Both the position numbers and the translations under genes were made by a program. DNA of 64,000 nt from Streptomyces sp. NBC_00510 (GTDB lineage Bacteria; Actinomycetota; Actinomycetes; Streptomycetales; Streptomycetaceae), in the NCBI GenBank assembly GCA_036013505.1, contig CP107851.1, forward strand, positions 4,225,501 through 4,289,500, in the 5' to 3' direction. Shown piece after piece: positions 1 to 64,000 of this stretch. The notes beneath the pieces were generated by a model, which worked only from the letters and a program-made list of their open reading frames with translations, searched no databases and was not told the DNA's origin. Every line of letters starts with the position of its first letter. Position 1 is the stretch's first letter.

Positions 1-2
1 CG

Positions 3-845
3 GTGGACCGGATCCCCGGCCTGGAGGTCACGGAGAAGGTCTTCGTCCACGGCACGGAACTGCGGCAGAACGCGCTGTACGGGGAGGCGGTGTTCTGGCC
101 CGGCGCCGCGGGCCACTGGCCGCCCGAGGGCAGGCCGGCCGACCAGCTCTCCTCGGAGCGGATCGCGGCGGCCCGGGGCGTCGTCGACGGCCCCGTACGG
201 CACTGCCTGGCCGCGCAGGTGCGCAGCTGGGGGACGGACCTGGTGCTGTCGGTCTTCGTCCAGACCGCGGTGAGCGGGGCGACGCTGTACCTGCAGGCCG
301 ACACCCTGGTGCTGACCCCGGTCCGGGAGGCCTACCGGGTCGCCGACTCCGTCTCCCGTCCCGAGGAGGCCGAGGAGGCGGCGCCCGGACTCGCGGACGC
401 GCTGCTGCTCAGCCGCTCGGTGCTGATGTCCGCGCTGCCCGACGCCTACGCGGAGCTGCGCGCCCCGGCCCGGCGCGAGCGCGCCCTGGCGGCGCAGCGG
501 ACGGCCATCACGGACGACCGGCGCTATGACTTCGGGGCCAGGATCAGCCTGCGCGAGCTGGCGTCCTCGCACACCTACCGCGACTTCTTCCAGAAGGTGG
601 ACGTCACGCGCATCGGCAAGCAGATCGAGCTGCAGATCCTCGGCACGCTCACCGAGTTCCTCGCCGAACACGGCCTGGACCGAGGAGATCTGACACAGCA
701 TCGGAACGTCATCCTCAACCAGGGGATCATGATGACCGGCGGCTCCATGAGCGGCAGCATCGCGGCGGGCTCCGGTACCGCCGCGATCTCCACCGGCGGC
801 CGGCAGCCCGCGGCCGGGACGGGCAGCGAGGGGGGCGCGAAGTGA
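3..845 (+). CDS. Unknown conserved protein, 5' end cut by the window edge
   Basis: The frame is open from the first bases. A GTG lies at position 3, but nothing upstream is visible, so the true start is probably outside the window. I do not recognise a named family. The visible 280 residues are soluble in character, with an acidic middle (about 115-165), a basic stretch (about 150-160) and a Gly/Ser/Thr-rich tail containing NQGIMMTGGSMSG near residues 237-249. A similar N-x-G-I pattern opens the next gene's product, which suggests the two proteins share a small repeat-like element. The stop overlaps the start of the next gene (GTGA), so the genes are translationally coupled and belong to one operon with the SecD-like lipoprotein gene at 1206. 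Confidence 0.6.
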   Translation: MDRIPGLEVTEKVFVHGTELRQNALYGEAVFWPGAAGHWPPEGRPADQLSSERIAAARGVVDGPVRHCLAAQVRSWGTDLVLSVFVQTAVSGATLYLQADTLVLTPVREAYRVADSVSRPEEAEEAAPGLADALLLSRSVLMSALPDAYAELRAPARRERALAAQRTAITDDRRYDFGARISLRELASSHTYRDFFQKVDVTRIGKQIELQILGTLTEFLAEHGLDRGDLTQHRNVILNQGIMMTGGSMSGSIAAGSGTAAISTGGRQPAAGTGSEGGAK

Positions 846-1213
846 CGCCGCAGGATCCGGCTCCGCAGATCAACCACGGCATCGTGATCGCGGGCGACGC
901 CCGGGTCGGCGACTCGGCCCTGGCCGCCGGGCGCGGGGCGTCCGCCCGCAAGGACGGCACGGACGCCGAGGCGCTGCGCGCGGCGCTCGCCGCGATCGGC
1001 GAACTCCGCCGTCGCCTGGACGCCTTGGAGGGCGCCGAGGCTGCCGGGGAGGAGGCCGGCGCCCTGGCGGACGACCTCACGGCGGAGGAGGTGGACGGGC
1101 GCCGGGTGGGCGAACGGCTGACCCGGCTGCGGGCCCTCGTCGGCGACGCCACCGCGCTGACCGGGCTGGTCACGGCGGTGCACGAGAGCGTACGGGCGAT
1201 CACCGGTGGGTGA
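842..1213 (+). CDS. Small unknown protein coupled to its neighbours
   Basis: This 123-residue protein has no recognisable enzyme motif, signal peptide or membrane segment. Residues 9-18 (INHGIVIAGD) form a short Gly-rich strand-like motif resembling the C-terminal motif of the preceding protein. The rest is alpha-helical and charged, with a likely amphipathic or coiled-coil helix at about 40-65 (ALRAALAAIGELRRRLDALE). The GTG start overlaps the previous stop by 4 nt, and its end overlaps the start of the lipoprotein gene at 1206 by 8 nt. Tight coupling on both sides is the best evidence that it is translated. Similar small 'NxG' proteins sit beside regulatory or effector proteins in streptomycetes; a link is only inference. 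Confidence 0.65.
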   Translation: MTPQDPAPQINHGIVIAGDARVGDSALAAGRGASARKDGTDAEALRAALAAIGELRRRLDALEGAEAAGEEAGALADDLTAEEVDGRRVGERLTRLRALVGDATALTGLVTAVHESVRAITGG

Positions 1214-2105
1214 GCGTCCGCGCCGAGGGCGGTCGATGGCGGCGCTCGCGGTCTGCTGTGCGGCGCTGGCGGCGGCGTGCTCGCTGCCGGGGGACGGCGA
1301 GGGGGCGGGCAAGTCCGCCGACGGCCCCCGTACGACGGCGGTGTTCGCCCCGCGTGATCCCGTGGACGCGGCGCGGCTGCGGCAGATCGCCGACCTCATG
1401 GGGCGGCGCGCCGAGGGCTTCGGCTACGAGGACGTCACCGTGGAGGCCGGCGCGGGCCGGGTCACCCTCTCCCTGCGCGGAGGGAGCGAGCGGGAGATCG
1501 ACTCGTTGGGGAAGCCCGCGGTCCTGGTCTTCCGGCCGGTGGTGCTGCTGGAGACCTCCGGCACCGGCTCGCCCGCGCCCCCGTCCGGCTCCGGGACGGG
1601 TCCCGGCCCGGGCACCGGCGGCTCCGCTCCCGGCGGCGCGGAGTACGCCGCTCTGGACTGCTCGGCGCCCGCCCAGCGGGTCGACCACCAGCAGGGCGCC
1701 GCACGGTGGGCCGTGGCCTGCGCCGAACGGGCCGAGAGCGGCACGTGGACGAAGTACCTGCTCGGACCCGTCGCCCTGGGCGGCACCGAGATCAGCGACG
1801 CGGAGGCCGTGCTCGACGCGCGGAACGCCACCGGATGGCAGATCCGGATGACCTTCGGCAGCAGCGGCGCACGGAAGTTCGCCGACCTCACCGCGCAGCT
1901 GGCGGCACAGCTGAGCCCGGCCAACCAGTGCGCGATGGTGCTGGACGGCGCGGTGCTGTCGGCGCCGCTGGTCAACTCGGCCATCACCGGCGGCACCGCC
2001 GTCATCACCGGCAACTACACCCGCAGCTCCGCCGGCCGGCTGGCCGCCCAATTGGGCAGCGGCGGTCTGCCGACGGAGATGGAGCTCGTCTCCGTGACGC
2101 ACTGA
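1206..2105 (+). CDS. Lipoprotein with SecD-like P1 head domain
   Basis: This 299-residue protein begins with a basic n-region, a hydrophobic core and a lipobox ending at Cys25 (LAAAC), so it should be a membrane-anchored lipoprotein on the outer face. Residues about 50-110 (DLMGRRAEGFGYEDVTVEAG onward) resemble the first half of the periplasmic P1 region of SecD. Residues about 190-299 match the SecD P1 head closely: LGGTEISDA, then MVLDGAVLSAPLVNSAITGG, then a C-terminal LPTEMEL like the LPxxL end of SecD P1. A Pro/Gly/Ser linker (about 118-145) separates the halves. The SecD transmembrane helices are absent, so it cannot be a translocase subunit alone; it may have been co-opted for binding extracytoplasmic protein. 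Last gene of the three-gene operon. Confidence 0.75.
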   Translation: MGERPRRGRSMAALAVCCAALAAACSLPGDGEGAGKSADGPRTTAVFAPRDPVDAARLRQIADLMGRRAEGFGYEDVTVEAGAGRVTLSLRGGSEREIDSLGKPAVLVFRPVVLLETSGTGSPAPPSGSGTGPGPGTGGSAPGGAEYAALDCSAPAQRVDHQQGAARWAVACAERAESGTWTKYLLGPVALGGTEISDAEAVLDARNATGWQIRMTFGSSGARKFADLTAQLAAQLSPANQCAMVLDGAVLSAPLVNSAITGGTAVITGNYTRSSAGRLAAQLGSGGLPTEMELVSVTH

Positions 2106-2185
2106 CCCGCCGGCGGAACGGGCCGGCGGGCCGGTGCGGGTCGGTCTCGTCCGTCCGGCCGACCGGAGGGCCGACCGGACGGACG
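2106..2185. terminator. Two hairpins between convergent genes
   Basis: CCCGCCGG (2106-2113) pairs with CCGGCGGG (2123-2130), and CGTCCGTCCGG (2148-2158) pairs perfectly with CCGGACGGACG (2175-2185). Both lie between the convergent SecD-like gene and the GT52-like gene, as expected for a bidirectional terminator in a high-GC genome. There is no U-tract. Confidence 0.6.
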
Positions 2186-2192
2186 GACGGGC

Positions 2193-3308
2193 TCAGTTGA
2201 CGGCGGCCGTGCCCGAGGCCACCGAGGCCAGGCCGTGCAGGTCGCGGGCGCTGCCGGTGATCCCGGACAGGAAGCTCTGGGCCCGCGGCGAGGCCCGGTC
2301 GGTCAGCCACTCCGGATCGACGTCGCAGACCGTGATCTTGACGCCGGTGCCCTCCAGGGCGAGCGGCAGGGTGTGCACGACCGTGGAGGGGAAGCTCAGG
2401 ACCGTGTGCCCGATCGGGCCACGGCGGGCGATCAGTTCCAGCGGCAGGTCGGGCCGGACGATCTGCAGCCCGGTCTCCGCGGAGAGCCGGTGCAGCTTGT
2501 CGGCGCTCTCCCGGCGGTGCGCGAAGTAGCGGGTGGCACCGTGCGCCCTGGTCAGGGCGGCGACGGCGGCCAGGTAGCGCTCGGGGTCGACCACCCCGGT
2601 CTCCACGAGGGAGGTGCCGACGATGTCGGTGCCGGCACTGATGGTGGGCGGGCCGAACCGTGCCCGTGTCCAGGCGAAGCGATTGGTCCGCAGCGCCATT
2701 CCGGGGGGAGGCGAGGCGGGCATCGAGCTGAACAGCTCGACCCGCCGCCCGGCACCTGGGGTGAGTCGGCGCCGGGCGGCAGAGGCGAAGACGCCGAAGG
2801 CCGCGTCCACCGGCGACAGCCGGCGGCCGCTGCGGTGCCAGCGGACGAGCCGGGCACCCCTGGCGAGGAGTTCGGTGAACTCCATGGTCGCCGTGCCGTC
2901 GTCCACGACGGTGATCTCCTTCGCCCGGCTGAGCGGCAGGAGCACCTGCACCAGCCGGGAGAAGGGGTCGCCGAGGACGACCCGTCCCGCGGCCCGCAGG
3001 GCCGGGGTCAGTTCGACGGCGGTGCGCACCAGCGAACCCCGGGAGGAACGGGCTTCGCACCAGCGCACCGTGATGCCCTCGTCCATCGCCAGCTCCGTCA
3101 TGCGGCGGAGCTGGCCACGCGTCATGGGGTCACGCGGGGCGAGGGCGACGATGGTGAGCGGCCGCCCGGGCGCCACCGGGCCCGGGACGGCCGTGGCCGT
3201 CCCGGGCCGCGGCGTGGGCACCGCGGGCGGGTGAACATGCGCCCACTCCAGCACGTTGAGCAGCTGAACGGGGCTCTCTACGAGTGCCAGAGTGCCGCTG
3301 TCGCTCAT
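2193..3308 (-). CDS. Putative sialyltransferase-like (GT52-type) glycosyltransferase
   Basis: The 371-residue product opens with LALVESPVQLLNVLEW, a start typical of GT52-like proteins, where a first strand is followed by a substrate-loop helix. Near the C-terminus YFAHRRESADKL (about 277-288) resembles the HP/HR motif region, and SFPSTVVHTLPLAL (about 324-337) resembles the Ser-rich nucleotide-phosphate motif of GT-B sialyl- and polysialyltransferases. No signal peptide or membrane helix is evident. It starts 4 bases after the neB-type gene ends and is the last gene of the minus-strand operon that makes a CMP-nonulosonate, so it probably uses that donor. Assignment to GT52 is by eye; donor and acceptor are inferred from context. 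Confidence 0.65.
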   Translation of the reverse strand: MSDSGTLALVESPVQLLNVLEWAHVHPPAVPTPRPGTATAVPGPVAPGRPLTIVALAPRDPMTRGQLRRMTELAMDEGITVRWCEARSSRGSLVRTAVELTPALRAAGRVVLGDPFSRLVQVLLPLSRAKEITVVDDGTATMEFTELLARGARLVRWHRSGRRLSPVDAAFGVFASAARRRLTPGAGRRVELFSSMPASPPPGMALRTNRFAWTRARFGPPTISAGTDIVGTSLVETGVVDPERYLAAVAALTRAHGATRYFAHRRESADKLHRLSAETGLQIVRPDLPLELIARRGPIGHTVLSFPSTVVHTLPLALEGTGVKITVCDVDPEWLTDRASPRAQSFLSGITGSARDLHGLASVASGTAAVN

Positions 3309-3311
3309 GGA

Positions 3312-4268
3312 TCAGGCCGACACCGACTGCGGCTCGGCCGCGGCGGCCGCCTGGGCCGCCTCCTGCTCGGCGATGACGCCGGGCACGCGGCGCAGCTTCT
3401 TCATCGGGCCGAGCTCGCCCTCGTAGACCTTCTTGACACCGTCGCCGAGCGCCTGCTCGATGATGCGGATGTCGCGGACCAGGCGGTCCAGGCCCTGCGG
3501 CTCGACGGAGGCGGCCTGGTCCGAGCCCCAGTTGGCGCGGTCGAGGGTGATGTGGCGCTCCACGAAGACCGCGCCGAGGGCGACGGCCGCGAGCGTGGTC
3601 TGCAGGCCGATCTCGTGGCCGGAGTAGCCGACCGGCACGTTCGGGAACTCACTCTGCAGGGTGTTGATCATCCGCAGGTTGAGCTCCTCGTGCTTCGCCG
3701 GGTAGGTCGAGGTGGCGTGGCACAGGATGATGTTCTCGCTGCCGAGCACCTCCACCGCGTGGCGGATCTGCTTCGGGGTGGACATGCCGGTGGAGAGGAT
3801 GACCGTCTTGCCGGTGGCGCGCAGGGCGCGCAGCAGCTCGTCGTCGGTCAGCGAGGCCGAGGCGACCTTGTGGACGCGGACGTTCTCGAACTTCTCCAGG
3901 AACTCGACCGAGGGGACGTCCCACGGGGAGGCGAACCAGTCGATGCCCTTCTTGGTGCAGTACGCGTCGATCGCGCGGTACTCGTCCTCACCGAACTCCA
4001 CCTTGTGGCGGTAGTCGATGTACGTCATGCGGCCCCAGGGGGTGTCACGCTCGATGTCCCACTGGTCGCGCGGGGTGCAGATCTCCGGGGTGCGCTTCTG
4101 GAACTTCACACCGTCGGCGCCGGCCTCCACGGCCGCGTCGATCAGGGCGAAGGCGTCCTCGAGGGAGCCGTTGTGGTTGATGCCGATCTCGCCGGTGACG
4201 TAGACGGGCTGGCCGGGGCCGACCAGGCGGTCGCCGATCGGACGAAGGCGGGCGTTGGTGGTGGTCAC
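3312..4268 (-). CDS. neuB: N-acetylneuraminate/Kdn-9-phosphate synthase family (NeuB-type), no SAF domain
   Basis: This enzyme should condense phosphoenolpyruvate with a hexose (or hexose 6-phosphate) to give a nine-carbon nonulosonic acid. The TIM-barrel hallmarks are clear: YVTGEIGINHNG near residue 18, GADGVKFQKR near 45, DWFASPWD near 104, HKVASASL near 127, ILSTGMST near 149, CHATSTYPA near 174, GYSGHEIG near 206, and FVERHITLDR near 227. The start is GTG at 4268, overlapping the previous stop as GTGA. The protein ends at residue 318, soon after the barrel (LGPMKKLRRV), so it lacks the C-terminal antifreeze-like SAF domain that closes the active site in classical NeuB (about 345 residues). 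With the phosphatase-fused partner upstream, a Kdn-9-phosphate product is plausible. Confidence 0.88.
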   Translation of the reverse strand: MTTTNARLRPIGDRLVGPGQPVYVTGEIGINHNGSLEDAFALIDAAVEAGADGVKFQKRTPEICTPRDQWDIERDTPWGRMTYIDYRHKVEFGEDEYRAIDAYCTKKGIDWFASPWDVPSVEFLEKFENVRVHKVASASLTDDELLRALRATGKTVILSTGMSTPKQIRHAVEVLGSENIILCHATSTYPAKHEELNLRMINTLQSEFPNVPVGYSGHEIGLQTTLAAVALGAVFVERHITLDRANWGSDQAASVEPQGLDRLVRDIRIIEQALGDGVKKVYEGELGPMKKLRRVPGVIAEQEAAQAAAAAEPQSVSA

Positions 4269-5548
4269 TGGGAGAGTTCCCTTCGGGAAAGTGAGGGGCC
4301 GAGGATCCACGAGGCGATCTCGCGGATAGCTCCGCTTCCTCCGGGCATTGCGGTGACGGAGCGGGCGGCGTCCTTGACGATGTCGTGCGCGTTGGCGACG
4401 GCCGTGGGCCAGCCGACGAGCGCGAAACAGCCGAGGTCGTTGACGTCGTTGCCGACGTACAGGACCCGCTCGGGGGCGATTCCTTGCTCCTCGCACCACT
4501 GCTTGAGTGCGAGGTCCTTGCGGTCGATGCCGTGGAGCACGGGGACCTTGAGCTTGCGGGCCCGCGCGGCGACGACCGGGTTGGTCTCCGTGGACAGGAT
4601 CAGGACGGGCAGGCCGTTGTCGCGCAGGGCGGCGATCCCGAGCCCGTCACCGCGGTGCACGGTGACGGCCTCGCGTCCTTCGGAGTCGACCAGCACCGTG
4701 TCGTCGGTCTGGGTGCCGTCGAAGTCGAGTACGACCGCGTCGACGTCGTCGCGGGTCGGGTGCGCCGGCGCCTTTGGGGCGGTCTCCGTCGCGGGGTCGA
4801 GCAGCGGGGCCAGGGCGCGGGCGCGGGCCAGGTCGTCCGGCTCGTCGATCTCCAGGACCTTGGCGGGGTCGGTCCGCACCAGCGCGGTGTGGCCGAAGAA
4901 GCGGTGCTTCGCCTCGCGGAAGCCCGGGACGCGCATCGCGTAGGCGGCGCCGGTCTCCAGCAGGTCCTGCGGGCGGTCCTGGCGACGCGGACGGTGGGCC
5001 TTGTCGTGGTTGACGCCGTAGCCGCCGGTCGCGGCGGCCACCGTCGTACGGGACCGGCCGCCCTCGGCGGCCTCGTCGGCGGCCGCGGCGGCGCCGATCT
5101 GGTCGGCGGCGTCACGCCAGATGAAGCCGTGGAAGGGGGCCACGGTCACGGCCGTGTCCGCGCCGTCCTCGACGATCGCGGCGACCACGCCGTTGACGTC
5201 CTCGGTGGTGATGAACGGGCTGGTGCACTGGACGAGCAGCACCACGTCGGCGCCGCGCCCGGTCATCGCCTCGTGCGCGTCCATCGCGTGCAGGACCGCG
5301 GCCTCGCTGGTGGCGGTGTCCCCGGCGATGGCGGCCGGGCGCAGGACGACCTCGGCGCCGGCGGTGCGGGCCTCTTCGGCGATGGCGGGGTCGTCGGTGG
5401 AGACGACGACGTCGGTGACGAGGTCGGCCTCCCGGCAGGCGCGCACGGCGCGGACGACCAGCGGCACACCGCCGACCGGTGCGAGGTTCTTGCCGGGTAC
5501 GCCCTTCGAGCCGCCGCGGGCGGGAATGACGGCCAACACCGTTGGCAT
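4265..5548 (-). CDS. neuA: CMP-nonulosonate synthetase fused to a HAD phosphatase (NeuA-HAD)
   Basis: Two domains are present in 427 residues. Residues 1-235 form a CMP-sialate/CMP-Kdo-type cytidylyltransferase with the CTP-binding signature IPARGGSKGVPGKNL (7-21) and LLVQCTSPF. Residues about 262-415 form a KdsC-like HAD phosphatase with all four motifs: DFDGT (motif I, with both Asp), LILSTE (II), the Lys of IDRKDLAL (III) and GNDVND (IV). The architecture resembles vertebrate CMAS, whose C-terminal module is related to Kdn-9-phosphate phosphatase. One polypeptide could therefore dephosphorylate the synthase product and activate it with CTP. The ATG at 5548 has a good AAGGAG site; longer readings of the frame run antisense through the upstream gene. 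It overlaps neuB by 4 nt. Confidence 0.9.
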   Translation of the reverse strand: MPTVLAVIPARGGSKGVPGKNLAPVGGVPLVVRAVRACREADLVTDVVVSTDDPAIAEEARTAGAEVVLRPAAIAGDTATSEAAVLHAMDAHEAMTGRGADVVLLVQCTSPFITTEDVNGVVAAIVEDGADTAVTVAPFHGFIWRDAADQIGAAAAADEAAEGGRSRTTVAAATGGYGVNHDKAHRPRRQDRPQDLLETGAAYAMRVPGFREAKHRFFGHTALVRTDPAKVLEIDEPDDLARARALAPLLDPATETAPKAPAHPTRDDVDAVVLDFDGTQTDDTVLVDSEGREAVTVHRGDGLGIAALRDNGLPVLILSTETNPVVAARARKLKVPVLHGIDRKDLALKQWCEEQGIAPERVLYVGNDVNDLGCFALVGWPTAVANAHDIVKDAARSVTAMPGGSGAIREIASWILGPSLSRRELSQ

Positions 5549-5577
5549 GGTGGCTCCTTGCGACTTGGGGGGCGGGT

Positions 5578-6885
5578 TCACAGCTGGCCCCACCTGCGGA
5601 TCACGGGCGCGACGCGCTGCACGCCCTGGCGGTACGCGGCGCGCGCTGAGTTGCGCGCGATGTCGCGCACGGCCCGGCGCAGCGGGCTGGGCTCGGTGGG
5701 CTCGGTCGCGGCGCCGGGCAGCGGCTCGCCCTTCGGGTCGAGGCCGTGGCGGGCGAGCACGCCGGGCAGGTAACCGGGCGCGGTGGTGGTCGTGTAGTAC
5801 GGCGCCAGCGGCGGGAGCACAGGGGCGGCGACCAGTTCCGTGACGCGCTCGCGCACGGCACGGAAGGGGTCGCCGTCGGAGGCGATGCCCTGGCTGCGGG
5901 CCCACTCGGGGTGCACCCTCGGCACCTCGCCGGAGTCGATCTGGTCCCAGGAGGCGTAGGCGCCGGAACCGAGGAAGTGGTGGTTGCCGAGCGCCTCGCG
6001 GATCCCGAGGTCGGTGAGGACGGCCGTGGGGATGCCGCGGTGCATGGACTCCAGCGCCGCCGTCGAACTCACCGTCACCAGCAGGTCGGTGCGGTCCAGA
6101 ACCTCGCCCATGTGCCCGTAGACGAGCTTGAGGTTCTTCGGCGGGTCCAGCTTGGACACCAGCTTCTGGTACGGCTGTTCCTCGATGTGCGTGGTGTGCT
6201 CGCCCGGCTTGCTGCGCAGCTTGACCAGCACCTCGCGCTCCGGGTGGAAGCGCGCGTGGTCCACCGCGCGGCGCAGCAGGTACGTGCGGTCCCTGCGGCT
6301 GTCCGGCACGGAGGGCTGGACCGCGAAGACCACGGTGAACGGCCGGTCCCCGGAGGGCTCGTAGGGCTTGCCCTCCAGGAAGGGCAGGGCGGTCTCCACG
6401 ACCGTCCCGGCGTCGGTTCCGACGCCCTCGTAGACGTCGCGGAAGCGCTGCGCGTCGTGGGCGCTGTTGGCGAGCACGGCGTCGGCACCGGCCCGCAGCA
6501 GGAGCCCGTCGGCGAGCTTCTCGTAGACGACCCCGACGTAGCCGGTGACGACGACCGGGCGGCGGGGGGTGCCCTGCCAGGAGCGGGCGAGTCCGTGCAG
6601 CATGGCCTGGACGGTGCCGCCGACGCAGGAGAGCACGACGACGTCCGTGGTGTCACGCGAGGTCCCGGCCAGGAACTGCGCGGCCGTGACCTCGCGCATC
6701 GAGTCCGCGGGGATGCCGACCTCGGCGAGCTGGCGCTCGGTCGGGGTCGCCCGGCCGCGGAGCAGGCGGGCGTCGAGCCGCGCCTCCGGGGCGATGCGGC
6801 GCGCCGTCAGCGCACCCCATTTCCATCGGGTGTCCGAGTCGGCGAGGACAGTGACCCTGATCGGGTCGGCGGTACTTGCTGGCAC
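5578..6885 (-). CDS. DUF6716-type putative glycosyltransferase
   Basis: About 435 residues, with GT-B-like features. The N-terminus RVTVLADSDTRWKWG begins the first nucleotide-binding-fold strand, and VVVTGYVGVVYEK (about 135) is typical of this actinobacterial family. VTVSSTAALESMHRGIPTAV (about 295-314) matches the donor-phosphate motif region of retaining or polysialyl-type transferases. I recall the family as DUF6716 'putative glycosyltransferase', found next to neuA/neuB in streptomycetes. The preferred start is GTG at 6885, because the conserved region begins there; a TTG at 6924 is an in-frame alternative, and neither has a strong Shine-Dalgarno. It is the first gene of the minus-strand arm and probably builds or extends the nonulosonate polymer. 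Confidence 0.7.
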   Translation of the reverse strand: MPASTADPIRVTVLADSDTRWKWGALTARRIAPEARLDARLLRGRATPTERQLAEVGIPADSMREVTAAQFLAGTSRDTTDVVVLSCVGGTVQAMLHGLARSWQGTPRRPVVVTGYVGVVYEKLADGLLLRAGADAVLANSAHDAQRFRDVYEGVGTDAGTVVETALPFLEGKPYEPSGDRPFTVVFAVQPSVPDSRRDRTYLLRRAVDHARFHPEREVLVKLRSKPGEHTTHIEEQPYQKLVSKLDPPKNLKLVYGHMGEVLDRTDLLVTVSSTAALESMHRGIPTAVLTDLGIREALGNHHFLGSGAYASWDQIDSGEVPRVHPEWARSQGIASDGDPFRAVRERVTELVAAPVLPPLAPYYTTTTAPGYLPGVLARHGLDPKGEPLPGAATEPTEPSPLRRAVRDIARNSARAAYRQGVQRVAPVIRRWGQL

Positions 6886-7072
6886 GCCGCAGACGCTAGG
6901 AATGCATTCCGAGCGGGTCTCCAACGCAACGCCAACGGACGGTTAACAACGCGCCGCCGAATGGGGAATCGGCTGCCCCTGACGGCGGATTCATGATTCC
7001 GCCATCTCCCGTTCACCCGGGGGTGGGGAAGGCGTCAGGGTGGGGGACGAGCCGCCCCATAGGGTGCGCGAC
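6886..7072. promoter_or_regulatory. Divergent promoter region of the nonulosonate cluster
   Basis: This 187-base gap separates the minus-strand arm (6885) from the plus-strand glycosyltransferase arm (7073), so it must hold both promoters. It includes AT-richer stretches such as GTTAACAACG (6952-6961) and TTCATGATTCCGCC near 6989, unlike the surrounding GC-rich DNA. No operator could be defined with confidence. Confidence 0.4.
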
Positions 7073-8053
7073 GTGGTTAAGCTCTCCGTCATCGTCCCGT
7101 TCTACAACGTGCAGGATTTTGCTCCTGACATGTTGAGGAGCCTCCGCGCGAATACGCGCGCGGATTTCGAGTTCATTCTCGTGAACGACTGCGCAACGGA
7201 TGACACCCCGGGAATCCTCGAGCGCGCGCTGCCCGACCTGCCCGGGGCGATACTCGTCTCCCACGACAGGAACGGCGGGCTCGCCACCGCCCGCAACACG
7301 GGCATCGACGCCGCCCGGGGCGAGTACCTGACCTTCCTCGACGGCGACGACTGGCTGGCCGAGGGCTACCTGCCCCGGCTGCTGGAGGCCATCGAGACCC
7401 TCGGCACCGACTTCGTGCGCACCGACCACGTCGTCTCCCACGGGCGCAGGCGCACCGTCGCCCGGGTGCCGCACGGCCGCCGCGGGGTCGCCCTCGACCC
7501 GCGCGAGGCGATCCTCCCCGCCGACCGCACGACCTCGGTGGACTACCCGTACGCCTGGGCCGGCATCTACCACCGGCGGCTGGTCGACGCGGGTCTGCTG
7601 CACTTCCCCGACGGGCTGCGCACCGCCGAGGACCGGCCGTGGATCTGGCGGCTGCACCGCGAGGCGAAGTCCTTCGCGGTCGTCGGCCTGCTGGGCGTCT
7701 TCTACCGGCGCGGGGTGGCCACCTCGCTCACCCAGATCGGCGACATCCGCCAGCTGGACTTCATCCGCTCCTTCGACCAGGTCCTCGCCGAGACCGCGGC
7801 GGACCCCGACGCGGACCGCTTCCTGCCCAAGGCGGTGCGCACCTACTGCGCGGTGATCGCGCACCACCTGGGCGCCATGGGCCGCTACGAGCCCCGGGTC
7901 GCGCGGAAGCTGAAGGCGATGAGCGCGGCCGCCCTGAAGCAGATGCCGCAGGAGATCCTGAACGAGGCGCTGGACTCGATGGACATGAAGCGCAGCCTGC
8001 TGCTGCGCCGGACACGCAGGCGCCTCGGCGTCGCCGGGGCGGTGGCCGCGTGA
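7073..8053 (+). CDS. Family 2 glycosyltransferase (GT-A)
   Basis: A 326-residue inverting GT2 enzyme of the GT-A fold. From the GTG at 7073 the protein reads VVKLSVIVPFYNVQ, the usual first strand. Further motifs are FEFILVNDCATDDT (about 31-44), NGGLATARNTGI (the nucleotide-binding loop, about 67-78) and the metal-binding FLDGDD (about 90-95). TAEDRPWIWRL near residue 185 supplies the likely catalytic acidic pair (ED), which fits a sugar transferase acting in the cytoplasm on an envelope glycan. A longer reading from 7040 exists, but family members start at this strand. Its stop overlaps the next start, so it is cotranscribed with the polysialyltransferase-like gene. Confidence 0.85.
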   Translation: MVKLSVIVPFYNVQDFAPDMLRSLRANTRADFEFILVNDCATDDTPGILERALPDLPGAILVSHDRNGGLATARNTGIDAARGEYLTFLDGDDWLAEGYLPRLLEAIETLGTDFVRTDHVVSHGRRRTVARVPHGRRGVALDPREAILPADRTTSVDYPYAWAGIYHRRLVDAGLLHFPDGLRTAEDRPWIWRLHREAKSFAVVGLLGVFYRRGVATSLTQIGDIRQLDFIRSFDQVLAETAADPDADRFLPKAVRTYCAVIAHHLGAMGRYEPRVARKLKAMSAAALKQMPQEILNEALDSMDMKRSLLLRRTRRRLGVAGAVAA

Positions 8054-9405
8054 TGCCCCGCACCCAGGTGTTCCTGGCGTCGACGCTGTTCGGCGCCGCC
8101 ACGGTGGCCGCCGCGATGGACGCCGGACTGTTCACCCCGGCCGACCGCAGGCTGCTGCTGGTCAGCAACAACGCCGCCGTGCCCGAGATCGCGCCGGCGC
8201 TGGACACGGCACCGGGCTTCGGGGCGCTGCGCGGCCGCTTCGACCGGGTGCTCTCGTGGAACGACACGATCGCCCCGCTGCACCCCTCCGGCTGGTCCCC
8301 GCGCCCCGAGGACGTGCCCCTGTGGGAGCGCCACCTTCGGCGGCTGTGGGACCTCGGCGAGGACGAGGTCGAGCTGGTCGTCGAGTCCCTGCACGTCGAC
8401 CCGGCCCTGGCGCTGGTGAACGTCTTCCCGGGCGCGCCCGTCGAGGTGTACGCCGACGGCCTCATGGTCTACGGCCCGACCCGGGACAAGCTGGACCCGC
8501 TGGTCACGACCCGGGTGGGCCGGCTGCTGCACCTGGACCTGGTCCCCGGGCTGCGGCCGCTGCTGCTGTCGGAGCACGACGTCCCCGCCGGGCTCGTCCC
8601 CGCGCAGGCCTTCACCGGCGTCCTGGCGGGGATCGCGGAGCACGACGCGGCCCCGGCTCCCCTCCCCGAGGGCGGCGCGCTGCTGCTCGGCCAGTACCTG
8701 TCGGCGCTGGACGTCCTCACCACCGCCGAGGAGGAGGAGCTGCACGTCCGCATGGTGCGCGGCGCCGTCGCGGCGGGGCACCGCACGGTGGTCTTCAAGC
8801 CGCACCCGACGGCGCCCGCGCACTGGTCCCGGCGGCTGGAGCGGGAGGCGGAGGCCCTGGGGGCGGAGCTGACCGTGGCCGGGGCGGCCGAGCTCGCCGA
8901 GGTGCTCTTCCTGCGGGCCCGCCCGCGGCTGGTCGTCGGCTGCTTCTCCACCGCGCTGTTCACCGCGTCCGCCCTGTACGGGCTGCCGGTCGCCCGGGTC
9001 GGCACGGAGCTGGTGCTGGACCGGCTGTCGCCGTACCAGAACAGCAACCGCGTGCCCGTCACGATCGCCGACCGCCTCCTGCCGGACCTGGAGGACCGGA
9101 CGTACCGCGAGGCGGCGGAGGCCTGGCGGCCGCCGACGGCGGAGCGGGTCGAGCGGGACCTGACGCCGCTGGTGCGCGCCGTGGGCTACTGCATGCAGCA
9201 CCAGACGTACGCGCATCTGCGGGACGAGGCGGTCCGCTACCTGACCGACGGCCTGGACACCGGCACCTGGCGCTACTTCAAGCGGCGCCGGCTGGCGTCC
9301 CTGGCGCTCCCGGGGGCGGTGCCGTCCCAGCTGGCGTTCCTGCCGGCCAACCCGGCCGTGCGCAGGGTCGCACGGCGGATCAGGCATGTGACGTCCCGCG
9401 GCTGA
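8053..9405 (+). CDS. Polysialyltransferase-family glycosyltransferase
   Basis: The 450-residue product begins QVFLASTLFGAATVAAAM, the characteristic N-terminus of bacterial alpha-2,8 polysialyltransferase-like proteins. FKPHPTAPAH (about 256-265) is the HP motif that binds the CMP moiety, and VVGCFSTALFTASALYG (about 296-312) matches the downstream Ser/Thr motif. VYADGLMVYGP (about 133) is also family-like. It probably adds CMP-Kdn- or CMP-sialate-derived residues to a cell-wall teichulosonic acid, given the neuA/neuB genes in the same cluster. The ATG at 8053 overlaps the previous stop by one base; a GTG at 8050 gives a 4-nt overlap alternative. A hairpin terminator follows at 9427. Confidence 0.85.
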   Translation: MPRTQVFLASTLFGAATVAAAMDAGLFTPADRRLLLVSNNAAVPEIAPALDTAPGFGALRGRFDRVLSWNDTIAPLHPSGWSPRPEDVPLWERHLRRLWDLGEDEVELVVESLHVDPALALVNVFPGAPVEVYADGLMVYGPTRDKLDPLVTTRVGRLLHLDLVPGLRPLLLSEHDVPAGLVPAQAFTGVLAGIAEHDAAPAPLPEGGALLLGQYLSALDVLTTAEEEELHVRMVRGAVAAGHRTVVFKPHPTAPAHWSRRLEREAEALGAELTVAGAAELAEVLFLRARPRLVVGCFSTALFTASALYGLPVARVGTELVLDRLSPYQNSNRVPVTIADRLLPDLEDRTYREAAEAWRPPTAERVERDLTPLVRAVGYCMQHQTYAHLRDEAVRYLTDGLDTGTWRYFKRRRLASLALPGAVPSQLAFLPANPAVRRVARRIRHVTSRG

Positions 9406-9426
9406 CCGCGGCCGTCAGGGCCACGA

Positions 9427-9454
9427 GGGCCGGCGCGGAGGATCGCGCCGGCCC
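9427..9454. terminator. Hairpin between convergent genes
   Basis: GGGCCGGCGCG (9427-9437) pairs perfectly with CGCGCCGGCCC (9444-9454) across a 6-base loop. It sits between the convergent polysialyltransferase-like gene and the TetR gene, so it can serve both. Confidence 0.75.
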
Positions 9455-9480
9455 ACCGCGCGGTGACGACCGCACGGTGA

Positions 9481-10140
9481 CTACCGCGCGCCGTCCGGGG
9501 CGAGGGTCCGCTCGATGCCCGCGACGAGGATCCGCAGACCGGTCTCGAAGCGCGCGTCGTAGTGGTCGAACATCTCCCGGCCGGCCCCGCCCACCAGCGG
9601 GAACTCCCCGCCGAGACGGGCCTGCCGCTCGTCGGTGTCGTAGCGCGGGTCACGCCGGCCGGGCAGCGGCTGCACGGCCTGCTCCTCGATCACGAAGCCG
9701 ATGGTGAAGGTGTACGCGGTGAACCACGCGTTGAGGGCGTCCTCGACGCGGAAGCCCTGCTCGACGAAGGCACCCAGGTAGCGCTCCAGGGCGCCCGCGT
9801 GGCTGTCGTCGGTGAGGTGCGTGCCGCTGAAGACCTTGGCGCCGTCCCGGTAGGCCAGCAGGGCCGCACGGGTGCCGCGGCAGGCGGTGGCGATCCAGTC
9901 CCGCCAGTCGGAACCGGGGACCTCCTGACCCATGCCGCGCTCCAGCATCTGCCGCAGCATGCGGGTGGCCATGGCGTCGAGCAGGGCCTGCTTGTTGGCG
10001 AAGTGCCAGTACAGGGCCGGTGCCTGCACCTGGAGCTCCTTGGCGAGCCGGCGCAGGGTCAGCCCTTCCAACCCCTCCTCGTTCAGCAGGCCGAGGGCGG
10101 TCTCCACCACCTTGTCGCGGTCCAGTCGCGTCGCTGCCAC
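9481..10140 (-). CDS. TetR-family repressor
   Basis: A 219-residue regulator. Residues 3-50 hold a TetR helix-turn-helix (LTLRRLAKELQVQAPALYWH), followed by FANKQALLDAMA. The C-terminal part (about 65-205) resembles the TetR_C domain of tetracycline-repressor relatives and would bind a small ligand. The GTG at 10140 is chosen because the family homology begins there (VAATRLDRDKVV); the longer TTG-started reading would cover the operator. It is divergent from the flavin monooxygenase, and twin TTAAC-N3-GTTAA palindromes lie between them, so it very likely represses that gene and itself, with induction by the monooxygenase substrate. Confidence 0.9.
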   Translation of the reverse strand: MAATRLDRDKVVETALGLLNEEGLEGLTLRRLAKELQVQAPALYWHFANKQALLDAMATRMLRQMLERGMGQEVPGSDWRDWIATACRGTRAALLAYRDGAKVFSGTHLTDDSHAGALERYLGAFVEQGFRVEDALNAWFTAYTFTIGFVIEEQAVQPLPGRRDPRYDTDERQARLGGEFPLVGGAGREMFDHYDARFETGLRILVAGIERTLAPDGAR

Positions 10141-10170
10141 GTGCCCATCCTGTCCGTCCGTCGGTACCCC

Positions 10171-10226
10171 TTGACAATTTAACACCGTTAAGGGGACCCT
10201 CGGGACATGGAACTTAACAGCGTTAA
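10171..10226 (+). promoter_or_regulatory. Promoter and twin TetR operators of the monooxygenase gene
   Basis: Two near-identical palindromes TTAAC-N3-GTTAA occur at 10179-10191 (spacer ACC) and 10214-10226 (spacer AGC), with centres 35 bp apart. A -35-like TTGACA (10171-10176) and a weak -10 GACCCT (10195-10200, 18-bp spacer) place the transcription start at about 10207, the A of the ATG. There is no ribosome binding site, so the mRNA may be leaderless. The second operator lies inside codons 3-7 of the monooxygenase gene. Confidence 0.75.
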
Positions 10227-11667
10227 GGAAACCGGCGTCCTGATCGTCGGGGCCGGCCCCACCGGACTCGCCCTCGGCATCGACCTCGCCCGCCGCGGCG
10301 TGCCCGCGCTCGTCGTGGAGCGCTCCGACCGGCTGTTCCCCGGTTCACGGGGCAAGGGCCTGCAGCCCCGCTCGCTGGAGGTGCTCGACGACCTCGGCGT
10401 GGTCGGGTCCGTCCTCGCGTCGGGCGGCCCCTACCCGCAGGGCCGCGTCTGGCAGGACGGCCGCCCGGTCCACGAGTGGGAGATGTTCGAGCGGGTGCCC
10501 GCCACCTCCGCCGCCCCCTACGGCGCGACGTGGATGATCCCCCAGTGGCGCACGCAGGAGATCCTGTACGCGCGGCTGCGCGAACTGGGCGGCGCGGTCC
10601 GCTTCGGCGCCGGACTCACCGGTCTCGCCCAGGACGCGGACGGCGTGACCGCGGAACTGGCCGACGGCACGACCGTGCGGGCGGCGTACCTGGTCGCCTC
10701 CGACGGCGGGCGCAGCGCCGTACGCAGGGCCCTGGGCATCGCCATGCACGGCGAGACCGTCGACCCCGCCCCGATGCTCGTCGCCGACGTGACGCTGACC
10801 GGCCTGGACCGCGAGCACACCCACGTGTGGCGGGGCCCGGGCGACACCGGTGCCGTCGCCTTCCCGATGGGCGGCACCGAGCGGGACTTCCAGTTCGTCG
10901 CGACGTACCCGGCCGGCGCGGAGCGCCCCGACACCTCACCGGACGGGGTGCGCAAGACCGTCGGACAGCGCACCCACCTGTCGGCCGACGACGTGCTCGA
11001 GGTCATGTGGAGCTCCGACTTCCGGCCGCGCGCCGCCCTGGCCGAGCGCTTCCGGGAGGGCCGGGTCCTGCTCGCCGGGGACGCCGCCCACATCCACTCC
11101 CCCGCGGGCGGCCAGGGCCTCAACACCGGCATCCAGGACGCCTACAACCTCGGCTGGAAGCTCGGCCAGGTGCTGCGGCACGGCGCCGCAGCCAAGCTGC
11201 TGGACAGCTACGGGCAGGAGCGGCTGCCGGTCGCCGCCGACGTCCTCGGCATGAGCACCCACCTGCACCGCAGCACCATCAGCCGGGGCCGGCCGATGAA
11301 CCAGCGGGGCGCCGAGGTCCACCAGCTCGGTCTCGGCTACCGCGACGGCCCGCTCACCGCCGAGACCCGCGAGGGTCTCGCCGAGGACGCCCTGCGGGCC
11401 GGGGACCGCGCGCCCGACGCACCCCTGACCGGCGGCGGGCGGCTCTTCGACGTCCTGCGCGGCCCCCACTTCACGGTGCTGGCCGTCGGCGCCGAACCGC
11501 CCGCGGCGCTGCCCGGCTTCGCCCGCGCGCACCGCGCCGGGCCCGGCAGCGCGGTCCACCGCACCTACGGCGAGGGCCTGTTCGTGGTCCGCCCGGACGG
11601 CTACGTCGGCCTCGCCACGCGCGACCCGGAGCGCGTCACCGCCTGGCTCGCCCGCTTCGCCGGGTGA
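10207..11667 (+). CDS. FAD-dependent aromatic monooxygenase (group A, PHBH fold)
   Basis: The 486-residue enzyme has the three FAD/NAD(P)H motifs of class A flavoprotein hydroxylases: GAGPTGLALGIDLAR (15-29, GxGxxG), VASDGGRSAVRRALG (about 162-176, the DG motif) and LLAGDAAHIHSPAGGQGLN (about 289-307, the GD motif). The C-terminal 110 residues resemble the thioredoxin-like tail seen in rifampicin monooxygenase and polyketide hydroxylases. It should hydroxylate a phenolic or polyketide substrate using NAD(P)H and oxygen. Under control of the divergent TetR gene it may act in drug inactivation; the substrate is unknown. It ends one base before the stop of the convergent mutase gene. Confidence 0.9.
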   Translation: MELNSVKETGVLIVGAGPTGLALGIDLARRGVPALVVERSDRLFPGSRGKGLQPRSLEVLDDLGVVGSVLASGGPYPQGRVWQDGRPVHEWEMFERVPATSAAPYGATWMIPQWRTQEILYARLRELGGAVRFGAGLTGLAQDADGVTAELADGTTVRAAYLVASDGGRSAVRRALGIAMHGETVDPAPMLVADVTLTGLDREHTHVWRGPGDTGAVAFPMGGTERDFQFVATYPAGAERPDTSPDGVRKTVGQRTHLSADDVLEVMWSSDFRPRAALAERFREGRVLLAGDAAHIHSPAGGQGLNTGIQDAYNLGWKLGQVLRHGAAAKLLDSYGQERLPVAADVLGMSTHLHRSTISRGRPMNQRGAEVHQLGLGYRDGPLTAETREGLAEDALRAGDRAPDAPLTGGGRLFDVLRGPHFTVLAVGAEPPAALPGFARAHRAGPGSAVHRTYGEGLFVVRPDGYVGLATRDPERVTAWLARFAG

Positions 11668-11668
11668 C

Positions 11669-13249
<1,581 letters not shown>

Positions 13250-13373
13250 GCGTCATGCCTCCAGCGACTCGGTCCCCTTTCCTCAGTGTGCGGCGAACCG
13301 TGACCGGGCCGGTGCAACTACATGCCGGGGAAATCAGTCAAAGGGTGTACCGACTCATCTCCAGGGGGACGAA

Positions 13374-14261
13374 GTGGCACTCATATCCGTCACAAGATCA
13401 CGCGCGGCGGCCGCGGCCGGCGCGCTGCTCACCGGGGCCCTCCTCGCCGGCTGTACGGCCCAGGCGAGCGAGCCCACCGCCAGGGCCTCCGTGGCACCGG
13501 ACACCGCGGGCCCCGCGGCGAGCCCCTCCGCGAGCACGAGCCCGAGCACGACGCCGAGCAGCGGCTCCCCCTCGCCGACGGCGTCGCCGTCCGCCACGAA
13601 GAAGCCGGAGGCCGACCGCACCCCCCGGCCGGTCGTCGTCATCGCGCGGGGCAGCAGCAGCGCGAAGGTGCGCGAACTGCAGGCGCGGCTGAAGCAGCTC
13701 GGTCTCTTCGGCCGCAACCCCACCGGCTACTACGGCGACGTCACCGCCTCCGCGGTGCGCGCCTTCCAGTCCCGTCACAAGCTGCCCGCCTCGGGCACCG
13801 TCACCGACAGGACCTGGGCGAAGCTGCGCTCGGTCACCCGGCAGCCCACGCGCGGCGCCATGTACCCGCCGACCAGCAACCCGGTGGCGAAGCTCGACCC
13901 GCGCTGCATGACCGGCCGCGTGCTGTGCGTCAGCAAGAACAGCCGCACCCTGGCCTGGGTGGTGAACGGCAAGGTCGTCTCCGCGATGGACGTCCGCTTC
14001 GGCTCCCAGTACACGCCAACCCGCGAGGGCACCTTCAGCGTCTTCGCCAAGAGCCGGAACCACGTGTCGACGATCTACCACACGCCCATGCCGTACGCGA
14101 TGTTCTTCAGCGGCGGCCAGGCGGTGCACTACTCGGCCGACTTCGCGGCCCGCGGCTACGCGGGGGCCTCGCACGGCTGCGTCAACGTGCGGGACCGCGC
14201 GAAGATCTCGGCGCTCTTCGACCAGGTGCGGGTCGGCGACAAGGTCGTCGTCTACTGGTGA
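13374..14261 (+). CDS. L,D-transpeptidase lipoprotein with peptidoglycan-binding domain
   Basis: A 295-residue lipoprotein with lipobox LLAGC at Cys27. A Pro/Ser/Thr-rich wall-spanning linker (about 33-85) precedes a PG_binding_1 domain at 93-152 (SAKVRELQARLKQLGLFG...AFQSRHKLPASG). The YkuD catalytic domain follows at about 180-293, with His-x15-Ser-His-Gly-Cys: VHYSADF then SHGCVN, catalytic Cys269. It should form 3-3 cross-links or trim peptidoglycan outside the membrane. The GTG at 13374 is chosen because it follows AGGGGGAC at good spacing and begins the signal peptide; the longer 5' reading has no signal character. Its last 10 bases overlap the convergent SRPBCC gene. Confidence 0.88.
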   Translation: MALISVTRSRAAAAAGALLTGALLAGCTAQASEPTARASVAPDTAGPAASPSASTSPSTTPSSGSPSPTASPSATKKPEADRTPRPVVVIARGSSSAKVRELQARLKQLGLFGRNPTGYYGDVTASAVRAFQSRHKLPASGTVTDRTWAKLRSVTRQPTRGAMYPPTSNPVAKLDPRCMTGRVLCVSKNSRTLAWVVNGKVVSAMDVRFGSQYTPTREGTFSVFAKSRNHVSTIYHTPMPYAMFFSGGQAVHYSADFAARGYAGASHGCVNVRDRAKISALFDQVRVGDKVVVYW

Positions 14262-14677
14262 CCCCGGGCCAGGAGCCCGTCCAGCGCCCGCCCGAACAGC
14301 AGCCGGCCGGCCCACGCGGTGGGCCGGTCGAACGCCCCCGGCAGCGGACGCACCCTCAACTCCTCGCGCCACACCACGCGTGAGCCCCCCTCCTCCCGCG
14401 GCCACACCTCGATCTCGGCCCAGCCGAGCACGGTCCGGCCGCGCTTCTCCAGCCGGCACCGCCCGGGACGGCCCGCGTCCGGCGGCTCCCAGCGCACGAT
14501 CTCCATGGGGTCGTCGACGGCCATCCGCCCGAGTCCGGTGCGTGCCGTGAACGACCGCTCCCCCGTGACGACGGCGGTGGTGAACGGCACCAGCTCCGCG
14601 TGGCGTTCCCAGTCGGTGACCCGGCGCCAGGCCTCGGCGGCGGGGAGCGGGCAGCGCCGCTCGATCCGGAAGATCAC
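14252..14677 (-). CDS. SRPBCC (START/Bet v1-like) family protein
   Basis: A 141-residue protein beginning VIFRIERRCPLPAAEAWRRV, the usual first strand and helix of SRPBCC folds (polyketide cyclase and coenzyme Q-binding relatives). TDWERHAELVPFTTAVV follows, and an alternating strand pattern continues to RVVWREELRVRPLP, with the long C-terminal helix at about 120-138. Such proteins bind hydrophobic ligands in a cavity; the ligand is unknown. The GTG at 14677 fits the fold start; an in-frame extension to 14932 is Arg/Pro-rich and unlikely. Upstream lie two copies of a repeated promoter-like element. Confidence 0.75.
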   Translation of the reverse strand: MIFRIERRCPLPAAEAWRRVTDWERHAELVPFTTAVVTGERSFTARTGLGRMAVDDPMEIVRWEPPDAGRPGRCRLEKRGRTVLGWAEIEVWPREEGGSRVVWREELRVRPLPGAFDRPTAWAGRLLFGRALDGLLARGHQ

Positions 14678-15004
14678 GTCGTCGACCCTACGCCGCCGCT
14701 CCTGCGGCGCTACGTGAGGACGCGGGCGGAGCGGGGGGAAAGCGCTCCGCCCACGTCCCTCGTTGGGGGCCCGATACGGGGGGACCGGGCGACCCCTCGA
14801 CCGATGACCAGTCGGTCTACTGGTTAAAGCGCCCGGGAAGCCGAAAGTGTCACACCCCGCACCCGCCGCGCCCGGGAGCGCGGCCGGGAGGGAGAGCTGC
14901 CCGGCCGCGCCCGGGTGCGGACCCGTGGGCACGGGAAGAGCCCGGATCCGCGGGGCCGATGACCAATCGGCCCCTCCATGGGAGCGCGCGGCGGCCGGAA
15001 AGTG
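14678..15004 (-). promoter_or_regulatory. Intergenic region with duplicated palindrome plus TGTGAC-type element
   Basis: There is no gene here. Two copies of a two-part element are spaced 155 bp apart. CCGATGACCARTCGG occurs at 14801-14815 and 14956-14970. The second part is GCCGAAAGTGTCACAC at 14840-14855 and GCCGGAAAGTGTCACTC at 14994-15010. The offset between the two parts is the same in both copies. On the minus strand the second part reads TGTGACAYTTTCSGGC, the motif also found near both ECF sigma genes, pointing toward the SRPBCC gene. Confidence 0.5.
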
Positions 15005-16030
15005 TCACTCGCGGCCGTGACCGCGGTGCGGTCCCGGCCGCCCGTCGGGTGGTGCGGCCTGGGCGGACGGGGCGGCCTTGGAGGTCGGTACGGACGGTGC
15101 GGCCGGGGCGGACCGTGAGGTGCCGCGCGGGCCGTGGCCGCCCAGGCGGTGGTGTCCGCCGGAACGGTTCTTCCAACGGCCGCGGGCGTCCCGGGAGTCG
15201 TCGTCGCCCCGCTCGTCCCCCTTCCCGGCCTTGCCGCCGTTCCCCTCGTGCCCGGCGTTCCAGCCGAGCAGCCCGGCGCAGTAGCGGCGGATCTGGCGCT
15301 GGCCGCCGCCCGCCGCCTTGCGCAGCTGCTTGTAGGCCTGCTCGTCCACGCCCTTGCGGTGCCGGCCGGCCGCGGCGTAGGCCCGGCACAGCGCCTTGTG
15401 GTCCAGGGCCGGCGTGGAGGACGGCGTCCCGGCCGGCCGGCCGGGCAGGACGGTGCCGTGGGTGCCGCCGGTGCCGCCCGCCGGGCGGCCGTGGCCGGGA
15501 CCGGGGCGGGAGGTCGGCGGGGCGGTGCGGCCGGGTGACGGCGAACCGCTGTCCGAGGCCGCCGTCGCCGCGCTCTGGGTGTGCACCGGGGAGGGGTCCG
15601 GGACGCCGTTGCCGAGCAGGGCCGGCAGCGCGCCGGCGGCGGCCGCCACGCTCACCCCGGCCACCGCGGCGGTCGCGATCAACGTCCCCGTCAGCGATCT
15701 GGAGTGACGGGCCGTACGGCTCCGCCCGCTCCGGGGCACCGCGCCCGCGCCCGCGCCGGGCGACCAGTCGTCGGCCGTGCCGAGGCGGACGCCCGCGGAA
15801 CCTCCGGTGAGCGCGTCGTCGCCGCGCGCGGCACGGAACGCGGCGACGGCGGCCTCCTCGCGTTCCGGGTCGAGGGGCGCGGGAGCCGCGGCGGCGGCCA
15901 GCAACCCGGCCAGGGCGGCGGCGCGCTCGTCGCGCCAGGCCCGCTCCGCGGGGTCGTCACCGTGGGCACCCCGCAGCAACCGCTCGGCGGTGGCCTCGTC
16001 CAGCCAGTCCTGTCCTCGGTTATCGCTCAT
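15005..16030 (-). CDS. Single-pass membrane protein, probable partner (anti-sigma-like) of the ECF sigma factor
   Basis: The 341-residue protein has an acidic, helical cytoplasmic N-terminus (residues 1-75, with DEATAERLLRGA and several Arg-rich helices). One transmembrane helix lies at about 113-138 (TGTLIATAAVAGVSVAAAAG). A long Ser/Pro/Gly/Thr-rich external part follows, with a compact segment at about 213-258 (ALCRAYAAAGRHRKG...CAGLLGWNAG) containing two Cys, and a basic His/Gly-rich tail. There is no zinc-binding HxxxCxxC anti-sigma motif. It overlaps the sigma gene by ATGA, the typical arrangement of ECF sigma/anti-sigma pairs, so an anti-sigma or sensor role is inferred. Confidence 0.65.
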   Translation of the reverse strand: MSDNRGQDWLDEATAERLLRGAHGDDPAERAWRDERAAALAGLLAAAAAPAPLDPEREEAAVAAFRAARGDDALTGGSAGVRLGTADDWSPGAGAGAVPRSGRSRTARHSRSLTGTLIATAAVAGVSVAAAAGALPALLGNGVPDPSPVHTQSAATAASDSGSPSPGRTAPPTSRPGPGHGRPAGGTGGTHGTVLPGRPAGTPSSTPALDHKALCRAYAAAGRHRKGVDEQAYKQLRKAAGGGQRQIRRYCAGLLGWNAGHEGNGGKAGKGDERGDDDSRDARGRWKNRSGGHHRLGGHGPRGTSRSAPAAPSVPTSKAAPSAQAAPPDGRPGPHRGHGRE

Positions 16031-16617
16031 CTCATGTCCTCAAGCGTTCGGGACGCCGAAAACGTCACACTTGACGACCCGCCGTCGGAATCCAGCAGCT
16101 CAGCCAGACGGCGCAGGCCGCGGCTGGTGGCCATGCGCATCGCACCGGGCCTCTTGCCGACGACCTCGGCCGCCGACCGGGAGTCCAGGCCCATCACGAC
16201 GCGCAGCAGCACGGCCTCGGCCTGGTCGTGGGGAAGGGCGGCGATCGCCGCCAGCGCGGCGCCGGTGCCCACCGCGGCGACCGCCTCCTCGGCGGTGTCC
16301 GAGACGGCGGGCCGGTCGAGCAGTTCCTCCACCCCGGCGGCGGCCAGCGGTCGGCGGCCCACCGCCCGCAGGTGGTCCAGCGCCCGGTTGCGGGCGACCC
16401 GGGCCGCCCAGCCGCGTACCGCGTCCCCGTCACCGTGGAAGGCCGGCAGGTCGCGCGCTATCTGCAACCACGCCTCCGACGCCACGTCCTCGGCGTCCCC
16501 CGCGCCGACCAGCGAGCGTACGTACTGCAGCAGTTGCGGCTGCACCGCTCGGTACACGAACCGGAAGCCGTCCTCGTCCCCCTCTTGCGCCGCGCGTACC
16601 GCGGTCGCCAAATCCAC
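16027..16617 (-). CDS. ECF-type RNA polymerase sigma factor
   Basis: A 196-residue sigma-70 family protein with only regions 2 and 4. Region 2 is seen in DAEDVASEAWLQIARDLPAF and GWAARVARNRALDHLRA (about 60-110). Region 4 is LPHDQAEAVLLRVVMGLDSR followed by AAEVVGKRPGAMRMATSRGL (about 140-180). The GTG at 16617 is preceded by GGGGGAGG at good spacing, so it is preferred to the upstream ATG at 16659. Its last codons (SVTFSASRT) overlap DNA reading GTGTGACGTTTTCGGC, a probable promoter element for the downstream membrane partner. It is a close paralogue of the sigma gene at 16711, about 93 bases upstream of it. Confidence 0.88.
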   Translation of the reverse strand: MDLATAVRAAQEGDEDGFRFVYRAVQPQLLQYVRSLVGAGDAEDVASEAWLQIARDLPAFHGDGDAVRGWAARVARNRALDHLRAVGRRPLAAAGVEELLDRPAVSDTAEEAVAAVGTGAALAAIAALPHDQAEAVLLRVVMGLDSRSAAEVVGKRPGAMRMATSRGLRRLAELLDSDGGSSSVTFSASRTLEDMR

Positions 16618-16710
16618 GTGCGGGCCTCCCCCTCGGAATCGCGCACCATACTGCCCCATGATGGGCGCCGGCAGGGCGTCCGGGGGCGGCTACCCGCCGG
16701 TCACCAAGGG

Positions 16711-17283
16711 TCAGGACAGCAGCCGGGAGAGCCGCTTCAGACCGCGGTGCGCCGCCGTACGGACCGCTCCCGCCCGCTTGCCCAGCACCCGGGCCGCGGA
16801 CACCCCGTCGAGCCCGACGACGACGCGCAGCAGCACCGCCTCCGCCTGGTCGGGCGGGAGCGAGGCGATCAGGGAGAGCGCGCGCTCGGTGGCCAGCGCC
16901 TCCAGCGCGCGGTCCGCGGTGTCCTCGGCCGCGGGGAGGTCCAGCAGTTCGGTGTCGAGGGGACGGGCACGGGGCCTGGCGTCCTGGCGCCGCAGGTGGT
17001 CCAGGGCCCGGTGCCGGGCTATGGTCGCCGCCCAGCCCCGGAAGCCCGCCCCGTCCCCGCGGAACCGGCCGAGGTCGCGGGCGATTTCGAGCCAGGCCTC
17101 GGAGGTGACGTCCTCCGCGTCGTCGCCGACGAGGCCGCGCACGTAGCCGAGCAGCAACGGCTGGACCAGCCGGTAGACCACCGCGAAGGCGTGCTCGTCC
17201 CCGCCCTGGGCGCGCCCGACCGCGGCCCCGAGCTCCATGTCGCGGTCGGTCCGCGGGTCGTGGCGCCCCCCGTTGCTGGCCAC
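16711..17283 (-). CDS. ECF-type sigma factor, paralogue of the neighbouring one
   Basis: A 190-residue ECF sigma factor aligned along its length with the 16027 product: shared are VYRLVQPLLLGYVRGLVG, DAEDVTSEAWLEIARDL, HRALDHLRR and LPPDQAEAVLLRVVVGLDGV. The GTG at 17283 is preferred because GAGAGGA lies 5-7 bases upstream; an ATG at 17307 is possible and the open frame runs back to 17400. It has no obvious anti-sigma gene of its own, so it may share the membrane partner at 15005 or be controlled transcriptionally. The two genes look like a tandem duplication in one operon. Confidence 0.88.
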   Translation of the reverse strand: MASNGGRHDPRTDRDMELGAAVGRAQGGDEHAFAVVYRLVQPLLLGYVRGLVGDDAEDVTSEAWLEIARDLGRFRGDGAGFRGWAATIARHRALDHLRRQDARPRARPLDTELLDLPAAEDTADRALEALATERALSLIASLPPDQAEAVLLRVVVGLDGVSAARVLGKRAGAVRTAAHRGLKRLSRLLS

Positions 17284-17335
17284 ACTGTCCTCTCGAATCG
17301 CCGACATCCTGTACAGCGTGGATTCGCACTGAATC

Positions 17336-17381
17336 GTCACACCTGTCGGGCCGCCCTGGCGATGGGTGTGACATTTTCGGC
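17336..17381. promoter_or_regulatory. Divergent TGTGAC-type promoter elements upstream of the sigma genes
   Basis: On the minus strand GGTGTGACGATTC (17333-17345 region) points toward the sigma gene start at 17283. On the plus strand GTGTGACATTTTCGGC (17366-17381) is the same motif reading the other way. It matches elements at 16055-16070, 14840-14855 and 14994-15010. These are candidate -35 regions for an ECF sigma, perhaps autoregulatory. Confidence 0.45.
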
Positions 17382-17403
17382 CGCGTTGACGCTTTAACAA
17401 TCA

Positions 17404-17452
17404 GAAGCGGCCGAAGACGCTCCTGTGGGGGGAGGCGGACTTCGGCCGCTTC
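17404..17452. terminator. Perfect 13-bp hairpin
   Basis: GAAGCGGCCGAAG (17404-17416) pairs perfectly with CTTCGGCCGCTTC (17440-17452), with a 23-base loop. It lies just downstream of the GH20 gene (which ends at 17478 on the minus strand) and insulates it from the sigma genes. Confidence 0.7.
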
Positions 17453-17477
17453 ACCTGAGACGGCCGGGTACGGCGGC

Positions 17478-19040
17478 TCAGCCGGCCCGGTCGGCGAGGG
17501 TGCTGAAGTCCTGCCAGCTCAGGACCGGCGGGCCGGGGTCCCAGAGCTTCTGGGTGAGCGCGCGCAGGGGCATCCGGATGCCGGCCGCGACCTCGTCCTC
17601 GGTCTGGGCGTCCGCCCGGTCGCACCACACGGCCAGCCGCGCGCCGAGGATGCGGTCCGGTCCCGCGAGCGCCGCGGGCACGGCGCCGTCCCGGTAGACG
17701 ACGGCCGGGGTCCACTCCTCGTAGATGCGCCGCCCGCTGGGGTAGGGGAAGTTCGCCGGCGCGCCGAGGACGTAGTAGAGGTACCAGGAGTTGAGGTTGA
17801 GCAGCTGCCGGCCCTCGCGCAGGAGGTCCTCGGGCAGCCGTCCGCGCAGTTTGTTGCTGGACCAGTAGGCGACCACCCGGTCCGGGTCCGCGGCGACCCG
17901 GGCGCCGTCGGAGAAGCCGTCGTTCCAGGCCTCGACCCGTTTGCCGAGCGATCGCAGGGTGGCGGCGCGGTCGTTGAGCCAGCCGGCCGCCGCGTCGGCC
18001 ACCCCGGCGTCCGGGCCGTAGCGCTCGCGCGCGTACGCGGCGAGCTGCGGGAAGGACGTCTCGGGGTGGTCCGCCACGAGCGGTCCGTACTCGTCGCCGC
18101 CGACGTGCCAGTACGCGCCGGGGAAGAGCGGTGCGTACTCCTTGAGCAGGTCGTCGACGACGTCCGCGGCACCGGGCCGGGAGATGTCCAGCGCCCCGCG
18201 CACGGGGGTGCCGTCCACGGAACGCAGCTGGAGGTCCGGGTGGGCGTCGAGCACGGCACCCATGTGACCGGGGCTGTCGATCTCCGGGACGACGGTGATG
18301 TGCCGCTGCGCGGCCAGGTCGACGACGGCGCGGATGTCCTCCTTCGACAGGTGCCGGGGCGAGACGATCTCGGGGTGGCTGTCGCTCTGGACGCGGAAGC
18401 CCTGGTCGTCGCTGAGGTGGAGGTGGAGCTGGTTGTACTTCAGGTCGCCCAGCTCGCGGACCCTGGCCTCCAGCCATTCGCGGCTGAAGTACTTGCGCCC
18501 GATGTCGATCATCAGTCCGCGCTCCGGCCGGTCCGGGCGGTCCTCGACGGTGCCGGCCGGCACCCGTCCGGTGGAACGGACCGCCTGGAGGAGGGTTCGC
18601 GTGCCGTAGAAGACCCCGGCGTCGGTGCCGGCGCGCACTGTCACCCCGTCGGCCGAACTTGTCATCTCGTACGACTCCGGGCCCGCATTACTCCGTTCGA
18701 GTGAAAGCGCGATGTCCCCCGGTTTGGCGGGCCCACTGACGTACGGCCGGCGGAGCTCCTCCGCGAGCAGCCGCGCCTCGTCCTCCACGGCGCTCCCGGC
18801 GGGCGCCACCACCCGCGAGCCGGGGCCCGGTACGAAGGCGGCGGTACCGGCGGCAGGGGTGAAGGAACGGACGGCGGGGATCGAGGGGAACCCGGTGGAC
18901 GTGCTCGCCCGCTCCGTCGGCGGGGCGCCGGGGCCCGCGGTCCCCGCGGGTGCGGCGAGCGCGGGACCGGCCCCGAGCACGGCGGTCAGCACGGCCGTCG
19001 CCGCGTACGCCGACGCACGTTTCGCCCGCATCTGCCACAT
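17478..19040 (-). CDS. Secreted beta-N-acetylhexosaminidase (GH20)
   Basis: A 520-residue exported enzyme with a signal peptide at residues 1-30 (ending GPALAA). The GH20b-like N-domain spans about 60-170. The catalytic barrel begins at RGLMIDIGRKYFS (174-186), and LKYNQLHLHLSDDQGFR (200-216) and VVPEIDSPGHMGAVL (250-264) are strong family signatures. The acid/base pair is Asp316-Glu317 in WHVGGDEYGP. Near the C-terminus WNDG and YYVLGAPANF complete the substrate pocket. It should release terminal GlcNAc/GalNAc from chitin or peptidoglycan fragments outside the cell. An ATG at 19031 is an alternative start. Confidence 0.92.
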   Translation of the reverse strand: MWQMRAKRASAYAATAVLTAVLGAGPALAAPAGTAGPGAPPTERASTSTGFPSIPAVRSFTPAAGTAAFVPGPGSRVVAPAGSAVEDEARLLAEELRRPYVSGPAKPGDIALSLERSNAGPESYEMTSSADGVTVRAGTDAGVFYGTRTLLQAVRSTGRVPAGTVEDRPDRPERGLMIDIGRKYFSREWLEARVRELGDLKYNQLHLHLSDDQGFRVQSDSHPEIVSPRHLSKEDIRAVVDLAAQRHITVVPEIDSPGHMGAVLDAHPDLQLRSVDGTPVRGALDISRPGAADVVDDLLKEYAPLFPGAYWHVGGDEYGPLVADHPETSFPQLAAYARERYGPDAGVADAAAGWLNDRAATLRSLGKRVEAWNDGFSDGARVAADPDRVVAYWSSNKLRGRLPEDLLREGRQLLNLNSWYLYYVLGAPANFPYPSGRRIYEEWTPAVVYRDGAVPAALAGPDRILGARLAVWCDRADAQTEDEVAAGIRMPLRALTQKLWDPGPPVLSWQDFSTLADRAG

Positions 19041-19257
19041 GATCCGAATTTATGCCCGCTGTGCGCATCTCGCCGTGCGGACCAGGGGAAGCCGTGCACT
19101 TTCGTTCCCGTACGAGTGAAATTCGTGCATCCGTCGTACAGGGCCGAACATAGGCCGATACGGTGGTCGTCACTCGTCGTCCCCCTGTGGTTCACGCCGC
19201 GCAGCCGCCTCGCGGTTCCCCCCACCCCCGTCACCGTTCCCTCCCAGGAGCCCACCG

Positions 19258-19908
19258 CTGTCCAGCGACACCCCCGCCGTCCCGCCGCGGACCCCGGCGC
19301 ACCTCCCTGCGCACCTCCCGGCGCAGTCACGCGGCCGGGCCCCCCGACCGGCGCCGACGGGCCGTCCCGGCCTCCCCCACGGCCTGCGGCGGCTCAACGA
19401 GGCCTCCCCCGGGGCGGCCGAGGCCGTCCTGCTGACCTGCTGCGGCAGCCTGCGCTGGGCCCGCAGGGTCGCCGCGCACCGCCCCTACCCCGACCTGGCC
19501 GCACTGCTGGCCGCCGCCGACGAGGCCGCCTACGACCTCACGCCCGCCGACCTCGCCGAGGCCTTCGCCGCCGAAGCGGCCGGCGCCCCGCCGGACGCCG
19601 CCCCCACCCGCGGCAGCCTCGCCGCGCACACGGCGCTGCGGGCCGCGCAGGCCGCGTACGAGGCTCGCTTCGGCCACGTCTTCGTGCTCTCCCTCGACGG
19701 GGTGCACCCCGGTGAGTCCCTCGACCGGATGCTGGCGTCACTCCGTCAGCGTCTCGGCAACGAAGCGGACGAGGAGCGGGTCACGGCCGCCGAGGAACTG
19801 CGCCGCGTCACCCGGTCCCGCCTGGGGCGACTGGCCCTCGGGGACGCGCGGGGCGAGCCGGGGGTTCCCGGCCGATACACCCACACGTGCGGGATCGATC
19901 ACACCTGA
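19258..19908 (+). CDS. OHCU-decarboxylase-like protein with apparent CTG start
   Basis: The frame encodes about 216 residues. GLRRLNEASPGAAEAVLLTC (about 50-69), RWARRVAAHRPYPDLAALLA and YEARFGHVFVLSLDG (about 137-151) match 2-oxo-4-hydroxy-4-carboxy-5-ureidoimidazoline decarboxylase, the last step from urate to allantoin. There is no in-frame ATG, GTG or TTG before a stop until 19684, which is inside the conserved domain. A perfect AGGAG (19246-19250) lies 7 bases before a CTG at 19258, so translation probably begins there. The canonical SxxEQ segment is altered here (GSLAAHTAL), so activity is uncertain. It lies upstream of sdhC. Confidence 0.75.
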   Translation: MSSDTPAVPPRTPAHLPAHLPAQSRGRAPRPAPTGRPGLPHGLRRLNEASPGAAEAVLLTCCGSLRWARRVAAHRPYPDLAALLAAADEAAYDLTPADLAEAFAAEAAGAPPDAAPTRGSLAAHTALRAAQAAYEARFGHVFVLSLDGVHPGESLDRMLASLRQRLGNEADEERVTAAEELRRVTRSRLGRLALGDARGEPGVPGRYTHTCGIDHT

Positions 19909-20033
19909 AGGACCCGGCAGGACGTGGCCGACAAGCCGTCGCTACGATGGCCAGGGCCGGAGGACCGTACCCGGCCGGGCCGACCGACCAACGAAGCCGG
20001 CAGGCCCCACACCGCTCCCGGAGGGTTTTTTCC

Positions 20034-20414
20034 GTGCCGGCTGGAACGTTGTACCGCGGCCGGGAAGGCATGTGGTCATGGGTGGCTCATCGAGTCACCG
20101 GTGTCCTCATCTTCTTCTTCCTGTTCGTCCACGTCCTCGACACCGCACTGGTGCGTGTCTCCCCCGAGGACTACGACAAGGTCGTCAACACCTACAAGCA
20201 GCCCATCGTCAGCCTGCTCGAGTACGGGCTGGTCGCGGCTGTCCTCTTCCACGCTCTGAACGGCCTGCGCGTCATCGCCGTGGACTTCTGGTCCAAGGGC
20301 CCGAAGTACCAGAAGCAGATGCTGTGGACGGTCATCGGAATCTGGGTCGTGCTGATGATCGGGGCCATCTACCCCGTCCTCGGTCACGCCGCACGAGTGC
20401 TGTTCGGGAGCTGA
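20034..20414 (+). CDS. sdhC: Succinate dehydrogenase cytochrome b subunit (SdhC)
   Basis: A 126-residue membrane anchor subunit of complex II, with three transmembrane helices: about 20-40 (RVTGVLIFFFLFVHVLDTAL), 58-82 and 95-118. His residues in WVAHRVTG, FVHVLD and LFHALNGLR are the expected haem/quinone-side positions of this family. The GTG at 20034 is supported by GGAGGG 8 bases upstream. It starts the sdhCDAB operon, 8 bases from sdhD. Confidence 0.92.
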   Translation: MPAGTLYRGREGMWSWVAHRVTGVLIFFFLFVHVLDTALVRVSPEDYDKVVNTYKQPIVSLLEYGLVAAVLFHALNGLRVIAVDFWSKGPKYQKQMLWTVIGIWVVLMIGAIYPVLGHAARVLFGS

Positions 20415-20422
20415 GCGAAGTC

Positions 20423-20893
20423 ATGTCCGCAACGGACCACGTGGAGCTCAGCTCCTCCAGCGCCGCCTACGGCCCCGACAACCCGGCCCCGGTCATCGAG
20501 CCGCCGCGCGCCCGGACCAAGCGCACCCCGCGCAGCACCCGGACCAACTTCGAGATGTACGGCTGGCTCTTCATGCGCCTGTCCGGCATCGTCCTGGTCG
20601 TCCTGGTCATCGGTCACCTGCTGATCCAGCTCGTGCTCGACGGCGGCGTCACCAAGGTCGGCTTCGCCTTCGTCGCCGGCCGCTGGGCCTCGCCGTTCTG
20701 GCAGACCTGGGACCTGCTCATGCTGTGGCTGGCGATGCTGCACGGCGGCAACGGCCTGCGCACCGTGATCAACGACTACGCGGAGCGGGACAACACCCGG
20801 TTCTGGCTGAAGATGCTGGTCTACACCGCGACCGCGTTCACCATCATCCTCGGCACGCTGGTGATCTTCACCTTCGACCCGAACATCCGCTAG
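20423..20893 (+). CDS. sdhD: Succinate dehydrogenase hydrophobic anchor (SdhD)
   Basis: This 156-residue subunit has an N-terminal extension of about 40 residues rich in Ser, Pro and Arg. Three membrane helices follow: about 52-75 ([20 protein letters not shown]), 95-118 ([20 protein letters not shown]) and 130-150. His63 in IGHLL and the His of MLHGGNGLR are candidate haem ligands. It anchors SdhAB to the membrane and passes electrons to menaquinone. It is the second gene of the operon, and the next gene begins 28 bases later. Confidence 0.92.
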
Positions 20894-20921
20894 CCAGGGC
20901 TGGACAGGGAAGCGACCCCTC

Positions 20922-22676
20922 ATGCAGATCCACAAGTACGACACCGTCATCGTCGGCGCGGGCGGCGCCGGCATGCGCGCCGCCATCGAGGCGACGAAGC
21001 GCAGCCGCACCGCAGTGCTGACGAAGCTCTACCCCACCCGCTCCCACACCGGCGCCGCCCAGGGCGGCATGGCCGCGGCCCTCGCGAACGTCGAGGACGA
21101 CAACTGGGAGTGGCACACCTTCGACACGATCAAGGGCGGTGACTACCTGGTCGACCAGGACGCCGCCGAGATCCTGGCGAAGGAGGCCATCGACGCGGTC
21201 CTCGACCTCGAGAAGATGGGCCTGCCCTTCAACCGCACCCCCGAGGGCCGGATCGACCAGCGCCGCTTCGGCGGCCACTCCCGCAACCACGGCGAGGCCC
21301 CGGTCCGCCGTGCCTGCTACGCGGCCGACCGCACCGGCCACATGATCCTCCAGACGCTGTACCAGAACTGCGTCAAGGAGGGCGTGGAGTTCTTCAACGA
21401 GTTCTACGTCCTCGACCAGCTCATCGTCGAGGAGGACGGCGTCAAGCGGTCCGCCGGCGTGATCGCGTACGAGCTGGCCACCGGCGAGATCCACGTCTTC
21501 CAGGCGAAGGCCGTGGTGTACGCCTCCGGCGGCACCGGCAAGTTCTTCAAGGTCACCTCCAACGCGCACACCCTCACCGGTGACGGCCAGGCCGCCGTCT
21601 ACCGCCGCGGTCTGCCGCTGGAGGACATGGAGTTCTTCCAGTTCCACCCGACCGGCATCTGGCGCATGGGCATCCTGCTGACGGAGGGCGCCCGCGGTGA
21701 GGGCGGCATCCTCCGCAACAAGGACGGCGAGCGCTTCATGGAGAAGTACGCGCCGGTCATGAAGGACCTCGCCTCGCGTGACGTCGTCTCCCGCGCGATC
21801 TACACCGAGATCCGCGAGGGCCGCGGCTGCGGTCCCGAGGGCGACCACGTCTACCTCGACCTGACCCACCTGCCGCCGGAGCAGCTGGACGCCAAGCTCC
21901 CGGACATCACCGAGTTCGCGCGGACCTACCTCGGCATCGAGCCCTACACGGACCCGATCCCGATCCAGCCGACCGCGCACTACGCCATGGGCGGCATCCC
22001 CACCAACGTCCAGGGTGAGGTCCTGTCGGACAACACCACCGTCGTCCCGGGCCTGTACGCCGCCGGCGAGGTCGCCTGCGTCTCCGTGCACGGCGCCAAC
22101 CGCCTCGGCACCAACTCGCTGCTGGACATCAACGTCTTCGGCCGGCGGGCCGGCATCGCCGCCGCCGAGTACTCCGCGGACCACGACTACGTCGAGCTCC
22201 CCGAGGCCCCGGCGCAGTTCGTGGTCGACCTGGTGGAGCGGCTGCGTGCCTCCACCGGCAACGAGCGGGTCGCGCAGCTGCGCAAGGAGCTGCAGGAGAC
22301 CATGGACGCGAACGTCATGGTGTTCCGCACCGAGCAGACCATCAAGACCGCCGTCGAGAAGATCGGCGAGCTGCGCGCGCGGTACCGGAACGTGTCGATC
22401 CAGGACAAGGGCAAGCGGTTCAACACCGACCTGCTCGAGGCCATCGAGCTCGGCAACCTGCTCGACCTCGCCGAGGTCATGGCGGTCTCGGCCCTGGCCC
22501 GCAAGGAGTCCCGCGGCGGCCACTACCGCGAGGACTACCCGAACCGCGACGACGTCAACTTCATGCGGCACACGATGGCGTACCGCGAGGTGGGTGCCGA
22601 CGGCACCGAGGCGATCCGTCTCGACTACAAGCCGGTCGTGCAGACCCGCTACCAGCCGATGGAGCGTAAGTACTGA
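20922..22676 (+). CDS. sdhA: Succinate dehydrogenase flavoprotein subunit
   Basis: A 584-residue flavoprotein that oxidises succinate to fumarate. FAD-binding [13 protein letters not shown] (9-21) is followed by [14 protein letters not shown] (37-50), where His42 should carry the covalent [20 protein letters not shown] and [11 protein letters not shown] supply the substrate-binding His/Arg residues, and [15 protein letters not shown] is typical of the family. Length and motifs are complete. It overlaps sdhB by one base (TGATG), so the two are translationally coupled. Confidence 0.97.
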
Positions 22677-23434
22677 TGAGCACCGCGACCCTCGACAAGG
22701 TCGAGGCCGAGGCCCAGGCCTCGCCCTACATCACGGTCACCTTCCGGATCCGCCGGTTCAACCCGGAGATCTCGGACGAGGCCACCTGGCAGGACTTCGA
22801 GCTGGAGATCGACCCCAAGGAGCGGGTCCTCGACGGTCTCCACAAGATCAAGTGGGACATGGACGGAACGCTGACGTTCCGTCGCTCCTGCGCCCACGGC
22901 ATCTGCGGCTCCGACGCCATGCGCATCAACGGCCGCAACCGGCTGGCCTGCAAGACCCTGATCAAGGACATCAACCCGGACAAGCCCATCACCGTCGAGC
23001 CCATCAAGGGCCTGACGGTGCTGAAGGACCTGGTCGTCGACATGGACCCGTTCTTCCAGGCCTACCGGGACGTGATGCCCTTCCTCATCACCAAGGGCAA
23101 CGAGCCGACGCGCGAGCGCCTGCAGTCCGCCGAGGACCGCGCGCGCTTCGACGACACCACCAAGTGCATCCTGTGCGCCGCGTGCACGTCGTCCTGCCCG
23201 GTCTTCTGGAACGACGGCCAGTACTTCGGCCCGGCGGCCATCGTCAACGCCCACCGCTTCATCTTCGACTCGCGTGACGAGGGCGGCGAGCAGCGGCTCG
23301 AGGTGCTGAACGACAAGGACGGCGTGTGGCGCTGCCGCACCACGTTCAACTGCACCGACGCCTGCCCGCGTGGCATCGAGGTCACCAAGGCGATCCAGGA
23401 GGTGAAGCGCGCGCTCATCACGCGTCGCTTCTGA
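22676..23434 (+). CDS. sdhB: Succinate dehydrogenase iron-sulfur subunit
   Basis: The 252-residue electron-transfer subunit. The [2Fe-2S] ligands lie in RRSCAHGICGSDAM (Cys72, Cys77, Asp80) and LACK (Cys92); Asp as third ligand is usual in this type. The ferredoxin-like half has CILCAACTSSCPVFW and FNCTDACPRGIEV for the [4Fe-4S] and [3Fe-4S] clusters. It passes electrons from SdhA to the membrane subunits. It is the final gene of the operon, followed by a strong hairpin. Confidence 0.97.
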   Translation: MSTATLDKVEAEAQASPYITVTFRIRRFNPEISDEATWQDFELEIDPKERVLDGLHKIKWDMDGTLTFRRSCAHGICGSDAMRINGRNRLACKTLIKDINPDKPITVEPIKGLTVLKDLVVDMDPFFQAYRDVMPFLITKGNEPTRERLQSAEDRARFDDTTKCILCAACTSSCPVFWNDGQYFGPAAIVNAHRFIFDSRDEGGEQRLEVLNDKDGVWRCRTTFNCTDACPRGIEVTKAIQEVKRALITRRF

Positions 23435-23455
23435 TCCCCTCCGCCGAGGCTCCCC

Positions 23456-23495
23456 CGAGGGCCCCGCAGCCGGTCAGCCGGCAGCGGGGCCCTCG
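23456..23495. terminator. Terminator of the sdh operon
   Basis: CGAGGGCCCCGC (23456-23467) pairs perfectly with GCGGGGCCCTCG (23484-23495), with a 16-base loop that itself contains the small repeat GCCGG/CCGGC. It lies 21 bases after the sdhB stop and serves the convergent gene as well. Confidence 0.8.
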
Positions 23496-23520
23496 GGCGT
23501 TCCCGGGGTCAGCGCGCGCT

Positions 23521-24855
23521 TCACAGCCGGCTCACGATCGTCGGGTCGGTGATCTCCGTGTCGCGGGCGAGGAGCAGCGCCTTGCCGAGGACCACCGACA
23601 GCATGGGGTCGCCCTCGAAGGGCAGGGGGCCCGGGACCGCGCAGGCGTGGGCGGGCGGGACGACGCACAGGTGGCGGTCGCCCGGGGAGATCAGGACGTT
23701 GCCGGAACCTATGTGGATCCGGTACGTGTGCCGGTCACCGCGGACGCGCAGGAAGCGTCCCTCGACAGTGCAACGTCCGGCGATGGCCAGCCGCGGTACG
23801 AGGCGGGACAGCACCTCGCGGCGCGTCTTCGCGCACGGGGTCAGCTCGCCGAAGCCGTAGGACGCCCAGTAGGCGCGGAAGCGGCCGTCGGGGCCGCCGT
23901 CCTGCCAGGTGGGGTCGTTGCCGATGCCGGCGGCGCCCACGAAGAGGTCCACGTCGCGCAGGACTTCGCTGAGGACGAGCGGCGGGACGTCGGCGAGCGG
24001 TAGCGGATCGGCGGCCCGGTTCCCGGGGGCGTACAGCGGGAGGAAGCGCACCTGGTCCGTGTCGACGTACAGATGGCTGCCGAAGTGACCGAAGCCGTCC
24101 CCGTCGACGCCCTGGACCCGCAGCTCCGCCCGCAGCCCCCACCGCGGGAGTTCGCGCGTGGCGGGCGGGAAGGCCTCGTCGACCGGCAGGCGCAGGCGGT
24201 ACCGCCAGCCGCGGGCGGCGGCCAGCGAGGCGAACCGGTGCTGTCTCAGGACGTGGTGCGTGGCGGTGACGCGTGCGGCGTCCGCGAGGCCGTACACCTC
24301 GCGGTGGGCCTGCCGGAAGGGCTGCGTGACGCCGTGCCGCTCCAGCCACTCCCGCCAGGCGGTGATCTCCACGCGGTCGCGCCCCCAGGGGTGCCACAGT
24401 CCGACGACGTCCTCCCCGCCGCCCAGGACCCGCTCGCCGTCGAGGGTGCGCAGGCCGCCCTCGGCCCACCCGCAGGCGACCCCGTCGACCGTCCACAGCA
24501 GGCGCCGGACGAGGGTCCCGAGCAGCGGATGGCCCAGCAGCCGCTCCCGCCACACGGGGTACGCCCACGTGCGCCGTTCCGGGAACTGCCGTTCCAGCCA
24601 CGCGGCCTGCGCCGCCAGCGTCCGGTCGATGTCCCCGACGGTCGCCCTGAGCCGCGTCAATTCCCCCGCGTGCTCGCGCCGCACGGCGGCCGGGGCGCCC
24701 TTCAGGGCCTTGCCCGCCGCGCTGCGCCACCCCAGCACGGCCCGCCCGTCCCGGATCCCCAGCTCCGCGGTGACCCCACCCAGCCGCTGCGCCACCCCGA
24801 TCCCGTACCCGGGCACGGCCGGCTCCCCGACGTCCCCCCACGCGATCACACTCAC
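23521..24855 (-). CDS. DUF4132-type protein of unknown function
   Basis: A 444-residue cytoplasmic protein. RATVGDIDRTLAAQAAWLER (about 70-89), then HPLLGTLVRRLLWTV (about 109-123), LWHPWGRDRVEITAWREWLE and THHVLRQHRFASLAAARGWR are patterns I associate with the C-terminal half of DUF4132 (MolR-like) proteins. The last 100 residues, including YRIHIGSGNVLISPGDRHLC, match the conserved end domain of that family. The protein is much shorter than full-length members (about 800-1200 residues) and represents only their C-terminal portion. Function is unknown. It is monocistronic and convergent with sdhB. Confidence 0.7.
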   Translation of the reverse strand: MSVIAWGDVGEPAVPGYGIGVAQRLGGVTAELGIRDGRAVLGWRSAAGKALKGAPAAVRREHAGELTRLRATVGDIDRTLAAQAAWLERQFPERRTWAYPVWRERLLGHPLLGTLVRRLLWTVDGVACGWAEGGLRTLDGERVLGGGEDVVGLWHPWGRDRVEITAWREWLERHGVTQPFRQAHREVYGLADAARVTATHHVLRQHRFASLAAARGWRYRLRLPVDEAFPPATRELPRWGLRAELRVQGVDGDGFGHFGSHLYVDTDQVRFLPLYAPGNRAADPLPLADVPPLVLSEVLRDVDLFVGAAGIGNDPTWQDGGPDGRFRAYWASYGFGELTPCAKTRREVLSRLVPRLAIAGRCTVEGRFLRVRGDRHTYRIHIGSGNVLISPGDRHLCVVPPAHACAVPGPLPFEGDPMLSVVLGKALLLARDTEITDPTIVSRL

Positions 24856-25025
24856 CGTCCACCCCCTGTGCGGCGACCCCCGCAGTCCCCATCCCCGCCG
24901 AGCGTAGGACCGCCCTCTGACAACGCCCCGTCTGCGCTTGTACGTGACTTGATTCAGCCTATGGTGCGTTTATTGATGATCTGTCATGCTCCGAGCAGGA
25001 TGCGGGGAGCTCCTGTGGGGGGATC

Positions 25026-25565
25026 ATGGGCATAACGGGGCGGCCCAAGCCGCTCGGACACGGCCAGGCGGCCCAAGAGGCCCACTCCATCGCGGCCCCT
25101 ATGCTGACCGCCGCGGCGCTCGCCTTGGCAGGCGTCGTCGCCGGCGCGGCCCCGGAATTGTTCCTATGGCCCGGACCGACGCTTTTGGTCTTGGTCGCCG
25201 CTTCTCTCACGCTCGTCGCGAGCATCCAGCTCCACTACCACGCCCGCCATTATTACTATACGACGGCGGATATCCAGGCATGGTACGGCCCGGACGTGTC
25301 GACCGAGTCCGAAGAATACCTTGATCTGTGCGCTGCGCAGCGGCTCGATCTCGACGAGTGGCGGCGCTACATCCGTTGGGCCATCGTGTGTTTCAACGCG
25401 GGTACCTCTCTGCTGGGATTGGGTGTCTCCCTCGCCCTCGCACCCGCGAACGGCGGACCTCAGGCCGTCTGGCGCTGGGTGGCGCTCGCCATGGTCCTCG
25501 CGTGCACTGTCGCAGACATTCTATGGATCACGTACCTGTACAGGGAACGGAATCGGCAGCGTTAG
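25026..25565 (+). CDS. Four-helix membrane protein of unknown function
   Basis: A 179-residue protein with two hydrophobic hairpins: about 25-42 and 46-65, then about 120-139 and 148-168. Between them is a polar loop with HYHARHYYYTTADIQAWYG (about 70-88) and YLDLCAAQRLDLDEWRRY, so it looks like a small membrane scaffold or immunity-type protein. The base composition is clearly less GC-rich than its neighbours (tattactatacg, attctatgg), which suggests a different origin. It is followed 37 bases later by an unknown 111-residue gene, probably in the same transcript. Confidence 0.65.
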   Translation: MGITGRPKPLGHGQAAQEAHSIAAPMLTAAALALAGVVAGAAPELFLWPGPTLLVLVAASLTLVASIQLHYHARHYYYTTADIQAWYGPDVSTESEEYLDLCAAQRLDLDEWRRYIRWAIVCFNAGTSLLGLGVSLALAPANGGPQAVWRWVALAMVLACTVADILWITYLYRERNRQR

Positions 25566-25602
25566 AGCGACGACCCGCGCATCAGCGAGGAGCGAGGCAG
25601 CG

Positions 25603-25938
25603 ATGAATTCGGATTCCATGACACTGCCGGGAATCGTCCCGGAACCGGACAACACCGGCAAGGAGAAAGAGTGCTGGGGAGTGGGATGTTCCGGACTGAT
25701 TCCCAGTAATACCGGTGCAGATACGCAAGAGGCGTGGAAAAAGGCTCTCAGTATGGGACCGCTCGTCATCGCCGAATATCAGAGGCAACACAACAATGTG
25801 GCGCACAACGCGAAGTGCCAATTCCGGGACCTTCCGCCATCGGTCCACAACGCGGCCACGCATGAAGGCGGCAATCCCAGGCCCGCTCTCAAGAAAGACC
25901 TCGCTGCGCTCAACGAGGCCCTGAACCAGGGGCAGTAG
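25603..25938 (+). CDS. Small soluble protein of unknown function, low-GC codon use
   Basis: A 111-residue protein with no signal peptide or membrane segment. It has three Cys (CWGVGC near residues 24-29 and AKCQF near 73) and several polar runs (NTGADTQEAWKKALS, YQRQHNNVAHNAK). The ATG at 25603 follows GAGGAGCGAGG at suitable spacing. The codons (AAT, ATT, AGT, AAA) are unusual for a streptomycete and match those of the preceding membrane-protein gene, so the pair was probably acquired together. No family is recognised. Confidence 0.6.
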   Translation: MNSDSMTLPGIVPEPDNTGKEKECWGVGCSGLIPSNTGADTQEAWKKALSMGPLVIAEYQRQHNNVAHNAKCQFRDLPPSVHNAATHEGGNPRPALKKDLAALNEALNQGQ

Positions 25939-25976
25939 CCACCCGTCCGGCATCCTGGGCCACGCCCGCCACTACG

Positions 25977-26684
25977 ATGACGCGCGTGGCTCGGACGGAC
26001 AGGGAACGGGGGCGTCGTCCCGCCCCGTGGCTGGGTCTGGGCGCGCTGGCGCTCGGGAGCTTCGCCGTAGGGGACACCCTGCACCGGGTGCGCGTGGCAG
26101 CGGAGTGGGCCGTCACGTGGTGGCCCTGGCTGCTGCTCGCGCTGGCGGTACTCAACCTCGTACGGTCCTTCGTCGCCGTCAGCTCCCTCATAGCCCCTGG
26201 TGTCCTGGCCGCGATCGCTCTCGTGGGGCTCGCCCACGGGCACGCCGTCAGCGGCCGTGTCCTGGTGAACGTCGTCCTGCCCGTCTCACTCGCGGTCGTG
26301 GGCGTCGCGTTGCTGCGCCCCTCCGTTCGGCCGGGGGACGGGCGGTGGACGCGGTTCCTGTCCACAGGCCGCGTCCGCGGTCCCGGGGCGATCGGAGAAC
26401 GCACCCGGCACCCGCGCCTGGAGCTGCGGGCCGTCGCCGGTGAGATACGGGCGGACCTCACCGGTTCGGCGCTCGACGGCGACGTGACCGTCCATATCAC
26501 GGCGGTCGCGGGGCACGTGCATCTGACCGTTCCCCGGAGCTGGCCGGTCACGGTGCAGACGACGGGCATGGTCCTCACGCGGGTCACCGACTCAGGGCCG
26601 AGGGATGCCATCGACACGGACTCCGGTGGCGTGGGCCTGCATCTCCTGGGACTGGGCGGCGCGGTCAGCCTCGTACGGGCGTAG
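25977..26684 (+). CDS. Membrane protein with LiaF-like C-terminal domain
   Basis: A 235-residue protein with four membrane helices: about 20-35, 43-62, 68-86 and 92-112. A soluble C-terminus follows, LELRAVAGEIRADLTGSALD (about 145-164) and ITAVAGHVHLTVPRSWPV. The repeated 'GEIRADLTGS / GHVHLTVP' beta pattern resembles the cell-wall-active antibiotic response domain (DUF2154/LiaF C-terminus). A role in sensing envelope stress is therefore possible but unproven. The next gene is convergent, with 3 bases between the stops. Confidence 0.65.
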   Translation: MTRVARTDRERGRRPAPWLGLGALALGSFAVGDTLHRVRVAAEWAVTWWPWLLLALAVLNLVRSFVAVSSLIAPGVLAAIALVGLAHGHAVSGRVLVNVVLPVSLAVVGVALLRPSVRPGDGRWTRFLSTGRVRGPGAIGERTRHPRLELRAVAGEIRADLTGSALDGDVTVHITAVAGHVHLTVPRSWPVTVQTTGMVLTRVTDSGPRDAIDTDSGGVGLHLLGLGGAVSLVRA

Positions 26685-26687
26685 CGC

Positions 26688-27581
26688 TCATCGCAGACGG
26701 TCGGATATTTGCCGGAACAGGTCCCACTCACCATCGTGGTCGGGGAGTTCGTGGCCCAGCGCCTTGGCCAGATCGAGCCGGTGCAGGTCGTAGACGACGT
26801 ACATCAGCCCCGCGTACGCCTGGGCGGCCGTCACCGCCCCCTTGTACGCGAGGGCTGCACCCGCCAGGGACACGGCGAGGAGCCACCACTGCCGCGGTTC
26901 GTCGTGGAAGGCCACCGCGCCGCACAGGGCGCAGGCGAGGAAGCAGTGGCACAGGTTCACCGCGGTGTCGAGGGAGTCCCGGGCGGAACTCAGCGCGGCG
27001 GCCAGGCGGCCGGAGACCTGCGGGAGGATCCGCGGCCAGGAGGCCAGCGTCGCCAGGCCGTAGCGCTCGCCGGCTCTGAGTTCGCCCGCGCGCAGGGCGT
27101 TTCCGAGGGCCGTGGGAAGCAGCACGTTGCCCGGGGGAAGCGCCGCCAGTCGCAGGACGGCCTGATGGCGGTCGCGTTCGAGGCGGGCGAGGGAGTCCCG
27201 CTCCCGTATCTGCTCGCCGAGACTCTTGCCCGTGGGGCTCTCCACGGCCGTGTTCTCGCGTGTGGTGGCGTCGAACAGGACCAGCCACCTGCGCCGCTGG
27301 TACTCCACCAGCACCCCCGCCAGCCGCGACGTCGGCGCCCACCGCTCCCAGTAGCCCTCCAGCACCCGGACGGCCCGTACCTGGAAAGGGTGCAGCAGCA
27401 GGCCGAGCAGTGCGGCGGAGGCGGAGATCGCGAGCACTGCGGCCGCGGCCGAGGCGGGGGTGGCGGGGAGGGCTTCGTGCCATCGGGTGCGGCCGGAGAA
27501 CGCGCCCGCACGGGTGAGGGTCCAGGCGTATGTGACGAACAGGGCGCTCGGCGCGAAGTGCACGGCCAGCATCCGGCGCAA
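26688..27581 (-). CDS. Membrane protein of unknown function
   Basis: A 297-residue protein. Helices are predicted at about 8-28, 42-65, 207-225 and 230-250; the last pair lies around LCHCFLACALCGAVAF and WWLLAVSLAGAALAYKGA. The central 130 residues are cytoplasmic and rich in Arg and Glu (RERDSLARLERDRHQAVLRL). Two helical hairpins separated by a long cytoplasmic helix-rich region suggest a membrane sensor or scaffold rather than a transporter. I do not recognise the family. It is convergent with the LiaF-like gene and divergent from the D,D-carboxypeptidase gene at 27699. Confidence 0.65.
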   Translation of the reverse strand: MRRMLAVHFAPSALFVTYAWTLTRAGAFSGRTRWHEALPATPASAAAAVLAISASAALLGLLLHPFQVRAVRVLEGYWERWAPTSRLAGVLVEYQRRRWLVLFDATTRENTAVESPTGKSLGEQIRERDSLARLERDRHQAVLRLAALPPGNVLLPTALGNALRAGELRAGERYGLATLASWPRILPQVSGRLAAALSSARDSLDTAVNLCHCFLACALCGAVAFHDEPRQWWLLAVSLAGAALAYKGAVTAAQAYAGLMYVVYDLHRLDLAKALGHELPDHDGEWDLFRQISDRLR

Positions 27582-27666
27582 CGGGTTCCCGCCCTTCCCC
27601 CATTCGCATCAAGGAACCCAGTATGCGCTGGGCCGACCGGTGTCCACAGCGGTGCCCCCGGTTCGG

Positions 27667-27698
27667 TTGTGGGGGGTCGCAGCTTGTACCGTCCCCCC
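27667..27698 (+). promoter_or_regulatory. Probable leaderless promoter of the carboxypeptidase gene
   Basis: TACCGT (27687-27692) fits a -10 TANNNT hexamer and is followed by exactly six C residues before the ATG at 27699, so transcription would start at the initiation codon. There is no Shine-Dalgarno. A -35 is poorly defined (TTGTGG at 27667, 14-bp spacer). Confidence 0.45.
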
Positions 27699-28874
27699 AT
27701 GGCCGCGACACCCCCCACACCGCCGCGACGTGCCGTCCTCGGACTCGGCGTGGCCGCCGCGCTGCTTCCCGCCGGGAAGGCGATGGCGGCCGGCAGATCC
27801 GTGGTCGGGGGCGAGCGGCTGGGGCGGCGCGGGGTGCAGGTGGCGGCGGGGGCGCCGAGGCTGCCGGAGACGAAATCCCTGTCGTGGATCGTCGCGGACG
27901 CCGACTCCGGTGACGTGCTGGCGTCGTACAACGCACACCGGCAGCTGCCTCCGGCGAGCACGCTGAAGATGCTGTTCGCGGACACGCTGCTGCCCCGCTT
28001 CGGCCGGCGGACCCGGCACGAGGTGACGCACGCGGACCTGGCGGACATAGGAGCCGGGAGCAGTCTGGTCGGGATCGAGGCGGGGATCACCTACACGGTC
28101 GAGCAGCTGTGGCTCGGGGTGTTCCTGCGGTCGGGGAACGACGCGGTGCACGTGCTGTGCTCGATGAACGGCGGGGTGGAGAAGACCGTCCGGGAGATGC
28201 GGGCGCGGGCGCGGGAACTGCAGGCGAACGACACGTATGTGGTGAGCCCGGACGGCTACGACACGCCCGACCAGCTGTCGTCGGCGTACGACCTGACGCT
28301 CTTCGCGCGGGCGGGGCTGCGGAACCCGGACTTCAGGTACTACTGCCGGACGCAGGTCGCGCGGTTCCCCGCGGAGAAGGGCGCGACCTTCGAGATCCAG
28401 AACACCAACCGGCTGCTGGGCGACTACGACGGCATGATCGGGGTGAAGAACGGCTACACCACCAACGCCGGGAACACCTTCACGGGCGCGGCGGAGCGCG
28501 ACGGACGGACGCTGCTGGTGACCGTGATGCACCCGGAGTCGGGGTACGACGAGGTGTACCGGGAGGCGGCCGACCTGCTGGACTGGGGGTTCGACGCGGT
28601 GGGCCGCGTGGAACCGGTCGGGGAGCTGGTGCCGACGCTGAGCCAGGTGCGCGCGATGGCCGGGGGACCTCCCGGCGAGAGCCGCGGCCCGCGGCCCACG
28701 GCGGCGGGGGACGCGTCGAAGGGTTCCTCGTGGTTCGGACCGGCCGTGGAGACGGTCCTGGTGGCGGCGGTCGCGGCGTTCGTCCTGGCGATCAGGCGCC
28801 GCCCCCTGCCGCAGCGGGCGGCGGCCCGGGGGGACGCCGGGCGGCGCGGGCGCGGCTCGAGCCGCGCCCGCTGA
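27699..28874 (+). CDS. D-alanyl-D-alanine carboxypeptidase (S11, PBP5-like)
   Basis: A 391-residue secreted or membrane-tethered penicillin-binding protein. An Arg-rich n-region (PPRRAVLGLGVAAALLPAGK) looks like a signal sequence. Active-site motifs are PPASTLKMLF (nucleophile Ser and Lys of SxxK), RSGNDAVH (SxN) and GVKNGYTTNAG, where the usual KTG is KNG. A C-terminal membrane helix (about 350-368, VETVLVAAVAAFVLAI) and a basic tail should anchor it. It trims the terminal D-Ala of peptidoglycan stem peptides. It is clearly paralogous to the 498-residue protein at 48750. It lies at the left border of the phage-tail module, convergent with it. Confidence 0.9.
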   Translation: MAATPPTPPRRAVLGLGVAAALLPAGKAMAAGRSVVGGERLGRRGVQVAAGAPRLPETKSLSWIVADADSGDVLASYNAHRQLPPASTLKMLFADTLLPRFGRRTRHEVTHADLADIGAGSSLVGIEAGITYTVEQLWLGVFLRSGNDAVHVLCSMNGGVEKTVREMRARARELQANDTYVVSPDGYDTPDQLSSAYDLTLFARAGLRNPDFRYYCRTQVARFPAEKGATFEIQNTNRLLGDYDGMIGVKNGYTTNAGNTFTGAAERDGRTLLVTVMHPESGYDEVYREAADLLDWGFDAVGRVEPVGELVPTLSQVRAMAGGPPGESRGPRPTAAGDASKGSSWFGPAVETVLVAAVAAFVLAIRRRPLPQRAAARGDAGRRGRGSSRAR

Positions 28875-28904
28875 GGTCGCCGTCCCGCGGCCGGGGTACG
28901 CGGC

Positions 28905-29165
28905 TCACCCGGCGAAGGTCCCGTAGGCGGCGACGACCAGCGCCAGCAACCCGGTGAGCGCTGCCACGGCGGGCAGCGGCCAGCGGGAACGCTCCAGCGC
29001 CTCGATGCGGTCCTCATGCTCGCCCAGCACCTTGTCGGTCTGGTCGGCGCGCTGCAGGAGCAGGGCGAGATCACCCCGCGTGGTGGCGAAGCCGACGTCG
29101 ACGGAGCGGCGCAGTCGCTCGAGTTCGAGGGCGACCCCGAGGGTGCCTTCCTGATGCGTGGTCAT
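28905..29165 (-). CDS. XhlA-like lysis accessory protein
   Basis: An 86-residue protein. Residues 1-60 are a charged, coiled-coil-like helix (VALELERLRRSVDVGFATTR...LGEHEDRIEALERSR) and residues 65-84 form one C-terminal membrane helix (VAALTGLLALVVAAYGTFAG). This layout matches XhlA/haemolysin-like proteins that work with the holin and amidase in phage lysis cassettes. The ATG at 29165 follows the holin gene stop by five bases, so it is the last gene of the lysis cassette. A longer in-frame reading runs antisense-like through the holin and amidase and is not real. Confidence 0.7.
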   Translation of the reverse strand: MTTHQEGTLGVALELERLRRSVDVGFATTRGDLALLLQRADQTDKVLGEHEDRIEALERSRWPLPAVAALTGLLALVVAAYGTFAG

Positions 29166-29170
29166 CTGCC

Positions 29171-29362
29171 TCACCGCCTCAGCCAGGAGGGCAGCAGCCG
29201 CTCGACGGCGTCGAGGGACATCACGCGGGTGACGGCGGCCGCGACGGCGAGCACGGTGCAGGCGCCCGGCCAGGTCGCGTCGACCAGCAGCGGCGCGGCG
29301 GCGGCGAGGGCGACGCCGGTCTGGACAAGGGTGCGGATGGTACGCCGGTCGGCGTCGGTCAT
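29171..29362 (-). CDS. Small holin-like membrane protein
   Basis: A 63-residue protein with a short polar N-terminus (MTDADRRTIRT), two closely spaced membrane helices at about 10-28 and 31-48 (LVQTGVALAAAAPLLVD, ACTVLAVAAAVTRVM), and a basic C-terminus (ERLLPSWLRR). Size, topology and position next to an amidase are those of a phage holin, which would release the amidase through the membrane. The ATG at 29362 follows GGAGACCAC and overlaps the amidase stop by four bases. Confidence 0.75.
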   Translation of the reverse strand: MTDADRRTIRTLVQTGVALAAAAPLLVDATWPGACTVLAVAAAVTRVMSLDAVERLLPSWLRR

Positions 29363-30213
29363 GTGGTCTCCTTCCTCTTCGGGACGTGCAGTCCGTCCCA
29401 ACTGGTGCGGCCGGGGATGCCGTCGGCGTCCGCGCCGCCGTAGCCGAGCTTGCGCTGCCAGGCGGCGTAGGAGCGGCGGTCGGCTTCGGTCCACTCCGGC
29501 CCGGGCCCTTGCCGGTAGCGGCCGCAGCCGACGGCGACGAGGCGCCGGCCCATCGCCGTGACGACGTCGCTGCGACGGCCGGGCCGGAAGAAGGCGGCGC
29601 CCGGGAAGGGCTCGTACGTCCGCGCGGGCGGGGTTCCGAGCCGCTTGGCGACGCGCTCCCGCATGGCCGGCATCGGGAAGCTCGGATCGATCTTCCGTCG
29701 CGTCCATTCCTTGTGCCCGATGACGTGGCCGGCGCTCCAGCCGTGCACCCGGCACAGGGCGACGGCGGTCCTCTCCACGGCCGCCAACTGGGCGGCGGGG
29801 TAGGGGTCGTGGCCATCGCCCACGTTCTCGATCTCGAACCCGTAGAAGTGGGCGTTGCCGTCGACGGCGTCGGCACCGGGCTTCGCGGGCAGCGAGCGGC
29901 CGGCGCGGACGGCGTCGTACACGGCGCTCGAACCGCTGCCGGCGTGGTTGGTGCGCCCGTACCCGACCAGGTGCACGGTGCCGTCCTTGGCGATGACCCC
30001 GATGCACAGCGGTCCCGGCAGGTCGGCGCGGCCGGTCCGGCACAGGCCCACGCTGTCCCGGCCGGCGGTGTGATGCAGCATCACACCGTGCACCTGGCCC
30101 CAGGCGGCGACGTCGTTGCGGTTGTGGGTGCGCCAGTCGCCGTGTCCGGCGACGGTGACGCCTTCGGCATCGAGAGCGGCCAGGAATGCCGTCGCGGAGA
30201 CGGGTGTGGCCAT
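29359..30213 (-). CDS. N-acetylmuramoyl-L-alanine amidase (phage endolysin type)
   Basis: A 284-residue endolysin of the Amidase_2/PGRP family. VHGVMLHHTAGRD (about 41-53) carries a zinc-binding His, and GHVIGHKEWTRRKIDPSF (about 161-178) carries the second His and the Asp in place of Cys as third ligand. YGFEIENVGDG contains the catalytic-region Glu. The last 60 residues (YAAWQRKLGYGGADADGIPG, then SWDGL) form a peptidoglycan-binding repeat. There is no signal peptide, so export should depend on the holin encoded next. It would cleave the bond between MurNAc and the stem peptide. A strong hairpin upstream separates it from the fibre gene. Confidence 0.88.
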   Translation of the reverse strand: MATPVSATAFLAALDAEGVTVAGHGDWRTHNRNDVAAWGQVHGVMLHHTAGRDSVGLCRTGRADLPGPLCIGVIAKDGTVHLVGYGRTNHAGSGSSAVYDAVRAGRSLPAKPGADAVDGNAHFYGFEIENVGDGHDPYPAAQLAAVERTAVALCRVHGWSAGHVIGHKEWTRRKIDPSFPMPAMRERVAKRLGTPPARTYEPFPGAAFFRPGRRSDVVTAMGRRLVAVGCGRYRQGPGPEWTEADRRSYAAWQRKLGYGGADADGIPGRTSWDGLHVPKRKETT

Positions 30214-30273
30214 GGTTCCTCCTCTGATCGGTGGGACGGTGGGACGTTGGGACTGGGAACGGGAACGGGGAAG

Positions 30274-30305
30274 CCCCGGGCCGCCGTGTGCACGGCGGCC
30301 CGGGG
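30274..30305. terminator. 15-bp perfect hairpin between fibre and lysis genes
   Basis: CCCCGGGCCGCCGTG (30274-30288) and CACGGCGGCCCGGGG (30291-30305) are perfect inverted repeats separated by two bases. The hairpin divides the structural operon from the amidase/holin cassette. It would limit lysis-gene expression from the tail promoter, or require a separate promoter between 30214 and 30273. Confidence 0.75.
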
Positions 30306-30329
30306 TTCTGGGCCCGGGGGCGGACGGTC

Positions 30330-30980
30330 CTACAGCAGCGGGTCGATCCGGATGAAGCGGGTGTCGAAGTTGGCCGTGCTGGACGCGTTGCCGGAGCGGT
30401 AGGCGGGTGTGGCGGTGTAGCCGGTGCCCGCCGTGAGGCCCGTCACGAGGAACTGGCTGGACGACGAACCCCGGCCGGTGTTGGTGACCAGCGCCGCCCG
30501 GTCGTCGCTGGTGGCGAGGATCACCGCGTTGTCCGAGGCTCTGCGGACCGTGGCGGACATGTAGGAGCTGTACGCCCCCGAACTCCACATGTAGGCGCCC
30601 ACCGTCACGATGACCTGGCCGGAGGCGGGCGCCGTGAAGGCGGCCGCCATGGGGTCGCCGACCGCGTCGGTCAGGGTCTCCGCGTACGTCGTCGAGTTCG
30701 TGGTGCCACCGTCCACGTTCACCCGGAACACCGGGACGGCCCCCACGGGTGCCCAGACGGTCCCGGTGTACTGCACCAGCCGTCCGGGGGTCGTCAGCCA
30801 GGCGACCATGCCGGCCACGGGTGCCGTGACCTTGGCGTCGCGCGACGCCGCGTCCGCGAAGCGCATCACGGTGCGGCCGTCCACGCCCTCCGCGAGCGCC
30901 CTGAGGTTCGCGGGCAGGTCGGCGGCGTCGGTGGCCTGGGGGTAGGGGAGATTGCTGATCGGGGTGTACTGCGTGCTCAC
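30330..30980 (-). CDS. Tail fibre / receptor-binding protein 1
   Basis: A 216-residue protein. Residues 1-78 (PISNLPYPQATDAADLPANL, then DGRTVMRFADAASRD) are shared closely with the protein at 37013, whereas the rest differs. The C-terminus is Thr/Ser/Gly-rich and beta-structured (AAFTAPASGQVIVTVGAYMW, SSQFLVTGLTAGTGYT), as in fibre tips and C1q/TNF-like heads. It should bind the target surface, with the common N-terminus anchoring it to the tail. The GTG start overlaps the preceding stop by four bases, right after the large tip protein genes. Confidence 0.75.
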   Translation of the reverse strand: MSTQYTPISNLPYPQATDAADLPANLRALAEGVDGRTVMRFADAASRDAKVTAPVAGMVAWLTTPGRLVQYTGTVWAPVGAVPVFRVNVDGGTTNSTTYAETLTDAVGDPMAAAFTAPASGQVIVTVGAYMWSSGAYSSYMSATVRRASDNAVILATSDDRAALVTNTGRGSSSSQFLVTGLTAGTGYTATPAYRSGNASSTANFDTRFIRIDPLL

Positions 30981-31270
30981 GCGGTGGCCTCCGCTGCGGG
31001 CTCGGGTACGCCGCCGCCTTCGGCGGTGTACGGGGACGGGGTGGCTTCCTCCTCCTCGCCGGGGCCGTGCGGGGACGGCGGGTCCGGTTCCCCGTCCGGC
31101 GGCAGGCCGTCGCTGACCGTGACGGCGACCGGAAGGTCGGGCCCGTGGTCCGCGGCCGCGCCGACGCCGAGGTATCCGGCGAGTTCCGTCGTCACCGCGT
31201 CGGCCAGCTGCAGGAACTGGACGTCCGTCAGGGTGACGGGCCCGGGCGACCCGGGGGTGTTCTCAGGCAT
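30977..31270 (-). CDS. Small acidic proline-rich tail-associated protein
   Basis: A 97-residue protein. Residues 11-40 (PVTLTDVQFLQLADAVTTEL) form a helical segment; the rest is a Pro/Glu/Gly-rich, probably disordered tail (PPSPHGPGEEEEATPSPY). It sits between the tip/hub gene and the fibre gene and overlaps both by a few bases. It is likely a linker or chaperone for the fibre. No family is recognised. Confidence 0.6.
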   Translation of the reverse strand: MPENTPGSPGPVTLTDVQFLQLADAVTTELAGYLGVGAAADHGPDLPVAVTVSDGLPPDGEPDPPSPHGPGEEEEATPSPYTAEGGGVPEPAAEATA

Positions 31271-33671
31271 GGGTGCCCTCCTTGATGTCCCGCCAGGTCC
31301 GGCCGCCGGCCTTCACCTCGGCGAGGGTCGGATACGCGGCCGCCACCTGGGCGTACGTCTGCCACACCTCCGTCACCAGGGCCGCCGGGGCGTCGGGGGT
31401 CAGCCCGGAGTCCGCGGGGACCCCGTTGGGCACGGTCCCGCGCAGGGTCAGGCTCTGCCGCACCCCGCCGGCCGCCGTCGCCGAGGTCTTGATCCCGGTG
31501 ACCCAGGCCAGGGTGTCCAGTCGGGCGCCGCTGGTGTCGACCAGCCGCACGACGTCGCCGAGCTGGATCCGCGGGTCGGGGAGCACCTCGACGTCGCCGA
31601 TGACGGGGACGGGGTACTCGCCGGCCTTGCGCATGGCGTCGGCGAGCGACTGCGCGCCCCGCAGGTCCTGCACCCAGTCCGTGGCCTCGGCGGAGTACTC
31701 CTGGCGTCCGTAGAACCGTTCGCCGGCACTGCCCGCCACCCAGGATGTGGCGAAGCGCTCGGCCGGGTCGTCGGCCGGCTTGAGGGTCTCGAGGTGGACG
31801 GACGGCTCGCCGGTCTTCGTGACGGTGTAGAGCGTCTGCGCGCTGCGGTTGCTGAAGCGCACCACGAGGTAGCCGTCCTCGCGGCGGGTCAGGACGTCGA
31901 CCGCGCCCTTGACCGCCGTCGCCCCGGCCGCGGGCGACGTCGCGAAGCGCACCGAGGACCCGGAGGTGGTGACGGAGTCGTCGTCGGTCAGCGGTGGTCC
32001 GATGTCGAACTCCTCCTCGGCCATCACGTAGCTGACCGTGACCGATCGGTTCGCGGGGATCTCCCGGATGGTGCCGTCGTCGTAGACGGTCCCGGTCGCC
32101 GCGCCGGTCTTGGACCAGTCCTTGGCGGGCTGGACGCAGTAGTTCCGGCAGGCGTCGATCTCCTCCGTGACGGTCAGCGCGGCGATGTCCCGCACGGTGG
32201 TCAGCGTGAGGTCGGCCGCCGTGGGGGGCTGGGCGAACCGGGTGTGGTTGCGCCAGCGGAATACGCCGAGCTCGTCGAACTCGGCGGTCGCCATGGTCGC
32301 CTTGGCGATCTGCGTCAGCACGTCCCACTGCGAGCCCGAGACGCGGGGGACGGAGACCAGCGGGAAGACCGCGTCGTCGAGGACCGCGCCCTTGGTCCAG
32401 GTGCCGGACTGGCCGAAGACGGCCGCGGCCGGCATCGCGGCCAGCCCGGAGGTCACCTGCAGCGATTCCACGGCCACGGTGGTGACCAGCCGCACCTGGT
32501 CCAGCTCGGCGGACTTCTGGAGGCCGGACGGCTGGACGTACGTGGCCGCCGTCCCCAGCAGCTGCGTTCCGTCGGGTGCGGTCAGCCTCGGCTGCACGGT
32601 GGGGTACACCGCGGTCCCGGTGCCCGCCGTGTCGAAGAACGCGCCGATGTGCCAGACGCCCCGCTGTGCCCTGATGGCCGGCCATGACCACTCGAAGTAC
32701 CAGTAGCCCTGGTCCGAGCCCTCGGAGTAGAGGCGGACGGTGCCGGCGACGAAGTCGACGACCAGGCGCAGGGTGCCCGTCGCCGATCCCGTGCGGTTGA
32801 GCTGGAGGTGGATCTCCACCGTGTCGCCGATGCCGACGGCGTTGTTGACCCACGCCTCGGCGAACAGCCGGCTGCCCGGCACGGTGACCCGGCTGCGCGG
32901 GAACCAGGAGGTCGTCAGGCCCGTGGTGCCCGGCTCCAGCCCGGTGGGCACGAGCGCCATCTCGTGGGGCGCGTCCTGCCTGGTCCACGTGTAGTTCCGC
33001 GGATCGGGCAGCACCTCCGGCTGGCCGTAGGGCGTGGTGAACCCGCCGTGCAGCGTCGCGTGGACGAGGGTGAGCGGCTGCCCCTCGACGAACTCGGGGT
33101 AGCGCGCGGGCGGGGAGCTGTGGAGTCCCGCCTGCCGGAGGAGTTCGTCCACGCACCAGGTCGCCGAGGACACCGGGCGCTTCCGGAAGAACCCGATGTA
33201 CGGCTTCGGCAGGACGGCGGGGCCGCGCAGCCGCTCGGCCCCGTCCAGCGCGGTGACCTTGACGGTGTCGCTGCCGGAGGCCGCGCTGCGGGCCCGGACC
33301 GTGCCGCGGAAGACGGCCAGGTCGTTCCCGCCGAGCCCCGCGGCGTGCACCACGGACTGGCCGGGACGGACGAGGTCTCCCGTGCTCCTGGGCGCCCACG
33401 GCGAGTACAGCTGCGGGCCGGACTGGTCGGCTCTGCCCTGCAGGTGTTCGTCCGACGAGACGGCCGCACCCGAGATCTCGAACTCGGCCTGGGCCGAGGC
33501 GCTGCCGGCGAACGCCCGCATCGCCTCCGGAAGGTCGGTCGCGTACGACCGGTCCACGCTCCACGACTGCACCTGGGCGCCGAGGTCCTTGCCGCCGAAG
33601 CGGGTGGAGTGGGACGTGGTCCGCTCGCCCTGCGCGAGGGCCGCGCCGAGCGCGTCGTCAGCCCGCTGCAC
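31263..33671 (-). CDS. Large tail tip/hub (Tal-like) protein
   Basis: An 802-residue protein directly after the distal-tail gene, the usual place for the tail-associated tip or hub. The N-terminal 250 residues (FRGTVRARSAASGSDTVKVT, ALDGAERLRGP) look like the gp27-type ring domain that docks on the distal tail protein. Residues about 290-400 (IHLQLNRTGSATGTLRLVVD, YWYFEWSWPAI) resemble a lectin/concanavalin-like beta domain. The C-terminal part (VEVLPDPRIQLGDVVRLVDT) resembles the second gp27-like domain. No peptidase motif was seen, so host-wall digestion probably falls to other proteins. Confidence 0.75.
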   Translation of the reverse strand: MQRADDALGAALAQGERTTSHSTRFGGKDLGAQVQSWSVDRSYATDLPEAMRAFAGSASAQAEFEISGAAVSSDEHLQGRADQSGPQLYSPWAPRSTGDLVRPGQSVVHAAGLGGNDLAVFRGTVRARSAASGSDTVKVTALDGAERLRGPAVLPKPYIGFFRKRPVSSATWCVDELLRQAGLHSSPPARYPEFVEGQPLTLVHATLHGGFTTPYGQPEVLPDPRNYTWTRQDAPHEMALVPTGLEPGTTGLTTSWFPRSRVTVPGSRLFAEAWVNNAVGIGDTVEIHLQLNRTGSATGTLRLVVDFVAGTVRLYSEGSDQGYWYFEWSWPAIRAQRGVWHIGAFFDTAGTGTAVYPTVQPRLTAPDGTQLLGTAATYVQPSGLQKSAELDQVRLVTTVAVESLQVTSGLAAMPAAAVFGQSGTWTKGAVLDDAVFPLVSVPRVSGSQWDVLTQIAKATMATAEFDELGVFRWRNHTRFAQPPTAADLTLTTVRDIAALTVTEEIDACRNYCVQPAKDWSKTGAATGTVYDDGTIREIPANRSVTVSYVMAEEEFDIGPPLTDDDSVTTSGSSVRFATSPAAGATAVKGAVDVLTRREDGYLVVRFSNRSAQTLYTVTKTGEPSVHLETLKPADDPAERFATSWVAGSAGERFYGRQEYSAEATDWVQDLRGAQSLADAMRKAGEYPVPVIGDVEVLPDPRIQLGDVVRLVDTSGARLDTLAWVTGIKTSATAAGGVRQSLTLRGTVPNGVPADSGLTPDAPAALVTEVWQTYAQVAAAYPTLAEVKAGGRTWRDIKEGTHA

Positions 33672-34488
33672 CGGCCACCTCCACCAGGTCGATGCTCACG
33701 CCGCGGTACGGCAGCGGCTGGGCCGGCACGTCGCTGTACCCGGTGACCGCCATCGCGGGGCAGCCGTCGCCGGGGACGCCGTCCGCGGCGCCGTCGTCGT
33801 ACGACAGGCAGGCCCCGGCGAGGGCGTACGTCCCGGCGGCCCCGGGCTTCACGCAGGGCGTCACGAAGGCCGCGCCCGGCGGTACGGTCCCCGCCACGTA
33901 GGCGCCGTTCGCCGACACCGACGACAGGTAGGCACCGGCGGCGTTCTTGAAGTCGAGGTTCACCGCGCACGTCGGCAGGGCGGCGATCGCCGTGGGGGCC
34001 CGGAAGGAGATCCGGGTGCCGGGCGCGACGGGGTGGTTGCCCCAGTAGCGGTGGCGCCAGGCGACCTTTCCGGCGGTGTCCGAGGCGGTGAAGGCGAAGA
34101 CCCCGGGGGACGCCGATTCCGCAACGGTCCCCGTGCCACCGCCCACCACCAGGAACCACTGGCTGAGCCCCAGGCTCCCCGGCTCCCCCCGGCCGGCCGC
34201 CTGCAGGGCGTCCAGCATGTTGGCAGCCGCCGGGTCGAGCAGCGCGACCGGCCCGGTGCCGTCGGTGCGGCGGGCCAGCCGGTCCAGCACCCTGGCCTGC
34301 GCGGGCTCCAGCGTGTCCCAGCTCAGCTTGGTCCGGCGGTTGGCGCGCGCGTTGCGCACGACGGTCACCCGGCCGCCGAGCGACGTGAACTCCGACACGC
34401 CGAGGTCGGCGCTCCGGTCGAAGCTCCGTGCCGCGCGGTCGATCTCGTACAGCGAACCGGGCGGTCCGATCCACAGGTTCCTGCCCAT
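33658..34488 (-). CDS. Distal tail-like protein with beta-rich C-terminus
   Basis: A 276-residue protein. The N-terminal third (MGRNLWIGPPGSLYEIDRAA, then FTSLGGRVTVVRNARAN) fits the first domain of distal tail (Dit) proteins that cap the tube. The remainder (ASPGVFAFTASDTAGKVAWR, ISFRAPTAIAALPTCAVNLD) is a beta-sandwich with Cys-containing loops, perhaps carbohydrate-binding. The position between tape measure and tip gene supports the assignment, and the 3' end overlaps the tip gene by 14 bases. A U-tract terminator follows the tape measure gene just upstream. Confidence 0.65.
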   Translation of the reverse strand: MGRNLWIGPPGSLYEIDRAARSFDRSADLGVSEFTSLGGRVTVVRNARANRRTKLSWDTLEPAQARVLDRLARRTDGTGPVALLDPAAANMLDALQAAGRGEPGSLGLSQWFLVVGGGTGTVAESASPGVFAFTASDTAGKVAWRHRYWGNHPVAPGTRISFRAPTAIAALPTCAVNLDFKNAAGAYLSSVSANGAYVAGTVPPGAAFVTPCVKPGAAGTYALAGACLSYDDGAADGVPGDGCPAMAVTGYSDVPAQPLPYRGVSIDLVEVAGAAG

Positions 34489-34519
34489 GTGTCACCTCGT
34501 CTCTTGCCGTCAGGGCATG

Positions 34520-34546
34520 AAAAAGGCCGGCGACACGGTCGCCGGC
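34520..34546 (-). terminator. Intrinsic terminator after the tape measure gene
   Basis: On the minus strand GCCGGCGAC and GTCGCCGGC form a 9-bp stem (34538-34546 with 34526-34534) with a CGT loop, followed shortly by TTTTT (34520-34524). This is the only hairpin with a true U-tract noticed in the module. It lies between the tape measure and distal tail genes, so it would reduce downstream transcription. Confidence 0.7.
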
Positions 34547-34581
34547 GTCGAATCCGTACGAAGGGCGGAGAGGGGCGCGGC

Positions 34582-35571
34582 TCAGCGCCGCGCGAGTTGC
34601 CGGTTGCCCAGCGACACGGCCCGCGCGATGGTCTGCGCGTCCACCTGGACGACGACGGGGCGCTCCGCGAGCTTCTCCACGGCCGCCGCCAGCCGCGCCA
34701 TGTGCGCCGGCGATCCGCCGCCCCTGCCGAGCATCTGCTCCAGCCTGCTGAGCGGGATGACCGCCTCGGCCTCACCGCCCTCACCGACCAGCGCCAGCGT
34801 GCCGCCGTCGCGGGCGGGGACGACACCGCCCTGGGCGAGGGTGGGGATGTTGGGGATCTGCGGGAGGTGGATCGAGAAGGACTTGCCGCCGATCACCGGC
34901 ACCCAGCCCGGGATCGACACGTGGACCCGGTTCAGCGCGGAGATCATGTAGTTGATGCCGCTGATGTAGGCGCGGGGCAGCGCGGTGAAGGCGTTGATGA
35001 TGCCCTTCAGAACGGACTTGATGGGACCCGCGTGGGACTTGATGGCACCGAGGATGGCGTTCCAGGCCCACTTCACGCCCTTGGCCAGGGCGGCGGACAC
35101 CTTGTCCATGTTGATGAACTGGGAAATGATCGGCGCGAGCAGTGCCATGACGAGCCCGAACGGGTTCGCCGCCATCGCGAGGTTGAGCCCCCGCTGCGCG
35201 AGCGAGGCCCCCTTGAGCCCCTTCCCGAGGCCCCCCATGGACTTCCCACCGCGGTCGGCGTTCTTGCCGGCCTTCCCGACGGACTTCTCGACGGCGTCGG
35301 ACTGACGCTTCACGTCGCGCAGTGCCTCCTCGGCCTTGCCGGAGGAACCCTTGAGCTTGTCGAGGGAGGTCTTGAACTTGTCGGTGCTCCCACGGGACTT
35401 GCCGAGGGCCGTGTCGGCTGTGCCGAGACCGGTACGCAGCCTGCCCACGGCGCCGCCGGCCGAGTCCGCACCCCCCTTGACCCGGTTCATCGCCGTCCCG
35501 GTACGGCTGAGGGAACCCCCCAGTCCCGCGAGCCGGGCATCCACTCCGGCAATGGCCTGCTTCAGATTCAT
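34582..35571 (-). CDS. Short tape measure protein
   Basis: A 329-residue protein with tape-measure traits. The N-terminal 120 residues are Gly/Ser/Lys-rich heptad-like helices (GLGGSLSRTGTAMNRVKGGA, LDKLKGSSGKAEEALRDVKR). A hydrophobic patch follows at about 125-155 (LAMAANPFGLVMALLAPIIS), and the C-terminus contains GGVVPARDGGTLALVGEGGE with AVIPLSRL, the end motif common to siphophage tape measures. Using the usual 0.15 nm per residue, it implies a tail of only about 50 nm. It is preceded by the 177-residue protein at 35601 and followed by a terminator. Confidence 0.85.
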   Translation of the reverse strand: MNLKQAIAGVDARLAGLGGSLSRTGTAMNRVKGGADSAGGAVGRLRTGLGTADTALGKSRGSTDKFKTSLDKLKGSSGKAEEALRDVKRQSDAVEKSVGKAGKNADRGGKSMGGLGKGLKGASLAQRGLNLAMAANPFGLVMALLAPIISQFINMDKVSAALAKGVKWAWNAILGAIKSHAGPIKSVLKGIINAFTALPRAYISGINYMISALNRVHVSIPGWVPVIGGKSFSIHLPQIPNIPTLAQGGVVPARDGGTLALVGEGGEAEAVIPLSRLEQMLGRGGGSPAHMARLAAAVEKLAERPVVVQVDAQTIARAVSLGNRQLARR

Positions 35572-35600
35572 GTCTGCCTCAATTCCCTTGTGCTGAGCGA

Positions 35601-36134
35601 TCAGATCCCCGCGAGCGCCTGGCTGAGCCCCTGCACGGAGCCCCGCAGCTTGTTGAACTCCTCGCGCTTGCCGCCCCGGACACCGAGGTCCGCTCCCTGG
35701 CCGATGCCGCGCAGCCTGGTCCTGAGGTCACGGACATCTCTGTTCGCCCGGTCGGCCGCCGCCTGGGCGCTGGAAATCGCATGGTGCTCCGATTGGGCGA
35801 GGAACATCCGCCGTAGACGGTTGTCCAGTTCCCTCTGCTTCTTCTCGTCCTTCGCCTGCTCCGCCGCCTTCACGTTGCCGAAGGTGATTCTCTGAACACC
35901 GCGGACGCTGAGTCCCTTTTCGTCGATCTTGACGAAGCTGTAGTCGACCTTGAACAGCTGCGCGGTGGCCGCCACCACTGCGACGGCGGCCTTCAGTCCC
36001 TCGACGTCACCCTTGATTCCGGTCATCGAATGACTGATTCCGGTCGTCGTGAGGCTTATTCCGGTCAGGGCCTTCTTGATTCCCTCCGTTTCCTTGCGTA
36101 CGAAGTAGAGGTCTTTGTCCACGTCAAAGCCCAT
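35601..36134 (-). CDS. Helical tail protein upstream of the tape measure
   Basis: A 177-residue protein. The first 60 residues (VRKETEGIKKALTGISLTTT, GISHSMTGIKGDVEGLK) are amphipathic helix repeats like the start of a tape measure. Then comes a folded segment (FKVDYSFVKIDEKGLSVRGV) and a long charged helix (AKDEKKQRELDNRLRRMFLA). The ATG at 36134 has GGAG six bases upstream. It could be a separate tape-measure segment or a tube-initiation factor. No named family is recognised. Together with the tape measure it totals 506 residues, which is still short. Confidence 0.65.
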   Translation of the reverse strand: MGFDVDKDLYFVRKETEGIKKALTGISLTTTGISHSMTGIKGDVEGLKAAVAVVAATAQLFKVDYSFVKIDEKGLSVRGVQRITFGNVKAAEQAKDEKKQRELDNRLRRMFLAQSEHHAISSAQAAADRANRDVRDLRTRLRGIGQGADLGVRGGKREEFNKLRGSVQGLSQALAGI

Positions 36135-36190
36135 GCGAACTCCTGTAGTCCTGGTTGCATCGACGTCGGGCGGCGTCATAGCCTCCCGAC

Positions 36191-36943
36191 ATGGCTGCCG
36201 GAGAGCTGCGTCCACCGGGAAAGGGCGCGAACCCCCGCAAAGGGATTTTCGCTGCCTCCATGGCCACCCGGATCAGCGGAACGAAGCGGCATTCGACCCG
36301 TGTCGTCCTCGCCCTCCCCGGCGCACACCGCTATCCGTTCGAGACCGGCGTCATCGCCGACATGGCCCGCAGAGCTGCCACGCTGGGCGGATTCCTGGCT
36401 CCGGGGGCGGGCGTGGACGTCTGGATGTACACCTCACGGCCGCACCGCCTTCCGGAGCTCCGCCTGCCCCAAGCCGCGGGGTGGATCGCCGACTGGGCGG
36501 TGCTCCCACGCGAGCCGCTGCTCTCCCGGGACGCCGTGCCGGGCAATCCCCTGGCCCGGCACGCGGAGCGCTACGAACTCTTCGGCCCCGAGGACGCAGC
36601 CGCGGCGATCCGGGAGATCGCGCGCAGTCTCGGCGCGGACGACGGCCCGGCCCTCGTGCTGTTCTTCGTGTGGGGATTCCACTCGGAGGGTCCCGGCTTG
36701 GCCGACCAGCTCGAAGCGGCGTCCGGTGGGAACGTCTTCTGGCAGTTCGTCGGCGACACCGGCATGGGGTCGTCCGTCCTCGACCGCCTGGACACGCTGC
36801 GGGCCGAAGCACCGCACATCGCCAACCTGGACCTCTACCAGGGATGGGACTCGATCCAGGAGACGCCCGAGTATCTCTTCTTCCGCGGCGTACTGAAGCC
36901 GTTCGTCCGCTGGCGTAAGGCCCGTCCCCGGCCGGTGAACTGA
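36191..36943 (+). CDS. TerF-like VWA-domain protein with degenerate MIDAS
   Basis: A 250-residue protein encoded opposite to the tail genes. TRVVLALPGAHRYPFETGVI (about 36-55) aligns with the first strand of TerF/TerY-type VWA domains, and VDVWMYTSRPHRLPEL (about 75-90) with the 'DVWxF' strand. PALVLFFVWGFHSE and NVFWQFVGD (about 175-183) match the family's conserved 'FWQFVG' block, and HIANLDLYQGWD the next. The usual DxSxS is replaced by LPGAHRY, and the second acidic MIDAS position by Trp, so metal binding is probably lost. It lies in the tail module between the tape measure pair and fibre 2; it may be an accessory or cargo gene. An internal ATG at 36260 is possible. Confidence 0.7.
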   Translation: MAAGELRPPGKGANPRKGIFAASMATRISGTKRHSTRVVLALPGAHRYPFETGVIADMARRAATLGGFLAPGAGVDVWMYTSRPHRLPELRLPQAAGWIADWAVLPREPLLSRDAVPGNPLARHAERYELFGPEDAAAAIREIARSLGADDGPALVLFFVWGFHSEGPGLADQLEAASGGNVFWQFVGDTGMGSSVLDRLDTLRAEAPHIANLDLYQGWDSIQETPEYLFFRGVLKPFVRWRKARPRPVN

Positions 36944-37012
36944 GTGAGTGACAGGTCCCGCTGAAGACAGGGCCGACCGCGCAACCACGCGCCACCCCGG
37001 ACCGCGCCGGCC

Positions 37013-37663
37013 TCACGCCGTCTCGTACGTACCGCTGACGCGGAGGAAGCTCCCGCTCGAGAACGCCGTGCCGAACACGCCGCCGCTGCCGACCTGGTTG
37101 AGGGTGGACGCGCTCGTCGAGCCCGGCGCCCACACGGTGAAGCCGGTGGCTCCCGAGGCGGCGGTGAGCTGGCCGCTGACGAGTGCGCGGCCCGTGGAGT
37201 TGGAGGCGTTGCCGACGAACTGGACGAGGGTGCCGGTGGCGCCGGCGACGACGGGCAGGCCGAAGGTGTAGGCACCGCTGCCGTTCGCCGTGGTGGCGCC
37301 GACGGCGAGGTACATCTGGAAGTGGCAGGTCCTGCCGACGAGGGCGTAGCGGCCGGCGATCGTACCGTCGCCGATCGCGGGGTTGGTGGTCGCGGCCGTC
37401 CATGTGGGGGTGTAGCCGTTCCAGACGCCGAGCCCGACCCAGGCGGTGCCGGTGCAGTAGGTGAAGCAGCCGGGAGCGGTCAGCCAAACGAGCATGCCCG
37501 CGGCGGGTGCGGTGATCTTGGCGTCCCGCGTCGCCGCGTCGGGGAAGCGGAGGACGGTACGGCCGTCGGCCGCCTCGGCGAGGGCCTTCACGTGGGCCGG
37601 CAGGTCGGCGTTGTCGGTGGACTGCGGATACGGAAGCGCGCTGAGCGCCGTGTAACTGGTCAC
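37013..37663 (-). CDS. Tail fibre / receptor-binding protein 2
   Basis: A 216-residue protein whose residues 1-78 (SALPYPQSTDNADLPAHVKA, DGRTVLRFPDAATRDAKITA) are about 60% identical by eye to the fibre at 30330, while the C-terminal 135 residues differ. The C-terminus is Gly/Thr-rich and beta-structured (NGYTPTWTAATTNPAIGDGT, LVGRTCHFQMYLAV), like minor fibre tips. Its location, between the chaperone gene and the divergent VWA gene, is not the usual fibre site, so it looks like an inserted cassette giving a second specificity. Confidence 0.75.
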   Translation of the reverse strand: MTSYTALSALPYPQSTDNADLPAHVKALAEAADGRTVLRFPDAATRDAKITAPAAGMLVWLTAPGCFTYCTGTAWVGLGVWNGYTPTWTAATTNPAIGDGTIAGRYALVGRTCHFQMYLAVGATTANGSGAYTFGLPVVAGATGTLVQFVGNASNSTGRALVSGQLTAASGATGFTVWAPGSTSASTLNQVGSGGVFGTAFSSGSFLRVSGTYETA

Positions 37664-37678
37664 GGATGGATCGGCCCC

Positions 37679-38092
37679 TCAAGCGAAGAAACGGATCAAC
37701 TGCGCGGGCGTGGGGTTCTCGGGAACCGGCGACGGGCCCTGGTCCGCGCCGGGGCCGGTCCCGGCGCCGGGGCGTGGGACGGGCGGGGGGTACTCGAGCG
37801 CCTCCGCGTCCTCGTCGCGGTTCACGGTGGCGAACATCCAGTTGGCCTCGGCGAGGTGGTCGACCACGTGGGCGAGCAGGTGGTCGCCCACCGACCAGTC
37901 GGCGGCCTCCCCGTGGATGCGGCGCAGGGTCGCGCTGTCGCGTGGCAGGTGCCGGACCAGCACCGCGAGCCGGCGGGAGGACAGCCGGCCGCGGTGCCAG
38001 TCCAGCAGGTCCACGCCGTAGTGGCGGAGCAGGTCCGCCTCGAGCGCCTCGGCGTGTTCGTCGACGAACCCGCCGAGGCTCAGCCTTCCCCC
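37679..38092 (-). CDS. Tail assembly chaperone, -1 frameshift extension (T-like)
   Basis: The frame reads through the region after the first chaperone: LSLGGFVDEHAEALEADLLR, then YGVDLLDWHRGRLSSRRLAV and a Pro-rich linker, ending PAQLIRFFA. It overlaps the end of the 38080 gene in the -1 frame, joined through the slip site at 38086-38092. The fused product would be about 230 residues. The part after the slip would not be translated efficiently alone; an in-frame GTG at 38014 would make only 111 residues. This arrangement corresponds to lambda G/GT and is a hallmark of working long-tail assembly modules. Confidence 0.7.
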   Translation of the reverse strand, partial: GGRLSLGGFVDEHAEALEADLLRHYGVDLLDWHRGRLSSRRLAVLVRHLPRDSATLRRIHGEAADWSVGDHLLAHVVDHLAEANWMFATVNRDEDAEALEYPPPVPRPGAGTGPGADQGPSPVPENPTPAQLIRFFA

Positions 38093-38370
38093 AGGCCGAG
38101 CCCGGTCTCCTTGCCGTAGGCCTCCAGGATGGCCGCGATGTCCTGCATCGTGACCTCGTGGCGGTCGAAGCGCTCGAACTGCGAGTCGCCCAGGAGCAGT
38201 TCGAGCAGCCCGTCCACGTCGTTGTCGTCCAGGGCCCGCAGCTTGCGGGCCGTGGAGCGGCCGAGCTCGGTGGGGAGCTCGAAGGTGTCACCGTCGACGG
38301 TGAAGGTCCAGGAGCGGCCGAGCGCCTCCAGGCGCTGGGCCCGGGCTGCGCTGACGTCGAAACCGGCCAT
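38080..38370 (-). CDS. Tail assembly chaperone (G-like)
   Basis: A 96-residue acidic, mostly helical protein between the tail tube and tape measure: FTVDGDTFELPTELGRSTAR, then LDDNDVDGLLELLLGDSQFE and AAILEAYGKETGLGLGEG. This matches the size, position and composition of actinophage tail assembly chaperone 1 (a GTA_gp10/DUF-type family). It would coat the tape measure before tube polymerisation. The C-terminal codons contain the slip sequence producing the longer form. Confidence 0.75.
   Translation of the reverse strand: MAGFDVSAARAQRLEALGRSWTFTVDGDTFELPTELGRSTARKLRALDDNDVDGLLELLLGDSQFERFDRHEVTMQDIAAILEAYGKETGLGLGEG
38086..38092 (-). other. Probable -1 ribosomal slip site
   Basis: On the minus strand GGGGGAA spans the codons CTG GGG GAA, just before the first chaperone's GGC TGA. 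Slipping back one base re-pairs the GGG codon perfectly and opens the downstream frame to 37679. The stop codon two codons after the slip fits the usual layout. The pairing of the second codon is imperfect, so efficiency needs testing. Confidence 0.6.
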
Positions 38371-38427
38371 GGTGGATCCCCTCTGTGATGGGTGGGTGGA
38401 GCGGAAGGTGCGGGACGGGGGCCGGAC

Positions 38428-38460
38428 CCGGGGCCGGTGGCGTGACGCCACCGGCCCCGG
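38428..38460. terminator. 16-bp hairpin between tail tube and chaperone genes
   Basis: CCGGGGCCGGTGGCGT (38428-38443) and ACGCCACCGGCCCCGG (38445-38460) are perfect inverted repeats around one base. The hairpin lies immediately downstream of the tail tube gene on the minus strand. Partial termination here would give high tube but low chaperone and tape-measure levels. Confidence 0.7.
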
Positions 38461-38476
38461 CGGTCGGACGGGGCGC

Positions 38477-39037
38477 CTACGCGTAGGAGGCGTCCTTCAT
38501 GAGGATCGTGGCCAGCGGCTTGACGTCGTCCACGGCGAGCGCGGTGAAGGTGACGCCGAGCTTGACCGACGAGGTGCGGTTGAGCGTGATCTCCTCGGTC
38601 TCGGTCACCTGGCCGCGCGGGATCACGAAGCGGTAGGTGACGTTGGCGCCGTCGGTGAACTCGATGCCCATCGCCTTCTCGTTGAACTTCGGCGCGCCTG
38701 CCAGGTCGTACTTCCACTCCGTGCCGGAGGCGGCCACGCTGTCGCCGCCCATGAAGAAGGGCAGGGTGTCCTCGTTGAGCTGCAGCAGCTGGAACTTCAC
38801 GCTCAGGTCCCGGTCGGAGTAGATGAACCGCGCCGGGCTGACGGACTGCCAGGTCTCGACCGGGTCGAGCTTGTCCTTCTTGTTGAACTTGATGCCGTCG
38901 GGCGAGGTGTAGCCGAGGTCCTTCCAGGCGGCTGCCCAGGCGACGACGGTGTCGGCCGGGGCGGCGGTGCCGACGGGGGCGACGAGGATGCGGCCGGTGC
39001 CGGCGACGCGGATCTCGGAAGAGTTGTTGCCTGCCAT
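38477..39037 (-). CDS. Major tail tube protein
   Basis: A 186-residue protein with the pattern of siphophage tail tube subunits. The N-terminus is GTGRILVAPVGTAAPADTVV, then WKDLGYTSPDGIKFNKKDKL, the 'LGYTSEDGI' block typical of actinophage tube proteins. The beta-strands FIYSDRDLSVKFQLLQLNED and YRFVIPRGQVTETEEITLNR follow, and the C-terminus is TFTALAVDDVKPLATILMKD. Hexameric rings would stack to form the flexible tube. It is flanked by strong hairpins on both sides, consistent with it being the most highly expressed structural gene. Confidence 0.88.
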   Translation of the reverse strand: MAGNNSSEIRVAGTGRILVAPVGTAAPADTVVAWAAAWKDLGYTSPDGIKFNKKDKLDPVETWQSVSPARFIYSDRDLSVKFQLLQLNEDTLPFFMGGDSVAASGTEWKYDLAGAPKFNEKAMGIEFTDGANVTYRFVIPRGQVTETEEITLNRTSSVKLGVTFTALAVDDVKPLATILMKDASYA

Positions 39038-39071
39038 GCTGAACTCCTTGCCGGGGATGCGGATATGACGA

Positions 39072-39095
39072 AGGCCCCGCCGGACGGCAGGGCCT
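39072..39095. terminator. Hairpin upstream of the tail tube gene
   Basis: AGGCCCcGCCG (39072-39082) pairs with CGGCaGGGCCT (39085-39095), ten pairs with one mismatch. It lies between the tail terminator gene and the tail tube gene, so the tube gene may have its own promoter between 39038 and 39071, or the hairpin may act on mRNA stability. Confidence 0.5.
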
Positions 39096-39118
39096 GATCA
39101 GAGGTGAGCGCCGGGCGC

Positions 39119-39523
39119 TCAGGCGGGCCGGATGTACAGCCGCGTCGTGGAGTAGTAGCGGTTCGCGGCGGCCCGGTTCCAGTCGGGCAGCCAGCGCGGG
39201 CCGTCGGCCTCGACGACGTCGGTGACGACGGCCGTCCCGTAGGTCGTCGCCCGCAGCGCCTGCACGGCGGACCGGGCGGACAGGGCCAGGGTGTGGGCGG
39301 CCGTCTTGGTCGGGCCGTAGACCTCCAGGTCGACCAGCGGCTGGTCCAGGTGCGCGTCGTCGATCCAGGCCCCTCCCGCACGGGAGACCAGCACGACCGG
39401 CTGGGTGCCGTCGAAGCCGGCGGGCGCGGCGTTGTCGACGGTCGCTCCGGTCAGTTCGGGGCGGGCCTTCAGGAAGTCGACGACCAGCTTCTCCACATCG
39501 GGGAAGACGGGTGGATTGGGCAA
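39119..39523 (-). CDS. Tail terminator / tail completion protein
   Basis: A 134-residue protein placed just before the tube gene, the usual site of the gpU-like terminator that ends tail polymerisation. PPVFPDVEKLVVDFLKARPE (about 4-23), then FDGTQPVVLVSRAGGAWIDD, LVDLEVYGPTKTAAHTLALS and WNRAAANRYYSTTRLYIRPA give the alpha/beta fold of that family (DUF3168/HK97 gp10-like). The start is probably TTG at 39523 with AGGGAG upstream; the longer reading extends into unrelated sequence. It is the first structural gene of the operon. Confidence 0.7.
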   Translation of the reverse strand: MPNPPVFPDVEKLVVDFLKARPELTGATVDNAAPAGFDGTQPVVLVSRAGGAWIDDAHLDQPLVDLEVYGPTKTAAHTLALSARSAVQALRATTYGTAVVTDVVEADGPRWLPDWNRAAANRYYSTTRLYIRPA

Positions 39524-39825
39524 GGGTTTCTGCTCCCTTCGAACGGTGGCGGCGGCTCCGCGGTGCGAGCGGTGGGCCGCCGTCCAGCACGAAGCGGCGG
39601 TCCGTCGCCCGGTCCCGGGCACAGCTCCGCCGCTGCATCCATGGTGATTGATTGCGCTCGCGCGCGCAACTTGAATCGTCTCCGCAATGGCTGGATCCGT
39701 GGACCGAACCGCGCCGCCCGAGGATTGGCGGCACCCGAAAGTGGTGAACACGTGTTTGAAGGACGTCTGGGTCCGGCGACGCTCGACCGCCGCTCGGCAC
39801 CAGGGGGCAACGGGGAGGGAGTGCC
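39524..39825. promoter_or_regulatory. Divergent upstream region of the tail operon
   Basis: About 300 bases separate the tail terminator gene (minus) and the unknown gene at 39826 (plus). It is locally less GC-rich (TGGTGATTGATTGCGC near 39641, CGCGCAACTTGAATCG near 39663, GTGGTGAACACGTGTTTG near 39740), which fits promoters for both directions. The palindrome AACACGTGTT (39746-39755) is a candidate binding site. Confidence 0.45.
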
Positions 39826-40263
39826 GTGCCAGGCACGGAGGACATGCACGAACCGGCGGAGCACCGGGCGCGGGAGCGCACGCAGGAACACGCACAGGAA
39901 CAGGCCCGGCCGGCCGCTCCGCCGGCCGCCCGGACACTGACGGAGGCGGAGGCCCGAGGGCTCATCGAGGAGATCGTCCAGGCGTGCCTGCCCGAGGGCC
40001 TCGTGGCCGTCACCCGCTCCCACCTGGAGGAAATCACTCTGCGCGCCTACGCCCACGGCTGGCAGGACGCGATGAGCCAGTACGAGGAGGAGGCGGAGAC
40101 GGAGCGGGAGGACGGCGTCGCCCGTCCCCGGCCGGGGGACTTTCCGCGGCTCGTGAGCCCGGCGCCCGACACGGCGTCCGCCCCGCCGGGGCCCGCGCCG
40201 GCTCCCCGGCCGCGGCGCCCGCGCCGCCCGCCCCGGGGTCTGCCGGGGGCGGGCATGACCTGA
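39826..40263 (+). CDS. Unknown small protein divergent from the tail operon
   Basis: A 145-residue protein. The N-terminus is Glu/Arg/Ala-rich and probably disordered (MHEPAEHRARERTQEHAQEQ). The middle folds as helices (LTEAEARGLIEEIVQACLPE, GLVAVTRSHLEEITLRAYAH, GWQDAMSQYEEEAE). The C-terminus is Pro/Arg-rich. GGGGAGGG precedes the GTG at a suitable distance. No family is recognised. It is transcribed away from the structural genes and ends in a shared terminator with the HTH gene. Confidence 0.6.
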   Translation: MPGTEDMHEPAEHRARERTQEHAQEQARPAAPPAARTLTEAEARGLIEEIVQACLPEGLVAVTRSHLEEITLRAYAHGWQDAMSQYEEEAETEREDGVARPRPGDFPRLVSPAPDTASAPPGPAPAPRPRRPRRPPRGLPGAGMT

Positions 40264-40290
40264 CGCCGGCCGGTCCCCGGACACGACGCC

Positions 40291-40320
40291 GCCCCGCGTA
40301 CCTCCTCGGGTACGCGGGGC
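40291..40320. terminator. Bidirectional hairpin
   Basis: GCCCCGCGTACC (40291-40302) and GGTACGCGGGGC (40309-40320) form a perfect 12-bp stem with a 6-base loop between the convergent genes at 39826 and 40343. Confidence 0.8.
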
Positions 40321-40342
40321 GATGCAGGGAGATGTCGTGGCG

Positions 40343-40558
40343 TCAGGCGCGCCGCGTGGGCGCTTTTCGGCCACGCGCCACCCGTTCGGCGGCGAACACG
40401 TCCTCCAGCCGGTACAGGCTCGCCCGGCCGCTGCGGCCGGCCGCGGCCAGGTGCCCGAGCTGCACCCACTTGCGGACCGTGGCCGGGACGACCCCCGTCT
40501 CCCGTGCGGCGGACTCGCCGTTGATCAGCGTCGGGCCGGGGTACCGCGCGCTCCTCAC
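40343..40558 (-). CDS. Small helix-turn-helix (MerR/excisionase-like) protein
   Basis: A 71-residue protein: GPTLINGESAARETGVVPAT, then VRKWVQLGHLAAAGRSGRAS and LYRLEDVFAAERVARGRK. This is the winged-HTH pattern of excisionase/MerR-type DNA-binding proteins ('RKWVxxGHL...LYRLEDV'). It is small enough to be a regulator or DNA-architectural protein rather than an enzyme. The GTG at 40558 overlaps the previous stop (GTGA). It is last in the regulatory operon with the Zn-ribbon and WhiB-like genes. The overall layout resembles actinobacterial integrative elements, but no integrase is present. Confidence 0.75.
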   Translation of the reverse strand: MRSARYPGPTLINGESAARETGVVPATVRKWVQLGHLAAAGRSGRASLYRLEDVFAAERVARGRKAPTRRA

Positions 40559-41250
40559 ACGGCCTCCCGGTCCACGAGGCCGGCGATCGCCGCCGGATCC
40601 AGGGGAAGTTGTCCCCATGCGGTCTCGGCCCAGGTGTGACGGTGCGCGGGGTCGTCCGCGCAGCCGCAGTCCTCGTCCGTGCAGCGGCACCCGGGGTTCA
40701 CGCAGAGCACCGTCCTCCGGGCGGGAAGGGCTCGCAACGAGACCGAGTCGCACCAGGGGCAGCGTCCGTCCACCCGGACCAGGACCTCGGTCTCCCCCAG
40801 CACCGACCCGCAGCGGCGGGCCATGCGACGGCATTCGTCGAGGACGTGCGCGGCCAGGACGGGGTGCTCGGCGACCCGGTCGAGCAGGCCCGCGATCCGG
40901 CCCAACCGCTCGGGGACGGGGGCACGGCGGGCACGGCCGAGGCCGAGCTTGTCCCGGACGGCCTCCTCCAGTTCGACGACGCCGTCGGTGATGTCCCGCA
41001 GGGCGTCGGACACATGGAGCCGCAGCGGAGCGGCGCCCCCGCCGAGCACCCACTCGCGGTCGGTCCGGTCCTCCCGGTCGCGTTCCGCGAGCGTCCGCAG
41101 CGCCTGCGGCGTGAGGGGGTCCCTGGACGGGCCCGCGGAGCCGGGACTTCCGGGAACGAGTTCGCGGACGAGCTCGGGGAACTGGCGCCGGAGGATGTCG
41201 AGCCACCGGACGGCCCGGGCGGTGTGCTCGGTGGCGAGGTTGCAGGTCAC
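40555..41250 (-). CDS. Zn-ribbon protein of unknown function
   Basis: A 231-residue protein. The N-terminal 150 residues are helical (ARAVRWLDILRRQFPELVRE, VSDALRDITDGVVELEEAVR). The C-terminus holds a Cys-rich cluster: CPWCD (Cys164, Cys167) and CVNPGCRCTDEDCGC (Cys183, 188, 190, 195, 197), which could bind one or two zinc ions. Such proteins are common in streptomycete phage-related regions, but I cannot name the family. The GTG at 41250 has AAAGGA upstream. It is coupled to the HTH gene downstream. Confidence 0.7.
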   Translation of the reverse strand: MTCNLATEHTARAVRWLDILRRQFPELVRELVPGSPGSAGPSRDPLTPQALRTLAERDREDRTDREWVLGGGAAPLRLHVSDALRDITDGVVELEEAVRDKLGLGRARRAPVPERLGRIAGLLDRVAEHPVLAAHVLDECRRMARRCGSVLGETEVLVRVDGRCPWCDSVSLRALPARRTVLCVNPGCRCTDEDCGCADDPAHRHTWAETAWGQLPLDPAAIAGLVDREAV

Positions 41251-41298
41251 GTGACGATTCCTTTCGTTGCGGACGGCGGTCCCGGGACTCACGCGGAC

Positions 41299-41556
41299 TC
41301 ACGCGGACAGGCCGGGCGCCGGCGCCACCGCGGTCACCCGGCCGTTGCGCCACAGGCGGCCCGCGCAGACGCCGTCGAACCAGCTGTGCTCGGGGTCGAC
41401 GACCTCCTCGCACCCCGCGCGGATCGGGCACCGGCCGCAGGCGAGCAGCGCCGGCAGCGCCTCCCGGGCGTGCCGGGCGAAGACCACGGAGGGCGGCAGA
41501 CCGGCACAGGCGGCGGCTTGCGGGGGCTGAGGTTCGTACGGGGAACGTAAGGACAC
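41299..41556 (-). CDS. WhiB-like iron-sulfur regulator with a TTA codon
   Basis: An 85-residue WhiB-family protein. The four cluster ligands are Cys17, Cys40, Cys43 and Cys49 (CAGLPP, then CGRCPIRAGC), with the usual Cx2Cx5C spacing. The turn motif is GVCAG (62-66) instead of GVWGG, followed by the basic RLWRNGR, the likely DNA or sigma-factor contact. The GTG at 41556 follows GGAGGG. The third codon is TTA (41548-41550), the rare leucine codon read by bldA tRNA, so translation should be limited to the developmental stage. It probably activates the tail module or its regulatory operon. Confidence 0.82.
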   Translation of the reverse strand: MSLRSPYEPQPPQAAACAGLPPSVVFARHAREALPALLACGRCPIRAGCEEVVDPEHSWFDGVCAGRLWRNGRVTAVAPAPGLSA

Positions 41557-41798
41557 GACGGTCGGACCCTCCGACGGTTGACGTTGCGAATTCGAACATA
41601 CTTTCGCATGTTGCGAACGCGCACGCAACAAATTTGTTCCCGGCGCAGGCCTACGGCACGTGCCTGAGGAATATGCCCGACATCCCGCGGACCAGGGGCG
41701 CCCTGAACACGGGATCTTCACCGATGCGAACGCGCAACGGTACATTTCGTGCGCGCACGCTGGTTATCGTGAAGAAGCAAGAGGGAGGAGCCCCACAG
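41557..41798. promoter_or_regulatory. Divergent regulatory region with repeated operator-like sites
   Basis: Between the WhiB-like gene and the XRE-type gene. The 12-mer TGCGAACGCGCA occurs at 41612-41623 and 41725-41736, 113 bp apart. TGTTGCG (41609-41615) and CGCAACA (41624-41630) form an inverted repeat around the first copy, and CGAATTCG (41587-41594) is a separate palindrome. The region is AT-richer than average. These are candidate sites for the XRE-type repressor. Confidence 0.55.
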
Positions 41799-42248
41799 GT
41801 GCCGAGCGATGCCGACCACATCGAAGAGTTCGCCGACTGGATCGAAGGCCTCATGCGCGGCCGGGGGTACGACATCGACAGCCCGCGCGGGGGCGGCAGG
41901 TCGAAGCTCGCGGACGACGCCGGGGTGCACCGCGCGGCCATCACACGGCTGCTGCAGCGGCAGAGCATGCCGGATCTGGAGACGATGCGCGGGCTCGCCC
42001 GTGCGCTCGGCATCCCCGTGCGCGACGTGCTCGTCCGGTCGGGCAAGCTGACCGAGGACGACCTTCCCCGGCCGGACGTCCACGCTTCGGGCGCCGGCCC
42101 CGCGGGACCTCGGATGACCGCCGCGCAGGCGGCGGACGCCCTGGGCATCCCCGAACACCTGAAGGCGGCGTTCATCCAGGTGACGGAGCAGTTCACGCGC
42201 CCCGACCGCGCCGCGGACCTGGGAGCGGGAGACCGCGCGACGGGCTGA
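41799..42248 (+). CDS. XRE-type helix-turn-helix regulator
   Basis: A 149-residue protein. HIEEFADWIEGLMRGRGYDI (about 6-25), then SKLADDAGVHRAAITRLLQR (about 35-54) and PDLETMRGLARALGIPVRDV (about 59-78) give a lambda-repressor-like HTH. The C-terminus (MTAAQAADALGIPEHLKAAF, then IQVTEQF) forms a second small helical unit, perhaps for dimerisation. The GTG at 41799 has an excellent GGGAGGAG site; the longer reading from 41634 would run through the operator repeats. It is probably the repressor of the divergent WhiB-like gene and thus of the tail module. No RecA-cleavable LexA-type protease domain is seen. Confidence 0.8.
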   Translation: MPSDADHIEEFADWIEGLMRGRGYDIDSPRGGGRSKLADDAGVHRAAITRLLQRQSMPDLETMRGLARALGIPVRDVLVRSGKLTEDDLPRPDVHASGAGPAGPRMTAAQAADALGIPEHLKAAFIQVTEQFTRPDRAADLGAGDRATG

Positions 42249-42251
42249 GCG

Positions 42252-42695
42252 TCAGTTGCGGGCGACCCAGACCTGGTTGAGCTGCTCCTGGTAGTAGAAG
42301 GAGGTCAGCCCGAACGCGGGGGCCAGCAGCAGTCCCTTGAGGCCGGAGACCGTGTCGTGGAGGCCCGCGCGGCGCTGGGCACGGGCGATGCGGCAGCCGG
42401 TGTTGTAGAGCGAGACGACGGCGGGCACGAGCAGCAGCGCGCCCAGGCTGACGGCGAGCACGGCGAGGGCGGGGCGGACCTTGATGCCGGGGTCGAATTC
42501 CCGCAGTTCCTTGTTGGCCCGGTAGTACCAGACGAGCCAGTACACGCCGAAGGTGAGGGACCCCAGGAGCCAGACGGCCCCGGGGCGGCGCATGTCGCCG
42601 GACGGCGTGGCGAGTCCCACGCCCCCGGAGACGGGGAAGCCCGGGAAGGGTCCCCGCGGGTAGGGGAGGGTCCGGTAGCGGTCCTCGTCGAACAT
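42252..42695 (-). CDS. DUF4234 membrane protein
   Basis: A 147-residue protein. The signature of DUF4234 is clear: MRRPGAVWLLGSLTFGVYWL (about 35-54) then VWYYRANKELREFDP (about 55-69), and a second helix pair at about 74-95 (LAVLAVSLGALLLVPAVVSL). The N-terminus is Pro/Gly-rich and cytoplasmic. The function of the family is unknown. The GTG/ATG ambiguity is small, with ATG at 42695. It lies just beyond the tail module and belongs to the chromosomal backbone. Confidence 0.8.
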   Translation of the reverse strand: MFDEDRYRTLPYPRGPFPGFPVSGGVGLATPSGDMRRPGAVWLLGSLTFGVYWLVWYYRANKELREFDPGIKVRPALAVLAVSLGALLLVPAVVSLYNTGCRIARAQRRAGLHDTVSGLKGLLLAPAFGLTSFYYQEQLNQVWVARN

Positions 42696-42839
42696 GCTGC
42701 CCCCAGGTCGGGCCTTCGGCCGGTGACGGAGCGGTTGCGTGCCGAAGAGAAGGTAAAGCTACTCGGCGGTTCGGCGGCCTGTCAGCGGGGAACGCTCACA
42801 AATTTCGCACAGGATGTCGGATCTTCCCGGATCCTGTGT

Positions 42840-43367
42840 TCAGCCGCCCTCCGCCACCACCATGACGCGTCGCAGCAGGTCGGAGAGGTAACGGCGTTCG
42901 TCGGCGTCGAGGGTCCCCAGCAGCCGGTACTCCTCGTGGCCGAGGACGTCCATGGCACCGAGCCAGGTGGCGCGGCCGTCGTCGGTGAGCTCGACGTCGA
43001 CGCGCCGGCGGTCGGCGGTGGAGTGGGTGCGCCGGACGTGGCCGCGGGCCTCCAGCGCGTCGAGGCGGCCGGTGACGGACGCGGGGGCCAGGTCGAGGTC
43101 CGCGGCGAGTTCGGACGGGGCGGCGCGGCCGCCACGCCCGGCGAGGGCGTGCAGGGTGTCGAACTCGTGCCGCTGCAGGCCGAAGTCGACCAGCGACTGC
43201 TCGCGGACCTTGCGCAGGTGGCTGGTGACGAGCTTCATGCGGGTGACGGCGCCCTCGATGTCGGGGTCGAGGTCCGGCAGGAGGGGCAGCCAGCGCTCCA
43301 CGTGCCCGTCGGTCCAGTCCCGTTCCACCGGGGCTCCCACGGCGTCGGCGTCGGCGTCTGCGTCCAT
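42840..43367 (-). CDS. MarR-family regulator
   Basis: A 175-residue winged-HTH protein. VTRMKLVTSHLRKVREQSLV (about 40-59) is the dimer helix, and LQRHEFDTLHALA then SELAADLDLAPASVTGRLDA (about 86-105) is the recognition helix region. RRTHSTADRRRVDVELTDDG (about 112-131) is the typical 'wing' with the DRR motif. It is divergent from an MFS efflux gene, and an operator lies between them, so it likely represses the transporter and itself until a drug-like ligand binds. Confidence 0.9.
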   Translation of the reverse strand: MDADADADAVGAPVERDWTDGHVERWLPLLPDLDPDIEGAVTRMKLVTSHLRKVREQSLVDFGLQRHEFDTLHALAGRGGRAAPSELAADLDLAPASVTGRLDALEARGHVRRTHSTADRRRVDVELTDDGRATWLGAMDVLGHEEYRLLGTLDADERRYLSDLLRRVMVVAEGG

Positions 43368-43389
43368 GGCCGAATCCTACGGCGCAGTA

Positions 43390-43422
43390 TATTTCGGTGG
43401 CGAATGATTCGGTGCCGAAATA
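43390..43422. promoter_or_regulatory. MarR operator between the divergent genes
   Basis: TATTTCGG (43390-43397) and CCGAAATA (43415-43422) are a perfect inverted repeat. Inside it the unit ATTCGGTGCCGAAAT (43408-43422) is itself a palindrome and resembles ATTTCGGTGGCGAAT (43391-43405). The AT-rich block overlaps both likely promoters and starts 13 bases before the MFS start codon. Confidence 0.7.
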
Positions 43423-43434
43423 CATTGCGGTGCC

Positions 43435-44688
43435 ATGACGACCACGCATCCCCTCCGGCTCCGCGGCTTCCGGCTGCTGTTCGCCGGACGCACCCTGTCC
43501 CTGCTCGGCGACGGGGTCGTGCCCGCCGCACTGGTCATCGCCGTGACCCGGGCGACCGGCGACGTCTCGGCCCTCGCCCTCGTCCTGGCCTGCGCGATGG
43601 TGCCCAAGCTGCTGCTCCTGCCGCTCGGCGGGGTGGTCGCGGACCGCTTCGACGCCCGGCGCGTGGCGCTCCTCACCGACCTCGTACGCTGCGCCGCCCA
43701 GCTCTTCGTCGGCTTCGAACTGCTCGGCGGCGACCTGTCGCTGGCCCCCATCGCGCTCGCCGAGGCGGTGGGCGGCACCGCCTCGGCGTTCGCGATGCCG
43801 ACCCAGTCGCCGCTGGTCGCCGGCACGGTGACCGACGGGGCGGCGCGGCAGCGGGCCAACGCCCTGATGGGCGTGGCGAACAGCGCGACCCGGCTGTGCG
43901 GCCCGGCCCTGGCCGCGGCGCTGATCTGGGCCGCCGGCCCCGGCCTGGCCTTCGTGCTGGACGCGGCCTCCTTCGCGGTGAGCGCCGCGCTCCTTGCGGT
44001 GCTGCGGGTCGAGCGGACCCCGCTGCCCCGCGCGTCGATGCTCGCGGACCTCAAGGAGGGCTGGAGCGAGGTCCGTTCCCGCGACTGGTACTGGACGAGT
44101 CTGGTCGCGCACGCCGTGTGGAACGGGGCAGCCGCGGTCCTGACCACCCTCGGCCCGGCCGTCGCGATCCACCGGCTCGGCGGCGAGGGCGTGTGGTTCT
44201 GGGTCCTGGAGGCCGGGGCGGTCGGCCTCGTCCTCGGCTCCCTGCTGGCCGCGCGGGCCCGTCCCCGCCGTCCCGTGCTCGTCGCCAACCTGGGCCTGGC
44301 GACGTACGCGCTGCCGCTGACCCTGCTGGCCCTCGCCGCCCCGGCCCCGCTGCTCGTCGCGGCGTACGGGCTGGCGCTGACCGCGCTCGGCTACCTCAAC
44401 CCGGTCTGGGAGACGGTCGTCCAGCAGCAGGTGCCGCCGCGGGCACTGGCCCGGGTGACCTCGTACGACTGGCTGCTGTCGCTCGCCGCGATGCCCGTGG
44501 GCTACGCGCTGGCCCCGCTCGCCGCGAACCTGTGGGGCTCGGCGGTCCCGCTGGCGGTGTCGGCGGCGCTGGTGGCGGCCGCCTGCCTGGCGACCGCGGC
44601 GGTGCCCGCGGTGCGGGCGATCGGGTCCCAGGTCCACGCGGAGCCGGCCGCGCCCGTTCCGGCCGCCGACCGGACGGCGAAGGGCTGA
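43435..44688 (+). CDS. MFS transporter (probable drug efflux)
   Basis: A 417-residue membrane protein with about 12 helices. The N-terminal LRLRGFRLLFAGRTLSLLGD (about 6-25) and GGVVADRFDARRVALLTD (about 66-83) are the MFS motif A region of MFS_3/enterobactin exporter-like proteins. ALMGVANSATRLCGPALAAAL is the fifth-helix motif. The second half (VLTTLGPAVAIHRLGGEGVW...) resembles putative multidrug exporters. The divergent MarR gene suggests efflux of a toxic compound. No accessory gene is linked. Confidence 0.88.
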   Translation: MTTTHPLRLRGFRLLFAGRTLSLLGDGVVPAALVIAVTRATGDVSALALVLACAMVPKLLLLPLGGVVADRFDARRVALLTDLVRCAAQLFVGFELLGGDLSLAPIALAEAVGGTASAFAMPTQSPLVAGTVTDGAARQRANALMGVANSATRLCGPALAAALIWAAGPGLAFVLDAASFAVSAALLAVLRVERTPLPRASMLADLKEGWSEVRSRDWYWTSLVAHAVWNGAAAVLTTLGPAVAIHRLGGEGVWFWVLEAGAVGLVLGSLLAARARPRRPVLVANLGLATYALPLTLLALAAPAPLLVAAYGLALTALGYLNPVWETVVQQQVPPRALARVTSYDWLLSLAAMPVGYALAPLAANLWGSAVPLAVSAALVAAACLATAAVPAVRAIGSQVHAEPAAPVPAADRTAKG

Positions 44689-44760
44689 CCGCGAAGGGCT
44701 GACGGCCCCGGGACGGGGCGCACCCGCCCCACGGCCCCTGCGGGCCACCGCACTTCTTGC

Positions 44761-44821
44761 TTGAACATGTTCAAAAACAGGTCTACAGTCATCGGCAACG
44801 GGTTTTGAACACGTTCGAAAA
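44761..44821 (+). promoter_or_regulatory. Promoter with two TetR-type operators
   Basis: TTGAAC (44761-44766) and TACAGT (44784-44789) with a 17-bp spacer form a strong promoter. The palindrome TTGAACATGTTCAA (44761-44774) covers the -35. A second site, TTTTGAACACGTTCGAAAA (44803-44821), has the same GAAC-N2-GTTC core downstream. They fit autoregulation by the TetR gene ending this operon. Confidence 0.75.
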
Positions 44822-44832
44822 GGGTGGGACCC

Positions 44833-45243
44833 ATGGACCTCACGGTCGTCGCATACGTCATCTACCTGCTCGTCAGCGTCGCGCTGACGGTGTGGGTGGC
44901 CCGGACCCTCAGCCGGGCCGGCAAGGTCTTCCTCGAAGACGTGCTCCACGGCAACGAGAAGCTGGCCGACGCCGTCAACCACCTTCTGGTGGTCGGCTTC
45001 TACCTCGTGAACCTCGGCTTCGTGGCGCTGTACCTGAAGAACGCCGACCAGGTCGGGAACGCCCGCGAGCTCTTCGAGGCGCTGTCGGTCAAGCTCGGTG
45101 TCGTCCTGCTCGTCCTCGGGGTGCTGCACCTGTGCAACGTGTACGTCCTCAACAAGATCCGCCGCCGGGGCGTCATGGACCGCGAGCAGATCCCGCCCGT
45201 CCGCCCGCAGGGCTGGACCGCCCCCGCGCGGCCCGGGGCGTGA
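44833..45243 (+). CDS. Small membrane protein of unknown function
   Basis: A 136-residue protein with three hydrophobic helices: about 3-24 (LTVVAYVIYLLVSVALTVWV), 48-68 (LLVVGFYLVNLGFVALYLKN) and 84-104 (LGVVLLVLGVLHLCNVYVLN). The C-terminal 30 residues are polar and Pro-rich. It is the first gene of an operon with a DCC-family thiol-disulfide protein and a TetR regulator, controlled by the operator-bearing promoter. I do not recognise the family; the arrangement is common in streptomycetes. Confidence 0.7.
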   Translation: MDLTVVAYVIYLLVSVALTVWVARTLSRAGKVFLEDVLHGNEKLADAVNHLLVVGFYLVNLGFVALYLKNADQVGNARELFEALSVKLGVVLLVLGVLHLCNVYVLNKIRRRGVMDREQIPPVRPQGWTAPARPGA

Positions 45244-45785
45244 CGGCGATGGACCGCACCCCAGCGACCGGGGCCGCTCCGGCGGCCCCGGTGCCGGTCC
45301 GTCTGCTGACCGTCCTGTACGACCCGGACTGCTCGCTCTGCTCCTTCGTCCGCCGCTGGCTGGAGCGCCAGCGGCAGATCGTGCCGCTGGACCTCGTCCC
45401 GCTCGGCTCCGACGAGGCCCGCCGCCGCTTCCCTGAGCTGGACCACACCGCGACCCTGCGCGAGATCACCGTCGTCGGGGACTCGGGACAGGTCTACCGC
45501 GACGACGCCGCCTGGCTGGTCTGCCTGTGGGCCCTGGCCGAGTACCGGCCGATGGCGCACCGCCTCAGCACCCGTGCCGGAGCGCCCGTCGCCCGGGCCG
45601 CCGTGCTCGCCGCCGCCCGCTACCGGGAGGCGCAGTGGGGTGGCGGGGCCGCCGCGACGGGCTGGGGCGGCCGTGTGTACCCCAGCGGCGAGGGCTGGTC
45701 CTACGACCCCAAGGACGGCTGGACGCACCGTGCCCCGGGCGCCGTCCCGGACGCCTGCGCGGACGGCTGCGCCCCGCCCGGTTAG
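45240..45785 (+). CDS. DCC-family (DUF393) thiol-disulfide oxidoreductase-like protein
   Basis: A 181-residue protein. LLTVLYDPDCSLCSFVRRWL (about 22-41) carries the DxxCxxC motif (Cys31, Cys34) of the DCC/DUF393 family. LDLVPLGSDEARRRFPELD and REITVVGDSGQVYRDDAAWL follow in the family order. The last 40 residues (SGEGWSYDPKDGWTHRAPG) are unusual for the family. The GTG at 45240 overlaps the preceding stop; an ATG at 45249 is an alternative. It probably acts with the adjacent membrane protein in a redox-linked process. Confidence 0.8.
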   Translation: MTAMDRTPATGAAPAAPVPVRLLTVLYDPDCSLCSFVRRWLERQRQIVPLDLVPLGSDEARRRFPELDHTATLREITVVGDSGQVYRDDAAWLVCLWALAEYRPMAHRLSTRAGAPVARAAVLAAARYREAQWGGGAAATGWGGRVYPSGEGWSYDPKDGWTHRAPGAVPDACADGCAPPG

Positions 45786-45795
45786 GCTCACGGAC

Positions 45796-46503
45796 GTGGA
45801 AGAAGCACCCCCCGGCACGACCTCCGGGGCACCCCGGCCCCCCAAGAGCGAGCAGACGCGCGCCCTGATCCTCGAGACGGCCATGCGGCTGTTCGAGGAA
45901 CGGGGCTACGACAAGACGACGATGCGCGCCATCGCCAAGGAGGCCGGGGTCTCGGTCGGCAACGCCTACTACTACTTCGAGGGGAAGGAGCACCTCGTCC
46001 AGGGCTTCTACGACCGCCTCGCCGCCGAACACGCGGCCGCGGTCCAGGGCCTCCTGGACGGCGGCGGGGAGAGGGACCTGGCGGCACGGCTGCTCACCGT
46101 CATGACCTCCTGGATCGACGTGGCCCGCCCCTACCACCAGTTCGCCGCGCAGTTCTTCAAGAACGCCGCCGACCCGGCGAGCCCGCTCAGCCCCTTCTCC
46201 CCCGAGTCGCACCCGGCCCGCGACGCCGCCATCTCCATCCACGAACGGGTGCTCTCCGGCTCCGACATCAAGGTCGACGCCGAACTGGCCGAGGTGCTGC
46301 CCGAGCTGATGTGGATGTACCAGATGGGCATCGTCGTCTACTGGGTCTTCGACCACTCCCCCGACACCGAGCGCACCCGCCGGCTGGTCGCGCGGACCGC
46401 TCCGCTGGGCGCGCGGATCCTCAGGCTCTCCCGCTACCGGCTGCTGCGGCCGATCGTGCGTGAGATCCGCGAGCTGCTCTCGGAGTTCCTCTTCCGGCGC
46501 TGA
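45796..46503 (+). CDS. TetR-family regulator of its own operon
   Basis: A 235-residue protein. The HTH is ALILETAMRLFEERGYDKTT (about 24-43), then MRAIAKEAGVSVGNAYYYFE. The ligand domain (about 75-225) contains FAAQFFKNAADPASPLSPFS and MWMYQMGIVVYWVFDHS, patterns common to a lipid- or drug-binding TetR group. It is the last gene of the three-gene operon, which begins with two GAAC-N2-GTTC operators; autoregulation is therefore the simplest model. It starts with GTG, 10 bases after the DCC gene. Confidence 0.88.
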   Translation: MEEAPPGTTSGAPRPPKSEQTRALILETAMRLFEERGYDKTTMRAIAKEAGVSVGNAYYYFEGKEHLVQGFYDRLAAEHAAAVQGLLDGGGERDLAARLLTVMTSWIDVARPYHQFAAQFFKNAADPASPLSPFSPESHPARDAAISIHERVLSGSDIKVDAELAEVLPELMWMYQMGIVVYWVFDHSPDTERTRRLVARTAPLGARILRLSRYRLLRPIVREIRELLSEFLFRR

Positions 46504-46551
46504 GCCGGCCCGCCGCTCCCGCCGCTCCCACCGGTCCTACGGCGCACCCCG

Positions 46552-46953
46552 TCAGCCCACGGCGGGCTCGGCCAGCACCGCCCAGACCGTCTTGCCGTAC
46601 CGGCCGCGCTCCCGGACGCCCCAGGTGTCCGAGAGCGCCTGCACCAGCCGCAGACCGCGCCCCGACTCGTCGCCGTCCCCCGCCTCGCGCGGCACGGGGC
46701 GGGACTGCGCATCGCCGTCGGAGACCTCGACGACGCACGAGCCGTCGCTGTGGACGGTCACCGCCACCTCGAACTCCCGCTCCAGGAGCGGACTGTGCCG
46801 TACGGCGTTGGTCGCCAGCTCCGACACGACCAGGACGACCGACTCGACGGTCTCGCCCTCCTGCTCCCAGCCCTCCAGGTGGTCACGCACCCGGTGTCGG
46901 GCCAGCCCGACCGAGGTCGGGTGCCGGGGCAGCCGGAACGCACTGCGCCTCAT
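46552..46953 (-). CDS. ATP-binding (HATPase_c, RsbW-like) protein
   Basis: A 133-residue single-domain GHKL kinase-like ATP-binding protein. The N-box is VVSELATNAVRHS (about 42-54), the G1 box VVEVSDGD (about 73-80) and the G2 region GRGLRLVQAL (about 97-106). It is the size of streptomycete serine/threonine anti-sigma-type regulators that control sigma factors or antisigma antagonists. No adjacent sigma or anti-sigma antagonist is seen. It is monocistronic. Confidence 0.85.
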   Translation of the reverse strand: MRRSAFRLPRHPTSVGLARHRVRDHLEGWEQEGETVESVVLVVSELATNAVRHSPLLEREFEVAVTVHSDGSCVVEVSDGDAQSRPVPREAGDGDESGRGLRLVQALSDTWGVRERGRYGKTVWAVLAEPAVG

Positions 46954-47074
46954 CAGGTCACTCTCCCCATGAGCGAACGCCCCCCTTCCGTTGCGCCATC
47001 CCTTACCAGTTTCGACGCGGGGAATGCGCTCCGTGTCGGATTGTTCTCACTCGGTGAGAACTTTCCGGCCACAT

Positions 47075-48319
47075 TCAGGCGCGCGGTGAGGCGAGGGTCA
47101 CGATCGTGATGTCCGAGGGCGCGCCCACGCGGACCGGCGGGCCCCAGGCCCCCGCGCCACGGGTCACGTACAGCTGGGTGTCGCCGTAGCTTTCCAGGCC
47201 GGCCACCGTGGGATTGGCCAGTTCCGCGATGTAGTTGCCGGGCCACAGCTGCCCGCCGTGGGTGTGCCCGGACAACTGCAGGTCGACGTGGTGCCGGACC
47301 GCTTCGTGGATCATCACCGGCTGGTGGGCGAGGAGCACGACCGCCCGCGAGGTGTCCCGGTCGCCGAGCGCCTTGGTGTAGTCGGGGGCGTGGTCGTGGT
47401 CCGCGCCGCTGATGTCGTTGACCCCGGCCAGGTCGAAGCCGGCGAGTTCGGTGCGGGCGTTCTCCAGCGGGTGGACGCCCAGGTCGCGCACGAAGTCGAT
47501 CCAGGGTGCGGCCCCGGAGAAGTACTCGTGGTTGCCGGTGACGAAAAAGCTCCCGTCCCGCGCCCGGAGCCGGGCCAGCGGCTCGGCCGCGGCGCCCAGT
47601 TCCGGCACCGAGCCGTCGACCAGGTCGCCGACGATGGTGACGAGGTCCGGGCGGGCCCCGTTGATCGTGTCCACGATCCGCTGGGTGTGCGCCTTGCCGA
47701 GGACCGGGCCGAGGTGGATGTCGCTCACCACGGCGATCCGGTAGCCGTCGGCACGCGCGGGGAGCTTGGCGAGCGGCACGGTGACGTACTTCAGGCGCGG
47801 GCCGCGCAGCACTCCGTACGTGCCCTGGCCGACCGTCACCCCCGCGGCCACGGCCGCCGCGGCACCGACCGTACGGGCGACGAACAGCCGCCTCGTCTGC
47901 CCGGCGGGCGCGGGCTCCGGCCGCGGCCCGGGATCCGCGGCGTCCTGCCCAGTCGGCTCGGCGGCCCCGGCCCCGGCCTCCCGTACGCCCCGGGACCGGT
48001 CCCTGCGTTCGAGCGCGCCCCGCAGCAGCGGCCGTACGGCCTCACCGGCCAGTACCGCCAGCGTCAGGTACAGCAGCACCGCCAGCCACAGGTAGCCCGG
48101 CCAGGCCAGCCACCGCTCGGCCGCCAGCGGCAGCGCCCGCCCGCCGACCAGCGCGCCCAGGCTCAGCAGCGGCAGGACGACCGCCAGCACCGTCCCCGTC
48201 CGCCGCCACCAGCCCCCGGGCGCGGACACGTCGCGGACCAGGCGGCGCCACAGGTAGTAGTGCACCCCGCCGAGGAGGGCCAGGACGGCCGCGACGACGG
48301 CGACCACCGCGAGGATCAC
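47075..48319 (-). CDS. Membrane metallophosphoesterase (YkuE/Cdc1-like)
   Basis: A 414-residue protein with four N-terminal hydrophobic segments (about 1-20, 42-62, 72-92 and 145-165; the last, VARTVGAAAAVAAGVTVGQG, is a likely TM). The phosphoesterase domain begins at RIAVVSDIHLG (about 192-202). Metal ligands follow in GDLVDG, VTGNHEYFSG, LLAHQP and LQLSGHTHGGQLWPG. It should hydrolyse a phosphodiester or UDP-lipid outside the membrane. The ATG at 48319 overlaps the following small membrane gene by ATGA; they form a two-gene operon. Confidence 0.88.
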   Translation of the reverse strand: MILAVVAVVAAVLALLGGVHYYLWRRLVRDVSAPGGWWRRTGTVLAVVLPLLSLGALVGGRALPLAAERWLAWPGYLWLAVLLYLTLAVLAGEAVRPLLRGALERRDRSRGVREAGAGAAEPTGQDAADPGPRPEPAPAGQTRRLFVARTVGAAAAVAAGVTVGQGTYGVLRGPRLKYVTVPLAKLPARADGYRIAVVSDIHLGPVLGKAHTQRIVDTINGARPDLVTIVGDLVDGSVPELGAAAEPLARLRARDGSFFVTGNHEYFSGAAPWIDFVRDLGVHPLENARTELAGFDLAGVNDISGADHDHAPDYTKALGDRDTSRAVVLLAHQPVMIHEAVRHHVDLQLSGHTHGGQLWPGNYIAELANPTVAGLESYGDTQLYVTRGAGAWGPPVRVGAPSDITIVTLASPRA

Positions 48320-48564
48320 CGGGCAGCCCGCAGCGCTCTCAGACCGCGGACGCCGAGGACGCCGATCGCGGTGCCCAGCACGAGGGAGGTCACCGCCAGC
48401 GTCAGGTGCACCCAGAAGTACGCGGTGGGCGAGCCGTGGTCACCGCCCTCGAAGGCGAGCCCGCTGGCGTCCTTCCACAGGTTCTTGACGAACGTCGTCC
48501 ATACGATCCAGCTCCACACCCCGAAGGCGGTCAGGAACCAGGACACGGGGCGGCTGAGCTTCAT
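48316..48564 (-). CDS. SCO4848-family small membrane protein
   Basis: An 82-residue protein with two membrane helices: about 7-28 (SWFLTAFGVWSWIVWTTFVK) and 49-75 (FWVHLTLAVTSLVLGTAIGV). NLWKDASGLAFEGGDHGSPT fills the loop, in the pattern I recall for the SCO4848 family. The ATG at 48564 begins with MKLSRPVSW. It is upstream of and overlaps the metallophosphoesterase gene. Function is unknown, probably envelope-related. Confidence 0.8.
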   Translation of the reverse strand: MKLSRPVSWFLTAFGVWSWIVWTTFVKNLWKDASGLAFEGGDHGSPTAYFWVHLTLAVTSLVLGTAIGVLGVRGLRALRAAR

Positions 48565-48737
48565 GCGACCAGTATGGGGGCCGCCGCGCGGCCCCCTCCG
48601 CCGGGGTCGTCCCGCCACCCGTACCGCGGGCCGCCGCCCAAGACGCCCGTGGGCACCGCCCGGTTGCACATCCGGGACGTGGGATCGGTCACGGCCCGAT
48701 CGGCCCCCCACGACTGCCGCAGGTCCCGGACGGCCTG

Positions 48738-48743
48738 TAACTT
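48738..48743 (+). promoter_or_regulatory. Probable -10 of a leaderless promoter
   Basis: TAACTT fits a TANNNT -10 element and ends 6 bases before the GTG at 48750. There is no Shine-Dalgarno, so the mRNA would start at the initiation codon, as also proposed for the paralogue at 27699. Confidence 0.4.
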
Positions 48744-48749
48744 CTCATC

Positions 48750-50246
48750 GTGCCGAACTCCTCCCCCCGCGCCGCGCGCCGTTCCGCCCTGGTGCTGTCC
48801 GCCCTCGCACTCGCCGGTGGTACGGCCCTGACCGCCGCGCCCGTCGCGCACGCGAAGACCCCGTCGCCCTCGGCCACTCCGACGCCGCCCGCACGGATGT
48901 CGGCGGTCGGCGGGGAACGGCTGGGACAGCCCGGCACCCAGGTCAGCCCGCTGACCGGCGCTCCCGCCCTGCCCGGGAAGCTCACCTCACGGTCGTGGAT
49001 CGTCTCCGACGCCGAGACCGGGCAGGTGCTGGCCGCCCACAACGCGCACTGGAGGCTGCCGCCCGCCAGCACGCTCAAGATGCTGTTCGCGGACACGGTC
49101 CTGCCGAAGCTGGACAAGTCGCAGACCTACCAGGTGCAACCCTCCGACCTCGACGGCGTCGGCGCGGGCAGCAGCCTCGTGGGCATCAAGGAGAACCTCA
49201 CCTACACCGTCCACGACCTGTGGCTCGGTGTCTTCCTGCGCTCCGGGAACGACGCCGTCCACGTCCTGTCCTCCATGAACGGCGGCGTGGACGCGACCGT
49301 CCTGGAGATGCAGCGCAAGGCCGAGGACCTGCAGGCGGACGACACCACCGTGATCTCCCCCGACGGCTACGACATGCCCGGCCAGGTCTCCTCGGCGTAC
49401 GACCTGACCCTCTTCGCCCGCGCCGGCCTGCAGAACGCGGACTTCCGCGAGTACTGCTCGACCGTGCGCGCCAAGTTCCCCGGCGAGTGGAAGACCGTCA
49501 AGGGGAAGAAGGGCAAGAAGAGCACGAAGAAGCGCGGGACCTTCGAGGTACAGAACACCAACCGGCTGCTCTCCGGCGACTACGACCTCGCGACCTACGA
49601 CGGCATCGCGGGCGTGAAGAACGGCTACACCACCAACGCGGGCAACACCTTCACCGGTGTCGCGCAGCGCGGCGACCGCACGCTGCTGGTGACCGTCATG
49701 CACCCCGGTGAGGGCCACAACATGGCCTACAAGGAGGCCGCCAAGCTGCTCGACTGGGGCTTCCAGGCGGACGGCATGGTGACCCCCGTCGGCACCCTGG
49801 TGCCCCCGAAGTCCGCCATCGCGTCGGCCTCGCCCTCACCCTCCGCCTCCCCCGGCAAGCAGGCGCGGGCGCAGGCCGCCCCGCACGCCTCCTCCGGTGG
49901 CGGCGGGGCGTGGACCGCCCTCGCGCTCGCGGGCGGCTCCGTCCTGGTCGTCGCCGCCCTGGCCTTCCTCGTACGGCGCCGCTGGCCGCTGCCGCAGCGG
50001 ACGTCGACGGCCGCCATCCCCGCCCCGACCAAGCCCGGCGACGACGCGCCCGCGAAGACCGCCGAGGCGGACACGGAGACGGGCGCCGGAAAGGCGGACG
50101 CCGAGAAGGCCGACGCCGAGAAGGCGGAGGAAGGGCCGAAGGAGGCCGCGGAGAAGGCGGACGAGGCGGAGGGGGCGGCCGCGGAGGGCACCGAGCGGGA
50201 GGCGCCCGCGCAGCAGGCGGAAGCCACGGCGGACCATCCGGCCTGA
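48750..50246 (+). CDS. D-alanyl-D-alanine carboxypeptidase (S11), long form with acidic tail
   Basis: A 498-residue penicillin-binding protein with a signal peptide (residues about 1-35, ending PVAHAK). The S11 motifs are PPASTLKMLF, RSGNDAVH and GVKNGYTTNAG (KNG in place of KTG). An insert rich in Lys (VKGKKGKKSTKKRG, about 250-263) is absent from the paralogue at 27699. After a Ser/Pro linker, one membrane helix lies at about 388-408 (WTALALAGGSVLVVAALAFL). A cytoplasmic tail of about 90 residues follows, dominated by Ala, Glu and Lys repeats (KADAEKADAEKAEE). It trims peptidoglycan stem peptides. It probably corresponds to SCO4847. Confidence 0.92.
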   Translation: MPNSSPRAARRSALVLSALALAGGTALTAAPVAHAKTPSPSATPTPPARMSAVGGERLGQPGTQVSPLTGAPALPGKLTSRSWIVSDAETGQVLAAHNAHWRLPPASTLKMLFADTVLPKLDKSQTYQVQPSDLDGVGAGSSLVGIKENLTYTVHDLWLGVFLRSGNDAVHVLSSMNGGVDATVLEMQRKAEDLQADDTTVISPDGYDMPGQVSSAYDLTLFARAGLQNADFREYCSTVRAKFPGEWKTVKGKKGKKSTKKRGTFEVQNTNRLLSGDYDLATYDGIAGVKNGYTTNAGNTFTGVAQRGDRTLLVTVMHPGEGHNMAYKEAAKLLDWGFQADGMVTPVGTLVPPKSAIASASPSPSASPGKQARAQAAPHASSGGGGAWTALALAGGSVLVVAALAFLVRRRWPLPQRTSTAAIPAPTKPGDDAPAKTAEADTETGAGKADAEKADAEKAEEGPKEAAEKADEAEGAAAEGTEREAPAQQAEATADHPA

Positions 50247-50354
50247 CCGCCGGCCGACGTGGCCTGATCCGTCACGTCCCGCTTCGCCGGCCGGCGGCGC
50301 CCCACTAAGGTCGGCCCGAGCCGGAAGATCGTTCCCGTCGGTCCTGCGGCCGGG

Positions 50355-50386
50355 CTGCGGCCGGTGGCTCCCGCCACCGGCCGCAG
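50355..50386. terminator. 14-bp perfect hairpin
   Basis: CTGCGGCCGGTGGC (50355-50368) pairs with GCCACCGGCCGCAG (50373-50386) around a TCCC loop, about 110 bases after the carboxypeptidase stop. It closes that transcription unit. The rest of the 50247-50543 gap holds no gene that I can support. Confidence 0.8.
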
Positions 50387-50543
50387 TCGTGTCGTGCCAC
50401 GCGCACATGCCCGGGGCCCGGGGGGCGCTCGACGGCGCACGTGCGGCTCGTGCGCCCACCCCGCTGCGACCGCCCCCTGCCGCGCGGGCCGCCCGGCCGG
50501 TACCCAGGAACCAGGCAAAGCCGGTTCGGGAAGGGAGCACGCC

Positions 50544-50762
50544 ATGGGCATGTTGTCGGTCTTCGGGCTCGTCCTGGGCCTCGTCGCGGTCGCCTACTGT
50601 CTCCGCTCGGCACTCCGGGCCAAGACCCCCGCCGGACGCGCCGGATGGTTCATGGCCGCCCCGGCGGCCGTGCTCGCCGGGGTCTACCTCGTGGGCTACA
50701 TCCTCGTCACCGTGCTGGTGCTGGCCGCCGCGTGGTTCACCGTCGCCCACTTCCTGCGCTGA
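50544..50762 (+). CDS. Small two-helix membrane protein
   Basis: A 72-residue protein consisting mainly of two or three hydrophobic helices: about 3-22 (MLSVFGLVLGLVAVAYCLRS) and 36-70 (FMAAPAAVLAGVYLVGYILV, then TVLVLAAAWFTVAHF). The ATG at 50544 follows AAGGGAG. No family is recognised. It is 65 bases from the DoxX-like gene and may be cotranscribed with it. Confidence 0.6.
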   Translation: MGMLSVFGLVLGLVAVAYCLRSALRAKTPAGRAGWFMAAPAAVLAGVYLVGYILVTVLVLAAAWFTVAHFLR

Positions 50763-50827
50763 ACCGATGAGTTCCGGGCGGCCGTCCGGTCCACCTCCGC
50801 GTACACCCGACACCGGAGGAGACCACG

Positions 50828-51214
50828 ATGACCGCCACCACCACGACCGCCCCGTCCCGCGACCGCAGCCGGGCGGACACCGCCGTGTGGGCGCTGCAGA
50901 TCCTGCTCGCCCTGTTCTTCGCGCTCGCCAGCGCCACGCCGAAGCTCATCGCGCACTCCTCGGCCGCCGAGAGCTTCGACACCATCGGCTACGGCAACTG
51001 GTTCATGTACCTCATCGGTGCCCTCGAACTCGCCGGTGCCATCGGCCTCGTCGTCCCGCGCCTGGCCGGGATCGCGGCGGTGGCCTTCATCGGCCTGATG
51101 GCCGGCGCGTTCACCTTCCAGGTCGTCTACTTCGACGGCGAGAACGCGGCCACGCCCATCGTCATCGCGGCCCTGATGGGCGTCGTCGCCTGGCGTCGTC
51201 TGCGCCGCGCGTGA
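50828..51214 (+). CDS. DoxX-like membrane protein
   Basis: A 128-residue protein with four helices typical of the DoxX_2/DoxX family: about 18-37 (TAVWALQILLALFFALASAT), 58-78 (FMYLIGALELAGAIGLVVPR), 80-99 and 108-124. PKLIAHSSAAESFDTIGYGN carries the usual 'KL...FxxlG' loop. The biochemical role of these proteins is uncertain; some associate with thiosulfate-quinone reduction or redox stress. The start GGAGGAGACC-ATG is strong. Its 3' end overlaps the convergent DUF397 gene. Confidence 0.82.
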   Translation: MTATTTTAPSRDRSRADTAVWALQILLALFFALASATPKLIAHSSAAESFDTIGYGNWFMYLIGALELAGAIGLVVPRLAGIAAVAFIGLMAGAFTFQVVYFDGENAATPIVIAALMGVVAWRRLRRA

Positions 51215-51386
51215 CCGCGTACGCCACGAAGTCCGCCCACGCGCCGGGCGTGAACGTCAGCCGAGCCCCGGCCCGGTCCTTGGAGTCCCGCACCAGGACC
51301 GCGCCGGGGCCGAACGCGACCTCGACGCAGGCGCCGCCCTCGGAGTTGCTGTAGCTGGACGTGAACCACACGAGCCCGTCGGTCAT
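51162..51386 (-). CDS. DUF397 protein
   Basis: A 74-residue protein with the DUF397 pattern: LVWFTSSYSNSEGGACVEVA (about 5-24), LVRDSKDRAGARLTFTPGAW (about 31-50) and ADFVAYA. These small proteins are almost always encoded next to XRE/DUF5753 regulators in streptomycetes, and some act as their antagonists in development or antibiotic control (as in BldB- or AbaA-like clusters). Here the overlap with the XRE gene (ATGA-type) supports a functional pair. Confidence 0.88.
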   Translation of the reverse strand: MTDGLVWFTSSYSNSEGGACVEVAFGPGAVLVRDSKDRAGARLTFTPGAWADFVAYAVTRGADDARRRRPSGPR

Positions 51387-52192
51387 GGCCTCTCCGCCAA
51401 GTCTTCGATGAACCGCGCGGACTCCTCGGGGCCGAGGGCCTGGCGGGTGATCATGTCGTGGCGCCGCATGACGATACTGACCCGCGCCGGGTCCGCATAG
51501 AGGACTCCCGTGGTCTGTCCCTCCTCGTAGACGAGGTGCTGGTGCTCGGCGGTCTCCAGCAACACGAACGGGCCGTGCAGCCCGGGATGGAGGCCCCGCT
51601 CCGCGGGCATGACCTGGATGGTGACGTTCCGGGTCCGTCCCCGCACCAGCAGCGTCCGCAGCTGCTCCCGGTGTGCGCCGGGGTCCGCGAAGGAGCGCAG
51701 CGCCGACTCCTCGATCACGAAGCTGAACGAGCGGGTTCGGTTGTCCAGCATCAACTGGCGTTCCAGCCGCGCCGCCACCCGTTCTTCGAGCGTCTCCTCG
51801 TCAAGCGGTGGCCAATGGGACGAGAGCAACGTGCGCACGTACGCCTCGCATTGGAGGAGCCCCGGGATGTACTGGCTCTCGTACCAGTTGACGGCGATCG
51901 CCTCGGCCTCGTACCGCATGTAGTCCCGGGCGTAGGTCGGGTACTTCTCCGGGGCGAGGAACGCCTCCGCCGCCGTGAGTTTGCCCTGTGCCCCGCACAG
52001 CCCGTCGGCGATCTGGAGCAGCCGCTGTGTCGGGCGGCGGCGCCCCTGCTCCATCGACTTGACGGTCTCGTAGCCGTACCCCGCCTCGTCGGCCAGTTGC
52101 TCGCGCGTGACGCCGGCGTGTTCGCGCCAGAGCTTGACCTGGTTGCCGCAGTACCGCCACGCCATCGGAGGCGGGGACACGTCACTGGCCAC
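51383..52192 (-). CDS. XRE/DUF5753-type regulator
   Basis: A 269-residue protein. The HTH is VKLWREHAGVTREQLADEAG (about 19-38), then YGYETVKSMEQGRRRPTQRL. The DUF5753 domain follows (about 95-265): YESQYIPGLLQCEAYVRTLL, then RLERQLMLDNRTRSFSFVIE, RNVTIQVMPAERGLHPGLHG and EEGQTTGVLYADPARV. This is the typical streptomycete helix-turn-helix/Scr1 family. The GTG at 52192 is preferred; the frame is open further but without family sequence. It is divergent from an ATP-binding protein gene and coupled to DUF397. Confidence 0.88.
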   Translation of the reverse strand: MASDVSPPPMAWRYCGNQVKLWREHAGVTREQLADEAGYGYETVKSMEQGRRRPTQRLLQIADGLCGAQGKLTAAEAFLAPEKYPTYARDYMRYEAEAIAVNWYESQYIPGLLQCEAYVRTLLSSHWPPLDEETLEERVAARLERQLMLDNRTRSFSFVIEESALRSFADPGAHREQLRTLLVRGRTRNVTIQVMPAERGLHPGLHGPFVLLETAEHQHLVYEEGQTTGVLYADPARVSIVMRRHDMITRQALGPEESARFIEDLAERP

Positions 52193-52262
52193 TCGGGTAC
52201 AACCACCCTCCGTACTCGCGCCGCTACTCCCGACGGTACGCTGCGACCTGCACTTTTGAGCC

Positions 52263-52745
52263 ATGGACGAGACAACTCCCCCTGCCGAGTGGTGGTTTTC
52301 GCGCCACCCGCGCAGCGTCGGGCGGGCGCGGGCCAGGCTGCGGGAACAGGCCCTCGCGTGGGGCCTCGGCGCCGAGGCGACGGACACCGCGGTCCTGCTG
52401 CTCAGCGAGTTGATGGGCAACGCAGTCCGCCACGCACGGGTCCCACCGGACCGACGGATCGCCGCTCGCGCCGCCCTGGCCTCGGGGACGCTGCGGGTGG
52501 AGGTCTGCGACGCCGGCGACGACCCGCCCGTACCACGGCAGGCGTCGGCGACGGACGAGTCGGGACGCGGGCTGGCGCTCGTGGAGTTGCTCGCCGACGC
52601 CTGGAACGTTCAACCTCGGCCGTACGGCATCGGTAAAACGGTCTGGTTCGAACTCAGAGTGACAAAACCATTCGTAAACAGTAGTGACCAGTGGCCTGAT
52701 CTCGACGTAGGGTTCGCGCCATGGACAGTGACCTGGGACTCCTGA
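52263..52745 (+). CDS. ATP-binding (HATPase_c) regulatory protein
   Basis: A 160-residue RsbW-like protein. LLLSELMGNAVRHARVPPDR (about 46-65, N-box), VEVCDAGDD (about 78-86, G1) and GRGLALVELLADAWNVQ (about 98-114, G2) are clear. The C-terminal 25 residues (SDQWPDLDVGFAPWTVTWDS) come from sequence overlapping the next gene's start and are not conserved in the family. With the divergent XRE gene and DUF397 it forms the common streptomycete regulatory trio. Confidence 0.85.
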   Translation: MDETTPPAEWWFSRHPRSVGRARARLREQALAWGLGAEATDTAVLLLSELMGNAVRHARVPPDRRIAARAALASGTLRVEVCDAGDDPPVPRQASATDESGRGLALVELLADAWNVQPRPYGIGKTVWFELRVTKPFVNSSDQWPDLDVGFAPWTVTWDS

Positions 52746-53293
52746 ACGTCATCGACGTCGAGGCGACGTGCTGGGACGGCGAGCCGCCGCAAGGCTCGGT
52801 GAGCGAGATCATCGAGATCGGGCTGACCGTCGTGGACCTCGTCGCGGGCGAGCGCGTCGCCCGCCACCGCGTCCTCGTACGGCCCGCACGCTCCGCCGTG
52901 AGTCCCTTCTGCACGCAACTGACCGGCCTGACGCAGGCCGAGGTGGACTCGGGCCTGGACTTCGCGGACGCGTGCAAGCTGCTCGCCGTCGAGCACCGGG
53001 CGGGGTCGCGGGCATGGGCGAGCTGGGGCGACTACGACCGTCACCAGTTCAACCGCCAGTGCCGGGCGACCGATACGACGTACCCCTTCGGCAGCCGGCA
53101 CATCAACGTCAAGACGCTCTTCACCCAGGCCCACCGCCTCACCAAGCGCCCCGGCATGGCGGAGGCGCTCCGGCTCGTCGGGCTGCCCGTCGAAGGCCGC
53201 CACCACCGCGGCGAGGACGACGCGTGGAACATCGCCGCCCTCGTCGTGGACCTGGCGCGCCGGGGCGCCTGGCCGGCGACGCCGGCCTACTGA
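52721..53293 (+). CDS. DEDDh 3'-5' exonuclease family protein (KapD-like)
   Basis: A 190-residue exonuclease. LNVIDVEATCW (about 7-17) holds Exo I (Asp/Glu), then WASWGDYDRHQFNRQC (about 99-114) the Exo II Asp, and HHRGEDDAWNIAALV (about 163-177) the Exo III His/Asp. This resembles the ERI-1/KapD group acting on RNA or structured ends. A TAGGGT seven bases before the ATG suggests a leaderless transcript starting inside the preceding gene. It ends 21 bases before the convergent YihY-type gene. Confidence 0.88.
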   Translation: MDSDLGLLNVIDVEATCWDGEPPQGSVSEIIEIGLTVVDLVAGERVARHRVLVRPARSAVSPFCTQLTGLTQAEVDSGLDFADACKLLAVEHRAGSRAWASWGDYDRHQFNRQCRATDTTYPFGSRHINVKTLFTQAHRLTKRPGMAEALRLVGLPVEGRHHRGEDDAWNIAALVVDLARRGAWPATPAY

Positions 53294-53314
53294 CGGCCGG
53301 GCCCTTCCGCCTCG

Positions 53315-54247
53315 TCAGGCGGTCTCGGGCCGCTCGGGCCGCGCGTGCTCCGGGGCGCCCGGCCCGCCCGGCTCGTCCGTGCGGGCGGTGGCGAGTTCGG
53401 CGCTGTGCGGGGTGGCCGTCCAGGCCGCGCAGTACAGCAGCAGCTTCGCCGTGAAGTTGATCCACAGCAGCAGCGCGATGGGTACCCCGAAGGCGCCGTA
53501 CATGCTCTTGGTGGCCACGCTCTGCAGGTAGCCGCTGATGAGCAGCTTCAGCAACTCGAAGCCGATCGCGCCGATGAGGCTCGCCACGACGAGATCGCGG
53601 CGGTTCGGGGTGACCCCGGGCAGCAGGGTGAGCAGGTAGGCGAGGATCAGCAGGTCCACGAGGACGGCGATGCAGAAGCCCGCCACCGACAACAGGGCCC
53701 GCCCCGGTCCGTGTTCGTCGAGGCCGAGGGCGTCGCCGAGACGGCCGACGGCCGTCCCGGCGAGGGCCGAGCAGGCGACGGAGAGCAGGGCGACGACACC
53801 CAGGCCGACCAGGACGCCGAAGTCCTTGAGCTTCTGGACGAAGGGGTTCTCGGCCTCGTCGTCCTTGCGCCAGACCGCCCTGAGGCAGTCGCGCAGGGCG
53901 CCGACCCAGCTGACGCCGGTGACGACCAGCAGGACGGCGGCGATGGTGCCCACCGTGCCCGCGTTGTCGACGAGCCCGCCGATGTTGAGCTGGTCGGCAA
54001 TGCCGGGGACCTGCTCGGCCAGCTTGTCCTCGAGTTCCTTCAGCCGGCCGGGGGACAGCAGGGCCGCGCCGACGGCGGCGCCGACGGTCAGCAGCGGGAA
54101 GAGCGCGACGAAGCTGACGAAGGTGATGGCGGCGGCGAGCCGCGTCCAGTGCACGTCCTCCAGATGTTCGTACGTGCGCCAGGCGTGGGTGCGCATGAGC
54201 CGCGCGATCCACGGTCCGATCCCTGGGAGCCGAGTCAGCCATTCCAT
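53315..54247 (-). CDS. YihY/virulence factor BrkB family membrane protein
   Basis: A 310-residue protein with six membrane segments. LAAAITFVSFVALFPLLTVG (about 37-56) is the family's 'FxxxLSlfPl' start. Later segments lie at about 98-118 (VGTIAAVLLVVTGVSWVGAL), 148-168, 184-210, 217-240 and 250-272 (KSMYGAFGVPIALLLWINFT). The C-terminal 30 residues are charged. The YihY/YhjD family has unclear transport roles; the mycobacterial relative has been linked to lipooligosaccharide flipping. It is monocistronic. Confidence 0.85.
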   Translation of the reverse strand: MEWLTRLPGIGPWIARLMRTHAWRTYEHLEDVHWTRLAAAITFVSFVALFPLLTVGAAVGAALLSPGRLKELEDKLAEQVPGIADQLNIGGLVDNAGTVGTIAAVLLVVTGVSWVGALRDCLRAVWRKDDEAENPFVQKLKDFGVLVGLGVVALLSVACSALAGTAVGRLGDALGLDEHGPGRALLSVAGFCIAVLVDLLILAYLLTLLPGVTPNRRDLVVASLIGAIGFELLKLLISGYLQSVATKSMYGAFGVPIALLLWINFTAKLLLYCAAWTATPHSAELATARTDEPGGPGAPEHARPERPETA

Positions 54248-54280
54248 ACCGCGCGCCTACCCTCCGTCACGACGTGCACT

Positions 54281-55681
54281 CTAGGTGGCGGTCGTCGTCG
54301 CGGTGGTGATCGCGTCCAGGACACGGTCCGTGTCGGCCTCGGATGTACGCCAGTTGCTGAAGGCCGCCCGCACGGCGGGCACGCCGTGGAGGACCGTCGG
54401 GGTGAGGAAGGCCTCCCCGGAGGCGGCGACGGCGCGGACGAGCGCGTCGACGCGCTCGGGCGTGGGGTCGTCGGCCAGGGTGAAGCAGACGACGTTGAGC
54501 CGGACGGGGGCCAGCAGCCGCAGGCGGGGGTCGGCCTCGATGCGCTCGCCGAGGCGCCGGGCGCAGGCGGCGTTGCGTTCGACGACCTCGCGGTGGCCCT
54601 CGCTGCCGTAGGCGGTGAGGGAGAACCACGCGGCGAGGGCGCGCAGCCGGCGGGAGTTCTCGGGGGTGAGGTGGAGGAAGTCCGGGTCGGGGAGGGACGG
54701 CAGGCCCAGGTAGGGCGAGTCGTTGTGGAAGACCCGGACCTGGAGGTCCTGGCGGCGGGTGAACTGGACGGCGGCGTCGTAGGGCACGTTCAGCCATTTG
54801 TGGAGGTCGACGCAGACGGAGTCGGCGGCGTCGATGCCCTCGGCGAGGTGCGCGTACGCGGGTGACAGCGCGGCGAAGCCGCCGAACGCGGCGTCGACGT
54901 GGAGCCAGAAGCCGTGGCGCTCCTTCAGGGCCGCGATCGCGCGGAGGTCGTCGAAGTCGACGGTGTTGACGGTGCCCGCGTTGGCGACCACGACGGCCGG
55001 ACGGCCCTCCAGCGACTCCAGCGCCGCGGCGAGCCTGTCGACGTCCACCGCCTCGCGGCCACCGGGCAGCACCGGTACGCGGGTCAGGGACGACCGGCCG
55101 AGGCCGAGCACGGACAGGGCCTTGCCGATGCTGGAGTGCGGGGTTCCGGACAGCACCGTCACCGGGCCGAGCGCGGCCAGCCCGTCGCGGGACACGGACA
55201 GCCCCCGCCGTTCGCCGAGCCACTCGCGCGCCACGGCCAGGCCCACGGTGTTGGAGACGGTCGCGCCGGTGACGAAGGCGCCGCTGTGCTCCTCGCCGAG
55301 GCCGAGCATCGCGCGGAGCCAGCCGACGGTCTCGCGTTCCAGGGCGGCGGCGGAGGAGTCGCCGCCCGCCGAGACGTTCTGGTCGTAGGTACTGGTGAGC
55401 CAGTCCCCCGCGACGGCGGCGGGGGTCGCTCCCCCGGTCACGAAGCCCAGGTAGCGCGGGCCGGCGCTGCCCGAGAAACCTGGTGCCCAGCGCCGTTCGA
55501 AGAGCGCGAGCGCGCCGTCGGCGCCGGTCCCGGTGACGGGGAGGGGCTGCGGCTCGGGTGCGGGCCCGGGGCGGGCGGCCGGGCGGTCGTCGACGGCGGC
55601 CAGCTCACGGGCGGCCAGGTCCCTTACCGCCTGGAGGAGTTCGGGGAGGTGTGCGCGGTCCGCGGCGAGTGTGGGGTGCAT
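54281..55681 (-). CDS. PLP-dependent decarboxylase (group II, DDC-like)
   Basis: A 466-residue type I PLP enzyme of the aromatic/glutamate decarboxylase family. GAFVTGATVSNTVGLAVARE (about 135-154) binds the cofactor phosphate, and FWLHVDAAFGGFAAL (about 240-254) holds the Asp contacting the pyridine N. The Schiff-base Lys is in CVDLHKWLNVPYD (about 274-286). The first 60 residues include a Pro-rich stretch. The substrate could be an aromatic L-amino acid, diaminobutyrate or cysteine-like; it cannot be fixed from sequence. The longer frame running to 56128 crosses the next gene and is not used. Confidence 0.85.
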   Translation of the reverse strand: MHPTLAADRAHLPELLQAVRDLAARELAAVDDRPAARPGPAPEPQPLPVTGTGADGALALFERRWAPGFSGSAGPRYLGFVTGGATPAAVAGDWLTSTYDQNVSAGGDSSAAALERETVGWLRAMLGLGEEHSGAFVTGATVSNTVGLAVAREWLGERRGLSVSRDGLAALGPVTVLSGTPHSSIGKALSVLGLGRSSLTRVPVLPGGREAVDVDRLAAALESLEGRPAVVVANAGTVNTVDFDDLRAIAALKERHGFWLHVDAAFGGFAALSPAYAHLAEGIDAADSVCVDLHKWLNVPYDAAVQFTRRQDLQVRVFHNDSPYLGLPSLPDPDFLHLTPENSRRLRALAAWFSLTAYGSEGHREVVERNAACARRLGERIEADPRLRLLAPVRLNVVCFTLADDPTPERVDALVRAVAASGEAFLTPTVLHGVPAVRAAFSNWRTSEADTDRVLDAITTATTTAT

Positions 55682-55727
55682 GGCGGCAGCGTAGGCGGGC
55701 GGTCGTGCGCGGCTCCGCCCGGCGTGC

Positions 55728-56327
55728 TCACGCGTGCGGTGGGCCTCCCGCGGGAGCCGGGCTGAGCGGCTCGCACGCACCGGGCTGGTGCGGCACGAGG
55801 GAAGGCCCGGCGCCGCCGAAGGGGTAGTCCCGCACACTGCGCCAGACGCCCTCGTCGTCCTGCTCGTACAGCGAGAAGCAGCTGACGGTCCAGGTGGCGA
55901 CGAAGTCGGACAGCTCCGTCTCGGCGCGGTCCAGCGCCTCGTCGGGGATGCCGTGGCCGATGGTGACGTGCGGGTGGTACGGGAACTGGAGCTCGCGCCG
56001 GACCGGGCCGGAGCGGACGCGCTCCTGCAGGTCGGCGCAGTCGAGGCCGCCCTGGACGAGCTCGACGTAGACGACCGGGGTGACCGGCCGGAAGCTGGCC
56101 GTGCCCTCCAGCCGCATGAGGAAGGCACGGCCGGTGGCGGCGACCTCGGCGAGGTGCTCCCGGAAGGTCGGGAGCAGCGCCGTGTCCACCTCGGTGGGCG
56201 GGAGCAGCGTGACGTGGGTCGGGATGCAGTACGCCAGCGGGTCTCCGTAGCCGGCGCGGCGCTGCTGCAGCAGGCTGCCGTAAGGCTCGGGGACCGCGAT
56301 CGACACGCCGATCATGCGGTTTCCCAC
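55728..56327 (-). CDS. 2'-5' RNA ligase family (2H phosphoesterase)
   Basis: A 199-residue 2H protein. Two HxT motifs, PTHVTLLPP (about 36-44) and YHPHVTIGHG (about 117-126), form the two-histidine active site used to open cyclic phosphates or act on 2'-5' RNA. The intervening sequence gives the expected duplicated fold. The last 30 residues are Pro-rich and probably disordered. The GTG at 56327 or the ATG at 56315 may be the start. Substrate unknown. Confidence 0.85.
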   Translation of the reverse strand: MGNRMIGVSIAVPEPYGSLLQQRRAGYGDPLAYCIPTHVTLLPPTEVDTALLPTFREHLAEVAATGRAFLMRLEGTASFRPVTPVVYVELVQGGLDCADLQERVRSGPVRRELQFPYHPHVTIGHGIPDEALDRAETELSDFVATWTVSCFSLYEQDDEGVWRSVRDYPFGGAGPSLVPHQPGACEPLSPAPAGGPPHA

Positions 56328-56499
56328 GTGTTCACCCCTTCCCCGGGTCGGTTCGCGGCATCGTACGCACGCCGTACGACACCACTGCGTCAGCTGCCAG
56401 TGTGACGCGCGCGCGGCCTCCCGCGCGAGCGTCGTCCGTCACACCTGCGCGGGACCTAAGGCCCCTCTTTCCGGGCGTCCACGGGCGCGGAAGGAGCCG

Positions 56500-58213
<1,714 letters not shown>

Positions 58214-58217
<4 letters not shown>

Positions 58218-58969
58218 CCGACCGTCTCCCGGAGGAGCTGCGCGAGGTGGGCCGGCGGCTGGAGATCCCGGCGCCGTCGCCCGACTCCGTCGCCGAGCAG
58301 GTGCTGGCCCGGCTGCTGGCCGAGGCGGTGCCGGACCCCGTCGTGCCCGCTCCCGTCGTGCCCGGCCCCGGCCGCGGCGCCCGGGCGCGCGCGTGGGCCG
58401 CGGCGCGCTGGCGTGCCCTGACGGCGGCGCTGTGCGGGCTGCTCGTGGTGCTCGTGCTCACCCCGCCGGTGCGGGCCGCGGTCGCGGACTGGTTCGGCTT
58501 CGGCGGTGTCGTCGTGCACCGGGACCCCTCCGCCCGCCCGAGCACGGGCGCCCCGCCGCCGGTGCGGGGGGACGCGCCGCTGGACGGGGCGTACGTGCCG
58601 GCCGAGCTGGGCGAGCCGGACGGGGTGTCGGTGGTCGACGGGGGGCGGGTGCTGTCGATGAGCTGGCGGGTGGACGGGCGCACGGTACGGCTCGACCAGT
58701 TCCGGGCCACGATCGACGTGGTCTTCCTCAAGACGGTCGGCGACGCGGTCGAATGGGTCGATCTGGGCCCCGGGAGCGACTACGGGGTGTGGTTCGCCGA
58801 GCCTCACTACGTCCGGCTCGTCGACCCCGACGGCCGTGCCCGCCGCGAGCCTCCCCGGACGGCCGGAGCCACCCTGGTCTGGCAGCGCGGGCAGACGACG
58901 CTGCGCCTGGAGGGCGTGCCGGACCTGGCACGCGCGGTCGCCGTCGCGAAGTCCGCCCGGCCGCGTTAG
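58214..58969 (+). CDS. Membrane-anchored probable anti-sigma factor
   Basis: A 251-residue single-pass protein. An N-terminal cytoplasmic domain (residues 1-65) includes LPEELREVGRRLEIPAPSPD. The membrane helix lies at about 68-88 (ALTAALCGLLVVLVLTPPVR). The outer domain (about 95-250) includes YVPAELGEPDGVSVVDGGRV, then WRVDGRTVRLDQFRATIDVV and TLVWQRGQTTLRLEGVPDLA, a beta-rich fold as in DUF4367-like sensor domains. It overlaps the sigma gene by 4 bases, so it should hold the sigma factor at the membrane. Confidence 0.78.
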
Positions 58970-59071
58970 GGCCCTTCTCCGCGTGCCTCTTCCGTCCCCT
59001 TTTCCCGGGGACGGGAACCTGGCGGGCTCGGGCGGTGTAACAGGGGCAGGACGGAGCGAGAGGGGGACCGG

Positions 59072-59794
59072 ATGCGGATCAGAAGGATCGTCAGCTGGGC
59101 CGGAGTCACCGTCACGGCGCTCGCCGCCGTGATCGGCGGGTCGGGCCCGGCGGCCGCGGGCGGGCCGACCAGCGTGATGCTGGTCGCTCCGGGCAGCGGC
59201 AAGGCCGCGGGTATCTACGCCAGTTCACCCGACTACCAGGAACTGGACCAGTCCATCGGGAACGGCCCGAAGGAGGGTCCGCCGGACTCGCTGTCGGACG
59301 TGATGAACGACCACCACCGCCAGGTCACCCTGACGTGGCTGATCCACGACGTGTCGGTCTGGAAGGTGGACTACGTGTACCCGGACGGTCCCGGCGGTGC
59401 CTGGGTCCACACCCGCACGGTGACCGATACGGGTCTGCCGGAGCAGGGCGTGTGGCACAAGGCGGCGCAGCCGGAGAAGCTCGACCGCCTGCTCGGCCGG
59501 CTGGGCCTCATGGGGTCCGACAAGGGCCTCGGCATCAGCGCCCCGGACTACCCGCTCGGCCCGGACGGCGCCACGACCGTGGAGGAGACCGCGGCGGCCG
59601 TACCGGATGACCCCGCCACCGCCCCGCAGGCCACGGCGGCCGGGGACGGCGGCGGACCGGACGGCTGGTGGCCGTCCCTGCCCGGGCTCGGCGTCGGTCT
59701 GCTCGTCGGTGGCGCCGGCACCTTCCTCGTCCTGCGCCGGATATCCCGGCACACGCCCGGGGAGGGGCCCCGCCAGGAGCTCGTCGAGGCCTGA
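59072..59794 (+). CDS. Secreted, membrane-tethered protein of unknown function
   Basis: A 240-residue protein with a signal peptide (residues 1-29, ending PAAAG). An exported domain (about 30-165) reads SVMLVAPGSGKAAGIYASSP, then WLIHDVSVWKVDYVYPDGPG and GLPEQGVWHKAAQPEKLDRL. A Pro/Ala/Thr linker and one C-terminal helix (about 203-221, LGVGLLVGGAGTFLVLRRIS) follow. It lies 102 bases after the anti-sigma gene and may be a target of that ECF system. No known domain is recognised. Confidence 0.7.
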   Translation: MRIRRIVSWAGVTVTALAAVIGGSGPAAAGGPTSVMLVAPGSGKAAGIYASSPDYQELDQSIGNGPKEGPPDSLSDVMNDHHRQVTLTWLIHDVSVWKVDYVYPDGPGGAWVHTRTVTDTGLPEQGVWHKAAQPEKLDRLLGRLGLMGSDKGLGISAPDYPLGPDGATTVEETAAAVPDDPATAPQATAAGDGGGPDGWWPSLPGLGVGLLVGGAGTFLVLRRISRHTPGEGPRQELVEA

Positions 59795-59801
59795 CGCGAC
59801 G

Positions 59802-59830
59802 GGGGTGCGGGCCACACCGGCACGCACCCC
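59802..59830. terminator. Hairpin between convergent genes
   Basis: GGGGTGCG (59802-59809) pairs with CGCACCCC (59823-59830), with additional GCC/GGC pairing inside. It lies between the stops of the secreted-protein gene and glyA. Confidence 0.65.
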
Positions 59831-59844
59831 GCGCGGGCGGCGGG

Positions 59845-61287
59845 TCAGCTCAGGTCGATCCCGGGGTAGAGCGGGAAACCGGCGAGCAGGTCCGCCGCGC
59901 GCTGCGCGATCTCGTCGGAGACCTTCACGTCCAGCACGTGCTGCGCCTTGGACGGCTTGCCGGCCGAGGTGACGCCCGCCGTCGTGGCCGTGAGCACCCG
60001 GTCGATCAGCCCGGCGATCTCGTCCATCTCACCGGTGCCGAGGCCGCGGGTGGTCAGCGCGGGGGTGCCGATGCGGATGCCGGAGGTGTACCAGGCTCCG
60101 TTGGGGTCCTGGGGGATGGAGTTGCGGTTGGTGACGATGCCCGAGTCCAGCAGCGCGGCCTCGGCCTGCCGGCCGGTGATCCCGTAGGAGGACTCGACGT
60201 CGATCAGGACGAGGTGGTTGTCCGTGCCGCCGGTCACCAGCGTGGCACCGCGCCGCAGCAGCCCCTCGGCCAGGGCCCGGGAGTTGTCCACGATGCGCTG
60301 CGCGTAGGTGTGGAATTCGGGGCGGCGGGCCTCCGCCAGGGCCACCGCCTTGGCGGCCATCACGTGCGGCAGCGGGCCGCCGAGCACCATGGGGCAACCG
60401 CGGTCGACCTGCTCGGCGAGCGAGGAGTCGCACAGCACCATGCCGCCGCGCGGGCCGCGCAGCGACTTGTGCGTGGTGGTGGTGACGATCTGCGCGTGCG
60501 GCACGGGGTCGAAGTCACCGGTGAGGACCTTGCCGGCGACCAGGCCCGCGAAGTGCGCCATGTCGACCATCAGCGTGGCACCCACCTCGTCGGCGATCTC
60601 CCGCATGATCCGGAAGTTCACCAGCCGCGGGTAGGCCGAATAGCCCGCCACGATGATCAGCGGCCGGAACTCACGGGCGGTCTTGCGCAGGGCCTCGTAG
60701 TCCAGCAGCCCCGTGGCGGGGTCGGTGCCGTAGCTGCGCTGGTCGAACATCTTTCCCGAGATGTTGGGCCGGAAGCCGTGCGTGAGGTGGCCGCCCGCGT
60801 CCAGGGACATGCCGAGCATGCGCTGGTCGCCGAGCTCGTGGCGCAGCCGCGCCCAGTCCTCCTCGGTCAGGTCGTTGACCTGGCGGGCCCCGGCCCGCTC
60901 CAGCGCGGGCGCCTCGACCCGGGCGGCGAGCACGGCCCAGAAGGCGACGAGGTTGGCGTCGATGCCGGAGTGCGGCTGGGCGTAGGCGTGCTGGGCGCCG
61001 AACACCTCGCGCGCGTGCTCGGCGGCGAGCGCCTCGACGGTGTCGACGTTGCGGCAGCCGGCGTAGAAGCGGCGGCCGACCGTACCCTCGGCGTACTTGT
61101 CGCTGAACCAGTTGCCCATGGTCAGCAGCACGGCCGGGGAGGCGTAGTTCTCACTGGCGATGAGCTTGAGCGAGGCACGCTGGTCCTCGAGCTCCTGGCC
61201 GATGGCATCGGCCACGCGCGGCTCGACGCCCCTGATCACCTCAAGGGCACTGCGGAAGGCGGTGGATTCGGTGGAACCACTCGTCAT
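59845..61287 (-). CDS. glyA: Serine hydroxymethyltransferase
   Basis: A 480-residue PLP enzyme converting serine and tetrahydrofolate to glycine and 5,10-methylene-[23 protein letters not shown] (about 40-59), [20 protein letters not shown], and the PLP Lys in [14 protein letters not shown] (about 268-281) are diagnostic. It is longer than typical bacterial SHMT (about 420 residues) because of an insert near [20 protein letters not shown] (about 138-157). The ATG at 61287 follows a strong AGGAGG. It is preceded by a ZTP (pfl) riboswitch, tying expression to folate/purine status. Confidence 0.95.
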
Positions 61288-61319
61288 GTCAGACCTCCTG
61301 CTGCACGGCACGGCATACG

Positions 61320-61404
61320 GGACGGCCCAGGCGCACGGCACACAGTTCACGGGCCGCTCCCCGATGGTCAATCCCATCCCAGCGCGCCAGTCACGACCCG
61401 TGGC
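61320..61404 (-). promoter_or_regulatory. ZTP (pfl) riboswitch upstream of glyA
   Basis: Minus-strand sequence begins GGCCACGGGTCGTGACTGGC (61385-61404), matching the conserved 5' half of the pfl motif (GGGUCGUGACUGGCG). It continues with GGGATTGACCATCGGGGAGC and ends near GTGCGCCTGGGCCG, matching the conserved 3' 'GGGGAGC ... GCCUGGGC' part that binds ZTP/AICAR ribotide. A TAGGCT at 61407-61412 is a fitting -10, giving a short leader that starts with the aptamer. It should activate glyA when 10-formyl-THF is low. Confidence 0.85.
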
Positions 61405-61535
61405 CAGCCTAGCAACGCCCGTGGGGAAGCCGCCCGGCGCGAGGTTTCTTCGCATCCGGGACGAGCGACGATAGAAAGGGGCCCCACCGGGCCCCAGCGC
61501 CACAACTCCCGACGTACCACGAACGGAGCACTCAC

Positions 61536-62741
61536 GTGTCGACCGCCGCCGAGCACATCGCCGCCACCGAGGCGCACAGCGCCCACAACTACCACCCCCT
61601 CCCGGTCGTCGTCGCCTCCGCCGAGGGCGCCTGGGTGACGGACGTCGAGGGCCGCCGCTACCTCGACATGCTCGCCGGCTACTCGGCGCTGAACTTCGGG
61701 CACCGCAACGCCCGTCTCATCGAGGCAGCCAAGGCCCAGCTCGACCGTGTGACGCTCACCTCGCGGGCGTTCCACCACGACCGCTTCGCGCGTTTCTGCA
61801 CGGAGCTGGCCGAGCTGTGCGGCATGGAGATGGTGCTGCCGATGAACACCGGCGCGGAGGCCGTCGAGACGGCGGTGAAGACGGCCCGCAAGTGGGGCTA
61901 CCGGGTCAAGGGCGTGCCGGACGGCCAGGCCAAGATCGTCGTCGCCGCGGACAACTTCCACGGGCGGACGACCACCATCATCAGCTTCTCCACCGACCCC
62001 GAGGCCCGCGCGGACTTCGGCCCGTACACCCCCGGCTTCGAGGTCGTCCCGTACGGCGACCTGGCCGCGCTGGAGGCGGTGCTGGACGACCGCACCGTGG
62101 CCGTGCTGATGGAGCCCATCCAGGGCGAGGCGGGGGTCCTCGTGCCGCCGGCCGGGTACTGGGCGGGCGTGCGCCGGCTCACCGAGGAGCGCGGGATCCT
62201 CTTCATCGCCGACGAGATCCAGTCGGGACTGGGCCGGACGGGCCGGACCTTCGCGTCGGAGCACGAGGGCGTCGTCCCGGACATGTACGTGCTGGGCAAG
62301 GCGCTCGGCGGTGGCGTCGTCCCCGTCTCGGCGGTCGTGTCCTCCGCGGAGGTGCTCGGGGTCTACCGGCCCGGCGAGCACGGCTCCACCTTCGGCGGCA
62401 ACCCGCTGGCCTGCGCGGTGGCCCTGGAGGTCCTGGCGATGCTGCGCACCGGCGAGTACCAGCAGCGGGCCACCGAACTCGGCGACCACCTGCACCACGA
62501 GCTGGCACTGCTGACCGGCAGCGGCGCCGTCACGAAGGTCCGCGGCCGCGGTCTGTGGGCGGGCGTGGACATCGCCCCGGAGCACGGCACCGGCCGGCAG
62601 GTCTCCGAACGGCTCCTGGAGCGGGGTGTCCTGGTCAAGGACACCCACGGCTCCACGATCCGGCTCGCGCCGCCGCTGGTGATCTCCAAGGAGGACCTGG
62701 ACTGGGGTCTCGACCAGCTGCGGGCCGTGCTGTCGGCCTGA
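61536..62741 (+). CDS. rocD: Ornithine aminotransferase
   Basis: A 401-residue class III aminotransferase. [20 protein letters not shown] (about 18-37), [20 protein letters not shown] (about 44-63) and [20 protein letters not shown] are signatures of ornithine-oxo-acid transaminase. [20 protein letters not shown] holds the PLP Asp, and the Schiff-base Lys is in [15 protein letters not shown] (about 251-265). It converts ornithine and 2-oxoglutarate to glutamate semialdehyde. GTG at 61536 with GGAGC. Divergent from glyA. Confidence 0.92.
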
Positions 62742-62758
62742 GCCCCGGGAACCGGGGC
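62742..62758. terminator. Short hairpin after rocD
   Basis: GCCCCGG (62742-62748) pairs with CCGGGGC (62752-62758) around GAA. It directly follows the rocD stop, between convergent genes. Confidence 0.55.
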
Positions 62759-62783
62759 CGGGTGGAGGGGTGCGCCCCGGCGG

Positions 62784-63302
62784 TCAGACGCCGTCGGGGC
62801 GGACCGCCGGGGACATCCGCGTCGTCACGCCGATGCGGTTCCAGGCGTTGATGGTGATGCACATGGCGATCAGCCGGGCCAGTTCCTCCTCGTCGAAGAC
62901 CCGGGCGGCCTCGTCGTAGACCTCGTCCGGGACGCCACGCTCCCCGAGCCGGGTCACCGCCTCACTCAGCGCCAGCGCGGCACGCTCGCGCACGGTGAAG
63001 AACGGGGTCTCCCACCACACGGTGAGCCCGTTGAGCTTCTGCTCGGTCAGCCCGAGCTTGCGGGCGTCGTTCAGGTGCTGGTCCACGCAGTAGGCACAGC
63101 CGTTGAGCTGCGAGGCACGGGCCTTGACCAGTTCCTTGATCACGGGGTCGAGGCCGGTTGCCGCCGCCGCGTCCAGCGCGATCATCGCCTTGTAGAAGTC
63201 GGGGGCGGCCTTGCCGAGCACCATGCGCGGCGCGTGGGCGGGCACCAGGTCGTCCGGGCCAAGGTCGGACGGAGCGCCGGCGGGAGTCGTGATCATCGTC
63301 AT
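62784..63302 (-). CDS. AhpD/carboxymuconolactone decarboxylase-family protein
   Basis: A 172-residue all-helical protein. ASQLNGCAYCVDQHLNDARK (about 63-82) is the AhpD CxxCxxxH-type active-site motif, and ERAALALSEAVTRLGERGVP and ARLIAMCITINAWNRIGVTT complete the family. It probably acts as a peroxidase or thiol-redox protein. The ATG at 63302 gives MTMITTP. The divergent MocR-type gene probably controls it, as is common for this pair. Confidence 0.85.
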   Translation of the reverse strand: MTMITTPAGAPSDLGPDDLVPAHAPRMVLGKAAPDFYKAMIALDAAAATGLDPVIKELVKARASQLNGCAYCVDQHLNDARKLGLTEQKLNGLTVWWETPFFTVRERAALALSEAVTRLGERGVPDEVYDEAARVFDEEELARLIAMCITINAWNRIGVTTRMSPAVRPDGV

Positions 63303-63352
63303 GCGACCCAACGTAGTGACGGGGTGGCCTCGGCCCGTGGTCCACTTGGAGG

Positions 63353-64000
63353 GTGAACGAGTGGGCCATTTCAGGGGTCGACCTCCATCTGGACCTCGCC
63401 GGCGGCACCGGTGCGCGCGCCGGGCTGGAGGACGCCCTGCGTGAGGCCGTGCGCGACGGCAGGCTCGCCCCCGGCACCCGGCTGCCGTCCTCCCGGACGC
63501 TCGCCAAGGACCTGGGCGTCGCCCGCAACACCGTCGCCGACGCCTACGGGCAGCTGGTGGCGGAGGGCTGGCTGACCGCCCGCCAGGGCTCCGGCACACG
63601 CGTCGGCGACGGTTGGCGCGCGGCCGCCCCGCCCCGTGGCCGCCACGCCCTCACCACCGCACCGCAACCGGAGGGCACCGCGGACCCCGCCGGCATCCCG
63701 GAACCGGCCGGCCCGCCGCGGCCCCGGGAACAGGTCCCGTACGACCTGCGGCCGGGCTCGCCCGACCTCGGCTCGTTCCCCCGCGCCGCGTGGTCCGCCG
63801 CCGCGCGCCGCGCCCTGGCGGCCGCGCCCAACGAGGCCCTCGGCTACACCGACCCGCGCGGCCGCCCCGAACTGCGCGAGGCCCTCGCGGCGTACCTGGG
63901 CCGGGTGCGCGGCGTGCGCACCACTGCGGAGCTCGTCGTGGTGTGCACGGGCTTCGTCCAGGCCGCCGGGCTGATCGGCCGTACCCTGCGGGCCCGGGGG
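63353..64000 (+). CDS. MocR-type (GntR plus aminotransferase domain) regulator, cut at the window end
   Basis: 216 residues are visible from the GTG at 63353. The GntR-type winged HTH covers about 20-85: ALREAVRDGRLAPGTRLPSS, then RTLAKDLGVARNTVADAYGQ and LVAEGWLTARQGSGTRV. After a linker the aminotransferase-like effector domain begins (DLRPGSPDLGSFPRAAW, then LGYTDPRGRPELREALAAYL and VVVCTGFVQAAGLIGRTL). The C-terminal half, including the PLP Lys, lies beyond the window. It is divergent from the AhpD-like gene with a 50-base gap that should hold its operators. Confidence 0.88.
   Translation, partial: MNEWAISGVDLHLDLAGGTGARAGLEDALREAVRDGRLAPGTRLPSSRTLAKDLGVARNTVADAYGQLVAEGWLTARQGSGTRVGDGWRAAAPPRGRHALTTAPQPEGTADPAGIPEPAGPPRPREQVPYDLRPGSPDLGSFPRAAWSAAARRALAAAPNEALGYTDPRGRPELREALAAYLGRVRGVRTTAELVVVCTGFVQAAGLIGRTLRARG

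What the first reader, a model, noticed from the sequence alone, without database searches (positions are those of the whole stretch)
28905..42248. A headless siphophage tail module with its own lysis cassette: candidate F-type tailocin of Streptomyces
Sequence shows an ordered, intact-looking set: tail terminator, tube, frameshift chaperones, tape measure, distal tail, tip, fibres, amidase, holin, XhlA-like. It lacks any terminase, portal, capsid, head-completion, integrase or replication gene. Long-tail phages and F-type pyocins share this gene order (established). Inference: a domesticated non-contractile killing or delivery particle, distinct from the contractile injection systems already known in Streptomyces.
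Basis: partly seen in the sequence, partly recalled or inferred. Interest (0 to 1): 0.88.

Follow-up and report, generated by a model that had tools for sequence, protein, structure and literature searches.

The report
Headless phage-tail module in streptomycetes
Soil bacteria of the Streptomyces family carry an old, well-preserved set of virus-tail genes without any virus head, probably a weapon against rival bacteria, and one small gene cassette inside it is swapped from strain to strain and may be its changeable warhead with matching self-protection.

Summary
Window 28905-42248 encodes an intact non-contractile tail (terminator, tube, frameshifted chaperones, short tape measure, distal tail protein, hub, fibres), then amidase, holin and XhlA-like genes, beside a repressor, a Wbl-like and a MerR-type gene. 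Portal, HK97-capsid and TerL models find nothing in this genome, and nothing within 50 kb on the same contig in the 58 family genomes carrying the module.

The module occurs in 58 of 394 Streptomycetaceae genomes searched; in 33 of the 58 it lies beside rpoC, in the rpoC-rpsL gap where read. Core genes are under purifying selection (tube dN/dS 0.14; fusA 0.20). A slippery GGGGGAA lies in phase in 112 of 112 loci. A hairpin leader precedes the tail operon in 89 of 91 loci with the regulators.

New here: between chaperones and tape measure sits a cassette (a coiled-coil 'TMP1' gene, sometimes with a DUF3592 or vWA gene) that is replaced in 16 of 21 pairs of otherwise near-identical modules.

Best reading: a domesticated F-type tailocin, a new variant of a known kind. 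Particles and killing are untested; 14 related loci lack recognised lysis genes. Payload plus immunity is the boldest reading of the cassette.

The parts
41799..42248 (+). Phage-type HTH repressor (REP)
   Evidence: phrog_3949 transcriptional repressor 1.7e-19, HTH_3 4.8e-8
41299..41745 (-). Wbl-like small regulator; the caller starts it at 41487, the open frame runs to 41745
   Evidence: Four cysteines in Cxn-Cx2Cx5C spacing; the Wbl signature is recalled, this ORF was not scanned in Pfam or PHROGs
40555..41250 (-). P405, Cys-rich putative regulator, marker gene of the family
   Evidence: Conserved in most loci compared; 427 homologues, those named among the 120 listed are 'hypothetical protein'; no match in 50,697 phage records
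40343..40558 (-). MerR-type HTH regulator
   Evidence: phrog_2474 2.2e-13, HTH_17 1.5e-4
39574..39657 (-). Leader element: TCAC-type box plus hairpin; core 39619-39635
   Evidence: Core with at most 2 mismatches upstream of the terminator gene in 94 of 116 loci, 89 of 91 with P405/MerR-cluster genes and 5 of 25 without; one stem pair G-C 39, A-U 15, G-U 1 of 55 sequences
39119..39496 (-). Tail terminator
   Evidence: phrog_123 1.5e-16
38477..39037 (-). Tail tube protein
   Evidence: PF25681 6.1e-65, phrog_117 3.6e-44
38080..38370 (-). Tail assembly chaperone G
   Evidence: phrog_10551 5.9e-26 (on the longer ORF 38080-38451)
38086..38092 (-). Slippery heptamer GGGGGAA for -1 frameshifting G to GT
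   Evidence: In phase with an open -1 frame in 112 of 112 loci with this gene called
37679..38014 (-). Tail assembly chaperone T (read by -1 frameshift)
   Evidence: phrog_5813 9e-20
37013..37663 (-). Fibre-like tail protein B, homologous to 30330-30980
   Evidence: phrog_16452 3.5e-13, unknown function; same cluster as the other fibre-like gene
36260..36943 (+). Accessory gene of the variable cassette: TerF-type vWA protein
   Evidence: PF10138 3.2e-18; same family in the same slot of L074, L101, L157, L162 and L182
35601..36134 (-). TMP1, hypervariable coiled-coil gene of the variable cassette
   Evidence: No Pfam or PHROG hit; homologous to TMP1 of relatives, which is replaced in 16 of 21 close pairs
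34582..35571 (-). Short tape measure protein (329 aa)
   Evidence: phrog_1535 7.9e-13
33658..34488 (-). Distal tail protein with inserted carbohydrate-binding-type domain
31263..33671 (-). Tail hub/tip with inserted lectin-type domain
30977..31270 (-). Small protein of unknown function after the hub
   Evidence: No family hit; position only
30330..30980 (-). Fibre-like tail protein A
   Evidence: phrog_16452 2.6e-15, unknown function; fibre role inferred from position
29359..30213 (-). Amidase endolysin
   Evidence: Amidase_2 1.3e-17, phrog_880 4.6e-63
29171..29362 (-). Holin
   Evidence: phrog_4316 2e-15 (unknown function), phrog_443 holin 1.5e-4
28905..29165 (-). XhlA-like lysis accessory protein

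Best explanation
A domesticated F-type (non-contractile) tailocin of streptomycetes and some other actinomycetes. A phage-type switch (repressor; P405 and the MerR-type protein as probable activators at the hairpin leader) turns on one tail operon. Chaperones made by -1 frameshifting assemble a short tube around a short tape measure, with a distal tail protein and hub that carry sugar-binding-type domains. Amidase, holin and the XhlA-like protein lyse the producer and release headless tails, which bind the wall of related bacteria and kill by opening the membrane. Shown by sequence: gene set, no detected heads, selection, conserved frameshift signal and leader, conserved site, cassette swapping. 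Inferred: particle assembly, lysis, killing, regulator roles.
For: Gene content and structures. No head match within 50 kb in 58 of 58 genomes by three models. In ten genomes the whole stretch from rpsL to rpoC was read and holds the module plus at most two small non-phage genes at its edges. 58 of 394 family genomes. Pooled dN/dS tube 0.14, terminator 0.145, hub 0.21-0.22, amidase 0.18 (3 pairs), fusA 0.20 (5 pairs). Slippery site 112 of 112. Leader tracks the regulators, 89 of 91 against 5 of 25. Tube distances follow fusA distances at the rpsL site, Mantel r 0.33, p 0.0005, 37 loci. Tape measures median 397 aa, range 242-756, in 108 loci, against 1604 and 1141 aa by coordinates in phages Kromp and Attoomi. 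Layout matches the Listeria monocin (PMC6872733, passages).
Against: No particle or killing data. 14 of 117 loci have at least 4 kb after the hub in view without a recognised lysis gene, against 29 with one (46 had too little DNA and 28 no hub in view). 23 of 117 loci show no regulator in view. So part of the family may work otherwise. Only 58 of 394 genomes carry it, and scars show that it is lost. Fibres and hub are not the fastest-changing parts, unlike receptor-binding proteins of tailocins (recalled).
Confidence: 0.74

Rival explanations
1. A domesticated tail used for something other than killing rivals, for example a delivery or cell-death device in development or towards eukaryotes, as proposed for the contractile system of Streptomyces.
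For: No recognised lysis gene in 14 loci with room in view; 23 of 117 loci without regulators in view; Streptomyces contractile systems are tied to developmental cell death (PMC10020575, listing and start of abstract) and to fungi (PMC8910223, passages).
Against: The window type carries its own amidase and holin and a phage-type repressor. No recognised toxin family was hit in the window module by Pfam or PHROGs above chance-level labels. TTA codons, the bldA mark, are rare: at most 5 genes in any family (P405, 5 of 86).
Confidence: 0.14
2. A decaying or defective prophage, or a tail-only satellite that borrows heads from a helper phage.
For: Tail order equals that of Streptomyces siphophages; the distal tail gene of the related DIT8 type (L067) is 45-50% identical to phage genes; PHROG families match full length; scars of lost copies exist; viral contig L205 (43.6 kb) has a 45% identical tube with a 1162-aa tape measure, its head genes not examined.
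Against: No head match near any of 58 copies; purifying selection at the level of fusA; P405 and the window hub have no match in 50,697 phage records; the best phage tube there is 34.6% identical; no integrase hit among the ORFs scanned beyond an HTH-level excisionase label.
Confidence: 0.08
3. For the variable cassette: TMP1 is a payload or pore-former ejected into the target and the neighbour gene is its self-immunity, as phage superinfection-exclusion membrane proteins act on tape measures.
For: Swap with sharp borders; accessory type and TMP1 type covary beyond tube and TMP2 similarity, 36 loci, 53 of 630 pairs sharing, p 2e-4, the floor of 5000 permutations; 31 of 47 accessories have a membrane-like segment; G008 has lost the module but keeps an orphan DUF3592-type gene next to an XhlA remnant; exclusion by long-tailed phages can be overcome by tape-measure changes (PMC10883804, passages).
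Against: Neighbouring genes are co-exchanged by linkage anyway. Only 38 of 108 loci have an accessory gene. None of 42 module-less rpoC-rpsL gaps keeps an orphan accessory. 16 of 47 accessories, including the window's vWA protein, lack a membrane-like segment. Ten TMP1 proteins gave only weak PHROG hits, tape measures and other coiled-coil-rich families among them, or none, and 25 of 90 have a hydrophobic segment.
Confidence: 0.35
4. For the variable cassette: TMP1 diversity reflects escape from phages, host defences or exclusion proteins that sense tape-measure-type proteins, or it sets tube or tip fit, with no payload role.
For: TMP1 looks coiled coil with a conserved C-terminal end, next to the tape measure, and some weakly resemble tape measures.
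Against: The neighbouring tape measure itself is not replaced: 0 of 25 pairs.
Confidence: 0.35

Closest known systems
Listeria monocin (F-type bacteriocin)
   Different: Actinomycete, other regulators (P405, MerR, Wbl), hairpin leader, variable TMP1 cassette; no killing data
Rhizoviticin and F-pyocin
   Same: Headless non-contractile tail with lysis genes and repressor control (rhizoviticin: PMC10811719, passages; F-pyocin details recalled)
   Different: No LexA-type repressor identified here; 33 of 58 copies beside rpoC
Streptomyces siphophages Kromp and Attoomi
   Same: Tail gene order from the major tail protein to the endolysin
   Different: They have terminase, portal and capsid, one long tape measure, and no annotated gene between chaperones and tape measure
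Streptomyces contractile injection system (eCIS/SLP)
   Same: Headless phage tail in Streptomyces; hub fold shared
   Different: Non-contractile; no sheath hit

Membership tests
F-type tailocin | Non-contractile tail gene set without sheath | tested here: met
F-type tailocin | No head or packaging genes | tested here: met
   0 in own genome; none within 50 kb on the same contig in 58 of 58 genomes, three models; other head types not covered
F-type tailocin | Own lysis genes | tested here: met
   Met in the window; 14 related loci lack them where room is in view, 29 have them
F-type tailocin | Repressor-controlled expression, usually SOS-inducible | tested here: inconclusive
   Repressor present; SOS response and LexA sites not tested
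F-type tailocin | Headless tail particles seen | not testable with these tools
   Needs EM
F-type tailocin | Kills related bacteria | not testable with these tools
   Needs killing assay
Contractile injection system / R-type tailocin | Contractile sheath | tested here: not met
   No sheath family among 20 ORFs scanned in Pfam and PHROGs
Functional prophage | Terminase, portal and capsid | tested here: not met
   Three models, whole genome
Gene transfer agent | Head that packages host DNA | tested here: not met
   Same searches
Effector-immunity pair (cassette) | Toxic payload neutralised by cognate neighbour | not testable with these tools
   Only covariation and swapping seen

The most novel reading that the evidence does not exclude
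A non-contractile tailocin whose specificity lies not in its fibres but in an exchangeable warhead-immunity cassette between chaperones and tape measure: TMP1 is ejected into the target membrane, and the divergent DUF3592 or vWA partner protects the producer and can survive as an orphan when the weapon is lost.
Probability: 0.33. Interest if true: 0.93.

Novelty: new variant of a known kind. Interest (0 to 1): 0.82.

Why it matters
It would give streptomycetes, the main antibiotic producers, a second phage-derived particle system beside the contractile one, often sited in one of the most conserved parts of the chromosome (rpoC-rpsL). F-type tailocins are rarely reported (PMC10811719 calls rhizoviticin a rare example), and their mechanism is called largely unknown (PMC8910223, passages). 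A hypervariable gene next to a tape measure makes that mechanism directly testable by cassette swaps in laboratory strains.

Tried and rejected
Rejected: decaying prophage (no head matches, intact ORFs, selection). Rejected as a general rule: orphan accessory genes at empty sites; only G008 shows one, and none of 42 rpoC-rpsL gaps does (60 stretches fetched, 18 without rpsL in view). L241 holds a TMP1-like fragment in such a gap, a scar. The first dN/dS run with wide pairs gave a tube median of 0.65 and fusA 0.17; I took synonymous sites as saturated in this GC-rich DNA and used close pairs instead. The repressor-operator pattern TGCGNGCGCGCA is not enriched in the window (7 matches against 9.75 expected), so no operator is claimed. 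The leader pattern with up to 3 mismatches is expected about once by chance in the window (mean 1.22; one exact match found); its weight comes from conservation across loci. Rfam gave only weak F6 sRNA matches below the gathering score. Foldseek alone gave weak matches for the distal tail protein. Fold matches of the hub insert to lectin-type domains of unrelated proteins are taken as a common fold only. A single-sequence scan of viral contigs found nothing; the profile scan found 17, the best at 52% on an 11-kb contig that carries the same repressor-P405-MerR and tail genes (L190). The PDB sequence search with the hub alignment found nothing; with the tube alignment one weak major-tail-protein match (0.0023). 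The plasmid collection gave four tube matches, all under 60% identity.

Papers: passages of PMC8910223, PMC10811719, PMC6872733, PMC10883804 and PMC8612146; all others, PMC10020575 included, as search listings with starts of abstracts. In these ten searches no listing or passage that I saw describes a non-contractile tailocin of Streptomyces or this rpoC-rpsL module; the library lacks most subscription papers.
Full report

No heads. Portal, HK97 capsid and TerL models found nothing in G000. Of 58 genomes with the module, 12, 16 and 6 have portal, capsid and TerL matches, but none within 50 kb of the module on the same contig; the nearest is 50.7 kb, a weak capsid match in G020, then 242 kb. 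These models do not cover every head type. For the rpoC-rpsL copies this limit matters little: in ten genomes the stretch from rpsL to rpoC was read whole from two overlapping fetched pieces each, and beside the module it holds at most two small non-phage genes at the edges.

How widespread. A tube search of 394 Streptomycetaceae genomes gave 83 with E at most 1e-10. They fall into two groups: 57, the window's own included, at 58% identity or more, and the rest at 48% or less. With G336 (48%, module seen as L105) the module is in 58 of 394. At class level 10 of 394 genomes matched at E at most 1e-25, nine in the family (one of them, G120, a weak match of the distant group) and one outside. A named collection gave 179 relatives, the best 80 kept: 74 Streptomyces, one each of Kitasatospora, Virgisporangium, Kibdelosporangium, Wenjunlia, Amycolatopsis and Yinghuangia. 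Of 138 loci so gathered, 117 distinct ones were kept.

Where it sits. In 33 of 58 genomes the tube lies within 19.1 kb of rpoC; in 13 it is far away on the same contig and in 12 on another contig. The order is rpsL, repressor, regulators, tail operon, amidase, holin, XhlA-like, then convergent rpoC; in some loci (L056, L059) the module is reversed. Other copies lie beside hspR-dnaJ-type genes (names by eye; L229). In G000 the rpoC-rpsL gap is about 0.9 kb with no module, and the window copy is 165 kb away. Four relatives have the window's two flanking genes 742, 19, 23 and 321 bp apart by match ends, against 13,384 bp in G000. The closest, G008, keeps a decayed end of the XhlA-like gene and an orphan DUF3592-type membrane gene (family by eye and by similarity to accessories of other loci, E 5e-7 and weaker). 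So copies are gained, lost and leave scars.

Selection and signals. In 28 independent pairs (tube 93-99% identical) pooled dN/dS was: tube 0.14, terminator 0.145, chaperone G 0.21, tape measures 0.27 and 0.40, distal tail 0.23-0.30, hub 0.21-0.22, amidase 0.18 (3 pairs), repressor 0.20, P405 0.27, MerR 0.29, fusA 0.20 (5 pairs); fibres 0.40, chaperone T 0.35. A slippery GGGGGAA lies in phase in 112 of 112 loci with chaperone G called. A leader (TCAC box, CAGCGGCGGAGCTG, 7-bp stem) precedes the terminator gene in 94 of 116 loci; it follows the P405/MerR clusters, 89 of 91 against 5 of 25. The MerR cluster also took in HspR-type neighbours in a few loci, so these counts are slightly impure. One stem pair is G-C in 39, A-U in 15 and G-U in 1 of the 55 sequences aligned, out of 97 extracted. 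Whether it acts as RNA or DNA is open. P405 has 427 homologues, those named among the 120 listed all hypothetical, and no match in the phage records. In part of the loci the regulatory cassette is inverted as a block, which fits action in trans.

The variable cassette. Between chaperone T and tape measure most loci have an extra gene, TMP1 (found in 90 of 108 loci with the slot in view), and 38 of 108 an accessory gene. The home-made gene caller misses some. In 16 of 21 close pairs with TMP1 called in both, TMP1 identity is below 0.5; of the other genes compared in the same 28 pairs, one c15 gene of 12 falls below 0.5 and none of the rest. Pairs were picked by tube similarity, so the tube count is by construction. 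In six of seven pairs plotted, DNA identity falls from mostly 0.85-1.0 to about 0.2-0.6 over the cassette and returns; the seventh, L072-L073, is not swapped. In 36 loci with both genes, pairs sharing an accessory family have more similar TMP1 after regression on tube and TMP2 (53 of 630 pairs; 1 in 5001, the floor); linkage alone can cause this. Of ten accessories scanned, three hit DUF3592, one vWA, six nothing. Ten TMP1 proteins gave weak PHROG hits, tape measures among them, or none. None of 42 module-less gaps holds an orphan accessory.

How it probably works. By analogy with monocin (PMC6872733, passages): repressor off, activators on, tail operon, lysis, release, binding by sugar-binding-type insertions, membrane opening. 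The tape measures, median 397 aa, 49 of 108 loci with two, suggest tails shorter than those of the related phages; the length rule is recalled. Steps after transcription are inferred.

Limits. No particle or killing data. 14 loci with at least 4 kb after the hub in view lack a recognised lysis gene, 29 have one, and 23 of 117 show no regulators, so a second function in part of the family stays open. Viral contig L205 may be a headed relative (tube 45%, long tape measure) and was not examined for heads. Literature was searched in one open library only, ten searches.

Noticed in passing
L069, L072, L073, L076, L085, L091, L095, L096, L101, L102, L113, L167, L177, L188: The repressor-Wbl-P405-MerR block is inverted relative to the tail operon; possible invertible switch or old rearrangement.
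   Followed up: no
L234 (G008) 2081-2497: Orphan DUF3592-type membrane gene beside an XhlA remnant where the window has its module.
   Followed up: partly
L241 (G056) about 4521-4787: TMP1-like fragment in an otherwise empty rpoC-rpsL gap: scar of a lost module.
   Followed up: partly
L122, L123, L127, L140, L141, L153: Small headless tail islands without regulators, no lysis gene in the DNA in view, also in Virgisporangium, Kibdelosporangium and Amycolatopsis; five of the six have a 55-60 aa gene before the terminator.
   Followed up: partly
L049-L189, slot between chaperone T and tape measure: Extra opposite-strand genes of several kinds (c19, small membrane proteins) and HTH plus DUF397-like pairs (c24/c27, by eye) gather there beside TMP1.
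   Followed up: partly
L205 (IMG/VR, 43.6-kb contig): Viral contig with a 45% identical tube and a 1162-aa tape measure, perhaps a headed relative.
   Followed up: no
window 3312-6885: Neighbouring genes resemble nonulosonic (sialic-type) acid synthase and cytidylyltransferase by eye, no search run.
   Followed up: no
window 39826-40263: Small opposite-strand gene between MerR and terminator, clustered with few loci (c37), function unknown.
   Followed up: no
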